Assembly: GCF_001640025.1 (NCBI RefSeq)
Contig: NC_031673.1
Span: forward strand, 744,001 to 808,000
Direction: 5' to 3'
Length of the DNA: 64,000 bases
Source: Sugiyamaella lignohabitans
Taxonomy: Eukaryota; Ascomycota; Dipodascomycetes; Dipodascales; Trichomonascaceae
The notes below the pieces were generated by a model. It saw only the letters and a list, made by a program, of their open reading frames with translations, ran no database searches and had not been told where the DNA came from. Below, piece by piece: positions 1 through 64,000 of the stretch (position 1 is the stretch's first letter; each line of letters starts with the position of its first letter). The position numbers and the translations under genes are program-made.

Positions 1-2525
1 GGCACTGACACTTTCTCCACTTCCAGCAGTGCTGCTACGACTGTTGGACGAAGAGCCACCACCGCTTCCAGATTTCTTGAGATTGGCCCGGTATTCGAGC
101 ACATTGTCAAGGAGCGATAGTTGAGAAGGCATCTCATATTCGGAATGAAGACCCTGGATATCACGCGAGTAACTGACCCACAGTGCAAAATGCGTGTTAG
201 ATACCACTCGCAATTGAATATCAACGTGAATGTGTGAGCCTTGTAATGTCACAGCACAGATATCGGTAACTGGATACAACCGTGGCAAGTCTCCATCATT
301 CGTTTGATTCGGGTCTAAAGCAGCCACTTTACGGAAAGCCTGCTCGGGAATCACCAATCCTATTGGTAATGGATTGCCATCTGTACCCAGTTGATAGCTG
401 GCAAAAACCTTTTCCAGGTAGTCAGTGAACCTGGGGATAATGCTAGTGACGGGTGCTCCCCTCAAAACCTTGTTACTGTCTCTTCCATATCCCAGTAAAG
501 TACCTACAAAATACTCATTATAGTCAACAACAGTGCACCAGCGGTCAATAACAATTACTCCGGCCATGAGCGGCATCGATGTAATGGAGATCTCAGCAGT
601 GGCTTCAAAATCATCGTACGACTTGAGTTTGGCGAAACACGGCATATTAGCCGAGTGGGCTTGCACCGTGTGGTATTTGTATCCTGGGAAATCGGCGTTC
701 CATTTCTCCAAAGACTCGACATCAATATCACTCAACCCGGGAATCAGGTCCTTGAGTGACATTTCCCTAAGTTTGGGCTCGTCTTCTGGCAGTGTCAGTT
801 GTGGGGTGAATATTTTGTAGTTATCACCAGTTATACTCAACAGTTTCCAGTCCAGTGTAGACACTTTCAAATAAATTTTATCGGCAATGACTTCATTAAG
901 AACCCAGGAAATAAACCCATTATGACTTCGAACCCAGAAACTAGCCAGACTGTGGATTCCATTTGACTTGACTATAGGCAGAATATGGCCACAGATAAAT
1001 ACAGATTTGGGCTGGCCGCCGTTCAACCCGTTATTAATAATATTCTCGACATACTGTCCATAGTTGTCCTCGAGAATATCGAAAATCGACCGTTTTTTCA
1101 AGTCTACCTGAGACAGGCCCAGCAGCAGACAGGCCATGTCGTTTGCAGACAGAATTTTATATGGGCTTTTAAATTCGGTAGTAAACACCGAGTAGTTGGA
1201 TGCGTATTTTGACGAAATGGGTTGAACTGGCGTGATATTGACACTGCTGCTGTTGTTGCCTTGAGCCGAAGACGGCAGAATAGCCAGGTTCAAGGTCGAC
1301 ACCGAGTTAGTGATAGATGCAAAATTGACTGTTGAGTGGCCTCGTTGAAACACCAGCGGTCGTGGCATGTCGATATAAGCCATTGACAACGCACTCAACA
1401 GCTGGTTCTGAAGCTGTGGCGATGATTCACCAAGACCAGCAGCCACTCGTTTCTTTTTAGCTGATTCCAGATCAAGAACTGCTCGCAAATCCGTACTACC
1501 ACTGGTGGCTCCAATACTAGGAGTAGCACCACCAGTTACCCCGCTGCCAATAGCAGCAATGGATCCAGTAGTATTGACCACAGGACTTCCCTGGAGAATC
1601 AGCGGTGGATTCGATACCGACCGAGGCATGGTACTGCTCCAGCCAGCTCCACCATGCGAATCAATAGGTACTGGCAGCAACTCGGCCGCCTCATCAAGCA
1701 GAGCAGAAAACGCGTCCAAATGCTCATTGACCAGATTACTATTTAACTGACCACCATTAGCCGCGGTTTTCAGCGACGAGCTCGTGAGATTACCGAGAAT
1801 CGACAATGTCGCTGTAGACGCCGACCCATGTAAACTACCAAAAGCCTGGTCGGCCATGAGCAGCTGATTCAATGATAAAATATTCGGCTGTTTCTGTTGT
1901 TGCTGCTGCTGATGCTGTTGATGCAATTGCTGCTGTGAAGAATGGGCTTGATTATCAATAAGCGTTTTTCGCAGCTCATTCAACATCGCCGGATTCGATC
2001 TCAGGATCTTTATCGACCTTTTCAGGCCCTTCAACCGCATACTCAGCGCCCTATTGGCGTCATAAGCGTACGAAAACGCATGCAACGACTCCGACGCAAA
2101 CGACAAAACCGTGTCCAACGACACACCTCCACCGTCACTGTCTCCTGTTAGTAACCGCTACGGGGTCCCGTGCTGCCTCCGGCGGCTGGGGCTGCGCCCC
2201 AGACCCCCCGGCTCCTCTCGCTTCGCTCGAGTCGTTTCGTCGACGGTCCTTGCCATCTCCTGCGAAGCAGGAGCAACGGGGTCTGGGGCGCAGCCCCAGC
2301 CGCCGGAGGCACACCCACCACCACTCACCTGGTGCTGCTGGTCCTACGGGACTCGGCCCTGTCAACGGCGGACCGGCGCCTGTTTTCGGCGTATGAACTG
2401 CGTCGCGACACCGGCGACGTCAGTCCCTCGCTGTCCTCATCGCTCGAGTCGTCGCCGTAGTTGAGCCGGAACGACGGTCGCTTGCCTATCCGTCGCGGGA
2501 GGCTGTTGGATGCATATTCCGACAT
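1..2525 (-). CDS. PSK1: PAS-domain protein kinase (PAS kinase, PSK1/PSK2 type), N-terminal part
   Basis: Join of 2329-2525 and 1-2137 on the minus strand; about 778 residues are visible and the gene continues past the left edge. A basic, serine-rich start (MSEYASNSLPRRIG) is followed by a glutamine-rich stretch and then a PAS-like block near residues 380-440 (SANDMACLLLGLSQVDLKK). A second PAS-like segment lies near residues 585-640 (GVIVIDRWCTVVDYNEYF). This resembles the N-terminal half of yeast PAS kinases, nutrient-sensing Ser/Thr kinases that phosphorylate Ugp1 and translation factors. The kinase domain would lie outside the window, so the assignment rests on the PAS region. The intron (about 2138-2328, donor GTGAGT) ends at TACTAACAGGAGACAG; the second AG keeps the frame, the first would give an immediate stop. 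A second intron precedes the ATG. Any other PAS-domain protein is the alternative. Confidence 0.68.
2174..2311. repeat. GC-rich double-hairpin element, complete pair (PAS-kinase intron)
   Basis: Plus unit 2174-2234 (tail type 1), 22 nt core, minus unit 2257-2311 (tail type 2). The outer ends are TGCCTCC and GGAGGCA. It lies inside the coding-region intron of the PAS-kinase gene. Confidence 0.95.
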
Positions 2526-2531
2526 GTTCGT

Positions 2532-2757
2532 CTGCTTCGCATGTTAGTACACCTCATCTCGTATTTTCGTGATCCGTGATGGAGGGGGCATGCCTCCGGC
2601 GGCTGGGGCTGCGCCCCAGACCCCCCGGCTCCTCTCGCTACGCTCGAGTCGGGCATCGACGGTCCCAGCCATCTCCTGCGAAGCAGGAGCTATGGGGTCT
2701 GGGGCGGAGCCCCAGCCGCCGGAGGCAAATGCCCCCCTCCCAGAGTGCCACACTCAC
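2532..2757 (-). other. 5' UTR intron of the PAS-kinase gene
   Basis: Minus-strand donor GTGAGT at 2757 and a TACTAAC branch motif followed by AG at 2535 or 2532, just before the ATG at 2525. It encloses a complete paired GC-rich element (2591-2727). If correct, the gene has two consecutive 5' introns, each carrying one copy of the same element. Confidence 0.6.
2591..2727. repeat. GC-rich double-hairpin element, complete pair (5' UTR intron)
   Basis: Plus unit 2591-2651 (tail 1) and minus unit 2673-2727 (tail 2) around a 21 nt core containing ATCGACGGTCCCAGCCAT. The flanks GGAGGGGGCA and TGCCCCCCTCC continue the inverted repeat outward. Confidence 0.95.
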
Positions 2758-3621
2758 CTTCTGAGGAAGTTCCAGTGCTGGAGAGTCGTTACTACCTAGT
2801 GATCTGGTGCAACTGGCGGGCCGTGATGTGGGATGTCGGTGCAAGTCGATTGCGAGACACCTGTGAAATCAGCCGGAATACCTCGTGAAGAAGAGCGAAA
2901 TCAGCTGGCCAGCTGGAATTTCAATTAGTTTCTGTTGTCGATTGATTCGGGTGCAAAGAATGAACGAAGTTTGGTTCGAAGTCAAACTGCTGGTGCTGCC
3001 CAGGGTGCGGGTGTCCGAGTGAAATATTCACCAAATATGCCACAAGAGAATCAAATCACAGAATCAGCGGAAAATCACAGATTACTGAAGAACGAGAATG
3101 AAGTCGGGAATGAAAAGAAAGCCACCTGGAACCTGGCAAAAACCTGCTGTATCGAGCCGGATGCACTTTGTTGAGCGGGTTGAAATGTCGCACCACTGCA
3201 AAACCCAAACCAAAACAAAACCAACCAACAACAGCCGCCGATTGATTGGGGTTCTATTTCTTTTATCAGTCACAAAACCAAATTTCAAATTTCACTTGAC
3301 AAAACCCGCTGGATTGATTTCGAGACAGGTGTTACTGCTGTAAAATTGTAAGCTTTTTTGTTCCTGCTCACGCCTGGCTCTCGATTTCCGTTGCTAACTG
3401 GGATGAGTATTTTTTTCTGTTGATTGGAAAGATTAAAAATCTGATCACTGTCGGATTCTGCAGGTGAGCTACTGCTGCCTGTTTTTCTTTTTCCTGCTGC
3501 CTGCTGCTGCGTCTGCTTCTGCTTCTGCTTCTGCTGCTGCCGGGATTTATTAGGCATTCCCGACCCTGCTGATACCGCTCCGCTATCGTGGGACTTTTTT
3601 TTTTTCAGAGGGTGTGGACTC

Positions 3622-3676
3622 GGCCTCCGGCAGCTGGGGCTCCGCCCCAGACCCCGTGGCTCCTGCTTCGCAGGAG
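3622..3676 (+). repeat. GC-rich double-hairpin unit, solitary and diverged
   Basis: Single plus unit with tail 2 (CTCCTGCTTCGCAGGAG). The head carries substitutions (GGCCTCCGGCAGCTGG). It is followed by TGGCTAGGAC, a relic of the central core, so it looks like half of a decayed pair. Confidence 0.85.
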
Positions 3677-3869
3677 TGGCTAGGACAGTGTGGTTGGGTT
3701 AATTGAGGTTGGTTTTTTGGGTCAGTTGGTGGGCGTTTTCTAGCGGGCAGTGGAATTATTCAGGGTGTCTTTTTACGAGCTTCGGTGCGATGGGTGTCTA
3801 TGTACCATGCTCTCGTACAGTAGTCCTCCCTACTGTTTCTGTACTCTAATGCACTACCTACTACGTATG

Positions 3870-4060
3870 CTCTGTACTTACTACTTTGTATTACTACTTT
3901 GTATTTACTCCTCTGTATTTACTACTCTGTATTTACTACTCTGTATTTACTACTCTGTATTTACTACTCTGTATTTACTACTCTGTATTTACTACTCTGT
4001 ATTTACTACTCTGTATTTACTACTCGGTATTTACTACTCAGTATTTACTACTTGGTATTC
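3870..4060 (+). repeat. 14-nt tandem repeat (CTCTGTATTTACTA)n
   Basis: About eight perfect and five variant copies of CTCTGTATTTACTA. The period is not a multiple of three and the unit has no stop in any forward frame, so all three frames stay open and give spurious tyrosine/leucine-rich reading frames. Confidence 0.95.
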
Positions 4061-4424
4061 ACTTTCACTACACTGTTTCTACTACATTGTATCTATTCTA
4101 TTATATACTCTACTATTCTATACTTTATACCGGGCAATTAGTTTAATTCTATGCTATGCGCAGTGTACTCTACAGGACTGTGTTTGTTCTGATAAACAAC
4201 TAACTCTGTACTGTATTCAATCTACCGTATCCTGTGGTTACTCTATTTTCTATACTGTTTGATGGGCTTAGTGAGTTTCGCTGCATGTTTTGCTTCTCTC
4301 ATTTTATTTTAGTCAGTTTATCCGTATATTATTTCTGTTCATACTTAGCTTTCCTTACTGACTTTACTGCATACTCCTATATTGTATAAAGAACTGTGTT
4401 AATATTATAGTTAATATTTTTTCT

Positions 4425-4610
4425 GTGGTGCTGTTGCTGCTACTGCTGCTCCTGCTGCTTCTCCGGCTGCTGCTGTTATCCACTTCTGCAACTATGCTTG
4501 TGCTGCTATTGCTTCTCCTATTGCTGATGCTGATGCTGCTTCTACTGCTGCTCTGCTGCTGCTGTTACTGCTGTCTCTGCTGTCTCTGCTGTTTCTGCAG
4601 TACGAAATGT
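4425..4610 (+). repeat. Imperfect CTG/CTT trinucleotide tract
   Basis: Degenerate run of CTG, CTC, CTT and TGT triplets. It can be read as poly-leucine or poly-cysteine, but no flanking sequence supports a protein. Confidence 0.85.
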
Positions 4611-5766
4611 GGGTCGGCCTGCCAGTAAAGGCGTTTTGTTGTCTAGTGAAACAGCATCCTGGAGACTAGAATTGTTAATATAGCAGGAATAAGGTATAAA
4701 CGCACAATTTAACTCCGAAATTGCAACTGGTGTTTGAAACCGAACTCAAACTGAAATTGGAAGCGAAACTAAAACCGTCTCCGAGTCTAACTGGGTAAGT
4801 GTGTTTTAAATTGACTTTTTATTTGTTTAACTATGGTCTGTAGACATTTGTTGATTTCTGCCTACTCTCTTGACTCCGTTGAGTCTATTGCCTTTGAGCT
4901 ATAAAATACTGTTTTAATTATGAATGTAGAACAGATCTGTGGTTTCCTGCTGCTTCTGGTGCAGGAATTGTAAATTATAAAACTGAAGTTGATATGAATT
5001 TTGTGCTTGCTGTTTGTTGTAGTTATTATAGTTACGTCTGTCTGTTGGAGATGTTGGCCCAGTGGTGGTGGTTCTGGTTCTGGTGGTTGCGGTGCTGCTG
5101 TTGCTGCTGCTGCTGCGTGATACTCCTCAGGCAATTGCAAGAACCAGACCACCTACTTTGGCTTCAATGGTATCAAGTTGATCAAACAGGCATCTAATAC
5201 AGAATGTAGAATATAGCATGCAGAAATAGACTTTGAGTATAGGTGCAAAGTTAAAAATATATCTACAATGTATAACCCAATTAATGCTATCCCATGGGAC
5301 TGGGACTATCCATTGAGCAGATATTCTCTGACCTCCACCTTTACTTTTGCCGAGGGATTCGATTAGTAATTGAGAAAGCAGAAAATATTGACAGTTTTTT
5401 GAGATCTGAACAGTGATTTCTGATTGCGAGCATGATTATTTATTTATTTAGTTAGAAAATGACTGGCTATTTTTAACCATACAGATATCGGATGATATAA
5501 GCTCAGGATGATAAGATAGGAAGATAGAGTTTTAGAGCAGGATCTGCCACTGCCTGTAAGCAGTAACCAGCTGCAAGGAAGCCTGGAATAACGCGCCGAA
5601 TTTCTTGGTTGGGAAAATGTTCTTACCGCATTCAGCCTGCCGCGGCCACATCCAGGTCCTATTGAAAACGCACCCCCACCTTCCCAAACCAACAATCACC
5701 ACCGCTACACCGACCGCCAGCCTCAGCAACGGTATCCCGTCCTCACCACCCACCTCCCGGAGACCT

Positions 5767-5983
5767 GACTCCGAGCGAAGCGAGAGGAGTAGCGGGGTCT
5801 GGGGCGGAGCCCCAGCCGCCGGAGGCAGCACCTGCACCTCTCCCTCGGCAACTGGTACGCAGATTAATCGGGCGCATCGGTCCACACGACCAGCTGCCGT
5901 GTTGAGTGGGGTTTGGGGGAACGGGCGATGCCTCCGGCGGCTGGGGCTCCGCCCCAGACCCCGTTGCTCCTGCTGCGCAGGAG
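5767..5983. repeat. Two GC-rich double-hairpin units, heads inward
   Basis: Minus unit 5767-5827 (tail 1) followed by plus unit 5929-5983 (tail 2 with loop TGC instead of TTC). This is the only neighbouring pair in the window with heads facing each other, so these are probably two independent halves. Confidence 0.9.
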
Positions 5984-7525
5984 ATTGCTGGGACCGTAAG
6001 GGAGGGGGGGGGAGGGTTGTTCTTGGTTGAGTGGCTCGGCATGCTTGGCCTAGACTCCCGGTTCGGGCTCAATCTTACGGTCTGATATTGCTCCGTTAGC
6101 AGCAGTTCTCGTCCTTTCAAGAAAATCGCAAGTGAATTAGTTATCATAGCCGATATCTCCAGTCTCGGATGACTCCTTTCTTAACAATTTTTTTACTTAT
6201 TTTAATTTTAGAGACGTGTGAGGTGGATCACCGATTGCTGACCCTGAGAGTGGACAGGAAAACACTGAGGCTTTCTATTGTCACAGGGTAATTCGGCTGT
6301 CCAGACTATTTTACTGATTGATTATTTTTTTTTTTTTGACCGAATGAGTTTTCTTCATGTATTTGTTTCTGGCTTGTGTAGGAGAAATATCAGCCATATG
6401 AGTACTGGCAAATTATCTTTACGGAATATGGTGCGGTACTGTGTTTAATAAGAGACTCTAGTCTTGTATGAACATGATCTACTAGGGTGCGAGTGTTATT
6501 TTTTTAATATCTTTTAATACCAGTTCCATAGGGACATTACCCCTGAGATAACTCTGATGCACATTCTGATGCAGGGCACCCGATTCTACTTATCAGTTGC
6601 CGAGTTTGGCTTATCTCTAGCGATCATATGCACCAGACGAAGATATCAAAACGTAGATCTGAGATTAGGACCATTCCAATTGCAATAAAAGCTGCAAAAC
6701 CATTGGATTCTGCCATATTAGTTAGCTAGTTAGTTATTTAGAAGTGCTGAGCTTCAACTGATTGACGTAATAGACGTATACAGTATGTTTATTACGAAGA
6801 CAGACCTGGTGAGCCAAAATGATCTGACTGAATACCCAGTTCCATGAACATAAAATGTTACTTGTTACTTCAATCGCCAACTAATTTTGCCAAGAGTTCA
6901 TTGAAGTTTTCAGCAGCTGAGCCGTGAGAGAGAGGGAGAAAGAGAGAGAGAGTGCCAATTATAGCATCATTGGAATACTCTTTGTACGATAGACCGAAAT
7001 CACTTGTTCCGCTCCTATCCGCCTAATTTTATGTCGTTGAAGCAGTTAAGTAATATATTATTTGGGGTCAATACTGGTCATATTTATTAAAATTAGACCT
7101 TGGGGATTGAATATATCCTAGATACAGTGTATTTCTTTCAAAAAGGAGCCAGAGTTTATTATTGAGAAGACAGATAATGTCCCAGGAACTGTTCTGGGAA
7201 CTGAATGATGCTCTGAGCCATGCCGATAATCAATATGATAGCAACACTCAAATTTCTACTTATTTTTCAGCATAATTCCCTTCTACTTGCTGTAATTGAA
7301 TTATTAGAATAGATCTGAGGACAAGGTACCAAATTTATATCAACATGAATATAAATATAAATGATATCCAGCGTCACCACCCCTCAAGCTTACGGCTGAA
7401 CGGACCGGCAATCACCAGAATAGCGAAGAAGAGCTTCAACATCCACAGTCCAAAAAAAGCCATTTTCATTCCCGAAATTATCACCTGAACATTCCATTCC
7501 CCAATAACAGGAGCCCCCACCCCCC

Positions 7526-7586
7526 GACTCGAGCGGAGCGAGAGGAGCTACCAGGGTCTGGGACGGAGCCCCAGCCGCCGGAGGCA
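7526..7586 (-). repeat. GC-rich double-hairpin unit, solitary
   Basis: Single minus unit with tail 1, about 240 bp upstream of the MON2 start codon. Confidence 0.92.
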
Positions 7587-7825
7587 GCCAGACTCCACAG
7601 ATCAGCCGTGTGCCCCTGAGAATGCGTGACGCCAGTACACGTAAACAGAGGTATCGGACCGGAGAAGAGCCAATTGACCCGAGACACCGTCATCGTCTTT
7701 TGTAAATACTAGCTTTGTTTTCAGTTGATCTAGGTATTTGGCGCACGGACGACGCTTGCGGGCCACGGTTATATACGGTATTGCATCAGCCTCGGAACAG
7801 GCGAAAAGACTGAGCTCGCATCGCA

Positions 7826-10800
7826 ATGTCCACGGTACATATATTGTCGCTGGAGCTCAGCAACCTGATTTCCCAGACCAAAAGACGCAATTCTGAGCTC
7901 AAACAGGTACGTTTGACTGTGTACGAGGGGGAGGGGTCATGCCTCCGGCGGCTGGGGCGCTGCCCCAGGCCCCGTGGCTCCTGCTTCGCAGGAGATTGCG
8001 GGGACCCTGGGGTTCTAAGGGTGGGGTCGAATGGGTCGCAATGGAGGGTTCGTTGGCGGTGTTGGAGCTTGTTTTGGTACTAACTAATTGGCAGGAGAGT
8101 GAGAAGAGTCTGGCAAAATTACAGTCATATAAATCTGGTACCGACGAACGAAGGTTCTTGAAAGGTAGGTACATTGTGAGGATGGAACCAGCTTGTAGCA
8201 TGTTCGTGATTGACCTAACAAAATAGAATTGGCAAACGACCCTTCTTTTATATCGCCGTTTTTGCTGGCAAGTTCGACGAGGAACGCCAAGTATGGAGCC
8301 ACTGCCATACAGTGTTTACACAGTTTATTGATCATAGAAGCTATATCATTGAGTCAGATCGATGCGGTAATAGAAGCGCTACAGGAAGCAACCCATCTTG
8401 GAATTGATATCCAGCTCAAAATTCTTCAGAGTCTGCCGGCTCTCATTGAAAACTATGGCCAGGAATTGACCAGTGACCAGATTGTCAACATCCTTCATCT
8501 CTGTTCTATTTTGCAGGGTGGTAATAAGAGTGTGGTCGTCATAAACACAGCCTCTGCCACTCTTCAGCAATTGATTATTTCTGTATTTGAAAGAGTGGTC
8601 AGGGAGGACAGAAATGCTGCTAAGGTTCCTCCAAAGAAGACGTTCGAAGTAGATGTCGATAGCGACGGTGGTGCATCTAACAATGCCAATAGCAATGGCT
8701 CGGGACCCATTACGGGCACCAACAAAATTCTTATCAGTCCAGTTGCATACGATGCTCTCATGATATTCACCGACTTGTGTAATTTAACTGAAAAGCAAAA
8801 ACCTGTCTTTTTGAAAAAGTTCAATCATCTGCCTGAAACGTTTGGACTCGAGCTTTTAGAGAGCATACTGACAAACCACAGTGATATTTTCTTAAAGCAT
8901 GTCGAATTTGCATACATTTTACGGACCAGAGTGGTTCCACTGTTATTGCGGGCATTTTCTGAGAAACGTGAGTTCTCTGTTACTGTTCGTGTTACGCGAA
9001 TTTTATATCTGTTGCTGAGACGCCAGCTACCAATCTTAAAAGTAGAAGGTGAGGTCATTTTATCTTTACTGACTCACATGGTGGATGAAGATGCTGCTCC
9101 ATATTGGAAGCGTCTGCTTTGTATGGAAGTTTTCCAGGGAGTCTGTTCAGAGTTTTCTTTAGTGCAAGAGATATACCAGGAATACGATGCCCAAGAGGGT
9201 ACTAGACGAGCTATTATAAAGTGTTTGATTGCTGCATTTGGTAAAATCAGTCTCGAGAGGAAAGATGTTATTGGCTATGGTCCTGTATCTATGCCATTTC
9301 GTTTACCAGATAATGCTGCCACTGCTTCTACCAGTGGTCTTCATGACGAAAATGACCCTGTCGACTATTCTGATGTAGTCGGAATATCGCTCAAGACATC
9401 GGTTGCTAGAGTTCCATGCATCGACTTGCTTGACAAAAGCGAGCCACCAATTGTTCCAGATACCTATCTTTATTACTTGGTTCTGGTCTGTATCAATTCG
9501 CTTTGTGAAGGTTTAACCCGAAAGGTGTTCACACAGTCGCCTTCATCATCATCAAGTAATGCCGATATGCCTGTCAAATTTATTAAAGAATGCTGGCATG
9601 AGCTTTTGAGCTGTTACAACACCTTTTTCCATGCCACCATTGATATTGATTTATATCATTCTTTGGTTCGCTCAGTTCAGAAATTGACTCACTCTGCAGG
9701 ATTCCTCGATATTTCTGAGCCAATGGATGCGTTCATGTCTTTGATTGGTTCATTCTCTGTTTTGGTGCTTGAAGACGTGGACGGTGGCAGAAAGTCGGCT
9801 AGTGGCCCTAGCTCGAGTTCTAGTCCCAGTGTTGCTGCGACTGCGACGAGCATGGCCAGGAATCTCTTGAGCGTCGAATCAATTGTGGGTACTTTAGGAT
9901 CTATTCGTGAACACCAGCGATCAACAAGTAACGCTGGCTTACCACAAAATACAAGCGCTTCGCCTGCTCCTACACATCCTCCTACCAACCCGGGAGGACA
10001 AAACACAGCTGGCAGATCACCGGGCTCGCCAACTTCACGAAATATTTTATGTTTTAGAGCGTTGCTGAACCTAGCACATTCTCTCGGTCCTAAGCTTTCT
10101 ACTAGCTGGGATATTGTGTTCCGTACTATTCAACTTGCCGACTCGTTAGCAAATGGCTCTGGAAAGAAACGTGCTCGCCAAGTTCAGGGATCCCAGGTGT
10201 TTTCACAGCTTAGTGAGTTCAGTGCTGTGGACACGTCTTTTAGACGACTCTTGGATTCAAGCAAGGAATTTTCTGAATCTGCCCTTTTGGATATGATTGC
10301 CTCGATTTGTCGTATCTCCGAAGCTACGCTTGGTATCGCAAAACCAGGCCTTAGCGGTGATTTATTTTTCGCGCTTGATTTGTTGCGAGAGATTGGTAAT
10401 ACAAATATGAACCGTCTTGTATCGTCATCAGACAAAACATGGCCAAAACTTACTGATCATCTATTAAAAGTGATTGACACGAGGTCGGTTGAAGTTCTAG
10501 CTCGTTCTCATTCTGCAGATGTATTGAATGACCTCATAACCAAGGCATCGACAGCAGCTGTTACAAGCTCAACTGTGAACAGTGACGCTCAAAGAAAAGT
10601 CATCAGTACCTTGAAATCTGAAATTGACCGAGTAGTCAAGGTGCAAATTCCTAGTGAAGATTCATCCATTGCAAGCACCGAATCTGATATTCATGTGTCT
10701 GCTATTGACACTTTGAATAAAGTGCTTGACCTTTGTGGTGGTAAGTTTATAGACGGCTGGGATTTGGTGTTTGAAATCATAGACACAGTTTTCACTCCAT

Positions 10801-12962
10801 TATCTTCGACTGGTTCATCTTCTTCTCTATCTTCAATGGCAGTGGGTAGCTCTGGCACAAAAGAAATTGACAGAGCCTCGCGACTGGTGAAATCAGGGTT
10901 CGAGTCCATGACTTTAATTTGCAATGATTTTTTAATTGTGCTGCCTGAAAAATGTTTAATAAATTTGGTAAGCACTTTGTCAAAGTTCTCCAAACAAGAG
11001 AGTGACTTGAATATCTCTTTCACATCTATCAGTTTCTTTTGGACTGTTTCTGACCATTTAAGAAATGTGCTTCTTGAAAAAGGAGCTGCTCACAATGATT
11101 TCAAGAGTCCTATCTCTGATTCTGAAAAGCTTTCAGAAGTGGCATCGAATGGTGAGTTTCCATTGAATATCTTTGCTTTGTGGACGATGTCGTTGCTACG
11201 ACTGGCTATCACTGTTGGAGATACCAGAGCTCAGGTACGTAACGGGTCCATCCAAATATTGTTTCGTATTTTAGACTCCAACGGCAGCACCCTCCCTGTA
11301 GGAGTGTGGAAAACAGTCCAAACGATAGTAACACCAGTGGTCATGAAAGTTCGTCCGCCTGCCACCAACGATAAAGACGTAATTGCGTCTTGGACAGAGA
11401 CTATTTCACTGATATTGAATGGTTTCAGCAGTCTATATTCCTCATTTATTGGACAATTTGTTAAGCAGGATGATTTTAGTCTGTTGTGGAAGACATTGAT
11501 CAATTACTTACAAGCTTTGATCGATACAGATGCCTCTCATCTTTCTCTTCCTGTTTATACTGCATTGAATTCTGTATTGGTTAACTTTTCCAAAAACCAG
11601 AACATCTCCATCCCGGCTGAGTCAATTGAAGAAGCGTGGGAGTTTTGGACTTCGCAACATATCCCAGAAAGTCCGGTAGACACAAAATTAACCCAGGAAG
11701 CCTTGACAGTGTTTGTTCAAATCCACCAACCACTTCAAGCTCTATCCAGTCAAAAAGACTGCTCATATGAAAAAATTGCGAAGACTATCAAAATACTGGA
11801 ACAATGTACATCTTTTGCTCACATTCCACACCTCTATTCGGATAGAGACCACATGTCACCGCTACAGACGAAAAGTTTGGAACGTATTGAGTCTATTGAT
11901 ATCAGCGACGTTAAGGTTGCAAGTTTGATATTAGAAATACTTTCTGGATTTGTTCTTCTTGCCTTCTCCACTTCCGAGACTAAATCTCAGGATCCATCAT
12001 CGAAACGACCAACCTACATCAGTCTGGCAGCAGAGTCATTACAACTTCTCAAGACCAAATTCTCTATAGTATTACGCGCAGATTATGATGAATTATGCAA
12101 CAATCAAACTATTGAGAAAATATTTTCCTCGTTATTGGTTTTAATGGAAAAGAAATTTGACTGTCCTCTATTGGCCGAAAAGAAAGGCAATAAACCCAAA
12201 CAAATGTGGCAGACAGGAACAGAAATTTTCCTTTATATTTTAGAAGCTTTGCTTGATTCCAATTTTGACATCCAGCTATCTCAAGAACACATTACTGCAA
12301 TTTGGGACGTGGTGCTCAAATGTGGATTGGCAATTATTACAAACAAGTCCACGTCCTCTTTACAGTACGAGCCAGAGTACGAGAAATTCGATCATTCTTC
12401 TTATATCAAGTTCATCAGTCTTGTTGAACGTGGTTCGACGACTTCCGATGATTTCTGGTCTCGACTATTGCGTGGTATTTTTGAGTCATCAGCGATCTAT
12501 TACCGTGGGAAGATAAATAAGGAGTATTATAGAATTGGTGATCCAGATGTGTCAGTATTAAGACTTGTTCGTGATCCCTTTTATGGGTCCACAGAGCGTC
12601 CAATCCTGAAGTCACGAGTTAACCTCTCTCATTTATGCTTGAGAGAACTTTTCCGATTGTCATACAAGCCCCCAAAGAACACAGCTCTGGTTGTACAACA
12701 GTCATCTAAATTCCTGAACTGGAGAGTCGCAATAACCCTGCATCAGTATGTGGCTGATCAACCGCTACGGGGACGTATGCCCATGCCAAATGTAACTAGA
12801 GATGAGCTGGTTAAGCTTTTGAATCTTGTTTACGAATACCACGATGACAAGAGTCTCAGTCAGCAGTTTGAGCTTGTCTGCAAATGCATATCAGTATCCA
12901 ACAAAGATAAGGAAATACTAGATCTGCTGGAAAAATGCCTCTTGACTATACATAGAAAATAA
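7826..12962 (+). CDS. MON2: MON2, large Golgi/endosome trafficking scaffold (Sec7/BIG-related, no Sec7 domain)
   Basis: Three exons: 7826-7906, 8095-8164 and 8227-12962, giving 1628 aa against about 1636 in S. cerevisiae. Mon2 is a peripheral Golgi/endosome protein that works with the flippase Neo1 and Dop1 in vacuole and recycling traffic. Family stretches are clear: SKRRNSE-like QTKRRNSELK at the N-terminus, SRNAKYGATAIQCLHSL, ATHLGIDIQLKILQ and TASATLQQLI. The C-terminus has a block around VAITLHQYVADQPLRGR. The protein is alpha-solenoid in character with no membrane segment. Intron 1 (7907-8094, GTACGT to TACTAACTAATTGGCAG) carries a double-hairpin unit; intron 2 (8165-8226, 62 nt) does not. 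Splicing joins K-G|AA to read FLKELANDP, matching the family. It is convergent with CHS3, 128 bp apart. Confidence 0.96.
7940..7994 (+). repeat. GC-rich double-hairpin unit in MON2 intron 1
   Basis: Plus unit with tail 2, followed by ATTGCGGGGACCCTGG, a core remnant. It is a solitary half-element with head hairpin loop GCT. Confidence 0.93.
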
Positions 12963-13090
12963 TTATTTATTTCAACATAACAAATATATATAATATAAAG
13001 ACCATAATTTTAATAGTAAAACTTGGTATATGCACACTTTACCTCCCAAAACTCTTTTCTTATTCACCACACCATAATGCAACATTGTAA

Positions 13091-16000
13091 TCAAAATTGA
13101 GTCATATCCTCAGGTCTTTGAACAAACTCAGATCCCAAGTTACTCGTCGTTGGTGAGGCATGGTCCATGGTATGTGAATTCAGTGACATGGGTGCATTCA
13201 AAGATGACGATGACAGCATAGAAACAGTGCCCTCTCCCCATCCAGATGACTGTGGATAGATGTTTCTGCTTCGTTCGCGCTGGAAGTCTCTCCATCTCTT
13301 CATGATGATTTGAGAAGAGTCGAACTCACCAGAGGTCTCATCATGGCCACCCTTATCACCACCTTCGATGGTACGAGTATCACCCCAACTGAAATCGTCA
13401 AACTTCCAGTAAGCATTCATTGGCAGGACAAAATTCCAAATGGGCAAAGAGAACAAATAGATAATCATCCACAAGACATAGGAAAGTCTGCTAGCAGTAA
13501 TTACAATCAAGACTCCAGGAAGACCCAAAATCAATGCCAAAAGAATAAGAGACATGGTAGGAGTAGGCTTCCTTACAATGGCAATAATAACAACGTAAAG
13601 AGTAAAGGTAATAGCAGCAGGAAGAACGAGAGTAGAAACCAAATCAACGAAAACAACAAACTGCATCGAGATACAGAAGACACCACACAAGTCACGGACA
13701 AGCACCAACTCCATCAAATTGTGTACAGTAGAGTTGATCCATCTTCTTCTTTGCGACAGGAGAACCTTAAATTCAGCAGGTACAATTGTTTTACAGGCGG
13801 CCTTGGGAACGAAAATCTGTTTTCTTTTGGGGAAGGTTCTCAACATTAGAGTAGACAAGAAACGATCTTCACCAAGAAGCAACAAATTCTTTTTGTGGAG
13901 GGTGTCGACGACATTTTCAGCATAACGCTCGACAATATCAGGGTTGGCAAGAATAGGGATCCAGAATCCATCGTCGCCTTTAGGGGCTTTGATACGGTAC
14001 ATACAGAAACATCCAGGCAAACAAGTAACACCGCCAAACACAGACTCAAAGGCCTTGGCTTGGTGGTGGGAGATGAAATATTCAAACACTTGAATCATAC
14101 TAACCCAGGACTCAGTCTTATTGGCAATCTTTGTCTCACCACACAAACCCATGACTTCAGGGTCCTTGACCATTTGAGCAACCATATGAGTGATGGAGTC
14201 AGGGAATACCTTAGTATCAGCGTCCACCATAAGCACTATCTCGTAAAAGTCGGGGGCTATACCAGTGATCTTATACATACCATTGAAAATCTCAAACTCG
14301 AGCTCAGTCATACGCTCATCAAACATGACCCTCTGTAAGAAACTCATGAGGATGATTTGAGAGTCACGCTTACCTCTGTTACCGGGCTTGGCAGTTCCCT
14401 CTTCAGCAGGGGTACCACATTTGACAATTGTCATGATAGGAACTCTTTGCTGCTTGGCAACGTCAACAGTGCTATCATCATACTTGTAAAATCCAGAGTA
14501 TACCTTGGCCATATTGTGACGCTTGGCACCACTAACAACCGACACATAGGAATAAGGCTTGACTTGGTCCATAGGCTCGGCAAAATCGGTCATCATGGAC
14601 AAGGCAATTTCAGGGGTAGACATATCGTTACCAGAACCCTTGATGATACCATCACAAATGATCAAAATGAGCTTGTGAGAGTTTGGATAGTCGGTAGTGG
14701 CAATAGAGTCCAAAGTAGTTCGAAGACCGTCAATTGACTCGGAATAGGCAGTGACAAGACAAATAGTATGAGCAAGTGGGAAACCAAAAGGTTGGAAATC
14801 AACTGGTGGTTGAGGAACCAAGTAGTCGTAAGAGCCAGGGCCACCACTGTAAACTTGACTCTGTTGCTCAGCAGGCATTGCGTTAGGAGGATAATCAGAG
14901 TATGAGTCTTCCAACATGAGACCACCAGCTCCACGGTACGAAGTATCACCCTGCAAAAATGAGTTGTCACCAACAACATCACTGCTGGCATTGTTATTCA
15001 ACAAGAAAGAGTTTCTCGAGGCATCGTTATTACCCAAGTTCATTCCATAGATGGAACCTCCAGGAACGAGCTTTGAAGTAGAAGTGACGGGGATTTGAGA
15101 CATCATGGTAACACTTTGACGGTTGATAGCTTTATCGTTGCCCTTTAAGAATTTGGAATTGCGGTCTTTACGACGAGGAGGAGCAGGGGCTTTCTTAATA
15201 GGACCCTGAGAGTAAATATTATTTGACCAATCCTCAATCTCCTGGTTATGCTTTTCCAATTGTTTTCTGTCCATATAGAAAGCACCTTGACGTCCAGAAA
15301 TAAACCACTTGAAGTAACAAGCAAACAAGAACTTAATACCGACCAGACCGATAATGAACACTAATGACACATACAACACGACCTGAGACGCAATACAACC
15401 GATATTCTCGGTGTCAATGTAACCTACTTTGATGACCTCAGATAAACATTTAGCGATTTGGCCGTCTCGTCCGTGGGACATGAGCTGGGTGATATCAGCG
15501 CCCATAATAGTCGAGTCCTTTTGAAGCATTGTGAATTCCGATGGGTAGTTCAAGTTTGACTTGTCAATAAAATTCAGCAACGACAAGTCCAAGACAGCTC
15601 CATTGTAGACAACGAGTTTTCTAGTAGAGTTCTTGATATCGTCCCAAGTGAAATAAACCTCAGCAGCAGCTTTCAAACCAAAATACTCTTGACGAGCCTT
15701 ACCCGATGTATGACAGGCATATCCATTATAATGAGGGAAAGTGAAATTTGGTTGAGTAGTACCGTTCTGGCTAAAAGTTTGACAAGGAAAGTACCAAGCA
15801 ACATTACCCTTGTTATCATGAGGAATCTTACTATCAGCCTTTGGAGTAATCAAACCTCGACAGTTACCATTGACATTTTGGAACAAAAATGAAGCATCCT
15901 GACCAGCAGCATTGACTGGAGGATACAGGATATTCGTATCCTTTGGAATACCTACAGCTTCAGGGTGTTTAAAAGTCTCCATTTCATAAGCGCGACCATT

Positions 16001-17294
16001 GATAATAAGATATCCTTGATTGACCTCGTTGTTTCGAAGACGAACAAGATTGTTGTTACAAACAGTAGTAGTGAAACCAAAAGTCAAGTAGGCAACAAAA
16101 GCTGCTACATACATGATGACAGTGATAAGACCCATTTTTTCTCTCCAGGCCATTTGACGGTCTTTAGTGCGCATACCAAAAAGTTTGAGAACAGGAGCAG
16201 GGGCCCAGAATGTGACAATTTTACAGTAAGCATGCCAGAACGAGGTAGGTTTTTTTGCACCTGGCAAAGGTTTATTAGCAGCTTTTTTCTCTGACATTTT
16301 TCTCGACATTTCACGGGCTCCACCTTTACCACTACCAGGACCATCATCGGCATTCAAAGGCTCGACCTGGTCGGTATCATTGTCATTAAGATTCGATGGG
16401 CCGTAATGGTCCATATCATTTTTAACACCGTATGGATTTGTATCGTCATAAGATTTGTTTCCATTCTCATATGGATTATCTTCGTAATTATCCTCGCCGC
16501 CATTTTCATCGTTCAAACCATAAACATTACGACCACCTTTAGCGTCAACATACACATCACCGCCATCAGCATCGTATTCCTGTTTTTCATTTGGACTCTG
16601 TGAACGACTAAGATCGGTCATAGGAATGTCTCTTGTATGAGGGTGTTCATAAACAGCGGGGTCAGCACCGGACGGAGCGGCCTGCACCTGGATGCGACCA
16701 GCCTGCTGAGCAGCAACCTGTGTATAATGATATTGAGGGTGATCCGGGTCGATTCTTGATCTTTCTGGTCTCACCAATGATCTCTTTCTGCCAATACCGT
16801 CATGCTCATACTGGCCAATAGTAGCATTCGAACTGCTTTTAGGCATTTTTCCTGGCGACCCAAAATTGGCCTCTTCATCAAACGCTTCATACGCACCTCC
16901 CGTGCCAGACCCTGACGCACCACCGGCGGTTCCGCCCTTACCAACGAAGTTTCTGAACGAACCGGACCTATCCACTGGACCGGGAGTTAGTGACTGGACT
17001 TACGGTGGGGGGACATGCCTCCGGCGGCTGGGGCTCCGCCCCAGACCCTGGTTGCTCCTCTCGCTTCGCTCGAGTCGGGCGTCGGGTGAGCCAGTTCCGG
17101 GTGGGATTGGGGGACCAAAATCCAGCAAATTCCCGCTAAACCTCTCTTCCCAAGCAAATCCCAGCTACCCAGCAACCCCTAACAGCAGCGACACCCCACG
17201 CCCGACTCGAGCGAAGCGAGAGGAGCAACCAGGGTCTGGGGCGGAGCCCCAGCCGCCGGAGGCACATCCGACACCCCCCAAACCAAAACTTACT
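13091..17294 (-). CDS. CHS3: Chitin synthase, class IV (CHS3 type)
   Basis: 1294 aa, membrane UDP-GlcNAc chitin synthase making most cell-wall chitin. The N-terminal ~250 residues are hydrophilic. Membrane segments lie near 280-305 and 525-555, and the catalytic core follows with VDADTK near 913, LGEDRFLS near 1035 and the signature QRRRW near 1073. Several membrane helices follow at 1090-1215. The start codon is split by an intron: exon 1 ends ATCAACA at 17294, donor GTAAGT at 17293. The branch is CACTAAC, the acceptor CCAG ends at 16975, and the next bases are TGGATAGG. Splicing therefore creates ATG GAT AGG (MDRSGSFRN) in a good CAACATGG context. No ATG occurs in the 120 nt upstream. The 319-nt intron carries two double-hairpin units. 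Confidence 0.95.
17016..17264. repeat. Two double-hairpin units in the CHS3 start-codon intron
   Basis: Plus unit 17016-17077 and minus unit 17204-17264, both tail 1, heads outward, with a long 126-bp spacer. Both lie inside the CHS3 intron. Confidence 0.93.
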
Positions 17295-18051
17295 GTTGAT
17301 ATTTTATTCCAAAAAAAAGTTGACAACCGAACCAACGAGCGAACACAGCTAATGATAAAGAAACTGGAGTTAGTTTGCCAGGTAGTGTCAGGTGTTTCGT
17401 ATTAGACCCTGCCGATGCTAGGCTATTTACGACGGATTCCACGACGTAAACACTAGTGAAAGGTGTTGAAAAACCAAAAAAACGAGAGTGTGAGATTGTG
17501 AGATTGATTTTATAGCCTCGATCAAGACCAAAATATAAAAAGTCAAGTGTCAAAAGCAGAAAGTCTGGTGTGTCTTTTTGCTTGGTCAGGGAGGTCTGAG
17601 GAGATAATGAGACAATGTGCAAGGGCTCATAAACAAAATATTCCCATGCTGGAAAAACGGTAGCCGCGCTTGTCCTGGTCGTCTATGCAAGCACTCACAT
17701 GTGTCTGTTTACAAATATAGCTATTTTCAGCATTAAAGATTGTCAATTTCGCGTTCATCCTAACCCAAAACGGCCTGCCCATCACTCGCAAAATAAACAA
17801 ATTCTTTTTTTAGCACCGCACGGCGCTATCACCCCCTGAGCTGCATCTCCGCCGGGGGGCCGCAATTCAGGGGGTGGTGTGTGCCTCCGGCGGCTGGGGC
17901 GCTGCCCCAGACCCCGTGGCTCCTCTCGCTGCGCTCGAGTCGGGGCGTCGAGGGTCCCAGCAGTCTCCTGCGAAGCAGGAGCTACGGGGTCTGGGGCGGA
18001 GCCCCAGCCGCCGGAGGCAACGGGCCACTCAGGGGATGGATTCGCGTGTTA
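17295..18051. other. Intergenic region upstream of CHS3
   Basis: Holds the CHS3 5' leader and promoter, an AT-rich stretch, an inverted repeat near 17835-17870 (ACCCCCTGAG and TTCAGGGGGT), and a complete double-hairpin pair. No gene seen. Confidence 0.6.
17882..18019. repeat. GC-rich double-hairpin element, complete pair
   Basis: Plus unit 17882-17942 (tail 1), core GGGCGTCGAGGGTCCCAGCA, minus unit 17965-18019 (tail 2). It ends 33 bp from the stop codon of the neighbouring minus-strand gene. Confidence 0.95.
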
Positions 18052-18798
18052 TTAGAGGGTGGTAGTTGGTGAGGGCGAGTCGGTAGGTTCCAGTTTCCGG
18101 TTTGTGTCGGCCCAGAGAGAGGTGGAAGAGGCAGAGAGTAGTGCTGAGGTGTCAGATTGTTGTTTGGGCGAAGAGGGATCGGATTCTTTGGCCTTTTTCT
18201 CAGCACCGAGCTTTTGACCCCAGAACGCAAGTTTGAAGACAGACCGCCAGAACTCGAGGTTTGACCCTCCTCCCATACGGAGAACGACGTCTTGGGCTAG
18301 GTAGAGCATGTGCCTATCGGTGACATCGAACGTAAACCGAAGCATCATAGTTCGAAGGTTGGATCCTCCATAGGTCAGTTTGTCGGCGATATGACACCAG
18401 GGTGGGTTATAAGCCAGATTATACAACATACGAGTAACAAAAGATTGGCCATCCTCGGATTTGACAAACGAATCGAGAATGCCGAAATTGTTGAAAATGC
18501 TGTTAGGAAGCTCACATCCAAACCGCATCAGATCAAACACATTCGTCAAAGGAGTATTGGTGATCTCAGAGATCAAATGTGGTTTGTTGACCAGGTTGCT
18601 GAAAATCCGGATAACCTCATCTGGAGCGGCCATTTTCACTGGAACAATTTCAGTACGACTTTGACCAGGAATGGCCGGACCACGAAGTGTCGAAGCCGTT
18701 ACCACTGTCTTCGACGGACCACTACTACCGGGCTCCAACCCGGCATCCGACCCTCTTCCCCGACGAAGCGGCGACGAAATTGAGTCAAATTTCACCAT
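18052..18798 (-). CDS. Protein of unknown function, 248 aa
   Basis: I do not recognise this family. The ATG at 18798 opens a clean frame after a short AT-rich promoter. The N-terminal ~55 residues are Ser/Gly/Arg-rich and look disordered. Residues about 57-190 look folded and hydrophobic enough to be a domain (DEVIRIFSNLVNKPHLI, FDLMRFGCELPNSIFNN, RMLYNLAYNPPWCHIADKL, FWRSVFKLAFWG). The C-terminal ~50 residues are Ser/Thr/Asp-rich. There is no clear transmembrane helix or signal peptide. The composition contrast between middle and ends argues for a real protein rather than a chance frame. Codon use is like its neighbours. Confidence 0.7.
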   Translation of the reverse strand: MVKFDSISSPLRRGRGSDAGLEPGSSGPSKTVVTASTLRGPAIPGQSRTEIVPVKMAAPDEVIRIFSNLVNKPHLISEITNTPLTNVFDLMRFGCELPNSIFNNFGILDSFVKSEDGQSFVTRMLYNLAYNPPWCHIADKLTYGGSNLRTMMLRFTFDVTDRHMLYLAQDVVLRMGGGSNLEFWRSVFKLAFWGQKLGAEKKAKESDPSSPKQQSDTSALLSASSTSLWADTNRKLEPTDSPSPTTTL

Positions 18799-19152
18799 CG
18801 GTGTAACAACACAACCTGTCTCATCTCTCCCAGCACTTCCCTGCTACTTAAATACCCACATCCACCCCGCAATCCCTGCCTGCATATGACGCAGGGTCCA
18901 CGGCGATCACCCAGGGGTCGGGTCGGGGTGTGCCTCCGGCGGCTGGGGCTCCGCCCCAGACCCTGGTTGCTCCTGCTTCGCAGGAGACTGGGACCGTCGA
19001 CGCAACGACTCGAGCGCAGCGAGAGGAGCAGTGGGGTCTGGGGCGCAGCCCCAGCCGCCGGAGGCAGACCCCCCGTCGTCCCCCGTGACAACAGTCGAAA
19101 TATACAATAAATATTAGATACAGGTGGCCGGTGAAGAGTGGGTGAGAGGTGG
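18799..19152. other. Intergenic region with a double-hairpin pair
   Basis: Promoter of the 248-aa gene (TATTTAAG on the minus strand near 18845-18850), then a complete element at 18931-19066. No gene seen. Confidence 0.6.
18931..19066. repeat. GC-rich double-hairpin element, complete pair
   Basis: Plus unit 18931-18986 (tail 2), core containing GGGACCGTCGACG, minus unit 19007-19066 (tail 1). Same element as at 2174 but in the opposite orientation. Confidence 0.95.
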
Positions 19153-19563
19153 TTACTCTGACATGTCGTCGTTTTCGTCGGCTTTGGGTTTGGACGCCCG
19201 TTCTTTCTTTTCCTGCTTTCTTCGCTCCTTTTTGAGTTTCTTTCTTTGCTCTTTGCTAATTTTGCCGTCGGATGCTGGCTTTACAGTGCCGTTAGGGAGG
19301 GCATCAGCGTCCATGTTGATATCCATGTTGACATCGGCCTGGTCTTCGCCGTCGACGAACTCTTCGGGATCCTGCAGCAGCGATGGCAGGCCACGAAGAC
19401 TTCTTTGTAGTCGTGTGAGTTGATGAGAAACACTGTCTTTGGTAGTGATGGAGTCGAGATATTGAGTCAGAACTTCCTCAGCTTCGCTGTTGGAGATGGT
19501 AGTAGAGGAGATGATTTCCGACGAGGTAGGCGCCTGTCGCCTGTATCTTGTGCTAGTGGCCAT
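19153..19563 (-). CDS. Small lysine-rich protein of unknown function, 136 aa
   Basis: Start at the ATG reading MATSTRYRRQAP; the frame extends a little further upstream but without another ATG. Residues about 12-60 contain a possible helical segment (SEAEEVLTQYLDSI, HQLTRLQRSLRGLPSLL). An Asp-rich linker follows, then a highly basic stretch (KISKEQRKKLKKERRKQEKK) and an acidic tail. The charge pattern suggests a nucleolar or RNA-associated protein, but this is inference only. No family is recognised. Confidence 0.6.
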   Translation of the reverse strand: MATSTRYRRQAPTSSEIISSTTISNSEAEEVLTQYLDSITTKDSVSHQLTRLQRSLRGLPSLLQDPEEFVDGEDQADVNMDINMDADALPNGTVKPASDGKISKEQRKKLKKERRKQEKKERASKPKADENDDMSE

Positions 19564-19871
19564 GGCTGTGAAAAAATGCAAGTACGAAACTGATCAGACG
19601 GGACTGTCGTTTTTGATAAATAAATAAGTTTTATTACCAGTTCAATACCACCCACTGATTGAGAAATGAACGATAATACTTTTAAGTATAGGAATCAAAT
19701 GGTAATGCAGATCACCCCCAAAAAATATATTTTTTCAGTGTATAATGCACGGCTGGCAATAGTCGGGAAAATGCAATCTGTAACCTAACATCGGCATCAG
19801 CATGAAATTCTCTACTTCACGAGATTCACCGGATAATCTATCACTGCCACTTCACAGAACTATATTCCACA

Positions 19872-20429
19872 ATGCTGAGTCGATTCTGCCGTTCTGCTCT
19901 TAGCAGCTACTCGCGCCCTTCACTAGCTACCAGGTAAGCATTTTTTATTTGATTTTTGGTTTTTGAACGTGGTTTTGACCCGGCCATGATCTGGATTCAG
20001 TTGACTCGACGATAGGTGGTTTGTGGTTCCACGTCTCGAATTCGCTGATTTTGATTCAGAATTTAAGCCAGCTATTCTTTCATATGAAATAATTGTACTA
20101 ACAATGCCAGATACGCTGCTTCAGTGAGCCAACGAGGTCTGTCGATGCTGTCAGGCAGCTCGCAGACCGGCATCTCTGCCTTCCGCCAAAAGCTACAGAG
20201 ACCAGGAACCTCGCTGCCGGACCTGACTCCCTCATTTGGCGGTGTCCTCTCTGGCAGCTCCATCTCGGGCATCATCCAGCGTCGTTTCAAAGCGAGAGGT
20301 AACACCTACCAGCCATCGACCATCCGACGAAAGAGAAAATTCGGGTTCCTGGCGAGACTGCGAAGCCGTTACGGCAAAAAGATCCTCGACCGTAGAAGAG
20401 AAAAGGGCCGCTGGTACCTCACCCACTAA
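19872..20429 (+). CDS. MRPL34: Mitochondrial ribosomal protein bL34m
   Basis: Exons 19872-19933 and 20111-20429, 126 aa. The C-terminal ~45 residues are the bL34 signature ([18 protein letters not shown], then [14 protein letters not shown]). The first ~35 residues are Arg/Ser-rich with few acids ([17 protein letters not shown]), a mitochondrial targeting sequence. The protein is part of the large mitoribosomal subunit. The 177-nt intron (GTAAGC to TACTAACAATGCCAG) splits an arginine codon and has no GC-rich element. It is convergent with the mitochondrial AspRS gene. Confidence 0.95.
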
Positions 20430-20491
20430 ACAACCTCTGCATTCCACCTGTAAATAGCTAATCATTTGACACTAATTTTGACGGGGGTCTC

Positions 20492-20629
20492 TGCCTCCGG
20501 CGGCTGGGGCTCCGCCCCAGACCCCGTAGCTCCTGCTTCGCAGGAGATGGCTGGGACCGTAGACGGACCGACTCGAGCGCAGCGAGAGGAGCAGCGGGGT
20601 CTGGGGCGGAGCCCCAGCCGCCGGAGGCA
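20492..20629. repeat. GC-rich double-hairpin element between convergent genes
   Basis: Plus unit 20492-20546 (tail 2), core ATGGCTGGGACCGTAGACGG, minus unit 20570-20629 (tail 1). It fills most of the 233-bp gap between the MRPL34 and AspRS stop codons. Confidence 0.95.
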
Positions 20630-20662
20630 GGTCCGGGAGAGAGAGAGAGAGGGGGGGTCTAT

Positions 20663-22993
20663 TTACATGGTGCGGATGTGGTAGGGCCCCAGTTGCGAGG
20701 GCTTGACTTTGCTGGGGCTGCCGATGAGCGGGTCGGCGCCGGTGATGGTTTTGGGGAACGCGATGACGTCGCGGATCGAGGAGGTTCGTGAGAGCATGGC
20801 GGTCATGCGGTCGAACCCGATGGCGAGACCGGCGTGTGGTGGACAGCCCGTGTCGAAGGCTTCGAGAAGGTGCCCGAAAAGTGCCTTGGAGTTGGTGATG
20901 TTGAGGATTTCTTCGAAAATGTACTTTTGTAGTTTGGTGTCGTGGATACGTGTACTGCCACCGCCGACTTCTACCCCATTGATGACGAGATCGTAATGCT
21001 GGCCTCGGGCTTGCAGTGGTGCGGTCGACAGAAGCTCGTAGTCGTCCATGTGAACCATGGTGAACGGGTGGTGTGTTGATACGTAAGATGTAAGGTCGAA
21101 TTTTGGGTAGTCTACTCGAGTAGAAGTAGTTGAGTTTGAAGTGTTGACTTCAGGTTGGGTGGTCTCTACAGGGTTGAATAGTGGGAAATCATCGACCCAG
21201 GTAGCTACAAAGTCGTCTGGGGTGATGAGAGGTTGGCCATCAGCTCCAGTTCTGAGATACTGGTTGGGGAATTGTTCAATAGCAAGCTGTCTGAACCTGC
21301 CAAGAGGAGTGGGATTCTCATATGATAGTTGCTGTCGCGTGCTAAATGCCACAATGTCTCCAGTTTGTAGCGACAATTCCCTGTAGAATCGGGTCTTGTC
21401 TGTAATATTTACAACGCTAGGGGGCAGGATTCTTTCAACAGTCTGCTCTATAGACGCAAGATCAGACTCTGTTATCAGGGCTATCTTGGGTATTCTCGCT
21501 TTATAGCTCTTTTCGTCGGATAGAAAGTCGATCTGCTCTTGGGTAAAGGAACCGTTTACTTCGGGACGGATCACGAGTGCTTCAATAATTGGATACTCTG
21601 GGCTCTCTATGGCTTTAGCAGAGTCTGAGAGATCAATAATTTCAAGACTACTTCGTAGATCCGGTTTATCGATGCCAAACCTGCTGATGGCACTGTTATA
21701 AGACAAGCTTCTAAAAGCGTTAGGGCTGTCGGAGTCGACTTTTTCCAAGTACTTTCCATCGGCTGTCAATGTATACATAGGAATATCGAGGACACCCGAC
21801 CAGACGTTCTGTACAACGGTTTCAACGACCCGTCGAATATCCTGGCCACTGGCAAAACTCATTTCCAGATCCAGCTGGGTGAATTCTGGCTGGCGGTCGG
21901 CACGCAAGTCTTCGTCTCGAAAACAACGAGCAATCTGATAGTATCCATGAACTCCAGAAGCCATGAGCAGTTGTTTGTACTGTTGTGGGCTCTGAGGTAA
22001 TGCATACATCAGTCCTTTCCTTCTGGTCGGGACAAGGAACTCGCTTGCTCCTTCTGGAGTCGACTTGAACAACAATGGTGTTTCTATTTCCATGAATTCC
22101 AGACTGTCTAATACCTGTCTACAAATAGACATGATCTTTGCTCGTCGTCTCAGAGTCTCCTGAAACTGAGGTTGTCGTAACTGGATGTACCGGTACTCAG
22201 GGGGCCATTCTTTAGTACCGCTTGTCAAGTGTGCTCCCACAATGCTAGCCTCATTGAGCACCTGAACTGATTGGACGTTGATATCGAGGTCTGTACTACC
22301 AGAATTAGCACTTGATTCGACAATTCCACTGACACTGATAGAGCTCTCAGGTTTCAGCGACCGTATGACCGACGGCTCATTACGATCTACCAATTGGATT
22401 GTATTTCCATTATAATCACGAATCTTGGCAAACACCAGTCCCTTAGATAGTTTCTTGGGCTTCTTGTCAACCCATCCTGACAGTCTAATAGACGATCCAA
22501 TAGGTCGCGCTTCCAGAATTGACTTGACTGTGGTGTCGTTTCGCGGAAATACAACTACGACTTCGTTAGTACGCTGTCGAAACAGACTGCCTCCGGCGGC
22601 TGGGGCTACGCCCCAGACCCCTTGGCTCCTCTCGCTACGCTCGAGTCGGGACTCGGGGTCCCCCTGGTATCTACTCGTGGCAGCGTTCGAGGGAGACCAA
22701 AGCCAGGGACTCAGTTTTGGAAATCAAAAATTGGTGGAGTGATTAATTATCAACATTCTCTGCTTAACAATCCACTTACACTTCTTTATAGTCTCTTCTT
22801 TCGGCGGAAGAGTGCTTTTTGAAGTACCGTATGGCCTTGAAGTAGTGACTGATCCAGCCTTTGATCCTGCTCTCAAACCTAAACTACTGGCTGCTCCAGT
22901 CACAGAACCAGATAAATAGGCATTTTGCGATCTCTGGCAGGTTAGCAGGACTCGTCTGAGTCTCTGTCTTCCTACCCTGGCTGGCCAACTCAT
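20663..22993 (-). CDS. MSD1: Mitochondrial aspartyl-tRNA synthetase
   Basis: Exons 22780-22993 and 20663-22560, about 703 aa (S. cerevisiae Msd1 is 658). A class II synthetase of the bacterial/mitochondrial AspRS type that charges tRNA-Asp in mitochondria. The N-terminus MSWPARVGRQRLRRVLLT is a typical presequence. The OB-fold anticodon domain includes RLSGWVDKKPKKLSKGLVFA, motif 2 is RCFRDEDLRADRQPEFTQLD, and the C-terminal motif 3 region includes GLAIGFDRMTAMLSRTSSIR. The intron (22561-22779, GTAAGT to TACTAACGAAG) splits a Phe codon and holds one double-hairpin unit. The frame can be extended upstream only without an ATG, so 22993 is preferred. Confidence 0.94.
22588..22648 (+). repeat. 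GC-rich double-hairpin unit in the MSD1 intron
   Basis: Solitary plus unit with tail 1 (variant CTCGCTACGCTCGAGTCG), lying just upstream on the plus strand of the intron's acceptor side. Confidence 0.93.
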
Positions 22994-23859
22994 CCTCAAC
23001 TGCCGATTGTTGATAACTTTCAACACTTGATATCAGGTGTTACCGGAAGTTTCAATATTTCATCGTCACTTTAGGAAATGACAGAGTCGATCATCAACTG
23101 CGATATATGATGTCAGTGACTGATATATGATACTTTCTAAAACGATTGGTTTCTTGACTGGCAACTCAATCTTGAATAGGCAAGTAAATAATTGACTATC
23201 TGATTGAGGAATAAAAAAACTGGTTGGAAATTTGTCCGTATATTTATATTAATAGCCTAATATCTCCTGTCTTGGGTCGTGTAAATTCGTGTCTTGCGTC
23301 GTCTAAGTTGCATTGCAAAAAAATTGATCCACTCAAAACTTAATCAACTGGCTTCAAAAATCTTCTCAGTACTCAATTGACCTCCACATATCTAATACTG
23401 GCCTTAGTTATGTCAATTTATCTGTTATTTCTTATTTTTATTCTGAAATCTATATCTGATTTCGTAAGTCATGTGATTACCCGGCAAACCTCGTTTGAAT
23501 TATATTTTGGCATCTGTGCATAATATACCATCGCCACTTCTCACCTCAGCTGCTTACTTACCAAGATATATTGCTGCTGCTACATTACTGAAGTTCGTTT
23601 GAGTTCTGTTACTTTCACATCAATATTTCAAGTAAAGTGTTCATTGAATCGATTCACGAATAAGATTTAGTCCATTGGCTCGTCACACGTTAAAATCAAT
23701 TCTCTTTTCTCATTATTTATCAACCTCATCAACTCAAACAGTCATTGTTGATTCATCTTTCGTTGTCAAATTTGATACAGAGAGAACTTCATACGAACAG
23801 TTGGAAAATATCTACCAACATATCAACTATCCATTCTATTACATATTAAATCTCACATA
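22994..23859. other. Divergent promoter region, MSD1 and RPN11
   Basis: AT-rich, 866 bp, no GC-rich element. It contains CGCCACT at 23532-23538, a weak match to a proteasome control element. Short open frames just before RPN11 (about 23675-23860) look like leader sequence. No gene seen. Confidence 0.6.
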
Positions 23860-24792
23860 ATGGATCATATTCAACGATTGCTCGGACAAGGAGGTGGCAT
23901 GGGTGCTCACCCAGGTGTTGATTCGCCTGTTGTCGACAACTCCGAGACCGTTTATATTTCCTCATTGGCTCTATTAAAGATGTTGAAACATGGCCGAGCC
24001 GGTGTACCAATGGAAGTCATGGGTCTTATGTTAGGCGAGTTTGTTGATGATTTCACTGTTCATGTCATTGACGTGTTTGCCATGCCTCAATCTGGTACTG
24101 GTGTTTCAGTCGAAGCTGTGGATGATGTGTTTCAAACTAGAATGATGGATATGCTTAAACAGACTGGTAGAGATCAGATGGTTGTTGGTTGGTATCACTC
24201 GCACCCTGGATTTGGTTGTTGGCTGTCATCTGTTGATATTAATACTCAGCAGTCATTTGAACAACTGAACCCCAGAGCTGTAGCTGTTGTGGTAGACCCT
24301 ATTCAATCCGTCAAGGGTAAAGTCGTTATCGATGCTTTCCGTCTCATTAACCCAGCTTCGTTGATGATGGGTCAAGAACCTCGTCAAACCACATCTAACC
24401 TTGGTCATTTGAATAAACCATCTATTCAAGCTCTTATCCATGGTTTGAACCGTCATTACTACTCTATCAACATTAACTACAAAAAGACTCCTCTAGAAGA
24501 GACCATGTTGCTCAATTTACACAAGAGTGATTGGTCATCTGGTCTGGCGCTTAAGGATTACACGGTTCATGACCATGATAATCATGATGCCGTCAAGCAG
24601 ATGGTCAAGCTTGCTGACCAATATACAGCCCGTGTAAAGGAAGAAAAAGAGCTGACAGAAGACCAACTCAAGACGAGATATGTGGGTAAACAAGATCCTA
24701 AGAAGCATCTTGAGGACACTGTTAACCAACGTCTTGAGGAGAATATTGTCTCTATTCTTGCTGGAAATGTCGACACTGCTTCATTCCACTAG
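23860..24792 (+). CDS. RPN11: 26S proteasome lid deubiquitinase RPN11
   Basis: 310 aa, single exon, family length. Rpn11 is the JAMM/MPN+ zinc metalloprotease of the proteasome lid that removes ubiquitin chains from substrates during degradation. The JAMM motif is intact: Glu52 in [12 protein letters not shown], and His113, His115 and Asp126 in the [14 protein letters not shown] block. The C-terminal signature KEELTED-like [20 protein letters not shown] is strongly conserved. A CTG codon specifies the conserved Leu of KELTE, evidence for CTG = Leu in this organism. No intron. Confidence 0.98.
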
Positions 24793-25240
24793 TTATGTAC
24801 CTAATAGACGTCCCCTTAATTTAGTTTTTAAGTACTCTCCGAGCTTTGTCTCTGACGGGTGGAGTTGTCCATTCCGGCAGATTGTCATACCCCAGAGTCG
24901 ATTCTTCTTACTTGTAAAGTGCACTTCCCATTTAACTTCTTGGGTACAACTTTCTGTATTTTTGTATCTGTTTATATCTTGCTAATTTAAATCACTTGGT
25001 TTGTGCTACTGTGGTTTAACAAGTGAGGTAGCTCACGTATTCTACTGGTTATGGCCCTGGTCTGTAGCCAACACTTTCATCTTCTCTTGTCATCATACTT
25101 GACTGTTCTACTTAATGTTCTACGAAGAGCACCGGAGTTGCGACTATAAAAAAACAACACATGACTTGGTATGATTAAAATATATATATTATCTATCAAA
25201 CAGTTTTAAAAAGGGGAAACGATAAAGGATCCGGTCCAGT
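24793..25240. other. Convergent intergenic region RPN11 / SSE1
   Basis: 448 bp of AT-rich sequence with no gene and no GC-rich element. It must hold the 3' UTRs of both flanking genes. Confidence 0.6.
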
Positions 25241-27364
25241 TTAGTTTTCGATTGAGACATCACCGTCAGCGTCTTGAGAGCCGGCCTCTTCAGCAGCCTT
25301 GGCAGCAGCCTCGGCTTGAGCAGCAGCTTGAGCAGCCTTTTGAGCTTGCAGCTTCTCGGCCATGATTCTTTGCTTCTCAGCCTCTTGAGCAGCTTGCTTG
25401 GCTTGTCTCTCCTCCTCGATCTTGCTGAGGTATCTGCCACGGATGACATTACCAATAGAAGCGAGCTCCTCGTACTTGGCAATGTATTGAGCCTTGGTGG
25501 CATCGTCACCATCACCATACAACCACTCCTCAGCGGCATCGGCCTTTTCACGAAGTCTGGCCTTTTCATCATCGCTGGCAAAGTCCTTGTAAAGATCATC
25601 GATCTTGCCTCTGATATCATAAATATACTCCTCAAGAGCGTTCTTGCGGTCCTCAGTATCAGCAACGAGCTTGTCTTCAGAGGTCAATTGGCTCTCGATT
25701 TCTAAAAGCTTGGCTTGAGCAGCATCGTCAAGACCGGTGTGAGTGTGGACAATGGTAAGATCGTCCTTCTTGAACCACTTCTTAACAGTCTTGTATTGAG
25801 GTTCAGGGGCCTCCTCACCCTCCTTGAGCTCACCCTCAAAAGGAATCTCCTCCTCAACAGTACGCTCTTCAGCAGTGTAAGCAGATTCAACAGTATAGAA
25901 TCCAGAAGGATCTTGTCTAAGCTTAACCTTGACGGCAACAGCTTCACCATTCTCACTGGGCTTGACTCCCTTAACAGCCCACTTACCGATCCAAGCATTG
26001 ATACCCTTCTCAAGGGTCTCGGGGTGAGTATAACGGGCCTCGAGGTCGAAATCAGCAGTTCTGAAAAGAGTAATGACCTTTGAGTTGGGGAACCAGCCTC
26101 CAGCAGGGAAAACTTCGAGCTCGTTGACATCCTCACCCTCGACCTTCTCCCAAGAGTAAGTGACAGAGTAGATATTAAGGTCCTCGAACTTGAAAGGACG
26201 GACACGAACAGTAGGAGAGTGGATGGCACAGATGAAAGCAGCACCACGAGCAACAGCTTCGTCTTGGTTAAGAGTGAAGGAAAGAGACTTGCCGCCGAAA
26301 ACTTCAACAAGTTTCTCTTTAACAGAGGGGATACGAGAAGAACCACCGATGACCTCAATAGAGTCCAAATCGGCAGGAGTCAACTTGGCATCCTTCAAAG
26401 CTCTCTCGATAGGCTCGGGGATTTGGGCCAAGAATGGTTGAATGTACTCCTCCAACTCCTCACGAGTCATACTGGCAGAAACATCGATATCGTTCATAAG
26501 AGACTCGATGTTGAAAGGAGCTGATGTGTTGGCAGACAAGATCTTCTTAAGACGCTCAGCTTGAGTCAAGACTCTTGAGAAAGCCTTGGGATTGCTGTGG
26601 ATATCAATCTTGTACTTTTCTTGGAAGATCTTGCCAAAGTGGTTGGCAATGGCCAAATCCACATCACGGCCACCAAAGTCTCTGTTATAAGCAGTAGCAA
26701 GAATCTTCAATTCACCCTTCTTGAATGCGGCAATAGAAACACTGTATGAAGCGTGACCAAAGTCGACAATGGCAACGTTACGAGGCTTATCCTCAGGCAA
26801 CTCCGAGTTCTTGAAAACACCGTAACCAACAGCAGCAGCGGTCAAATCATTGACAATACGAACAGGGTTCAAACCAGCAATGATAGCAGCATCAGCAGCA
26901 GCACGACGTTGAACCTCAGAGTACCAAACTGGCACAGCAATGACAACATCACTGACATTACCCTTGATCTCAGTGGTGGTAATGTGCTTCAACTTGTTCA
27001 AGTACATAGCAGCCAATTGAATCGAGTTGAATGTCTTTTGTTCACCTTGGAAACGGACCTTGACACCGGCCAAACCCTCGACATCCACCAATTCACTGGT
27101 AATAAACTTCTTTTCGATCTCAAGAGCTGGATCATCCGACTTACGGCCCAAAATTCTCTTCAAAGAACCAACTGTGTTCTTCAAGTTGGAAATTTCATTA
27201 CTTCGAGCGGCCTCTCCAAGATATCTATTCTTAACACCGAATCCAACCAACGAAGGGGTGGCTCGGTTCGAAACCTCGTTGACCACAACGTCAATACCTC
27301 TGTTTCTAGCAACGCCGATGACCGACGAGTAGTTACCGAAATCAATGCCAAATGGTGTACTCAT
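25241..27364 (-). CDS. SSE1: Hsp110 chaperone, nucleotide exchange factor for Hsp70
   Basis: 707 aa, single exon, close to the yeast length. The start [20 protein letters not shown] and [18 protein letters not shown] are Sse1 signatures. The Hsp70-like ATPase domain spans about 1-385 ([48 protein letters not shown]). A beta-sandwich domain with an acidic insertion follows near 500-530, then the C-terminal helical bundle ([33 protein letters not shown]). The tail is Ala/Gln-rich and ends [10 protein letters not shown], resembling the acidic Sse1 tail. It acts in the cytosol with Ssa/Ssb and Hsp90. A perfect heat-shock element lies 125 bp upstream. Confidence 0.97.
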
Positions 27365-27427
27365 TTTGTCTTTGTTTTCGTATGTTTATGTCTGTAACTG
27401 CTTGTTACCTGTCCGCCGCTACCTGCC

Positions 27428-27436
27428 TATATATAT
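27428..27436 (-). promoter_or_regulatory. TATA box of SSE1
   Basis: TATATATAT located 64-72 bp upstream of the SSE1 start codon and between it and the heat-shock element. Confidence 0.55.
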
Positions 27437-27488
27437 CAGCTGTATCTGCATCCTTGATTTCACACTGCCGAATTTTTTTTTTCACCTC

Positions 27489-27501
27489 GAAGATTCCAGA
27501 A
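27489..27501. promoter_or_regulatory. Heat-shock element upstream of SSE1
   Basis: GAAGATTCCAGAA: three alternating inverted pentamer cores (GAA, TTC, GAA) with exact 2-nt spacing, the minimal consensus for an Hsf1 trimer. It lies 125 bp upstream of the SSE1 ATG and about 55 bp beyond the TATA-like run. SSE1 is a known Hsf1 target in yeast. Confidence 0.75.
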
Positions 27502-27611
27502 CAACCCTGGCCCTGCCCCTGCCCTGCGCCGCTCACCCGCGCCGCATGCAGGGTCCTGTGGTGAAGGGGTCCTGTTTTCCTGACGGGAGGGGGGTTAAGG
27601 GATCGAGGGAC

Positions 27612-27796
27612 TGCCTCCGGCGGCTGGGGCTGCGCCCCAGACCCCACTGCTCCTCTCGCTTCGCTCGAGTCGGGCGTCGACGGACCCTGGCAGGCTGAAA
27701 CCCCTGGAATCAGACCATTCCAGGGTGCACAATCCAAGCCATCTCCTGCGAAGCAGGAGCCACGGGGTCTGAGGCAGAGCCCCAGCCGCCGGAGGC
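27612..27796. repeat. GC-rich double-hairpin pair, expanded core
   Basis: Plus unit 27612-27672 (tail 1, followed by GGCGTCGACGGACCC) and minus unit 27743-27796 (tail 2), separated by 70 bp; the core has been enlarged by inserted sequence. It ends 46 bp from the NPL4 stop codon. Confidence 0.93.
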
Positions 27797-27841
27797 TGGT
27801 CCCTTAGTAGTAGAAGCAGCGCGTTGGATTAAATAGACCCG

Positions 27842-29840
27842 TTAGACAGACTCGCGGGTGATGGTGAGCAGGGTCTGCCAGCCGGGTGTTTGAGTGAGGA
27901 GGTAGCCGTCGTCGGGGCTGTGGCTGGCGGCTGCTCGGAGAAGGAGTTTTTCTTCGTCGGAACTGAGGATGCCGAGACCTACGAGGTAGACTAGCAGGTG
28001 GAAGTCCGAGATCCGGCTCATGTCGCTAGATAGTTCGGTTTGATTGTTGATAGATGTTCCTGTTTTGAGGTTCAGATGGTTGGCAATGGCACGGAAGTCC
28101 TGGAGAACTCCCACATGTTGTCTATTTTCAATGGGGAATGGAGTTGGTGATGTCAGCAGCGGTTTGGGCGAGTCGGGGAATCCGTGGGTCAGTGTCACTA
28201 AAAGGTATTCAACAGGGAACGCCGGTTTGGCATTTTCGGAAACAGTCAGTTTATACTCGTTGACTCGTTTATAAAAGATTTCTGGCACGTAGCGGGTTTT
28301 AGTGGGTTCCTTGATCCGCATCACCGAGGGGTTAGCAGACGGTTCAATCAGATCGGCCTTTCGCATTGCTTCAGCATTAGTCGACACTTGGTAACTGGAA
28401 ATATCGATTTCTCCTTTACTGTTACCAGTAATAACACATGTAACAAATTTGGACGAGAAATTGCCAGTGTCACTCCATCGTGAAGGGTTGGGATGCTGGT
28501 TTTGCAGGTCAGCAGCAAATGCGATTTCCAGAGACGACAAGAAATACGAATCAACGTGTCGTTTACAGACTACAGACCCGTCTCCTTTTCCAGCATCAAG
28601 CAAGTCTGTATAAATAACACCAATTTTCTGCAAACCTAAGGTATGTTGTCCTGAGCCAGACTGCGAGCCAGATGCCGAGCCAGTTGTCGAACCAGTTGTC
28701 GAGCCAGATGCCGATGTACTGTTATCCGCCGATAATCCAGCAGCAACTCTGTCTACGAGCGATTCTTCGTTCCATGGCAAGGTCAGTGATACACCGTCAA
28801 TCTCATCGCTTTGAGGAGGTTCGTAAATAGCTTCTACAACCGCTTTGATTCCAAGCGGAACTACCTCATATGGGACATATCGACCATATAAATAGCCGAT
28901 TCTCTGAGCACCTGTCAGTCTCCAGCTCTCTATAAATGAATTTACAATAGACGAATCAGCAAACTCCACATGGTCCACCATTCTAAACTGTTGCTGTTGC
29001 AGAGTTATAGCAGACGGTTGGCATTTCGAGCAGATTCCTTGAGGCCATGGAGGATGTCCAGAAGGACAATTCTTGGCTACTCCAAAAAATGGTTCTGATA
29101 AAGGTGACATATATGACGAGCTGGATCCTGCTACGCCCGACCTAGTGCCTTTAGTGCCTCCATGGCCATTAGCAATAGACGACTTATTTGAATCGGCATT
29201 AAGTTTTCTCAAATATGCGTGATATGATAAATGCTTGATATTTTTCTCCTGCTGATATCCCGAATCAAATGGCTCGAGGGGCATACAATAATCACACATG
29301 CCCTTGTCGCCATGACGGCACATTTTGGGGTCTCGAGGCCGTTTGATCTTGCCGTCCTGTGAGTCGAGTTCGTCGTCAATTGGCAATTGTTTCACTGATT
29401 TGAATATTTGCTCTGCTGTTGGTCCTTTTGCCGACGATGAGGCAGCCACTGATCCTGATCCCGATACCGAACCCGCAACCGATCCTGACACGGCCGCCTG
29501 AGGGATATTGGATCTTAAATTCTCTTCAGCCTCGACCGATGGCGAATCATATGTCAAAAACAACAGGTCTCCATGTTTCAAACCCAATTCGCCAATTGTC
29601 TTGTCCAACACCGACCCAACAGTCTGTCCTTCCTGAGATGGCTGATTAGAAATCCGAACATTGGACACCCCCTTCGGCAACTGGCTCTCCAGTTGCTGCT
29701 GAAGGACATCCCCGAACCTATCACCGGCTTCGCCATTGATCCGGTACGCACCGTCTTTGGATCTAAATCGAATAATCTACACAGTTAGCAACTTTCTCCA
29801 CCCAATTGCCACAATCCCACTACCGCCCTCCACTCACCAT
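27842..29840 (-). CDS. NPL4: NPL4, ubiquitin-recognition cofactor of Cdc48
   Basis: 645 aa. With Ufd1, Npl4 delivers ubiquitylated substrates to Cdc48 in ER-associated degradation and chromatin extraction. Exon 1 is the start codon alone (29838-29840); the intron 29777-29837 is 61 nt (GTGAGT to CTAACTGTGTAG); exon 2 is 27842-29776. The mature start reads MIIRFRSKDGAYRI, matching the family UBX-like N-terminus. A zinc-finger segment follows near 150 (MCRHGDKGMCDYC), then a second Cys cluster (CPSGHPPWPQGICSKCQPS) and the inactive MPN domain (QQFRMVDHVEF, GIKAVVEAIYEPPQ). CTD motifs include FPVEYLLVTLTHGFP. A Ser/Gly-rich insertion lies in the middle of the MPN region. Confidence 0.97.
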
Positions 29841-30149
29841 TTTTTTCTAAACTCTTCACTTGATATCTCACCGAATCAACCTCGCCTCAACCTGCTTATA
29901 AACAACATTACACCTCGCCGCGCGGCTACCTGGGACCCTGAAGGGGTGGACCCTGCCTCCGGCGGCTGGGGCTCTGCCCCAGACCCCGTGGCTCCTCTCG
30001 CTTCGCTCGAGTCGGTACTGGGGCGCCCGAAACAACGACTCGAGCGAAGCGAGAGGAGCAACCAGGGTCTGGGGCGGAGCCCCAGCCGCCGGAGGCACGA
30101 GGGAGAACGTCGAAGTCGTGAATAAATTAGAATAAATATACAGGGAGGG
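29841..30149. other. Short intergenic region, NPL4 promoter and bromodomain gene 3' end
   Basis: 309 bp containing a complete double-hairpin pair and AT-rich sequence; no gene. Confidence 0.6.
29954..30097. repeat. GC-rich double-hairpin element, complete pair
   Basis: Plus unit 29954-30014 and minus unit 30037-30097, both tail 1, separated by the usual 22 nt. The core here (GTACTGGGGCGCCCGAAACA) differs from the common SalI-containing core. Confidence 0.95.
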
Positions 30150-31541
30150 TTATTTTTTGCGACGTTTGGCAGAGTTGGTGTTGGAAGGTTCGTCGTCGGC
30201 ACCGCTGGGGGTGGCACTGTTGCTACGAGCACGTCCTCGACGTTCGGCGCTGCGGAAAAGGGCGAGCATGGTCTCGGTATCATGCTGCATTTCTCGGGCC
30301 CACATGGAGATATCAGAGTCCCAGCCGTTATACATGACAGCATTGGCAAACATTTTCTCGAGTTCGCGTTCGAGTTCAGCTGTGTCACGGATTTTGCCTT
30401 CTTTGACCATGGATTTGATGGTTCGAAGGTCTGTCGGAGAGTAGATTAGGTCGTAGTATGCAGGGGCATCGTTGGGGTTCACAGGGTGTGAGAAGAATGA
30501 AGCTGATTTGTTCGACATGATATCTGAAATTAATGGGTTTACTAATGTCTGGAATCGTCTGGAAGGTCGAGCAGGTGAAGGCGATGGCGTTCGTTTTCGT
30601 TTCGATGAGGAGGTAGTAGTTGTAGCAGGCTCTTGTTTATTACGACGGGATTGCCGTGTGGTACGACGTGTCTCATCAGGTACTTCAGTTTCGTCTTCTG
30701 CTTCTTCTGCTTCTTCTTCGTCTGCGTCCTCGGCTTCTTCTGCCTCTTCTTCTGCTTCTTCATCATCCTCTACCGGCTTTTGAGGAGGAGCAGATTTAGC
30801 TTCCTGTTCTACAGTTTCTGGTTCCTCCTCTTCATCTCCTTCTTCTACTTCTTCTTCTTCATCTTCAACCTCTTGAGTGTCTTCTTTATCTGTAGCATGC
30901 TCTTTTTTAACATTGTCTTTGGCTGGAACCTCTGACTCTTCAGCATCAGCGTCGGCATCTGCCTCAAGATCCGCCATTTCAACATCTTCATCCTCGTCTT
31001 CTTTCTCTTCTCCTTCGTTATTGTCTCCCGTTTCTGTTTTGACTGATGCATCTGGTTTATCGGCTTTTTCTTGAGTCTCTTGTTTAACTGTACCCTCATC
31101 AACCTCGTCTGACGGTCCCTTCAGTGAACTCTTAAGAGTGGTGTCTTCTTCTTCTAATTCTTCCTCTTCACCTTCTTCTACATCAGCACCCTCTTTTTCG
31201 TTCTCCTCTTCACCCTCTTCTTCCTCCTCTTCTTCCTCCTCTTCATCTTCTCCAGCCTCTTCATCCTCATCAGGATGTTTGCTTTTATTGTCAACAGCAG
31301 TCGAAGTTGCAACTGATTTTCCATCAGAAACGCTATTAGATGGTTTGGGCGTCGACGCCTCAGGTTCTTGATCGCTTTCTTCTTCACTACCACTCTCGCT
31401 TTCAGCATCGCTTTCAGCAACTGAATCATGCTTGTTGTCTGTAGAAGCCAGTGGTTTGGCAGCCTGTGCTTGTGCTTGTAGCTGTGCTTTTCTCTCTTGC
31501 TCTTGCTTTTGTTGAATTTCTAGTTGCTTTTGAAGTCGCAA

Positions 31542-31583
<42 letters not shown>

Positions 31584-32045
31584 GGATTTATCTCGTTCAG
31601 CTTCTTTAAGTAGTTCATTATCCCATTTCCCACTTGCTATAAGTTCCATCTCTTTCAGCTTGGTTTGATAATCTTGTTCACTCTTTTGTATCGACAAAGT
31701 CATATCTCGTTTGTAGGATTCATACAGCTTCGCCAACAACGGTTGCAACATCTCAACCGTCGGTCTAGGCGGATTAGAAGGAAGTAATGCATTGTATAAA
31801 GCTTGACACGCTTGTGGAGTTAGATTGAAATTTGTATTCAGTGGATGTGACCGTAAATCCTGAGACAACTTCACAAACTGGTTTGGTTTTCCAGTCGCAG
31901 TACCAGATTGAGGTGCGGGAGACGACGATGAGGACCGAGATTTCGCGTCGCCATTTGCCTGAGCCAGCCTCTCCTCCTCTCTATCACGCAATATTTGCCC
32001 ATATATCGTCTGGGCAAACAGCAGGTTGAGTAAAGAAGTCGACAT
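30150..32045 (-). CDS. Bromodomain protein, NuA4 subunit of the BRD8/Bdc1 type
   Basis: 631 aa from the ATG at 32045; the frame extends upstream without another ATG. The N-terminus STSLLNLLFAQTIYGQILRD and a conserved helical part up to about 150 are followed by a coiled, glutamine-rich stretch (CAG/CAA run near 31545-31590). Next comes a very long Glu/Asp-rich tract of over 200 residues. The C-terminus holds a bromodomain-like fold (RRFQTLVNPLISDIMSNK, YYDLIYSPTDLRTIKSMV, MFANAVMYNGWDSDISMWA). Bromodomain plus acidic linker and short N-terminal domain fits the Bdc1/BRD8 subunit of the NuA4/TIP60 acetyltransferase, which S. cerevisiae lacks. Other bromodomain proteins are possible. Confidence 0.75.
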
Positions 32046-32728
32046 TTTGGACAACAAAAACTCAAAAAGGCGACTCTTTCCCGTTTGTTGATCTATTATC
32101 TTGCAGGTCAGAATGAGATTCGAGACTGACTTTTAAAATGGTGAACCTGAAATCGAATATGACTTTTTACCCTAATCCTGTGAAATATATCCTCTACGGG
32201 CTATTTTTGGTAGAAATAAGACGAAATAAGCAATAAAAACAAATTCCATGATAATTATTCAATTGTATCAAATCATAAATATAAAGAACCCCAATGACCT
32301 CAAAAGAAAACGGATTATTTGATATGAAATAATTACGTCTATAAAAATTTCATTTTGCCCTTGACTAGCATATGCTTGCAAAGTAGAGAACATGCGAACT
32401 TAAGTTGCATTTTCTAATCCACTGCTAAAAAAAATTTAAACTACCAAAGCTAGAAGAGTACTTTTTTTTCACTAATTCTACTACTTCATCACTTGAAATA
32501 TTAACAGGCAAGAAAAAAAAGTCTAATAACTGACTTCTCCAGAAAGCGGTTCAGAAAACAGTTCACGAGCTCAGGGGGATCTACTTCACGCGAATCGCGG
32601 CTGCATAATAGCTACATTTTGCAATCGAGAAGTGAGAGAGCATAAACGTAACACTTGTCACAACGAACCGACTGGAATCGATACCTCATAAACCCGGTTG
32701 ATACAAACGAGATCCAATAACCTCAAAA
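32046..32728. other. Divergent promoter, bromodomain gene and SEC66
   Basis: 683 bp, AT-rich with several A/T homopolymer runs. No open frame or repeat element seen. Confidence 0.6.
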
Positions 32729-33489
32729 ATGGCACAGAAGATATCGGTTCTAACGCCGCTTATTTATATAACCGTGCTAATTACGGCACTGGTGGTATTC
32801 TCGTCGGTCCACCGCCGACGAAAGATGAGTAAGTAGCCACCCACTCACCCACTCTCCCATCCAAACCCCACAGCCCTTCCATTTCGTGCAATTGCGAATT
32901 CTCAACGAACTGGACGGCCCCCAAACCCGACTCGAGCGAAGCGAGAGGAGCAACCAGGGTCTGGGGCGGAGCCCCAGCCGCCGGAGGCAGACCCCTATCA
33001 CCAATACTAACAGTTGTAGAATCGATCACGAACCTGAAACCATGGTACGAAGAGAACTTTTCGCGAGAATTGTTCCTGTCACTAAAAGAAGCATCACAGT
33101 CGGGATCACAGAAAATCCCCGAGAATATCATGAAAGCGGCCATTTTGAAATGGGCAGCCGAGGACATTCGACAGATGATCCGAATGAACGACTCGAAACA
33201 GTACTTAACGGTGCTGCACCAACGGGGTTCGGTCGGTGACGATATCTGGAAACGATTCACCATGTCCGAGAAGTTCTTACAACTGGAACTCGAAGATATC
33301 CGACGAGAAGCCGAGGCCATCCACCCCAACTGGACCCAGCAACTATTCCAAACGGCCAGCGAAATCGCCCAAAACGAGGGTCTCCGTAAACGCATCAACG
33401 AGTTCCCGGCCCAGCAACAGGAGTACCGCCAGGCCTTTGAGGCTCTCCGCGAAAACAGCATCAAAGAACTGACCTCCGAAAAGAACTAG
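32729..33489 (+). CDS. SEC66: SEC66 (SEC71), Sec62/Sec63 ER translocation complex subunit
   Basis: Exons 32729-32828 and 33020-33489, 189 aa. Sec66 is a single-pass ER membrane subunit that helps post-translational import of secretory proteins. A transmembrane helix covers residues about 9-27 (TPLIYITVLITALVVFSSV), followed by basic HRRRK. The cytosolic part carries family blocks (MKAAILKWAAEDIRQM, HQRGSVGDDIWKRFTMSEK, LELEDIRREAEAIHPNW). The intron 32829-33019 (GTAAGT to TACTAACAGTTGTAG) splits a Lys codon and carries one double-hairpin unit. Confidence 0.94.
32929..32989 (-). repeat. GC-rich double-hairpin unit in the SEC66 intron
   Basis: Solitary minus unit with tail 1, placed near the acceptor side of the intron. 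Confidence 0.93.
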
Positions 33490-33530
33490 CCTCTGTAAAT
33501 ACGAACTCTTTCTCCTTCTCTTAACGGGTC

Positions 33531-33747
33531 TGCCTCCGGCGGCTGGGGCTGCGCCCCAGACCCCACGGCTCCTCTCGCTCCGCTCGAGTCGGTGCTTGGG
33601 GTACCCGGACTGCCTCCGGCGGCTGGGGCTGTGCCCCAGACCCCGTTGCTCCTGCTTCGCAGGAGTTGACTGGGGACCCCAAGCACCGACTCGAGCGGAG
33701 CGAGAGGAGCCGCGGGGTCTGGGGCGTAGCCCCAGCCGCCGGAGGCA
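33531..33747. repeat. Triplet of GC-rich double-hairpin units
   Basis: Plus 33531-33591 (tail 1), plus 33611-33665 (tail 2), minus 33688-33747 (tail 1). The last two form a pair with 22-nt spacing; the first is an extra half-element inserted beside it. Starts 42 bp after the SEC66 stop codon. Confidence 0.94.
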
Positions 33748-33884
33748 GGCCGGGACCCTTATGTGGACCCTGGCGATCGGCATCGCGGGGTTCCCGCATG
33801 AAGCAGCGGAAATTCCGCACGGGCTATTTTAGTAAGCGTTTAGACTTCGAGGGTTGTGATCTTGTCATCCGAGTGGTTGGATGT

Positions 33885-35723
33885 ATGATGGCGAAACATA
33901 GTAGGTTTTTGACTGCGTGTGTGTCGTGCAGAAAGCTCAAGAGGAAGTGTGATTATATGAAACTGGGCCATGGCCCGTGCTCGAATTGTGTGGTCAGGAA
34001 GAAGGCTCATCAGTGCACTTTGAGAGATGATGATGAGGAAGAGCCTTCACCTGTAAATACTTCTCTTGTAAACAGTGAAATCGCTGGTTATGGTACTCAT
34101 AGACCGGATCAGGAACTGGATCCGCAAGAGCAGAGTAATAATAATAATAATAGGTCCGGTGGGCTGTCGTTAGCATCACCTCCGGCAACTGATTCGTCTC
34201 CGTCGTCGCCGGATTTGTTTACTAATTACGGACCGGTCCATTCCAGGATCACGTCGAAACTGCTGGCTTCGTGTGTGGTCAAGTTTTTCCAGAACCCGGA
34301 ATGGAGCTTTTTTTTGGACGAGAGTACGCTTATGAATGCAGTCATAGAACGTCAGATAGCTCGTGATAGAGACTCGATCTCGCTTTTATATATCGTTAGT
34401 GCTTGTGTGATTATCAGACGAGGGGTTCAAGTATCGGAAGCTTCTGGATATAAAGGAAGCAGAAAAGTGCTCACTGAACAGTTATTCGATGCTCATATCA
34501 AGTCTAGTGAAGGTGCTACCAAACACAATATCATCACTTTACAATCAATAATTCTGCGATCTCATTATTATCTCCACAATGAACAGAATGAGCTAGCGTG
34601 GGATGCTCTTTATAAAGCAATTAGCATCTACAATGCTCTCAGTGCACGTCCATCTAACACTGCGAACAGTGTAAGAAACCAGTTCAATTACGATTCTGAC
34701 AGACAGAGAGCCAAGTTCGATCAGGCTTGGACCGCTCTAGCGTATCTCGAAACTACTCTTTGTACACTGACCAATCGTCGGAGTACTTTATTAGTACTTT
34801 CACAGCTGTCAGCCAGTTTACCATCATTCAAATACGATTTCAAACTCGATCGAAGACTGAAAACGTTATGGTTCTCAAGAGAAGCTCAATTGATTGTTGA
34901 AAGTACAGAAGCTCCTAATATCATCAGAAATCGCTTTTTTGCCATTGAAAAGGACATTATAGAGTATATCAAGGTTGTAGATGATCAGGAGGGCAAGCTG
35001 CTGCCATACGGACAACTCCCTTTATACGGATGTCTCATCAAACTATGCACCCAGAGCGCACTCAATCTTCTCAGAGAAGAAGCTGCTGCCACTGCTGCTG
35101 TAGATGCTGTCTCAATTGATACCGATGTGTCAGCAGCCGGAGCGCAGACCGAACTGCTTGCTTTGACAGCTCTCAGAACCGAGATCATGAACCGATTACA
35201 CACTTACGGCACGCAATTCAACATTCATCTCGAAGCACTATCACTATACGCACCGCCACCTGTGCTAGGATCTGCTCCATTTCTGGCCATGTGGGTTTTC
35301 CAGACGCTGACGTGTGTATGGATCATGGCTGCCATGGAGGAGCGATGTAATATGACAGATCCTGAAAACTTCCTGGCCGTTCGAACCAAACTCGCCCAAA
35401 CGCTGGAAAACATCCGCGACGACAAAAGTATCTGTAAACGGACCACCATCCTGTTCAACGGAATCGACGTTCTGTCGCACCTCAAACTGGACGAGCACAA
35501 CAAATACAACGTCATGATCCCCATACAGCTCCAAGAAGGCATCTCCTCAGTCTCCCGAGCATGGGACGACGAGCGCCAGCGCATCAGAGAAGAAGAAGAG
35601 GCCTGGAGCAACTTCCAACCCCTCCTTGACGACAACAAATTCTGGTCGACCCTCACCGCCCAAGCCGAATTCGACTACTCCATGGGCACGCTAGAGACGG
35701 ACGACTGGTTCAAAGTCACGTAA
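33885..35723 (+). CDS. Zn2Cys6 fungal transcription factor
   Basis: 612 aa if translation starts at the tandem ATG ATG at 33885/33888 (MMAKHSRFLTACVSCRKLKRKC). The binuclear cluster is Cys-X2-Cys-X6-Cys-X9-Cys-X2-Cys-X8-Cys at the very N-terminus. A Glu/Asp- and Asn-rich linker follows, then a long helical region typical of the fungal-specific regulatory domain (SLLYIVSACVIIRRG, LRSHYYLHNEQNELAWDALY). The specific target pathway is not recognisable. The open frame continues upstream through a double-hairpin unit to 33666, with an additional in-frame ATG reading MKQRKFRTGY near 33798, so the exact start is uncertain; an upstream intron is also possible. It is convergent with SMY2. Confidence 0.85.
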   Translation: MMAKHSRFLTACVSCRKLKRKCDYMKLGHGPCSNCVVRKKAHQCTLRDDDEEEPSPVNTSLVNSEIAGYGTHRPDQELDPQEQSNNNNNRSGGLSLASPPATDSSPSSPDLFTNYGPVHSRITSKLLASCVVKFFQNPEWSFFLDESTLMNAVIERQIARDRDSISLLYIVSACVIIRRGVQVSEASGYKGSRKVLTEQLFDAHIKSSEGATKHNIITLQSIILRSHYYLHNEQNELAWDALYKAISIYNALSARPSNTANSVRNQFNYDSDRQRAKFDQAWTALAYLETTLCTLTNRRSTLLVLSQLSASLPSFKYDFKLDRRLKTLWFSREAQLIVESTEAPNIIRNRFFAIEKDIIEYIKVVDDQEGKLLPYGQLPLYGCLIKLCTQSALNLLREEAAATAAVDAVSIDTDVSAAGAQTELLALTALRTEIMNRLHTYGTQFNIHLEALSLYAPPPVLGSAPFLAMWVFQTLTCVWIMAAMEERCNMTDPENFLAVRTKLAQTLENIRDDKSICKRTTILFNGIDVLSHLKLDEHNKYNVMIPIQLQEGISSVSRAWDDERQRIREEEEAWSNFQPLLDDNKFWSTLTAQAEFDYSMGTLETDDWFKVT

Positions 35724-35738
35724 TCCGGGGTGGGGACC

Positions 35739-36126
35739 TGCCTCCGGCGGCTGGGGCTCCGCCCCAGACCCCGCTGCTCCTCTCGCTTCGCTCGAGTCGG
35801 GTGTCGGGGGTCCCGGCTTTGTTGGGGTATCGAGATATGTTCACAGAGGACGGCCTATTTAGCGTATTTTTAACTTATTTTGATTTCATAATTGCATTTC
35901 CTGGATTGACCATGGTTTATCTTCGAGCTATCCGTTCGATGTTAGATATCAATAGCTACTGTATGAGCTGTTGATAGAAGAGGCTGGTATTCTGTAAATC
36001 GATTGAAATAATTTTCCATCAGGAAATATCATCGGACAACTTCGCACTCCTGGGACGTCGACGCCCGACTCGAGCGAAGCGAGAGGAGCAGCGGGGTCTG
36101 GGGCGGAGCCCCAGCCGCCGGAGGCA
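35739..36126. repeat. Two double-hairpin units framing a convergent gap
   Basis: Plus unit 35739-35799 starts 16 bp after the Zn2Cys6 gene stop; minus unit 36067-36126 ends 70 bp before the SMY2 stop. Both have tail 1; the spacer is 267 bp of AT-rich sequence. The minus unit is preceded by GGGACGTCGACGCCC, a relic of the core. Confidence 0.92.
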
Positions 36127-36195
36127 GTCAGAGGGATAGGTTCATATATATACAATTGAGATATAGTGAGAATGCAAGTTTTGGGGCCGACAGGG

Positions 36196-39100
36196 TTAGA
36201 ACTGGTCGGCGCGTTTGTTTTTCTTTTTGACGACCTTGAACGCCGGGTTCCAGCCGTCGTTTTCGACGGGTTTGGGTGGTGCGGTCGCGTTGCGTTGGAG
36301 GACGTCGCTCCAGGTTTCGCCGGATTTCTCTTTGTCGGCGACATTGCGCTTTTTGAGGAACTCGTCGGCGAAACGGCGGCCGTCCATGGTGGACGAGTTG
36401 GAGTAGATGGTCTCGGCAATGATCTCTTTCGAGTCGGGTGTCGCTGGAAGAGACAGGAGAATCGAAAGAAGCTCGGTTTGGTTGATTCCGGCGTTGAGAT
36501 CTTGGAGTGCTCCTTTACACCATTGGAGGAACTCGTCAGAGGCAGTTAGAACTCTGGGGGCAGTAGGAACAGGAGCAGCAGCGGGTCGCAAGGTCGTGGA
36601 GGAGATGGCTCGCTTAAGAGGAGAAGATCCTCCAGCAGCAATAGAAGCAGCAACACCGGTAGTGGCTGGGGATGAGACTTTTCTTCCACCGGGTCCAACA
36701 GTGGTCCAGGCAGGAGCTCCAGTTGACGACAGACCAGTGGCCAAACTCGAACTAGTAGCAGAAGAGACACCAGGTCTAACAGAAGAAGGAGCACCGGGAG
36801 TCACGATTTCAGCATACTTTTTCCCAAATGGAAGCGATGCTGCAATGGGAGAAATAGTAGGTGTAGCACCAGAGGCTCCGGTAGGAACTCCAGTAGAAGC
36901 AGTGGTTCCGGCAATGGGCGAAGAAATGGTTTGTGCTTGTGCTTGAGCAAGAGCCTGAGCCTTCTTTTTGGCGGCAGCAGCAGCAGCTAACTCCTCTTCT
37001 CTTTGAATCTCAGCCAGGGTCTTCTTAGGAGAAGCAGCAGAGTTCATGGAACTGGCCCATTTAGCCCCAGATGGCAATATAGGGCCTGAGGTAGAAGATG
37101 ATGAGACACCACCAGCAAGTCTGGCAGCCAAAAGCTGTTGTTGGACAAGTTCTTGTTGTTTAGCAGTCTGTTTGGCACGCTCACTGGCTTCTAATTCTTG
37201 GATCTCCTTCAAGGAAAGTGCCTTGGGTTTAGTGTCTTTCTTGGCCCAAGGTGCTAGAGCAGGGGCTGCAGTAGCGGTAGGAGATGTAGTAGTTGACAAA
37301 GTGAGGGTGTGTCCATGACCAGTGCTACCAGTAGAGGCTACAGTAGAAGTAGCAGCATGGGTTGAGTTGGATCCAGAAGTTACAGGAGTGGACTCAACAC
37401 TGGAAGTTGCAGTTTTAGTGGTTTGGTCAGCAGAATCATCATCAGTAGAAGCAGTGGGTTCAGAATGTTCTTGCTTATTGTTGGCCTTTTCAGCCCTTTC
37501 AGCAGCAGCAGCAGCAACTGCAGCAGCGGCAGCAGATTGTAACTCGGCTTTAGCTTTCTTCTTGGCTTTCTTGATCTCAGCTTTAGTGAGCTCTCGCTTG
37601 GATTCACTATTGTCTTCTGATTTAGTAGAAGAAGCACCGGTCGAGGTCTCTTCAGAAACAGGTTCAGCCTGAGTTTGAGCCTTAATATCGTCGTTCAGTG
37701 AAAGATTTTCAGCGTTATTGATAATATCAGCAACAGAACCTGAAGAACTGAGATCTCTCTGAACAGAATCAAGACCCTTCCAAAGAGATTGACCAAGTGG
37801 ACCAGATGAAGGCTCCTGGACAGGACTTCCCACTGCACTGTTAGCTACACTAGCAGCAGTAGCAGCAGCTGCAGAGGTGTCTTGAGATGAATGAGACAAA
37901 ACAGGAGCCAATTGTGAGTGAAGAGGTTGATCTTGGAAGAAATTTGACTGAGAATGAGTGGCTGGTTGGTGAACTGGTTGAATAGGTTGTCCCCAAGGAG
38001 AAATAGGAGACATAGGACCAGGTGAGACGACTGGAGAACCAGAAGCACCCCAGGCACTAGGGATTACAGGAGCAGCACCGCCAAATTGTTGGTGTTGGTT
38101 AGGAAGTTGAAGAGGTTGTTGAGCTTGATGGTGATGTTGACGGAATACATCTCTTTGAAGATCGTCAAAATAAGGGATTCCATGACCAAAAGGTGAAGGT
38201 TGTTGCTGTTGTTGGCCAAATGGAGGTGGTAATGATGGAGGAAGAACAGGAGGTAAAGGTACTCTAAAAGGTTCAGTGAAGTTGCCAATCTTGAGCTTGA
38301 AATCGTGAAGAGTGATATAATCAGTCTCACCAATTCGTTTAATCAATAAATCTTCTTTCAACCAGTTTCCAGTATACCAATCGTGCATCAACTTTCCAGA
38401 AAATGGACCCTGCTCAACTCCAGATGGGTCTTTATATACCCACTGAACGTTTTCAGGCAAAATAAGAGGAGGATTAGGTTGAGGAGATGGGATGCCAGGA
38501 GGTGGGGTGGCAGCCATAGCAGCATTGGATAACGGAGTACCAACACGCTTAATAGGAGAACTGAAAAAGTCCGAGGCAGTACTCCCGCCAGCAACAGCAC
38601 TGGCAGTAGGAGTGGATCCTGGTTTCGAAATTCCCAGAAGATTAGTACCACTTCCAATACGACTTAAAGCGGTATCAGAAGGATGACTCGACAGGTCATT
38701 GCGAGCGGATGAAGGAGTGATGGAAAAGTTTCCAAAAGGACTCCAGCTGTCACTGGCAATTGAAGCAGGGAGGATATTTGATGCAATAGAGGTGGTTGGA
38801 GCTGGTGCTTGAGGCTGGTTCTGAGCCACTTGTCCACCGGAATCGGATCGAGCACCAGAGGATACAAGAGAACTGAAGAAAGCGTCGTCAGCAACTTTCG
38901 AACTAGCACTATTGATAGTATCCATGAGTCTGCTGCCGTTACCAGTACCACCAGATCTGAGTCCAGTCTCAGTAGTAGCAGCACCACCAGCACCAGTAAC
39001 AGATGTTAAGCTGACTCCACCAGATTTACGACCGATATCATCTACAGTAGTACCAGTACCAGTACCAGTACCAGAACCCTGAGAACTTCCATGACCAGTA

Positions 39101-40647
39101 CCATGAGATGAACCGTGAACATGAGCGTTTCTGTCGTCGCCATCGCGATAAGGCCGCTGCTTGGGAGGAGTATCATAGTTCACCGGCATATTAGTCATAT
39201 TGGAATAGTACAAATCATTGGGGTTTTTGTATCGACCAAATGGAGTAAACAGTTTAGATCCTCCGCCAACTCCACCACCATTGTTGTTGTTATTATTAGT
39301 GTTATTATTTCCATGATGATATCGATTATGATAGCCTCGCTGTTGACCATTATTGCCAATATTAGTGTTGAAACTGGTATTAGTAGTGATAGTATTAGCA
39401 GAGCCAGAGCCAGAAGCAGGAGCAGATGCTGGATCCGAGTTTTCAGTCAATTCAGTCACAGCGATCCGTTTTGATTCTCGAAACTCTTTCGAGTTCTTGA
39501 TCCTGTCCCAGATGGCTAGCATCTCTTTCGACGAGTATTTTTTCGCACCAGCATTCGCACGTAGCACCACTGGCTCTGATTTGGGACCATTCGAGCTGCT
39601 ACCAGATCCAGAAGCTCCAGCAGCTCCAGCAGCAGAGTCACTAGCACCTGCTGTAACACCTTGAACCGAATCTTCTAACGAAACAGCGACTCTAGTACCA
39701 CCAACCTTGTATGGAACAGAACCAGCTAACCCAGACCCGGTGATGGCACCAAGTCCTGTTACTGGTGAACTGATATTTCCAGTACTGAGTCCACTATTCG
39801 CATGAGTATTAGTAGTAGTAGCAGTAGTAGTAGAAGTCGAACCGACTCTTTTTCCAGATAAACTGGACTGACTCGTAGCATCCGAGTCGTCACCAGAACT
39901 GGATTTCCGCATTCCAAACAGGCCAGACCCACCAGCAGCAGCACTAATAGCGAATACACCGCCACCAGCAGCACTGTTGTTGATATCTGAAATGCCACTG
40001 GCACCTGAATTCCTTCCAGCTCCAGCACCAGAAGCAGCACCAGCAGAACCAGAAGCAGTAGCAGAACCAGCAGAAGAAGTTACCGAGGGGCTGACATTAG
40101 TCCCAGAAGTCTTTCTTTTCAGAGCAGACGCGGCAGCAGCAAACGATGGGCCACTCGCCGAGCTGGCACCTGCTAACCCTGGTCCAGCAGCAGCCACACC
40201 TCCTCCATTGCTGCTGTTACTACTACCACTTGCGATGCTATTAGCACTACTGGCCGCACCAGCGGCGATTCCCGACCATGGAAGCTTGACTTTTTCAGGC
40301 CCATTCGGCGAGTTATTATTCCCATTAGCGGTTTTATCGTCCTTCAGGACCTTAGAAGACCCCGACTTCAGACGAGTCCTGATCCCCGTTAGTTCCACGA
40401 ACAGGCGTGCCTCCGGCGGCTGGGGCTGTGCCCCAGACCCCCCGGCTCCTCTCGCTTCGCTCGAGTCGATTCCGTCGACAAACCCCACCAACTCCTGCGA
40501 AGCAGGAGCAACCAGGGTCTGGGGCGGAGCCCCAGCCGCCGGAGGCAGACCTCCCCCTGAGGATGATCTGGCCACCAGCGGAGCCAAACAGCATTGGCTG
40601 GATACGTACCATTCGGGTCCGAGTGACAGAGCGGACGATTTGGACAT
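36196..40647 (-). CDS. SMY2: GYF-domain protein (SMY2/SYH1 type)
   Basis: Exons 40610-40647 and 36196-40378, about 1406 aa. Proteins of this family bind proline-rich ligands and act in COPII traffic, mRNA repression and ribosome quality control. Exon 1 encodes MSKSSALSLGPEW and splices (GTACGT to AACTAACGGGGATCAG) to TRLKSGSSK, restoring the family LGPEW segment. The GYF domain lies near residues 655-715 (VQWVYKDPSGVEQGPFSG, HDWYTGNWL). The rest is long low-complexity Ser/Gly/Ala/Asn sequence. A helical Ala/Lys/Glu region follows near 1010-1080, and there is a C-terminal conserved block (FLQWCKGALQDLNAGINQTE). Unspliced reading through the 231-nt intron is also open, which would hide the exon structure. 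Confidence 0.9.
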   Translation of the reverse strand: MSKSSALSLGPEWYVSSQCCLAPLVARSSSGGGLPPAAGAPPQTLVAPASQELVGFVDGIDSSEARGAGGSGAQPQPPEARLFVELTGIRTRLKSGSSKVLKDDKTANGNNNSPNGPEKVKLPWSGIAAGAASSANSIASGSSNSSNGGGVAAAGPGLAGASSASGPSFAAAASALKRKTSGTNVSPSVTSSAGSATASGSAGAASGAGAGRNSGASGISDINNSAAGGGVFAISAAAGGSGLFGMRKSSSGDDSDATSQSSLSGKRVGSTSTTTATTTNTHANSGLSTGNISSPVTGLGAITGSGLAGSVPYKVGGTRVAVSLEDSVQGVTAGASDSAAGAAGASGSGSSSNGPKSEPVVLRANAGAKKYSSKEMLAIWDRIKNSKEFRESKRIAVTELTENSDPASAPASGSGSANTITTNTSFNTNIGNNGQQRGYHNRYHHGNNNTNNNNNNGGGVGGGSKLFTPFGRYKNPNDLYYSNMTNMPVNYDTPPKQRPYRDGDDRNAHVHGSSHGTGHGSSQGSGTGTGTGTTVDDIGRKSGGVSLTSVTGAGGAATTETGLRSGGTGNGSRLMDTINSASSKVADDAFFSSLVSSGARSDSGGQVAQNQPQAPAPTTSIASNILPASIASDSWSPFGNFSITPSSARNDLSSHPSDTALSRIGSGTNLLGISKPGSTPTASAVAGGSTASDFFSSPIKRVGTPLSNAAMAATPPPGIPSPQPNPPLILPENVQWVYKDPSGVEQGPFSGKLMHDWYTGNWLKEDLLIKRIGETDYITLHDFKLKIGNFTEPFRVPLPPVLPPSLPPPFGQQQQQPSPFGHGIPYFDDLQRDVFRQHHHQAQQPLQLPNQHQQFGGAAPVIPSAWGASGSPVVSPGPMSPISPWGQPIQPVHQPATHSQSNFFQDQPLHSQLAPVLSHSSQDTSAAAATAASVANSAVGSPVQEPSSGPLGQSLWKGLDSVQRDLSSSGSVADIINNAENLSLNDDIKAQTQAEPVSEETSTGASSTKSEDNSESKRELTKAEIKKAKKKAKAELQSAAAAAVAAAAAERAEKANNKQEHSEPTASTDDDSADQTTKTATSSVESTPVTSGSNSTHAATSTVASTGSTGHGHTLTLSTTTSPTATAAPALAPWAKKDTKPKALSLKEIQELEASERAKQTAKQQELVQQQLLAARLAGGVSSSSTSGPILPSGAKWASSMNSAASPKKTLAEIQREEELAAAAAAKKKAQALAQAQAQTISSPIAGTTASTGVPTGASGATPTISPIAASLPFGKKYAEIVTPGAPSSVRPGVSSATSSSLATGLSSTGAPAWTTVGPGGRKVSSPATTGVAASIAAGGSSPLKRAISSTTLRPAAAPVPTAPRVLTASDEFLQWCKGALQDLNAGINQTELLSILLSLPATPDSKEIIAETIYSNSSTMDGRRFADEFLKKRNVADKEKSGETWSDVLQRNATAPPKPVENDGWNPAFKVVKKKNKRADQF
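40408..40547. repeat. GC-rich double-hairpin pair in the SMY2 intron
   Basis: Plus unit 40408-40468 (tail 1), 23-nt core containing CGTCGAC, minus unit 40492-40547 (tail 2). It fills 60% of the intron. Confidence 0.95.
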
Positions 40648-41370
40648 TGTTTTTCGGTTGCGGTGCGTATGGGGTGGTGAAGAAGGGAGAGCAGCAGCAA
40701 CAGCAGCGAATGACGTCGACAGTCGGTGGTTCGTTCGTTGGTCGAGGGTGAGTCAATGCGTATTAGGATCCGCTTTTAGGCCAGGCAGATCGGTCGAATG
40801 TGTTCACAAGGGTCGTTACAGTTGATTTCAGATGAGGTTGAGCCGGGTTCAGGTCGGGTGTTGCAGTCGACACTGGGTGTAGTTTGGCGTATGGTTAATA
40901 TCGGGTTCTGATTTCTGAAAAAATCGTCGTAGCTTTTCCGGAGTAGTTTGGCGACCGTTCAACATTTTTTTAGCTGCCTGCAGCGTGCATGTCACCTGAC
41001 CCCTCTCCAGTTGGGACTTCTGGCGGGGGATGGGGTGGGGTGGGGGTGTGCCTCCGGCGGCTGGGGCTCCGCCCCAGACCCTGGTTGCTCCTGCTTCGCA
41101 GGAGTTGGAGGGGGGTGTGGGGTTCATGGGGGGAGGGGGGGAGGAGGAGAAGGAGAAGGGGGGAGTCGACTCGAGCGGAGCGAGAGGAGCCACGGGGTCT
41201 GGGGCAGAGCCCCAGCCGCCGGAGGCACGGCGTGCACCCCCTGAGTCAGCCGCACGGGTGGTGCATGGCGCTGGTGGTGAAGTGAGGGAGCGATCTGAGG
41301 TCGCCAGTGAACAGAGCTGACGAAAGATTGATAGAAGGACAGCCATTCCAGGTGGCGAGTCAATTGAAGT
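40648..41370. other. Divergent promoter, SMY2 and SAD1
   Basis: 723 bp. It carries a double-hairpin pair at 41049-41227; otherwise no gene is seen. Confidence 0.6.
41049..41227. repeat. GC-rich double-hairpin pair, G-rich core
   Basis: Plus unit 41049-41104 (tail 2) and minus unit 41168-41227 (tail 1) separated by 63 bp of purine-rich sequence (GGGGGAGGAG type), apparently an expansion of the core. It is flanked on the right by CACCCCCTGAG, a subterminal motif seen at other copies. Confidence 0.93.
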
Positions 41371-43437
41371 ATGGGCAATGGAGACGAGACGAGAGCAGCA
41401 GACGAGGCGGCTCTGGTTGATACAGAGATCAGTGCGGTCGAGAGTGTAGAACAGAATGGGTCCGAGATCCAGCTGGAGCATGAGCATGAGCATCAGCATG
41501 AACATGAGCATGAGCATGAAATCAATAACAGCTTTGAAAAGGCTGGATCGGTGAAAGAAATTGAGAATGGAGACACGACAGAAATGAGAACACGAAAACG
41601 ACGACTGAACGAAGAAAAAAATGACGACGATGAAAACGAGACGATACATACGAACGGCAGTGTGCCTGGCACGTCGACGCCCGACTCGAGCGAAGCGAGA
41701 GGAGCCGTGGGGTCTGGGGCGAAGCCCCAGCCACCGGAGGTACGTAGGCACCCCAGCAATAGCCAGTCGAAAATAGAAGAAGAACAAAAAGAAGAAGAAG
41801 AAGAAGAGGAGGGGGTATGGCCGGTGCGGCCAGTGAGACAGGTGCAGGAACCGTCGAGTTCGATGTTGTATCTGGATACAGTGGACAGGTCGCGGTTGGA
41901 TTTCGATTTCGAGAAGATCTGTTCGGTTTCGCTGTCGGTGGTGAATGTGTATGCTTGTTTGTGTTGTGGGAAGTATTTTCAGGGCCGTGGTAAGAGTTCG
42001 TATGCGTTTGTGCACAGTGTGGATGTCGACCATCATGTGTTTATAAATCTGCAGACTCTGAAGATATATGTGTTGCCAGAGGGTTACGAGGTTAAAACGA
42101 CGGCTCTGGATGATATTAAATATGTGATAGACCCGTGGTATACGGCAGATGAGATTAAGAGTCTGGATACAGTGGCTCTGAACAGCTCGTTTGACCTCAC
42201 TCATAAGCAGTATTATCCGGGTTATATTGGCATTAACAATATTAAAGCAAATGATTATGCGAATGTGGTGATCCAGATCTTAAGTCATGTTAGTCCGGTT
42301 CGAGACTTTTTCCTTACTCTTGGTCAGGGTCGTGCGACGGGCAGTAGTCAGAGTAATGGATCATCAGCGAGTATAAGTATGGCGAATAGTATGGCGAATA
42401 GTACGAATGGAACTAGTCAGGCAGGGTCATCCGAGCTGGCAAGTAGACTGTCGACTCTGATTCGCAAGATTTGGAATCCTCGTGCGTTTAGAGCACATGT
42501 ATCACCTCATGAACTGCTCCAGAGCGTGTCATCAGCGTCTAAAAAGCAGTTCACATCGACGCAGCAGTCAGATCCGTTTTTATTTTTCACCTGGCTTCTC
42601 AACCGACTGACCGCTGAACTGACAGTCGGACCAACTAATACCCGTTTTAGTCGTGACAGCAGTCCTGGAACACCCACTGCAGCTATCACTACAGCAGTAT
42701 CCACCACCACCACAAAAGACCAACAACCAGTTAAAAAGAAACTCAAACCTACATCAACTCGCTCTAGCAAACCCATTAAACCACGAGGAATCATTCAAAA
42801 GACGTTCCAAGGCACTCTGTTAGTAGAACAGCAGCAACTTCCACGAACACTGCCATCTGGAGCATCCGCCGACACATTCCTACCAAACGAGCCAATAAAA
42901 ACAACTGAAACCCCATTTTTATGTCTGACATTAGACCTGCCACCCATTCCCCTGTTCAAAGAAAGCACTCAAGACGGAGCTCCTGTGATCCCGCAAGTGA
43001 CGCTGAAATCACTGCTAAACAAATACAACGGCACCACTGTAACCACTGACGAGATCACTAAAACAATGAAAAAGTATAAACTCACCAGAGTGCCCGAGTT
43101 TCTCGTCTTGCGAATCAAACGGATCACCCGCAATCTCCTTGGCGACGCCGACGAACGCAATCCCACCGTCGTCAGCTTCTCACCAACAAACCTCGATATG
43201 GCCCCCTACCTCACATCCTCTTCTACCACATCCCCCTCCTCCACACGATACAACCTCATAGCCAACGTCGTGTGCGAATGGGACGGAAACACACCCCGCT
43301 GGAAAATCCAGCTCCTCGACAAATCGCGCGACCGCTGGCTTCAAATCGAAAACCTGCTCGTCGAGCCCATCCAGCGCGAGCTCCTCTTCCTCAGCGAGTC
43401 CCACCTCCAAATCTGGCAGCGCCAGTCTCCCCTGTAA
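41371..43437 (+). CDS. SAD1: SAD1, tri-snRNP splicing factor (USP39 family)
   Basis: 688 aa, longer than yeast Sad1 (448) or human USP39 (565). Sad1 is a catalytically dead ubiquitin-protease-like protein needed for U4/U6.U5 tri-snRNP stability and splicing. The zinc-finger UBP segment is clear (NVYACLCCGKYFQGRGKSS, AFVHSVDVDHHVFINLQT) and is followed by the USP core start GYIGINNIKANDYANVVIQ. The C-terminal USP part includes RVPEFLVLRIKRITRN. The N-terminal ~170 residues are charged and disordered, with a Glu-His repeat (GAGCAT units near 41475-41520) and an in-frame copy of the GC-rich element at 41683-41742. Low-complexity insertions interrupt the USP fold. Confidence 0.93.
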   Translation: MGNGDETRAADEAALVDTEISAVESVEQNGSEIQLEHEHEHQHEHEHEHEINNSFEKAGSVKEIENGDTTEMRTRKRRLNEEKNDDDENETIHTNGSVPGTSTPDSSEARGAVGSGAKPQPPEVRRHPSNSQSKIEEEQKEEEEEEEGVWPVRPVRQVQEPSSSMLYLDTVDRSRLDFDFEKICSVSLSVVNVYACLCCGKYFQGRGKSSYAFVHSVDVDHHVFINLQTLKIYVLPEGYEVKTTALDDIKYVIDPWYTADEIKSLDTVALNSSFDLTHKQYYPGYIGINNIKANDYANVVIQILSHVSPVRDFFLTLGQGRATGSSQSNGSSASISMANSMANSTNGTSQAGSSELASRLSTLIRKIWNPRAFRAHVSPHELLQSVSSASKKQFTSTQQSDPFLFFTWLLNRLTAELTVGPTNTRFSRDSSPGTPTAAITTAVSTTTTKDQQPVKKKLKPTSTRSSKPIKPRGIIQKTFQGTLLVEQQQLPRTLPSGASADTFLPNEPIKTTETPFLCLTLDLPPIPLFKESTQDGAPVIPQVTLKSLLNKYNGTTVTTDEITKTMKKYKLTRVPEFLVLRIKRITRNLLGDADERNPTVVSFSPTNLDMAPYLTSSSTTSPSSTRYNLIANVVCEWDGNTPRWKIQLLDKSRDRWLQIENLLVEPIQRELLFLSESHLQIWQRQSPL
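41683..41742 (-). repeat. GC-rich double-hairpin unit inside the SAD1 coding region
   Basis: Minus unit with tail 1, preceded by a core relic (ACGTCGACGCC at 41672-41682). It is read in the SAD1 frame as [20 protein letters not shown] without a stop. Substitutions in the head (CACCGGAGGTA) distinguish it from other copies. No donor and CTAAC-AG acceptor flank it, so it appears to be translated. Confidence 0.88.
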
Positions 43438-43472
43438 ATACACCTCTTCCCCTGTAAACCCGGATTGGGGTC

Positions 43473-43600
43473 TGCCTCCGGCGGCCGGGCGCTGCCCGGA
43501 CCCGTTGTGCTCGCTTCGCGAGCGATAAAACGCTTGGATGGGGGTCTGCCTCCGGCGGCCGGGCGCTGCCCGGACCCGTTTGTGCTCGCTTCGCGAGCGA
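43473..43600 (+). repeat. Two tandem double-hairpin units, subfamily B
   Basis: Plus units 43473-43524 and 43547-43600. The head hairpin is CCGGGCGCTGCCCGG and the tail hairpin GCTCGCTTCGCGAGC. Both stems differ from subfamily A on both strands of the stem. Confidence 0.93.
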
Positions 43601-43956
43601 CTGGGGGCGACCAGAATGTCCAAAACCGGGTTGTGACTTGACTCTGGGATTATTCTCTTGTTAATTTTACTCCTATGAAGCTTGCGTTTATGCTGGTGAG
43701 AACAACATCAGCCCGTCTGGAAACCAGCTCAGTAAGCTCACGAATGGACCGGGCTGTAGAAGTCCATAACAGAGTCCGTGAATACAAGAAAATGGCAAGT
43801 GGAATCTTTGATCTATTATTTTCGTGAAACGAGAGACAGGAGCCTTCTGAAAACTGAGTCTTCCCGTGGACTCGAGCAGTTGTACTAGCTTAGTGAGCGA
43901 CTGGGACCACCAGAATCTTCAGGAAACAGAATTAAAAGCTCTATTCAGTCCCCCAT

Positions 43957-44085
43957 TCGCTCGCGAAGCGAGCACAACGGGTCCGGGCAGCGCCCGGCCG
44001 CCGGAGGCAGGCCCCGATCCAGGTTTCAGGCACAGCTCGCGAAGCGAGCACAACGGGTCCGGGCAGCGCCCGGCCGCCGGAGGCA
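43957..44085 (-). repeat. Two tandem double-hairpin units, subfamily B, inverted
   Basis: Minus units 43957-44009 and 44035-44085 with the same B stems. Together with 43473-43600 they make a large inverted duplication. Confidence 0.93.
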
Positions 44086-44159
44086 GAAAACACGACCCAG
44101 TGAACTCCCCCAGGCAACAACAGTCTAGCAATAATTTATTCGTGACAAGCAAATGAATT

Positions 44160-44684
44160 TTACACATTCATGCGTTTTTCGAGCTCCGAGTGGAAATCGA
44201 GAGTGGACTCGGGTCCGGTGTACACCTCATCCCAGTCGACAGCGTCGTCTCTGCCCTCGAGAATGTCGAGATGCAATGGTCGTGACGGGCCAGTGACGAT
44301 TTTGGGCAGAACAGAAGTATCTTTAACAATTTGCAACTCCATAGCCCGACGAATGGGCTCGCCAGCTCCGTATGTTCGTCTGTACCCGTCGAGCTTGAAC
44401 TCGAGCTGGGTCTCATTCCATTTCTCAAGTCGGCTTTGTAAAGGATGGTTTCCGTTCATCTCAGCAGCAATGGACCGCATATTTTGTTCTCGGATGGAAT
44501 CGTGTAAACCAGGAGCACTTGGAGCTCCGGTTCCATATCCCTTCACAGTAGACACCGCCGAAGCAGCAGTGTTCTCAGGCACAAATCGTGACTACATCGT
44601 CAGTTAGCACTCCAAACCACCCACCAACCAACTCAATTCTACCACCCACACCCCAAAAACCTTCCAAAACCCCCAACTCACCAT
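44160..44684 (-). CDS. UMP1: Proteasome assembly chaperone UMP1
   Basis: 144 aa, the family's usual length. Ump1 assists 20S half-proteasome dimerisation and is the first substrate of the new particle. Exon 1 is the start codon only (44682-44684). The intron 44592-44681 is 90 nt (GTGAGT to CTAACTGACGATGTAG), and exon 2 is 44160-44591. The product starts MSRFVPENTAAS. Family features: HPLQSRLEKWNETQLEFKLD, RRTYGAGEPIRRAMELQIV, LHLDILEGRDDAVDWDEVY. The upstream region has AGTGGCG at 44752-44758, loosely like a proteasome control element. Confidence 0.95.
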
Positions 44685-45160
44685 TTTCTCGCTAATATTA
44701 TCTTCAAAAACTGTATAAATATCAAACCAGATCTGTCAGCTGTAAACATCCAGTGGCGGCTTCACCACTCACTGCACGGCTGACACTCACCCAAAAAGTA
44801 CCTGTTATAGCACTGGGGGTCTGCCTCCGGCGGCTGGGGCTCCGCCCCAGACCCTGGTTGCTCCTGCTTCGCAGGAGATTGCTAGGACCGTGGGGGCGGA
44901 GGGGAGAAGGGGGATCCGACTCGAGCGTAGCGAGAGGAGCCAGGGGGTCTGGAGCGCAGCCCCAGCCGCCGGAGGCAGGCAGGGGACCCTGGCGGGGACC
45001 CTTGCAGGAGAAAGGGTGCAGGGGAATGAAGGCACGGCTAAGAATTTATGCCGAAGATGCAAGTGGGGAGAGCGAGATATGAGTTGCCAATAGCGGACTG
45101 CTGATAAGAGAAGAGAGAAAGAGAAAGAAATAAAGAAAGAGAGAAAGAGAGAAAGAGACT
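44685..45160. other. Divergent promoter, UMP1 and PTC5
   Basis: 476 bp. It contains a double-hairpin pair (44822-44977) and a purine GAAA-rich run just before PTC5 (45110-45158). No gene seen. Confidence 0.6.
44822..44977. repeat. GC-rich double-hairpin pair in a divergent promoter
   Basis: Plus unit 44822-44877 (tail 2), 40-nt core beginning ATTGCTAGGACCGTGGGGGC, minus unit 44918-44977 (tail 1, loop variant CTCGCTACGCTCGAG). Confidence 0.94.
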
Positions 45161-46984
45161 ATGATTCAGATGTCGCGGAATGTCGCTGAGGTGAACCGGC
45201 GGGTGGTGGCTCGCACGGTTTGGCAAAGTGGTCGGGGAGTGGCGGTTCGGCAGTTGTCGTCGGCGTCGGCGTCCAATATTCTGAAACGCAAGCCTGGTTG
45301 GCGACTGCTGACAGCGTCGACGGCGGTTCTTCTGGCAAGTTCGTACTTCACAGGACGTAGTTTAATGTCGAATCCTCGGGTCGCTAACGACTCTCCGGGA
45401 CCAGGAGGTCCGGGAATTACTGGTCCGTCACAGGCAGCGGGTCCGGTACGACTGGCATCGAATTCAGCTAAACAGAGCATTTCCATGCTTACTCCAGCTC
45501 AGGTGTCCAGTAGACTTCGTGAGAATGAAGAAAGTTATTTGGTAGACAGAGGTAAAGGCGTTTTACGCTACGATGTGGCTCAATTACCAAGTAACAACCC
45601 AATTGAAGACGATAGGTCAGAACGAGTAGTCCAGGTGCCATTGATTGTTGAACCTTCAGGGTCGACTTCTAGTGGATCTAACAGTAACAGTGGATCTGGT
45701 AATGGTGTCAGCGAGAAAAGTGAGGTTGCCAGTGGTGGAGAAACCGGTGAAAATGGCGAGACCATGGTGTCCAGCGACTGGATGTTTTGGGGGGTCTATG
45801 ATGGCCACAGCGGATGGACTACCAGTGCGTTTTTGCGAGACCATTTGGTAGCATATGTTCTTAATGAACTGGATAAAGTGTATGAAAAGTCGTCACCAAA
45901 CTCCATGTACCGATTAGTGCCCTCTCCAGAAGTGATTGACGAGGCCATTCAACAGGGGTTCCTAGCTCTGGATGACGAGATTGTCAATAAACGAGTAGCT
46001 CGACTTCTCGAGTCGTCAGGCAGTTCAAAAGCCAGTGCTACTGAACTAATTGCTCCGGCACTGTCAGGTTCATGTGGTTTACTGGCTTTCTATGATACCT
46101 TTTCGAAGAATCTACGAGTAGCAGTGACTGGAGATTCTCGAGCAGTGCTGGGGTCTCGAGATAGTTACGGAAACTGGACAGCTACTGCACTCAGTACGGA
46201 TCAAACTGGAAGTAATATCGACGAAGCCAACAGAGTACGATCTGAGCATCCTGGCGAGGAAAACACTGCTATTCGAAACGGACGAGTGCTCGGTTCACTC
46301 GAACCGACTCGAGCATTTGGCGATGCAAGATATAAATGGGCTCGAGATATTCAACATAAAATAGCCCAGCGATTTTTTGGCAGACGAATCCCATCAGAAC
46401 TGAAAACTCCTCCTTACGTAACCGCCAAACCAGTCGTCACCACCACAAAAGTGAATCCCGAGAACGGCGATTTCCTCGTCATGGGATCCGACGGAGTTTT
46501 TGAAATGTTATCTAACGAAGAAGTGGTTTCACTGGTAGTTCAATGGTTAAAAGCCAAACGACCCGAGTACCTTGAAACGACGTTGAAATCGTCACAATCC
46601 GATGGATCTGGTTTGTTTTCTAAACTGTTTGGGTCCGGAAAAAGGTCGGATCGCGATGACGGCGCGCTTGTCGAGGATATTTCCAGTAACAAAGAAGCAC
46701 AAAAACAGCCCATTCGCCGACGAAACGGAGTCCCCGTCCGATTCACAGTCCAAGACGACAACGCCGCAACCCATATCATCCGGAACGCGCTTGGTGGCGC
46801 CGACCAAGACCAGGTGTCGATGCTGGTCAGTATCCCTTCCCCCCTGGCCCGCAACTACCGCGACGACCTCACCGTCACCGTCGTCTTCTTCGGCCACGAC
46901 TCGACACCCTCCAACGACGCCGGCTCCATCAAAGTCAACCAAGCCGGCACCCGCAACGGCATCCGGGCCCGTTCTAGACTCTAA
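45161..46984 (+). CDS. PTC5: Mitochondrial PP2C phosphatase PTC5 (pyruvate dehydrogenase phosphatase)
   Basis: 607 aa, slightly longer than S. cerevisiae Ptc5 (572). It is a Mg/Mn-dependent phosphatase of the matrix/intermembrane space that reactivates the PDH E1-alpha subunit. A basic, Ser/Ala-rich presequence (residues 1-45) is followed by a short hydrophobic stretch near 45-62 (LLTASTAVLLASSYFTG). PP2C motifs: FWGVYDGHSG near 214, SGSCGLLAFYD, VAVTGDSRAVLG, LEPTRAFGDARYKW, FLVMGSDGVFEMLSNEE and RDDLTVTVVFFG. Low-complexity insertions lie near 165-200 (Ser/Gly). Start at the first ATG; a second ATG three codons later reads MSRNV. Confidence 0.93.
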   Translation: MIQMSRNVAEVNRRVVARTVWQSGRGVAVRQLSSASASNILKRKPGWRLLTASTAVLLASSYFTGRSLMSNPRVANDSPGPGGPGITGPSQAAGPVRLASNSAKQSISMLTPAQVSSRLRENEESYLVDRGKGVLRYDVAQLPSNNPIEDDRSERVVQVPLIVEPSGSTSSGSNSNSGSGNGVSEKSEVASGGETGENGETMVSSDWMFWGVYDGHSGWTTSAFLRDHLVAYVLNELDKVYEKSSPNSMYRLVPSPEVIDEAIQQGFLALDDEIVNKRVARLLESSGSSKASATELIAPALSGSCGLLAFYDTFSKNLRVAVTGDSRAVLGSRDSYGNWTATALSTDQTGSNIDEANRVRSEHPGEENTAIRNGRVLGSLEPTRAFGDARYKWARDIQHKIAQRFFGRRIPSELKTPPYVTAKPVVTTTKVNPENGDFLVMGSDGVFEMLSNEEVVSLVVQWLKAKRPEYLETTLKSSQSDGSGLFSKLFGSGKRSDRDDGALVEDISSNKEAQKQPIRRRNGVPVRFTVQDDNAATHIIRNALGGADQDQVSMLVSIPSPLARNYRDDLTVTVVFFGHDSTPSNDAGSIKVNQAGTRNGIRARSRL

Positions 46985-47262
46985 ATCCCCCATAGAACTC
47001 ACTGTTTATGCCCCTCCTGTGCCTCCGGCGGCTGGGGCTCTGCCCCAGACCCCGTGGCTCCTGCTTCGCAGGAGAGTCCCCTCGCTGCCTCCGGCGGCTG
47101 GGGCTCCGCCCCAGACCCCGTAGCTCCTGCTTCGCAGGAGAATAACAGCCTCGACGGGCCCTCGACGCCCGACTCGAGCGAAGCGAGAGGAGCAGCGGGG
47201 TCTGGGGCGGAGCCCCAGCCGCCGGAGGCAGTGTGGTCTCGTAGAAAATCACGGTTGATTGG
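46985..47262. other. Convergent gap PTC5 / epimerase, filled by elements
   Basis: 278 bp of which about 75% is the triplet of double-hairpin units at 47020-47230. Confidence 0.7.
47020..47230. repeat. Triplet of GC-rich double-hairpin units
   Basis: Plus 47020-47074 (tail 2), plus 47086-47140 (tail 2), minus 47171-47230 (tail 1). The outer plus unit appears to be a tandem duplication. Begins 36 bp after the PTC5 stop. Confidence 0.95.
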
Positions 47263-48141
47263 TTACAAGTGCGATTTGAGGGTCTGGCTGGCAGACCATT
47301 TGGCGCCGGGGGCCACGGTTTGGTATTTGGACACCGAGCCTGTTTCGACACAGATCATGTTTTTGAAGCCGTCTTTGGGCGAGAAGTCGGCGAGTCCGTT
47401 GGCCTTTTCGGTCCAGGGGTTCCAGACAACAACGTCTTTCAGGTTTTGCAGGTTTTGGACGTTGAAAAGGGTCTTGGAACCTGATACAATAGCCACCGAG
47501 TCGGGGGTCGAGGGTGAAGAGTATACTCGGTCGACCTCGCCAGCAATAGTGATTTTGGCCTCGTTACCAGCATAGTTGGTCTTACTGACCTTATCAGTGA
47601 CTTGAGTCCCTGTCAATCCCTCGACATGGGTTTGTGTGATGTCGGGAATCCGGAAATACGTGTGGAAGAGCACGTTGAACTCCCAGGGCTGTTTGTCGGT
47701 GTTCTCGACTTCTAACGAAGTGGACAAACTGTCTTCACTGGGCAACGAAACAGTGAAAATGAGTGTGAAATCATGAGGCCATTGACAACGAGCGGTCTCA
47801 GAAATGTTCTCAGGACCCAATCCAAATTGAACAGTCAAAGGATCCGACTCGACCTGGCCCAAAAACTCCCAAACACTGTTACGAGCGAACCCGTGTTGGG
47901 GCAATTGACTTGTTTCATGGCCCTCGGACTTGCCAAAAACAGGGAAAACAAGCGGAATTCCACCGCGAACTGCTTTCGATCCGTCCAAAATGGCCTTCTC
48001 ACTGAGCCATAGCTGTTCTTGTCCTTTGACCTTCCACGACAGAATCGTCGCTCCGTACTTGAGAATCCGCACGCTGGTGCTGCTGTCCCTAGGATGTGTC
48101 AAAACAATCTCGGTCTCTGTTTCCTTGATATACGAAGCCAT
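47263..48141 (-). CDS. Glucose-6-phosphate 1-epimerase (hexose-6-phosphate mutarotase, YMR099C type)
   Basis: 292 aa, single exon, family length about 297. It interconverts alpha and beta anomers of glucose-6-phosphate in the cytosol. Aldose-1-epimerase fold with family segments ILKYGATILSWKVKG, LWLSEKAILDGSKAVRGGIP, LVFPVFGKSEGHETSQLPQH, HGFARNSVWEF (catalytic His region), FNVLFHTYFRI, VVVWNPWTEKANGLADFSP and the C-terminal MICVETGSV with the conserved Glu. No signal peptide. Confidence 0.93.
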   Translation of the reverse strand: MASYIKETETEIVLTHPRDSSTSVRILKYGATILSWKVKGQEQLWLSEKAILDGSKAVRGGIPLVFPVFGKSEGHETSQLPQHGFARNSVWEFLGQVESDPLTVQFGLGPENISETARCQWPHDFTLIFTVSLPSEDSLSTSLEVENTDKQPWEFNVLFHTYFRIPDITQTHVEGLTGTQVTDKVSKTNYAGNEAKITIAGEVDRVYSSPSTPDSVAIVSGSKTLFNVQNLQNLKDVVVWNPWTEKANGLADFSPKDGFKNMICVETGSVSKYQTVAPGAKWSASQTLKSHL

Positions 48142-48266
48142 TTTTTCTTTCTACTCTTCCTTGTTCTATCGCAATTGTCCCTTGTCAACCTTGCTCATCT
48201 GGAGAACTGTCTACCGGGCTCGTCACGTGCGCTGCATTCCCGATAATCCCAGCAAACCCGAGGGTG

Positions 48267-48484
48267 TGCCTCCGGCGGCTGGGGCTCCGCCCCAGACCCC
48301 GTTGCTCCTGCTTCGCAGGAGATTGCGAGGACCCTGGGGGTCCCATGGTTTCAGTCGCTCGCGAAGCGAGCACTACGGGGTCTGGGGCAGCGCCCCAGCC
48401 GCCGGAGGCACTACCCACCTCCCCCCTGGAGCTCGCGAAGCGAGCACAACCAGGTCCGGGCGGAGCCCGACCGCCTCTAGCGGC
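48267..48484. repeat. Double-hairpin cluster with A/B chimera
   Basis: Plus unit 48267-48321 (A head, tail 2); minus unit 48355-48410 with an A-type head (CTGGGGCAGCGCCCCAG) but a B-type tail (GCTCGCGAAGCGAGC); and a degenerate minus B unit 48430-48484. The middle one is a recombinant of the two subfamilies. Confidence 0.9.
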
Positions 48485-49656
48485 CGTGAGTCAGCATTTT
48501 CACGGCGTTGAAAATAAGCTCGGGCGCCGTTGGGGATCGCGGGTGTTGTCTGATTAGGGCCTTCGGGTGCGGTCGGATAAGAACTGGTTCGGCTCAGGCC
48601 ACTGATTCGCTGTAGACGCAAGTCGGATGCTGGGTGTCGGCCCGTGGGATGTGCTATGGTTTGATTTGTGAGAGTGAGTGGGTGGAAAATGTGAGTTGGA
48701 AAGTGAGCTGAGTGAGTGAGTGGGTTGGCGATGTGCAGATGTTACCCCTTTTCTGCTCTTGTTTCACAGTTTGAGTGCAGCGATGGTGCAACGATGGTGC
48801 AGCGATGCCGGTTTGTATTCCGAAATATTGCTCACTGTTAGCCAGCCTGGTTCGGCAAAAATCTAAAAAAAAAATTATTTCAAATAAACTGCTGCTGCAG
48901 ATCGATCTGATAATTGGATTGGGGAAGATCATCAAGATAAAATCTAAAAATATTGCCCGTTTGGGCGGTAGTGCGATCTTGATTCTGTACCTGGACTGGA
49001 TGATCCTGGCAGCAGAGGTGCAACGATGCAGCTGTGCCAAGAGGAAGAAAAAAAAAGATTCAGGACGTTTGCAGGTGTTTAGGTCTTCCATTGGCCTTTT
49101 ATGACGTAGAATCCTGAAAAAGCCGGTAGAATATACAGGAAGCGAACCTATTTTTGTGTCTCAGTGGCTGCACTGCCTGGTGTGCTAGTTCTGACATCTG
49201 CTGTCACCTCTGCTGTGTCTCTCTGTTTAACCGGTTCTTTGAGGAAACTGTTCTGCCAAGACTGTTTTTCTTGGTTTTTTCTTGGTTTTCTCACGACGAG
49301 AGCTTTTTTTTTTGACTTTTGATATCAGTCGTAGCTGAAGTTGTAGCTAGATTTGTATCGAACTAGTGCTAAAAGCTGGTGAAATGCTAATTTGTCTTTT
49401 TTAAGAAGAGGTACAGAAACCTGTGAAAACAGGTCAACGGTAGCTTAGTCTCATCTCTAACTCTGTTTGGATGAGAGTCTATTTTCCAGTTGTTTGCCTT
49501 TTAAGGTTTGGCACATCAGGCCAGACCTGGCAAAGAAACAGAACTTGCTTCTGCGTTTGAGAGCCTTGGCATCGTTCCGGCCCCGACTTTTGGAGATAAA
49601 TCCTGCAAAAAGCAATTCGATTGACATGTTGGTTTCTTGTTAGGTCCAGTTTTTTT

Positions 49657-49679
49657 TTATCAGATTTTCAATCTGATAA
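49657..49679. promoter_or_regulatory. Paired iron-responsive GATA-factor sites
   Basis: TTATCAGAT (49657-49665) and ATCTGATAA (49671-49679) are the same site in inverted orientation, 5 bp apart. The motif ATCWGATAA is the known target of fungal iron-regulatory GATA repressors (SreA, Sre1, Urbs1, Fep1, Sfu1). They sit about 160 bp upstream of the siderophore transporter ATG and 16 bp upstream of its TATA box. Confidence 0.75.
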
Positions 49680-49694
49680 TCTCATGGGCTTCCT

Positions 49695-49701
49695 TATATA
49701 A
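49695..49701 (+). promoter_or_regulatory. TATA box of the siderophore transporter
   Basis: TATATAA, 140 bp upstream of the ATG and just downstream of the paired GATA sites. Confidence 0.6.
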
Positions 49702-49840
49702 TGGCCGCTAACGGCCCCCTCTTGTCGGAGGGGACTAGAAAAAAGATCCACTAAAACGCAGTAGAACGCAGTAAATCCTGTTATCTTATTACCTCTCCTG
49801 TGCGGTAATTTTGGTGTGATTTAAAAAAACCTTTGGTGAG

Positions 49841-51592
49841 ATGGTTTCTGATTCAGTTGAAGAAAAGTCCAGAGATGGACCCGAGGGGTATCAACCTTCT
49901 TACGAGGGCTTCGATCAACAGGCTGAGAAAGAAAAATCCATTGGCGTCCGCAAGGTCGAGATCTATTCTTCTCAGTATAAACTCGTTGGTAAGATTTTTG
50001 TGTTTTTCTCAGTTTTCCTCGTCTCTTATGCATATGGTTTAGACTCAAATATCCGTTATGTATACCAAGCCACTGCCACTTCTTCATATGCCGAGCATTC
50101 TTTGTTGTCTACAGTAAACGTCATTAAAGCCGTCATTGGTGCTGCTGGTCAACCTGTATATGCTAGACTTTCCGATGTGTTTGGTCGTTTGGAATTGTTC
50201 ATCGCCGCTATTTTGTTTTATGTTGTGGGTACTATTATCGAGTCCCAGGCTTACGATGTTCAGAGATTCGCTGGTGGTGCCATTCTGTTCCAAGTTGGCT
50301 ACACTGGTATTGTGTTGCTTATGGAACTTATTGTTGCCGATTTCTCGTTCTTGAACTGGCGTCTTGTAGCCTCTTTTGTTCCTGCTCTGCCTTTTATTAT
50401 CAACACCTGGATCAGTGGTAACATCACTGGTGATATGGGTTTAAGATGGTCTTGGGGTATTGGTATGTGGGCAATTATCTTTCCCGTTGCTTCTATTCCT
50501 TTGTTGATTTGTTTGATTCACATGAGATACAGAGCTCACAAGTCTGGTCAAATGGACGCCATCAAGGCTGAAGAAACCGATTTCCAACGTCTGGGCTTCT
50601 GGGGATTCATGAAACACCTCTTCTGGCAATTAGATGTTGTAGGAATTATTCTCTTGATTGCCGTATTCGCTCTTATTCTAGTACCATTCACTATTGCCGG
50701 TGGTGTCGAAGAAGAATGGAAAAAGGCCAAGATTATTGCCCCTCTTGTGATTGGATTCTGCTGTATCCCTGTTTTTGCCGTCTGGGAATTCAAGTACGCT
50801 CCTATTCCTCTTGTCCCTATGAAGCATTTGAGAAACAGAACTGTCTACTCTGCCGTTTGTATCGCTGTGCTCATCAACTTTATCTGGTATATGCAGGGTG
50901 ATTATATGTACACTGTGCTGGTCGTCGCTGTCAACCAAAGTACCACCAGTGCCAACAGAATCACGTCTCTTTACTCTTTCGTGTCGGTCATTACCGGTAC
51001 CATTCTCGGTTTGATTGTTGCTCGTCTCAGATACTTGAAGGGTTTCATCGTCTTTGGTACCTGCATGTGGTTGCTTTCAATGGGTCTTCTCATTCACTAC
51101 AGAGGAGGCACCGATTCCAAGTCCGGTATCATTGGCAGTATGTGTGTTCTTGGTTTCGGTGCTGGTCTATTTACATACCCTGTCCAAGTCATGATCCAAG
51201 CTAGTGTCAAGCATGAACATATGGCCATTATCACCTCCTTGTACTTGGCCAGTTACAACATCGGAAGTGCTCTTGGTGGCTCTGTTTCTGGTGCCATCTG
51301 GACCCAAATTCTTCCCAAGGAACTCAGCAAGAGACTCTCTGACCCCGCTCTTGTTACTGCTGCTTACGGTAGTCCATTCACCTTCATCATCAGCTATCCC
51401 TGGGGCACCCCCGAGCGTATGGCCGTCGTTGAAGCCTACAAGCACGTACAAAAGATCTTACTCATTGTTGGAACCTGCTTGTGTGTTCCCCTCATTTTCT
51501 TCGCCCTCATTATTGATAACTACAAGCTTGAGTCTGTCCAATCTCTTCCTGGAGCTGAAAAAGACGGTGAATCCGAGTCGCTCTCCAGTTAA
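49841..51592 (+). CDS. Siderophore-iron transporter, MFS ARN/SIT family
   Basis: 583 aa, single exon. A proton-coupled importer of ferric siderophores. The hydrophilic N-terminus (1-48) is followed by about 14 membrane segments starting near residue 48 (IFVFFSVFLVSYAYGLDSNIRY). SIT-family signatures: SNIRYVYQATATSSYAEHSLL, VIKAVIGAAGQPVYARLSDVFGR (MFS loop 2-3), GFGAGLFTYPVQVMIQASVKHEH and the region SYNIGSALGGSVSGAIWT. A large extracellular loop before the last helix (PWGTPERMAVVEAYKHVQ) is typical. The exact substrate cannot be told. The promoter carries iron-GATA-like sites, consistent with induction in low iron. Confidence 0.92.
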   Translation: MVSDSVEEKSRDGPEGYQPSYEGFDQQAEKEKSIGVRKVEIYSSQYKLVGKIFVFFSVFLVSYAYGLDSNIRYVYQATATSSYAEHSLLSTVNVIKAVIGAAGQPVYARLSDVFGRLELFIAAILFYVVGTIIESQAYDVQRFAGGAILFQVGYTGIVLLMELIVADFSFLNWRLVASFVPALPFIINTWISGNITGDMGLRWSWGIGMWAIIFPVASIPLLICLIHMRYRAHKSGQMDAIKAEETDFQRLGFWGFMKHLFWQLDVVGIILLIAVFALILVPFTIAGGVEEEWKKAKIIAPLVIGFCCIPVFAVWEFKYAPIPLVPMKHLRNRTVYSAVCIAVLINFIWYMQGDYMYTVLVVAVNQSTTSANRITSLYSFVSVITGTILGLIVARLRYLKGFIVFGTCMWLLSMGLLIHYRGGTDSKSGIIGSMCVLGFGAGLFTYPVQVMIQASVKHEHMAIITSLYLASYNIGSALGGSVSGAIWTQILPKELSKRLSDPALVTAAYGSPFTFIISYPWGTPERMAVVEAYKHVQKILLIVGTCLCVPLIFFALIIDNYKLESVQSLPGAEKDGESESLSS

Positions 51593-51760
51593 AATAGTCC
51601 CAAATGCAAAAATTCAAGGGTGCTATCCCTTGCTCATGTCCACTGAAATGTCGTTACGTATGTAATTTAATATCTAATAATATCTATTCTTTAATTTTTG
51701 TTCGAGTCGGGGAGGAACACACCGAGCAAGATTGACTGGCAGAAATACATTTTCAGGGTC

Positions 51761-51822
51761 TGCCTCCGGCGGCTGGGGCTCCGCCCCAGACCCTGGTTGC
51801 TCCTCTCGCTTCGCTCGAGTCG
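51761..51822 (+). repeat. GC-rich double-hairpin unit, solitary
   Basis: Plus unit with tail 1, 169 bp after the transporter stop codon. Confidence 0.92.
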
Positions 51823-52267
51823 TTCCGTGGCATGCCAGAATACTTATCTTGGTACACTCACAGCTACATTCCATAATCCGGCAGATGCTGATGACGAGAA
51901 GTTGCAACCATGGCCCCTAAGTGTATATCCACGTGTTGGAGTAATCACCTAAAATGCCAAAAGACTATGACATGGCTTCCCTTTGTGCAATTGTGAATGA
52001 GGCACAGCTCATTACCAGGTTGAGATGGGTCTGCTGAATTCATTTGGATGAGCAACGTAAAGAGTAGTCCTATCAAGCTGCAATATGGCAAGTGCAAAAT
52101 GTGAATACTTGGGCGATATATCAACTAGAAGATGGTCGCCACGTGCCGGACTGCTTCTGACAGATCCACTACTCCTGTATTATGCGAATATAAATACAGT
52201 TAATGGCGGTGAGTTAAGGCAAAGTGAAGAATTCAGGAACTGATGCCCCAGTCTCGGGTTGTGGGCC

Positions 52268-52387
52268 TGCCTCCGGTGGCTGGGGCTCCTGCGAAGCAGG
52301 AGTTTCTCTGAGACAGTCGACGTAACGACTCGAGCGAAGCGAGAGGAGCAACCAGGGTCTGGGGCGGAGCCCCAGCCGCCGGAGGCA
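52268..52387. repeat. Double-hairpin pair with an internal deletion
   Basis: The plus unit 52268-52302 has lost the right arm of the head hairpin: its head runs directly into tail 2. Core 52303-52326 contains GTCGAC; minus unit 52327-52387 is intact (tail 1). Confidence 0.9.
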
Positions 52388-53193
52388 GACCCTGAAAATG
52401 TCCCATGTGGACCGGCCATGATGGTTTGCAATTGATAAAAATTAATTGCTGGATACTAGGGCTTGTGATGGATATACGGTAGATCGGCATACGGATGGGA
52501 ATACTTCTGGTAACCCATTGAGATGCCAGATCAATGCGACGAACCGGTAATTTAACTGGCAGCATCTTTAGTAAATTTCATAGAGCGAGCCAATTGTAAA
52601 GTATCCTGGATCACAGATGTACAGAACCCATCTAGGACAGGTGCCTGACGCAGGATCGCTCGTGAGACATTGCATACGATCAACCAATGCAGGGTCTATC
52701 TTCTTATCTTCGATAGACATGCATATCACGACCGTATTGTCGTGAAGCTAAAAAACATGCGTTTTCTGCGCAATATATTGCGCCAGGTTTCGGGTAGGCT
52801 TTGAGAAACTTATATCTCGAGACGACATATACCACATTCAGTTGCCCCTTTCTGCAGGAACTGCAGGACATTGCATTAGATTACGGGTAGTTTTTGGGAA
52901 GCTTATGGCTAAATCTCAGATTAAGTACTCCATTTCGCCAATCATGCATTGGATTGTGTGAGGTTACTGGTAGTTTTTGGGAAATTTACGGAGTTTGAGT
53001 AAGAATACCTCTTTAAGAGCTTCCCTGCATCTGAACCGCATGGCGCTACCTCATCCCCCCCCCCTAGTCCTTGTTGACTGTGGTGAGTACACTGAGCCTG
53101 ACCTGAGCCTCAAGGTGAGGTTGTCGAACAACCACCTAAACCCTTAACTCATAAAGAGAAGATTCAAATGTTGTGTCGGGTACTTCAACTTGG

Positions 53194-53273
53194 CTACCGT
53201 TCTCTGAGTCCACCCAAACGACCTTGTCCAACTCTACCGTTCTCTGAGTCCACCCGAACGACCTTATCCAACT
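53194..53273. repeat. Tandem duplication, 2 x 40 bp
   Basis: Two copies of a 40-bp unit starting CTACCGTTCTCTGAGTCCAC, differing at two positions. Function unknown; a remnant of a longer repeat or dead element is possible. Confidence 0.85.
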
Positions 53274-54078
53274 CGGGGTCAAACCGCTTCCAGCTCCATC
53301 TAAGCCCCTTACATTTAAACGGGCCATCAAGGAGTCATTAAAGGCAGGACGCGTACCCTTGGTTATTAATGCCACTGACTTCTATTGGTTCAGTCATTCA
53401 CTAGAAAAGCCAACTAGTTTTTTGCAGCGATGAAACTACACCGAAGTGTTAATTCACCACTTCACCAACACTTGCGTCCAGTCGAACAACAATCTGGCCA
53501 ACAACACACTACATGACTATGACTATTAGTACAACAAGCATCCATTAAAATCATGAGTCTTAACAGTGGCACGCACTTTGCTGCGCCTGGTTTTGCTATT
53601 TATTGTGGCTTCCTCAGAGTCGCCAACCTTGGATATCACTCCTAGCCATCCCGATCTTACACCCCTACTGAGGTTTTTACTACACTGTCGCCGCTGTCTG
53701 CCGTTCGACATGTTTTCAAAACACACAGTTTCACGGGGTCGATTTAAATCATCACACAGATAGTTGTTTGCTAGAACTGGCTCCATCATCACACTAGTAC
53801 ACTTTGGTACCATTACAATTCACGCTGCCCTGGTTTCTCTCACTGGCTGGCTATCTACTCTGCTCTTGGTCTATTTCTCTCTGGTCTCTCTGTCTCTTTC
53901 TGGTCTTTTTTGCTACTCTCTTCTACTACTACCACTTCTGTTTGATAAAAAAGAAAATTGGAAAATCCTCGCAAAAAAAAAAGGCTCTTAATCGAAAACC
54001 CGAAAAAAAAAGCTCTACTTTCTACTGTTTCTATTGGACATCATTCTAGTTGGTCGTTAATTGGTCTCTACTATTTTG

Positions 54079-54410
54079 CAGGTGATTGAGGGTGTTTGTA
54101 GGTGACTGAGGGTGTTTGTAGGTGACTGAGGGTGTTTGGAGGTGATATGATCTGGAGGTGATTGAGGATGTTTGCAGGTGATCTGGGGTATTTGCAGGTG
54201 ATTGAGAGTGTTTGGAGGTGATTTGATTTGGAGGTGATTGAGGATGTTTGCGGGTGATTGAGGGTGTTTGTAGGAGATTGAGGGTGTTTGCAGGTGATTG
54301 AAGGTGTTTGTAGGTGATTGAGAGTGTTTGGAGGTGATTTGATTTGGAGGTAATTGAGGATGTTGCAGGTGATCTGGGGTATTTGCAGGTGATTGAGGGT
54401 GTTTGTACTC
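54079..54410. repeat. Minisatellite with 20-nt unit and higher-order structure
   Basis: About 15 units of AGGTGATTGAGGGTGTTTGT. They are regularly interrupted by a 16-nt variant (AGGTGATTTGATTTGG) and a variant with ATCTGGGGTATTTGC, giving a higher-order period that appears at least twice. Confidence 0.92.
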
Positions 54411-54419
54411 TATTTCTTG

Positions 54420-54680
54420 GTCCACTTTACTTTGTCTCTACTACGCATTCTTATTACTTGGTCTACTACTCTACTTTAATTGGTCTCTACTACTTTGCTC
54501 CACTTGGTTCCTACTACTCAGTTCTTATTACTTGGTCTACTGCTCTACTCAAATTGGTCTCTACCACCCTACTTGGTCTCTACTCTATTGTTATTACTTG
54601 GTTCTACTCTACTCTAATCTACTGGCGACTCTACTCTCTACTACTACTTTAATACATCTTACTTGTTACTATCACATCCT
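54420..54680 (+). repeat. Degenerate TCTACT/TTGGTC-rich tract
   Basis: Pyrimidine-rich low-complexity sequence built from CTACT, TTGGT and TCTACTC words. Open frames across it are compositional. Confidence 0.75.
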
Positions 54681-54734
54681 CCTCTAACCACTTCCGGTGC
54701 TCTGCTATGCATACAAGACTGGCCTCTTTCCTGG

Positions 54735-54912
54735 TAAAATCAAAGAGGGTCTGTGCCTCGGGAAGCTCAGATCCCTCTGCCAGGGTCTCCTGTTGATCTG
54801 AGATCGGCAGTTAAGGTTAAAGAAGATTAACAAGCTATCGGCACCGATAGTACTAATCAGGTAGCCGCACCCGGATAAAGCAATGTTAGACGCTAAGGTG
54901 ATATTTTTTTTT
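54735..54912 (+). ncRNA. Possible structured RNA ending at a T-run
   Basis: A segment richer in G and C than its flanks contains a stem CTCAGATC...GATCTGAG, a perfect hairpin CTATCGGCACCGATAG, and ends at a run of 12 T on the plus strand, as in Pol III transcripts. No A/B box or known RNA family signature was recognised, so this is only a candidate. Confidence 0.25.
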
Positions 54913-55252
54913 TTTGATTTCCGACACTAGTTTTCCGGGGGAGTTTTTTTTTTGTAAACTCGACCTTGCTGGAATATCGTCTATCTTTTTTTCGTTTGCG
55001 GTGATCATTGGCCTCGAGTTGTCTTGTGTATCATAATGTGCTAGACAGACAGATCGTGATAAAGGTTGTGATTTTCTTCTCCGTCTCATTGGCTCGGCCT
55101 GATTTCATGTTGCTAAACTATTATTTTTTTTTTGTTAGTGTTTCGGTTTTGGTCGTTGGTTAGGTTTTTTGTAAATTGTTTTGGTAGATTCGAATGTTGT
55201 TTGATTTTTTGTTGATTTAAGGTTTGGTTTATTGGATTGGTTTATTGAGAGA

Positions 55253-56890
55253 ATGATAGTCATTGGTGAAGAGAACGCCGTTGGCTGGTCTACTAAGGTA
55301 GCTATTGTAGGCAGTGGTCCGAGTGCTTTGTCGCTGTCGTTCATTTTGAATGGTAATATTCCCTATTATGACCCAGTTCCTTATGGCCCTCATCCAGATG
55401 AATCGCTTCATTATTGTTTATTAAACTATACAGCTGGAAATGACCTCGGTAAAAGTCTGCTTGATGCCGTGGCCGACGAGCATATCATTTCATATATGGA
55501 GAGCAGCTATGAGTCTTTCTTTTCAGATCAAACTCTTCCAGTTAATTTGTTGATAGATGCTTTATCAGCGTCAGATGAATCGTCGTTTATGAATTGTCAT
55601 AGTAAAGAGTGTCGTATTAAATGGGTTCACGAGTCAGCGAAGTATGTTCCCCATATTGTTATAGGCAGCAGTCCTAGACCAGGAGGTCAGTGGGGATCAT
55701 ATGAGTTTGACTCAAAAGACCAGCTTTCATTGAGCTATGCGGAGATGTTGTCATTACCGGGATATTCGTTTTCACAATACTATATGGATACATATGGCAC
55801 CACGCCAGCGGATTTCTACCGCCCTCCTCGACACCAGGTAGCAGACTATTATGCTATGTATCCTGGAAAAGTTGGTATAAGCGAGAATATTGTGTCCAAT
55901 ACGTTAGTGACTTGTGTTGATAGAGCATCACACACTGGCTCCTTTGTTATAAGTATGAGACAGTGTGAAGGTGCTGTCCACAAGCAGTGTCTGTTGGCAG
56001 CTGATAAAGTGGTGCTGGCAACCGGAGTTTACGAGTCTCCACTTGAATCTTTAAAGTCAGCATCTCCTAAAGGCATTAATGAAAACAATGGGACAAACAC
56101 AACCGATCTTACCGATGTTAATAGTAACGGTGAGTATGGTCGACACGACAAAACATTCTATAACTTGACAAATGCATTGGTCCACAATAACTCAACCTCC
56201 AATTCTAATTCAAACTCAAACTCATTTGATAAACACCATTTCTCATTCACCATTGTACCACCATTATCTACACCACCGTCAGAAGGAGCACGAGCCAGCC
56301 AGAACAAAACATGTCTCATTATTGGCACAGGCGTATCGGCAGCCGAAGCGGTTAACAATAGCATTGCATTAGGCTACTCAGTCATTCACATATATAAATG
56401 GTATGATGAAAAGGGTAGCCCCTGTGTGTTTCGACGGTATCCAAAGGAATTGTATCCAGACTACTGTAAAGTTTTTCGTATGATGAAACAACGCAAAGTC
56501 GCAGGGTTATACGAAGGACTGCCTAATGCCCAGATTCTCGATATCTCACCAGATGGTATGGTAGAAATCAAGCTAGAGGATGGGTCAACAGTTTGTCGAA
56601 CCGTTAGCAGCGTAAGGGCTTGTACCGGGCGTACAGGTTCATTATCGTATTTATGCAATCCAGTCCTCGACCGGTCTATCGAGTCAACTATCAGAACCAT
56701 GCCGATAACAAAGAAAACGTTGCGCGATAAATATATTGACAAGAATGACCAATCACTGTGTGTTGGCGAAAATGTCTATGCAATTGGCAGTTTATGTGGA
56801 GATACCGTCGTACGGTTTATGCTAGGAGCCAGCTTTTCAGTTGCTGGAGAGCTGGTTGACTCGTCCAGTGCCAAATCAGTAGGATCTTGA
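55253..56890 (+). CDS. FAD/NAD(P)-binding oxidoreductase, OSGIN-like
   Basis: 545 aa from the first ATG (MIVIGEENAVGWSTKVAIVG); an in-frame extension upstream lacks an ATG. An N-terminal dinucleotide-binding motif VAIVGSGPSALSLSFIL lies near residue 16. The flavin-monooxygenase-like block HIVIGSSPRPGGQWGSYE is near 143, and RPPRHQVADYYAMYP follows. A second nucleotide-binding motif LIIGTGVSAAEAV lies near 355 and a C-terminal VYAIGSLCGDTVVRFMLG. The order matches animal and fungal OSGIN (oxidative stress-induced growth inhibitor) proteins, related to N-hydroxylating flavin monooxygenases; S. cerevisiae has no close homologue. The substrate is unknown. Its last 115 bp overlap the convergent neighbour's reading frame. 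Confidence 0.85.
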   Translation: MIVIGEENAVGWSTKVAIVGSGPSALSLSFILNGNIPYYDPVPYGPHPDESLHYCLLNYTAGNDLGKSLLDAVADEHIISYMESSYESFFSDQTLPVNLLIDALSASDESSFMNCHSKECRIKWVHESAKYVPHIVIGSSPRPGGQWGSYEFDSKDQLSLSYAEMLSLPGYSFSQYYMDTYGTTPADFYRPPRHQVADYYAMYPGKVGISENIVSNTLVTCVDRASHTGSFVISMRQCEGAVHKQCLLAADKVVLATGVYESPLESLKSASPKGINENNGTNTTDLTDVNSNGEYGRHDKTFYNLTNALVHNNSTSNSNSNSNSFDKHHFSFTIVPPLSTPPSEGARASQNKTCLIIGTGVSAAEAVNNSIALGYSVIHIYKWYDEKGSPCVFRRYPKELYPDYCKVFRMMKQRKVAGLYEGLPNAQILDISPDGMVEIKLEDGSTVCRTVSSVRACTGRTGSLSYLCNPVLDRSIESTIRTMPITKKTLRDKYIDKNDQSLCVGENVYAIGSLCGDTVVRFMLGASFSVAGELVDSSSAKSVGS

Positions 56891-58107
56891 TCTGGTTCGA
56901 CCCACTCGAGGTTTTGGCCTGCTGATTGCCAGTATTCCTGATACATGGCTTCGTCATGTGTAGGTTTTAGTCTCATACTACGAGATAAGAGCTGGCTGTT
57001 TATGAGGTTTTCCAGCTCAACAGGTGGCATTTCTCTGCTATGATGAACATGATAATTGGATGTGTTGATATCGACGAGCTCGCTATAACCTACCACAATC
57101 CGATTGACCATATCCAGCTCTAGCTGACGTTGAGCCCGGTAAATAGGACCTACTGATGGTGCCCATGTGAGCAAACTGCCACTTATAGACCCGAACAAAT
57201 TGGGCAAATAGAACGGATATGGTAGCAAGTGCCATCGCACAAAGTACGAAAGAGCTATCGACGAGTAAACTATCGGTACTAGCAACGCTGCTGGTCCAGA
57301 CAGAATGTACAATGCCAATGATGGCACCAATGTTGCTGCTGCAACTACCGCTGATGCTGATGCTGATATTGACTTTGATTTTGATGCTTTTGCAGATTCT
57401 GATGATGCTGATGCTGATGCCGATGCCGATGCCGAAGCTCCTGACCTCTTCCCACCCAACACTGTAGAAATATAATTAATAATGACTTTTGATGACCCTA
57501 CAATCCCTCTCCTCCTCTGCCTCTGCTGTTGCTCATATCTTTTCACCAAATCAACCACCTTAAAAGCCTCTGTAAACCGTTTGTCGCTTACAGCGTTTCT
57601 CAAAATAACCCAGCTCACACCGACCAATTTTTCACTATCGCTACCAGCACTCCCAATTCTCTCCAAACTCACTTCCTCAAACTCGCTATCCCCTCGAACA
57701 GACACCAGATCACTCAAAATCTCCAGAGCTCGGTCCACCGACAGCACTGGTCGTTCAGTACACAGCACATGAAGGATCCCCGGGTCCTGGTTCACGAGCA
57801 TTTTCACTGGACCATGTCTCAAAACCAGTTCCATCAACGATTCCGCGCTATTCTCATCCTTCTTTAACTGATTTCTCAAGTCCTTGAACTGAGACGGAAC
57901 TCCCTTCCCCTTCGCGGACGCCATTTCCTGCCTTGCCAGCTCCTTACACGCCCTTAAAGCGTCCACCAACACCAGTCCATTCACCCTCCTCCCGCCATCT
58001 GCACCATTCCCCACCCCGTCACTACGGCTCTGCTGCAACACCGCCCGCCGAATTCGCCCCGCAAGCACACGACCATTAAACGGAGGGTCCGTAAAGTGCA
58101 AAAACAT
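56776..58107 (-). CDS. Predicted membrane protein of unknown function, 443 aa
   Basis: First ATG at 58107 (MFLHFTDPPFNGRVLAGRIR). The N-terminus is basic and could be a mitochondrial presequence. Residues about 60-200 are helical (LVLVDALRACKELARQEM, DRALEILSDLV). An Ala-Ser dipeptide repeat encoded by TGATGC-type units lies near 57350-57440. It is followed by one or two hydrophobic segments (AATLVPSLALYILSGPAALLVPIVYSS, split by Gly/Pro) and a conserved-looking tail (FYLPNLFGSISGSLLTWAPS). I do not recognise the family; an inner mitochondrial membrane protein is a guess. It overlaps the OSGIN-like gene tail to tail. Confidence 0.72.
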   Translation of the reverse strand: MFLHFTDPPFNGRVLAGRIRRAVLQQSRSDGVGNGADGGRRVNGLVLVDALRACKELARQEMASAKGKGVPSQFKDLRNQLKKDENSAESLMELVLRHGPVKMLVNQDPGILHVLCTERPVLSVDRALEILSDLVSVRGDSEFEEVSLERIGSAGSDSEKLVGVSWVILRNAVSDKRFTEAFKVVDLVKRYEQQQRQRRRGIVGSSKVIINYISTVLGGKRSGASASASASASASSESAKASKSKSISASASAVVAAATLVPSLALYILSGPAALLVPIVYSSIALSYFVRWHLLPYPFYLPNLFGSISGSLLTWAPSVGPIYRAQRQLELDMVNRIVVGYSELVDINTSNYHVHHSREMPPVELENLINSQLLSRSMRLKPTHDEAMYQEYWQSAGQNLEWVEPDQDPTDLALDESTSSPATEKLAPSINRTTVSPHKLPIA

Positions 58108-58225
58108 GGCTCCATCCTCCCCTGAGAAACCACTCTCCACCGATCTCCACTTCACCACTTCACCCCGCTACAGAAATACCCCTGACAGTACTCCTCTACC
58201 GGGGTTTCTCAGGGGAAGGGGGTCC

Positions 58226-58382
58226 TGCCTCCGGCGGCTGGGGCGGAGCCCCAGACCCCGTGGCTCCTCTCGCTACGGTCGAGTCGAGCGTCTGGTATCC
58301 CCAGCAGTGCTCGAGGACCACCCAGTCTTTCCCGCGAAGCGGGAACCACGGGGTCTGGGGCGGAGCCCCAGCCGCCGGAGGC
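58226..58382. repeat. GC-rich double-hairpin pair, variant tails
   Basis: Plus unit 58226-58286 (tail 1) whose head loop segment is inverted (CTGGGGCGGAGCCCCAG), 42-nt spacer, and minus unit 58329-58382 with tail 3 (TTCCCGCGAAGCGGGAA). Confidence 0.93.
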
Positions 58383-58479
58383 ACAGTCCCTCTAAACACG
58401 AATAAAAAAGGATATATAAGGCGACCAGTTAACAGGACAAATAAAAAGTAAAAGACAAGAGGAGGAGGAGGATGTGCGT

Positions 58480-59398
58480 CTAGCAGTTGCATGCGGATGG
58501 CGACGACGAGGCCGTGGCGGGCGTGTTGAGGTCGACACGACCGCCGGCATCGGCGCCGGTGCGGGCTCCGTTGACGGCCGTGGCTACTCGTCGACCTGAT
58601 TCTTGTGGGATCTTATTGGCAATGGCCAGGAACACTTGACGCACATTGAGTCCGGATTTGGCCGATGTTTCGAAAAACAGCAGATCTTCGTTCTCTGCTA
58701 GAGCCTTTCCTTCTTCAATAGCGACTTTTCTGGCTGATTCAGACCCTCCTTCAGACCCTGCTGAACCGTCGCCATTAGCGGCATCACCTGACGAGCCGTC
58801 TTCATCCGATTCTACTAAATCCACTTTATTACCGACCAGGGCAATGACGATGCCAGGACTGGCTTGGGCCTTGAGTTCGTTGACCCAGTGACGGGCCTTC
58901 ACAAACGAGGCCGGTTTAGTCACATCGTAAACTACCAGCGCGCTCTGAGCATTCCGGTAGTACATGGGCGCCAGCGACGCAAATCGTTCCTGGCCGGCTG
59001 TATCCCAGATCTCGAATTTGATGGTTCTGTTGGGCAGAGTACACTTCTGGGTCAAAAACGCTGCGCCAATTGTGGGTTCTGCAATCCGGTTAGTTCCTGG
59101 TTTTACATGATAGGGGTGCTGTGCCTCCGGCGGCTGGGGCTCTGCCCCAGACCCCGTGGTTCCCGCTTCGCGGGAAGGCGTGGGGGAACCCCGGGAAACT
59201 CCTGCGAAGCAGGAGCTACGGGGTCTGGGGCAGAGCCCCAGCCGCCGGAGGCACACGAGGGCAAAAAAACGTACCTTTGTTTTCCTGGAAGTCGTCTGAC
59301 ACGAATCTGAGGACGAGAGAGGACTTTCCGACGGCCGCTTCGCCAAGAAGGACCAGTTTGACTGAGGTCGTGGGTTTGGTGGTCGGGGTCGAGTCCAT
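58480..59398 (-). CDS. Rab5-family GTPase (VPS21/YPT52 type)
   Basis: Exons 59275-59398 and 58480-59078, 240 aa. An endosomal Rab that drives early endosome fusion and vacuolar sorting. P-loop GEAAVGKSS at 19-27, effector region [12 protein letters not shown], switch [24 protein letters not shown] and ETSAK guanine motifs, and a C-terminal SACNC for double geranylgeranylation. The splice (GTACGT to AACTAACCGGATTGCAG) joins NK|EPTIG exactly as in Rab5. An Asp/Ser/Gly-rich insertion after NKVDLVE (about 25 residues) is reminiscent of Ypt52. The intron 59079-59274 carries a complete double-hairpin pair and is open in one frame, giving a misleading longer reading frame. Confidence 0.95.
59122..59253. 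repeat. GC-rich double-hairpin pair in the Rab5 intron
   Basis: Plus unit 59122-59175 with tail 3 (TTCCCGCTTCGCGGGAA), 23-nt core, minus unit 59199-59253 with tail 2. The pair makes up two thirds of the intron. Confidence 0.95.
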
Positions 59399-60203
59399 GG
59401 TTGCGGTTGTGTGTTGTGAGTGAAGATGCTGGAGATCTTGTTAGGAGAAAAGAATTGGTTTGTAGATGGGATAGAGAGTGGGCAGGAGGTGTGGATTGGT
59501 TCACAGTGATTGATAAGTGCTGGAGAGAGGTCGAGTCAAGTTGTGGTTCACGGGGATTGCGGGTGCAAGCTGTCGATGTTCGTTCTCCTGCTGAAAATTA
59601 TCCCTTCGTGACTAGTTACAAATCTGTTAATGAGCCAAACAATGCTGTTATTGAGACTGTAGAGTTTCTGTAGCGAGCCAAACGACGGGTGTTGTGAGTC
59701 TGTTTGTCAGGTACGGTCCGTCTGAAAATCTACCAGTGAACTGAACTGGTCTGCTGCTAGTGTATAAATAAATTTATCAGTCGCTTCTGCTTCTTCTGCT
59801 TCTTCTGCTACTGCTAATTCTCTGTAGATTTTACAGCTTCTGTGATTTGCTAGCTTTGAATTGCGTTCTGTTGGTCCTCTGCTGCTGAGTTCGAGAACAA
59901 GTACAACAGATCTGAGAACGGGTGCAAGAGCTCGTATGTAAATTCCGGATGGCTGGCAGTATTCACGGTCAATGCTTGATCAAAATAAATAACCAGAATT
60001 CAGAAATGTCTCTGAAAAATCGGTATTCAACGGGTGCTAATGTTTTCTGACAGAACTTTCTTTCCAACGGCGGCGGTGGCTGCTCCTGCTGCTGCTGCTG
60101 CTGCTGGCTGGCTGATAGCCGCAGTTACGTTATCGCCTCGCCATCGCCGTCCTTTAAAAGAATACTCTCATCTCCAGTTTCAGGGGGTGTTTCAGGGGGT
60201 GGG

Positions 60204-60267
60204 TGCTACCTCCGGCTGATGGGGCTCTGCCCCAGACCCCGTGGCTCCTCTCGGTTCACTCAAATCG
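60204..60267 (+). repeat. Decayed GC-rich double-hairpin unit
   Basis: GCTACCTCCGGCTGATGGGG followed by a recognisable right arm and a mutated tail 1 (CTCTCGGTTCACTCAAATCG). Both stems are broken. The subterminal CAGGGGGTG motif upstream is present twice. Confidence 0.8.
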
Positions 60268-60679
60268 GACGTGGGAAAGTGTCGCAAGCTTGATTGTGAA
60301 AAAAATTGGAAATTTTGACTTTGTCCAGACTGACTTTTTCAGTTTTTAAAAGCTTCGGGATTCTGTAGAGGAGCTGCAGTGAACGGCTGCTTGCGATAAG
60401 AACGGTTGTAAACAGATCGGAGGTCTCGAGGAAGTTCATGCTGCAACTCGGACCAAGTCATTTTGCGATTGTATTTTGAAAATAATCCTTAAATAACGAT
60501 AGATCCTGTATTTTAGAACGTTTGGTGGATCGACTTAGTAGCATAGACTTGAGCTTAAGCAATATAAAAGGAGAAATTTGTGGTATCAGATCAAGGTGGT
60601 TGTGATAGCAGTTGGCAAAGGACCGAACGCCACTGGGCATAGCTTATAGACAAGATATAAATATGGCATCATATGAAGG

Positions 60680-61440
60680 TAGGATATATGACCGACTTTC
60701 TGGTTAAATGATTGGTTGATAGATGGCTGACTGAGTGGATGATTGGATAAGTGCTGGCTGAAGGACTGGATGACTGGATGACTTACTGGATTACTGACTG
60801 GCTGGTTGACTGGGCAATCGATGGATGACTAGCTGTTTGACTGACTAAATGATTATTTAAATGACCAAGTTGTGAACTGACTGGCTGGCTGATTCAAAGT
60901 CTCGGTGATTATGGACTGAGTGACTAACTGGCTGACTGACTGACTTACGGAGTGTCTTATTGGTGGACTGGCTATCTGACTTTCTGTGTGTCTGACTGAC
61001 TCTCTGACTGACTGCCTAAATAACTGAATGACTGAATGACTGAGTGGCTTTCTAGCTTACTCTCTCTGGCTGTCTGACCAAGTTGTTTCATTACTCAATT
61101 ACTATATGACTGCATGACTGTCGACTGTCAACTGTCAGATTGGGAACTGACTGCCTGACTGACTGTCGACTGTTAGAATGGCAACTGGCTGACTATCTGT
61201 CGGAATATTGAATGTCTGAATGACTGGAATGACTGACGACTGAGTTACTGGCCACCTAAATCACTAACTGACTTTCGGATTGTCTGGATCAATGACTGCC
61301 TGAAACACTGACAACTGACTTACTGGCTAACTGTCTGGATGACTTGACTGACCTACTGGTCAACTGAATGACTCAGTAACTGACTCACTTGCCAATTGTT
61401 TGAATTATTGTCTGAATGACTGTCTGGCTTTCTGGTACTT
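60680..61440. repeat. Long degenerate TGAC/CTGA-rich tract
   Basis: About 760 bp dominated by words such as CTGACTGACTGG, GACTGAATGACTG and TGGCTGACTGA. An old, diverged tetranucleotide or octanucleotide microsatellite with no open protein frame. Confidence 0.88.
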
Positions 61441-61756
61441 GTCTGGTATCAGACGTGTACATGTACAGTTGGTTAGTCTGTCCTATTTCCAATAGCAGCA
61501 GTGGAAGTGGAACCGAGACAACAGTTACTGGATAAATTCTGCTTCAACTTTCACCAGTGTACCAGTGCAGTATTGGCCTTCCGTTATGAAGCAACCTTGA
61601 GATTCTACTCAGTTTATTTCACAAAAATCATTTCTCATCTCCAATGGAATGAAGTCATTAATTGCTGACAGTTGAGGGTCGCAGAATGAGGCCGCCAGCC
61701 CATCTTCATCCAAACCAGATCCCAGTCATCAAACCCAGTTGCCTGACCTACCCAAG

Positions 61757-61812
61757 TCGCTCGCGAAGCGAGCACAACGGGGTCTGGGGCAGCGCCCCAG
61801 CCGCCGGAGGCA
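61757..61812 (-). repeat. Chimeric double-hairpin unit in the RING gene intron
   Basis: Minus unit with A-type head and B-type tail (GCTCGCGAAGCGAGC), the same chimera as at 48355. It lies 38 nt before the acceptor. Confidence 0.92.
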
Positions 61813-61850
61813 CACCCTTTCCCCCAAAGACCCGTACTAACCCCCAACAG

Positions 61851-62422
61851 AAGACCATAACATTACAGCACCGGAAGTACCCGGACCAGCGGCCGACAGA
61901 GAGACGTCGACGCGGCAGACGGTGGCCCAGCAGCATCTGACGGACTTTTTCTCGTTTGACAGCGGTGACTCCAGTGGAAATAATGCCCGAGACAGTGCCC
62001 GGGCCCCGAGAAGAGAGGACTTCCAAGTTCTAGCATCGGCCCTAGACAATCTAAACCACGAGTCACCCGTAGTTCAGAACCTGATTCAACTTTTAAATCA
62101 GGACGTCGAGAGTATGAACTCGCTAGGACCGACTCAGGCTCAAGGAGTATCTCAACAGTACCTGGACTCGCTCGACCGAATCGCCACTAAAAAGCTGAAA
62201 CCCACCGACGAATGCGCCATCTGTGCCACGAAATACCTCCAAGACCAGTACCCCCTCGTGGTCCGCCTCCCGTGCCACCCAAACCACCATTTCGACCTCG
62301 AATGCATCGGCCCCTGGCTCAAACTCCACGCGACCTGTCCCCTGTGCCGCAAACAACTTCTCCAAAAGGAACCAGTAGTCATCGACGACAGCGAGGACGA
62401 ACTTGACGACATGTACGGGTGA
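61851..62422 (+). CDS. RING-H2 protein similar to S. cerevisiae YBR062C (last exon)
   Basis: The final exon begins after TACTAACCCCCAACAG at 61850 and encodes about 190 residues to the stop at 62420-62422. The RING-H2 finger is complete: CAICATKYL, then CHPNHHFDLEC and CPLC with the expected His pair. The surrounding LKPTDECAICATKYL, QYPLVVRLP and the C-terminal DELDDMYG align with YBR062C, a RING protein that also has an intron in yeast. A likely E3 ubiquitin ligase; substrates unknown. The first exon is unresolved: no GTRNGT donor lies upstream. A short exon starting MKSLIAD near 61651 with a weak GTTGAG donor would keep the frame. Confidence 0.82.
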
Positions 62423-62440
62423 ATGAGGGGGGTCCGGGTG

Positions 62441-62669
62441 TGCCTCCGGCGGCTGGGGCTGCGCCCCAGACCCCACTGCTCCTCTCGCTTCGCTCGAGTC
62501 GGGGCTTGGGGTGGCCAGCAGCGTGTTTGTAATTAGTATATATGTATTTGTAGTGGTAGAAACTAGACTCCTGCCAATAAATATCAGTTCACCGAACGCG
62601 ACGGTCCTAGCAACCTCCCGCGAAGCGGGAGCCACGGGGTCTGGGGCGCAGCCCCAGCCGCCGGAGGCA
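62441..62669. repeat. Double-hairpin pair between convergent genes
   Basis: Plus unit 62441-62501 (tail 1) begins 18 bp after the RING gene stop; minus unit 62615-62669 has the tail variant CTCCCGCGAAGCGGGAG and ends 12 bp from the bZIP stop. Flanks GGGGGGTCCGGGTG and CACCCCGACCCCC extend the inverted repeat. Confidence 0.94.
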
Positions 62670-62681
62670 CACCCCGACCCC

Positions 62682-64000
62682 CTACAGTGGCCACACGGTC
62701 CGATAGTTCACCTGTGGAAGCCCCTGTTGTTGGGCATGGGCCTGGGCTTGGGCTTGAGCATGGGCTTGCGCGAGCGCTACGTCGCCGGGCACGTTTTGGA
62801 TGCCGGTGTTGAGTCCGGTGGGGAGGAGTCCGAGGTTGGGTGGTGGTTGGGTGGTTCCTTGGGCTCCGTTGGCGGCTGATGCTGCTGCGGTGGTGCGGAA
62901 ATCGCCCATGTTGGGGTCCATGACTCGCTCGTTCATGAGCATGTTCAGCAGGTTGGGTGGTAGAGGGACTCCACAGTCGCGGTGAGCGAGAAGCACCGTT
63001 TTCAGGCCATTGACTTGGTCGGCCATCATCGCTAGTTGACTCGCTAGTTTTTCGTTTTCGGTTCCTAGATACTCAACTTTATTCTGGAGATCCGACAGCC
63101 ATTGCTTCTTTCGTTGTCGACATTTCAGGGCTGCGACTCGGTTTCGTTCTAAGAAACTCTTTCGTTTCTCGTCTACACTTTGCTTCGACTTTTTGTTGTT
63201 GCTGCTGCCGTTAGAGTTGTTACTGGTATCGTTTTGATCATCGTCGTTATCGTCATCTTGATCGGAATCGAGGTTGTCATCTGACTGTTCGTTTTTTATA
63301 CCAGTATCACGAGCAGTGGTAGACGTGTTTTTGGATTTGGTTTTAGCAGCTTTGGTATCTCTTTCTTTGGCGTTATCTTTTGGATCAGGTTTACGACTCC
63401 GTTTAACGCCTTTTTTCTCGTTGTTGTTGCTGGTTTTGGCGGCGCCAGCGCTGCCACTTTTACCCCCAGAACTGCCGTCACGGGCATTACTACTATCAGC
63501 ACCGCCTTTTCCACGACTGTTGGCATTGCCATGACCTCCTGGTGGCCCTCCTGGACCGCCATTAGTTTGACTGAGCATAAACAGTCCGTTGGCTGCTGCA
63601 TTTGCCTGGTCCTGATGAAGTCCAGTCGGTCCAGTTGCGGCTCCAGCAACGTTTGCTGGAATGCCTCGTTGAGGATATGTCTGGCCGTGGTTTTGATTGG
63701 CAACATTTTGACCGTGAAGATGAGCTTGATGTCCTTGTTGTTGTTGTTGTTGCTGTTGTTGCTGTTGTTGTGTTTGAGCAGGACTTTGACCTTGACTGAC
63801 TGGTGCTCCATTTGGCAACAGGTGTCCTGCTAGTAATCCGCCATCCGGTTGTGGTCCAGTAAGACCAAGAATAGCCGCAGTAGTTGGTCCTGGAGTAGTG
63901 GGAAACATAGATCCACTACCACCAGGCGTCAGACCCGTACGAATCATAGACGTCAGTGTAGGAACAGCTCCTAATCGCAAACCTCCAGTCACAGAAACTG
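62682..64000 (-). CDS. ATF/CREB-family bZIP transcription factor (Atf1/Sko1 type), C-terminal part
   Basis: About 438 residues visible; the frame is open to the right edge so the N-terminus is missing. The basic region and zipper start with RKSFLERNRVAALKCRQRKK and continue QNKVEYLGTENEKLASQLA. Upstream, LRLGAVPTLTSMIRTGLTPGG and FPTTPGPTTAAIL resemble the TP-rich activation segments of stress-MAPK-responsive Atf1. A Gln run and an acidic Asp/Asn-rich stretch precede the bZIP. The C-terminus has an Ala-Gln-His repeat. Likely binds CRE sites downstream of the Hog1/Sty1 pathway; this is by family, not seen directly. Confidence 0.9.
   Translation of the reverse strand, partial: VSVTGGLRLGAVPTLTSMIRTGLTPGGSGSMFPTTPGPTTAAILGLTGPQPDGGLLAGHLLPNGAPVSQGQSPAQTQQQQQQQQQQQQGHQAHLHGQNVANQNHGQTYPQRGIPANVAGAATGPTGLHQDQANAAANGLFMLSQTNGGPGGPPGGHGNANSRGKGGADSSNARDGSSGGKSGSAGAAKTSNNNEKKGVKRSRKPDPKDNAKERDTKAAKTKSKNTSTTARDTGIKNEQSDDNLDSDQDDDNDDDQNDTSNNSNGSSNNKKSKQSVDEKRKSFLERNRVAALKCRQRKKQWLSDLQNKVEYLGTENEKLASQLAMMADQVNGLKTVLLAHRDCGVPLPPNLLNMLMNERVMDPNMGDFRTTAAASAANGAQGTTQPPPNLGLLPTGLNTGIQNVPGDVALAQAHAQAQAQAHAQQQGLPQVNYRTVWPL

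Follow-up and report, generated by a model that had tools for sequence, protein, structure and literature searches.

The nuclear genome of the yeast Sugiyamaella lignohabitans carries thousands of copies of a short GC-rich hairpin element. We consider it somewhat probable that these copies form a non-coding, mobile DNA hairpin family of the REP/REPIN type. This reading is favored because the elements combine high copy number, dispersal, a strong preference for heads-out pairing (1,025:9), absence of target duplication at sampled pairs, polarity towards genes and DNA-type loops, because pairs are less diverged than singles, as for REPIN doublets, and because bacterial elements share the same head. 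REP/REPIN-like hairpin populations are already known from bacteria; no case in a eukaryotic nucleus was found in the portions of the open-licence literature available to us. If the reading holds, it provides a tractable yeast for genetic tests of hairpin-driven spread and of head-to-gene polarity.

The elements were noticed in a 64-kb stretch of contig NC_031673.1, hereafter the window, in which the sequence-only reading had counted 56 units at 31 loci. This observation is real and correct within counting rules. The head TGCCTCCGGCGG with up to 2 mismatches matches 57 times, and since two of these matches (1628 and 29505) have no hairpin, 55 hairpin-bearing units remain; a covariance model of the head (E≤0.01) gives 54 matches from 2175 to 62668. 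The number of loci is 28, 30, 33 or 37 when the joining gap is set to 400, 300, 200 or 150 bp. The genome-wide search that the earlier reading had proposed yielded 5,858 exact 12-mer heads (2,942 + 2,916) in 15.9 Mb compared to 2 (0 + 2) for the reversed pattern, which excludes a chance origin. All four contigs carry units, so the copies are not confined to one contig. With 50 exact heads over its 64 kb, or 0.78 per kb, the window has roughly double the density of the genome (0.37 per kb). The copies do lie among nuclear genes, as had been stated: MON2-like, chitin synthase, class II tRNA synthetase, RPN11-like, Hsp70-family and NPL4 genes flank those in the window. Named protein relatives, such as Geotrichum, Magnusiomyces and Trichomonascus, agree with S. 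lignohabitans, a member of Dipodascales, as the source. Rfam gave no match at gathering score in the whole window or in eight bacterial or viral loci, and seven microRNA-type matches in 4 kb of the window were far under the gathering scores.

For detailed analysis we used a non-random sample of 264 kb (1.7% of the genome) comprising the window, a 60-kb block of C1 picked for its density and, at round coordinates, 14 scattered pieces of 10 kb each; 13 of these pieces contain units and one (L015) has none. Eight 3-kb loci (L001-L008) were excluded from every count. Each unit starts with a head, (T)GCCTCCGGCGG followed by the stem CTGGGGC/GCCCCAG and ACCC, and continues with an exchangeable tail hairpin, of which the sampled loci show at least four types; the 5' end is conserved across units and the 3' end is variable. 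The double-hairpin unit described earlier is real, but it is often only half of a heads-out inverted pair of about 138 bp, consisting of an SL2 unit, a spacer of about 22 nt and an SL1 unit. Genome-wide, pairs of 120-150 bp are oriented heads-out in 1,025 cases and heads-in in 9. The 172 sampled loci comprise 120 singles and 52 pairs; 40 of the pairs combine SL2 with SL1, 21 have the spacer core CGTCGACGGTCCCAGC (up to 4 mismatches) and 31 have other spacers. Arrays of three tandem units are also present. The heads-out pair is likely the copying entity. Folded as single-stranded DNA, the pair at 20492..20629 adopts a single long hairpin structure with an energy of -70.8 kcal/mol (z -11.7). On the bottom strand, 192 of 207 tails have GC-GNA-GC loops and 151 of 201 heads have GNA loops; these DNA-type triloops are a signature of single-stranded DNA. 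The base composition of 224 aligned units revealed no unpaired GTAG or CGTC tag at the end, CGTC being found in the pair spacer only.

In the window, heads-out pairs of the SL2/SL1 type lie at 2174..2311 (138 bp, with spacer), 2591..2727 (137 bp), 17882..18019 (near-canonical spacer, 32 bp beyond the stop of ORF 18052-18798(-)) and 40408..40547 (140 bp, within the 5' end of the called ORF 36196-40647(-)). SL1/SL2 pairs occupy 18931..19066 (136 bp), 20492..20629 (138 bp), 33611..33747 (137 bp; preceded in tandem by an SL2 unit at 33531..33595, +) and 44822..44977 (156 bp). Other tail combinations occur at 29954..30097 (SL2/SL2, 144 bp), 48267..48410 (SL1/SL3, 144 bp), 58226..58383 (SL2/SL1b, 158 bp) and 59122..59253 (SL1b/SL1, 132 bp), and the 120-bp pair at 52268..52387 has a truncated left arm, its head being fused to the SL1 of the other arm at a CTCC overlap. 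Heads-out brackets were found at 27612..27797 (SL2/SL1, 186 bp) and 41049..41227 (SL1/SL2, 179 bp), and wide ones at 17016..17264 (two SL2 units, 249 bp), 35739..36126 (388 bp, with convergent ORFs whose stops are 15 bp and 69 bp away) and 62441..62669 (SL2/SL1-like, 229 bp, 12 bp downstream of the stop codon that ends ORF 62682-63947(-)). A nested ++-- bracket with a CGGGC head stem and SL3 tail spans 43473..44085 (units 43473+, 43547+, 44009- and 44085-), and a ++- bracket at 47020..47230, unit 47020+ followed by the pair 47086-47230, begins 35 bp past a stop codon. Single units, whose ends were set approximately at head + 65 bp, carry SL1 tails at 3622..3686 (+), 5929..5993 (+) and 7940..8004 (+), SL2 tails at 7522..7586 (-), 22588..22652 (+), 32925..32989 (-, within a called 226-aa ORF) and 51761..51825 (+, 3' of ORF 49841-51592), an SL3 tail at 61748..61812 (-) and a tail called SL4 at 5763..5827 (-). 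The SL2 unit at 41678..41742 (-), inside the called ORF 41371-43437, is diverged (45.4 bits), and the unit at 60207..60270 (+) is degenerate (34.4 bits versus 61.5 for a consensus copy).

Identity to the nearest neighbor among the 52 pairs ranges from 0.81 to 0.98 (up to 97.8%), and the flanks of the best 11 of the 52 pair matches show background-level similarity, i.e., the sites are unrelated. Together with the presence on four contigs, this supports the dispersed copying implied by the suggested mobile origin; the evidence concerns copying rather than movement itself. Pairs are less diverged than singles (p 0.019), as the accessible text of PMC3116915 reports for REPIN doublets and singlets. 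None of the 52 sampled pairs has an adjacent target duplication of at least 3 bp, with 1.2 expected by chance at 3 bp. Direct repeats were significant when pooled over 107 singles (0 of 200 shuffles) and marginal for the 77 isolated singles with no other unit within 150 bp; a target duplication of single units is not claimed, because the signal weakened to 19 of 300 shuffles reaching it. Complementarity between the flank and the internal GGGGTC/GACCCC motifs, considered as guide pairing, was no better than in shuffled sequence (255 of 300).

A Y1 transposase (Y1_Tnp/RAYT) was not detected in the yeast genome at E≤1, the control being positive in 6 of 14 genomes; a Helitron Rep/helicase search gave no match, and its control was equally silent. 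The genome contains two DDE_1 (pogo-like) ORFs and 13 RVT_1 matches, six of which form two equal-score groups at different sites. We propose that copying may proceed via single-stranded DNA that folds into the hairpin and is handled by a candidate trans-acting enzyme, and that units may insert, or persist, immediately beyond the transcribed portion of genes. Copies facing a gene would be kept through transcription-coupled insertion or through a polar boundary or terminator-like role.

Placement was analyzed relative to 76 greedily selected, uncurated ORFs with a minimum length of 200 aa, a set in which intron-containing genes may be missed. Only 6 of 172 loci lie inside called ORFs, compared to 45% of the sample called coding. 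The first unit faces the gene with its head at 52 of the 56 gene 3' ends that have one and at 49 of 55 such 5' ends; where the first unit lies within 211 bp of a stop codon, this holds in 46 of 46 cases. Head-facing, tail-facing and absent first units number 12/0/5 at 3' ends and 13/2/1 at 5' ends in the window, 16/0/0 and 16/0/0 in the C1 block, and 24/4/12 and 20/4/12 in the scattered pieces. Isolated singles are head-facing in 21 cases versus 2, and their polarity goes beyond what pair insertion alone explains. Pre-existing G-runs are rejected as its cause, since the first 100 bp past stops contain 1 GGGG versus 22 CCCC (counted with units masked by 25 bp).

This polarity, which the earlier reading did not describe, raises the possibility, regarded by us as unlikely, that the elements serve primarily to mark gene boundaries, acting as polar, terminator-like or fail-safe 3'-end signals under selection, and that copying is secondary. 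Besides the 46 of 46 orientation near stops, such a role is suggested by putative 3'-end signals (TATATA, T6) located between stop and unit and scarce beyond it; in 35 genes, T6 occurs 10 times in 1,720 bp before units versus 0 times in 5,250 bp after, but the post-unit region is GC-rich anyway (A+T 0.42 versus 0.56 before). Gene-proximal head-facing units are also less diverged (perfect heads in 74/84 versus 54/73; permutation p 0.0014 on means), although the difference in means depends on a small number of inner units with strong divergence. In 30 pairs near genes, proximal arms have 3 and distal arms of the same pair 5 mismatches, i.e., they are not detectably better kept, and selection on gene-facing arms is thus inseparable from age. 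The bacterial genome G041 shows the same side and orientation, the nearest gene end being a head-faced 3' end in 15 of 17 cases. However, 17 of 73 gene 3' ends lack a unit, units upstream of genes are antisense to them, and three-unit tandem arrays exist. Selection for folded sense RNA, which would favor G-U pairs, is not borne out by mismatches in head stems (7 G-T versus 12 A-C).

An ordinary TIR MITE mobilized by a DDE transposase is very improbable: the inverted pairs, the short size and the two DDE_1 ORFs would suit it, but its defining target-site duplication is lacking in the 52 sampled pairs, and single polar units with four swapped, modular tail types misfit a TIR element. Slightly less remote, but still highly doubtful, is SINE-like copying by LINE-like elements of the genome, to which the RVT_1 groups point; the conserved 5' end with variable 3' end and the lack of a clear target duplication argue against it. 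We also think it improbable that a mitochondrial-type GC cluster or double-hairpin element colonized the nucleus. As described in the available parts of PMC4478555 and PMC10085805, these elements share the GC-rich double hairpin, modular merging, dispersal and non-coding nature, but they are mitochondrial and far fewer (at most 14 double-hairpin elements in a Schizosaccharomyces mitogenome; for GC42 clusters, 89 positions were compared and AG target-site nucleotides discussed), and the window's copies are nuclear. The likeness to these elements noted earlier holds for architecture, but the bacterial REP-like hairpin is closer in sequence, pairing and gene-end placement.

According to the accessible text of PMC3116915 and PMC3733652, bacterial REPs, BIMEs and REPINs are short high-copy intergenic palindromes near ORF 3' ends that form inverted doublets with a spacer, better conserved than singlets. 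The yeast family likewise consists of high-copy intergenic palindromes with over-represented inverted doublets. It differs in its eukaryotic nuclear residence, in having two hairpins per unit, in occurring also beside gene 5' ends, and in lacking both the GTAG or CGTC end tag and a detected cognate RAYT/Y1_Tnp; Table 1 of PMC3733652 lists CGTC REPs without transposase association. Counted against the REP/REPIN-like reading were the missing Y1 transposase, the excess of singles (120) over pairs (52), the other spacers in 31 of 52 pairs, the marginal direct repeats and the polarity of isolated singles, the overlap of selection on gene-facing arms with age, and the mostly heads-in neighbors among the matches listed for two bacterial genomes.

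The 33-nt yeast head is identical in 33 of 33 letters to a Desulfovibrionaceae repeat (L029), and 18 further head matches reach at least 41 bits. Its 30 non-loop letters recur unchanged in copies of seven loci (L061, L093, L096, L100, L102, L107 and L109). Paired repeats in GC-rich phage-like contigs also equal the yeast head except for the loop. Heads-out pairs occur in six contigs, measuring 123-128 bp in five of them, of which two are near-identical, and 98 bp in the other. We know of no name for these GCCTCCGGCGG hairpins. They differ from the yeast element in that many copies have an A-rich 5' foot where yeast has GGGGTC, the stem in phage-like contigs is one pair longer, and the second hairpin is of another kind or absent. 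A single family across domains is possible but doubtful: GCCTCCGGCGG elements of bacteria and their phage-like contigs would have entered a yeast lineage and, although they bring no transposase, multiplied to about 6,800 nuclear copies that would today act as polar boundary elements at most genes. That the yeast and bacterial heads are not related by descent, and that stable GC hairpins near gene ends have instead converged, is a serious possibility, though short of probable. Stems and loops vary among bacteria, the Streptomyces plasmids that make up most of 33 plasmid records share the hairpin + GACCCC part only, and no transfer route is known. Furthermore, the 12-mer is enriched in G037 (76 versus 5) with 0 matches to the hairpin pattern, so that the element is demonstrated in just two of three 12-mer-enriched genomes. 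Against convergence speak the 11-nt GCCTCCGGCGG prefix, which lies outside the stem and is shared together with stem and GACCCC, and the letter-for-letter identities listed above. With this head match across domains, transfer of tiny selfish DNAs can be tested directly against their convergence.

A RAYT link in bacteria was rejected: Y1_Tnp occurs in 7 of 12 genomes searched, yet not in the element-rich G041. Phage records gave 5 weak matches and no full element. About half of 26 viral contigs have the head hairpin by eye and the others look like coding matches; 11 reach 35 bits. In two Desulfovibrionaceae genomes the elements mostly follow stop codons, head first, and among the matches listed for two bacterial genomes close neighbors are mostly heads-in. 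Bacterial ORFs were called with GC3 weighting, as length-only calling gave spurious GC-rich ORFs; of 30 occurrences read in G001, 13 have the full grammar, and 4 of these lie inside called ORFs.

Within the window, pattern search and covariance model detected 54 to 55 copies of the GC-rich unit. Each consists of a head, composed of TGCCTCCGGCGG, a 7-bp stem (CTGGGGC/GCCCCAG) closed by a triloop, and ACCC, followed on its 3' side by a tail, a second hairpin that is exchangeable between units: SL1 (CTCCTGC-TTC-GCAGGAG), SL2 (CTCCTCTCGCTTCGCTCGAGTC), SL3 (GTGCTCGCTTCGCGAGC), and SL4 or variants. The genes adjoining these units are nuclear, as the sequence-only reading had claimed, and proteins of the host yeast have named relatives in Geotrichum, Magnusiomyces, and Trichomonascus. 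A genome-wide search, of the kind which that reading had called for, returned 2,942 forward and 2,916 reverse copies of the exact head 12-mer, against 0 and 2 for the reversed control pattern. In a 264-kb sample (the window, a dense 60-kb block of contig C1, and 14 scattered 10-kb pieces), 224 units were taken and 192 exact heads counted; scaling by this ratio gives an estimated whole-genome total of roughly 6,800 units. Degenerate copies, such as the one found by the covariance model at window position 60207, show that the family includes both young and old members.

Many units form inverted pairs with the heads pointing outward. In the sample, 52 such heads-out pairs span no more than 170 bp, and 120 further units lie outside them; genome-wide, among exact-head pairs spanning 120-150 bp, 1,025 are heads-out and 9 heads-in. 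An SL2 and SL1 tail combination is found in 40 of the 52 sampled pairs, and the spacer core CGTCGACGGTCCCAGC in 13 at no more than 2 mismatches and in 21 at no more than 4. Identity of each pair to its nearest neighbour ranges from 0.81 to 0.98; the 100-bp flanks of the best 11 pair matches listed agree at 0.51-0.64, around the background mean of 0.57. The sampled pairs are dispersed copies rather than segmental duplicates. Heads carry fewer mismatches in pairs than in singles (0.35 vs. 0.81, p = 0.019). At window 52268-52387 the left arm is truncated, with the join at a CTCC common to the head loop and SL1; this is an example of palindrome-arm loss via short homology.

The 5' flank of the unit is G-rich, with G at 0.40-0.66 from -12 to -3, followed mostly by T/C and C/G. 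None of the 52 pairs has an adjacent target duplication of at least 3 bp (about 1.2 expected at 3 bp), and their flanks show no excess of direct or inverted repeats over shuffles. The sampled pairs thus lack the defining feature of MITEs. In unit-free DNA of the sample, the sense strand of the first 100 bp past stop codons contains 22 CCCC and 1 GGGG; G-runs in the unit's orientation are scarce right after stops outside units.

The units are placed and oriented with respect to genes. Only 6 of 172 loci lie inside ORFs, in a sample with 76 ORF genes of at least 200 aa. Near gene 3' ends, 18 of 123 units fall at 0-50 bp and 14 at 50-100 bp (random expectation 3.6% each); the corresponding numbers near 5' ends are 1 and 2 of 125. 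Going outward from the 3' ends of 73 genes, the first unit has its head towards the gene in 52 cases and its tail in 4, and 17 ends lack a unit; every one of the 46 first units lying no more than 211 bp away is head-facing. The 68 gene 5' ends give 49 head, 6 tail, and 13 none. This polarity is present in each part of the sample, though it is weaker across the 14 scattered pieces, at 24 to 4 for 3' ends and 20 to 4 for 5' ends. Of 47 cases in which two neighbouring units flank a called gene, 39 read tail-head-gene-head-tail, and some intergenic regions are filled with nested brackets (+++---, ++--). Isolated units no more than 400 bp from a gene end are likewise mostly head-facing, by 29 to 11, 21 to 2, 14 to 1, and 5 to 1 at isolation of at least 171, 300, 500, and 1,000 bp, respectively, so that pairs alone do not make the gene polarity. 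TATATA and T6 motifs occur between stop codon and unit and are scarce beyond the unit, where G+C is also higher; the unit probably starts just beyond the mRNA end.

Preservation is better in gene-proximal head-facing units, where 74 of 84 heads are perfect, than in inner units, with 54 of 73. The means of head divergence also differ (p = 0.0014), but a small number of strongly diverged inner units contribute much of this difference. Same-age arms within 30 pairs carry 3 vs. 5 mismatches with 25 ties, and selection on the gene-facing arms is therefore not demonstrated.

Tail loops on the bottom strand have the form GC-GNA-GC in 192 of 207 cases, 148 of them GC-GAA-GC, and the head loop is GNA in 151 of 201. 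According to PMC10527192, in which a CGCGAAGCG segment was used, hairpins of this kind are extraordinarily stable in DNA. A perfect head stem is present in 187 of 209 units, and the stems do not show the G-U bias predicted for a sense RNA (7 G-T, 12 A-C). We infer that it is as single-stranded DNA that the unit structure is important. Folded as DNA, one whole pair reaches -70.8 kcal/mol (z -11.7).

In our reading, the yeast family works like bacterial REPINs, inverted doublets of short palindromes, as described in PMC3116915 and PMC3733652: it shares inverted hairpin doublets, more decayed singlets, gene-end placement, and the lack of detected target duplication. Tests for the REP tag and for a REP transposase found neither, and for this reason we do not class the family as REP. 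A search for Y1 transposases found none in the yeast genome, with the control positive in 6 of 14 genomes. In a Helitron search, neither the yeast genome nor the control gave a match. Copy number, dispersal, pairing, gene polarity, loop type, and identity with the bacterial head are established by the data, and on top of these we propose that copying would proceed via a single-stranded intermediate, that a trans-acting enzyme would mobilise the hairpins, and a cause for the polarity that would follow from insertion or from retention of gene-facing copies. The yeast genome has 13 reverse-transcriptase matches, among them C1:3056215, C3:656590, C3:703545, C1:3598344, C2:642216, and C4:1331194 (contig:position). 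Six of these are ORFs of 993-1145 aa that sort into two groups, with equal scores inside each group; this suggests a young LINE-like family, which could provide reverse transcriptase in trans and might also serve empty-site tests. Two open frames with a pogo-like DDE_1 domain, 800 and 974 aa long, lie at C2:1705346 and C1:5904871. Other repeats include a minisatellite-like tandem repeat at window 54075-54407 and at 5747-6083 of locus L017 (C4/C2 identity up to ~92%); at about 3890-4050 of the window, TACTACTCTGTATT-like units are repeated in a short array.

Literature lookup of head sequence strings returned only papers unrelated by title and abstract. Among 84,980 prokaryote species genomes, the head 28-mer matched one record, a Desulfovibrionaceae assembly, where it lies one base past an ORF stop and the head agrees with the yeast consensus at 33 of 33 letters (locus L029). 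In this genome, G001, GCCTCCGGCGGC occurs 135 times vs. 7 for the reversed pattern, and G001 is one of three that stand out among 148 genomes of the phylum (135/7, 76/5, 97/2). The copies in the 76/5 genome, G037, do not match the hairpin pattern. The family of G041, another Desulfovibrionaceae genome, is represented by 59 genomes, G001 among them; GCCTCCGGCGGCCAAR is found in 22 and its reverse in 0. Copy number across the 59 is very patchy, with 0 in 37 and >90 in 3. The bacterial elements follow the grammar GCCTCCGGCGG, variable stem, GA(C/A)(C/T)CC. In the loci read, a head-faced 3' end is the nearest gene end for 15 of the 17 G041 elements with complete grammar and for 6 of 9 G001 elements outside ORFs. 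In 64 bacterial or viral loci, 50 matches to the yeast-trained covariance model reach E<=0.01, and 19 of these score at least 41 bits; as the loci were preselected by prefix, the test covers the hairpin and GACCC part. We infer that the yeast and bacterial elements may share common ancestry.

Close-neighbour order differs between bacteria: among the matches listed, neighbours within 350 bp are heads-out 7 times and heads-in 0 times in G041, and close neighbours in the Desulfovibrionaceae genomes G156 and G196 are heads-in 11 times vs. heads-out once. Heads-out pairs also occur in six GC-rich viral contigs, spanning 123-128 bp in L093, L096, L100, L102 (two), and L109 and 98 bp in L061; the element sequences of L093 and L109 are nearly identical. 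The pairs of L096, L100, and L102 occupy gaps adjoining terminase or portal genes, and the L102 terminase, the sole protein traced, has named relatives in the Alphaproteobacteria Polymorphobacter and Sandarakinorhabdus. The hairpin and GACCCCG part alone (near CTGGGGCTCCGCCCCAGACCCCG) was found in 33 plasmid records, 24 of them from Streptomyces, and many of the matches underlie annotated helix-turn-helix genes.
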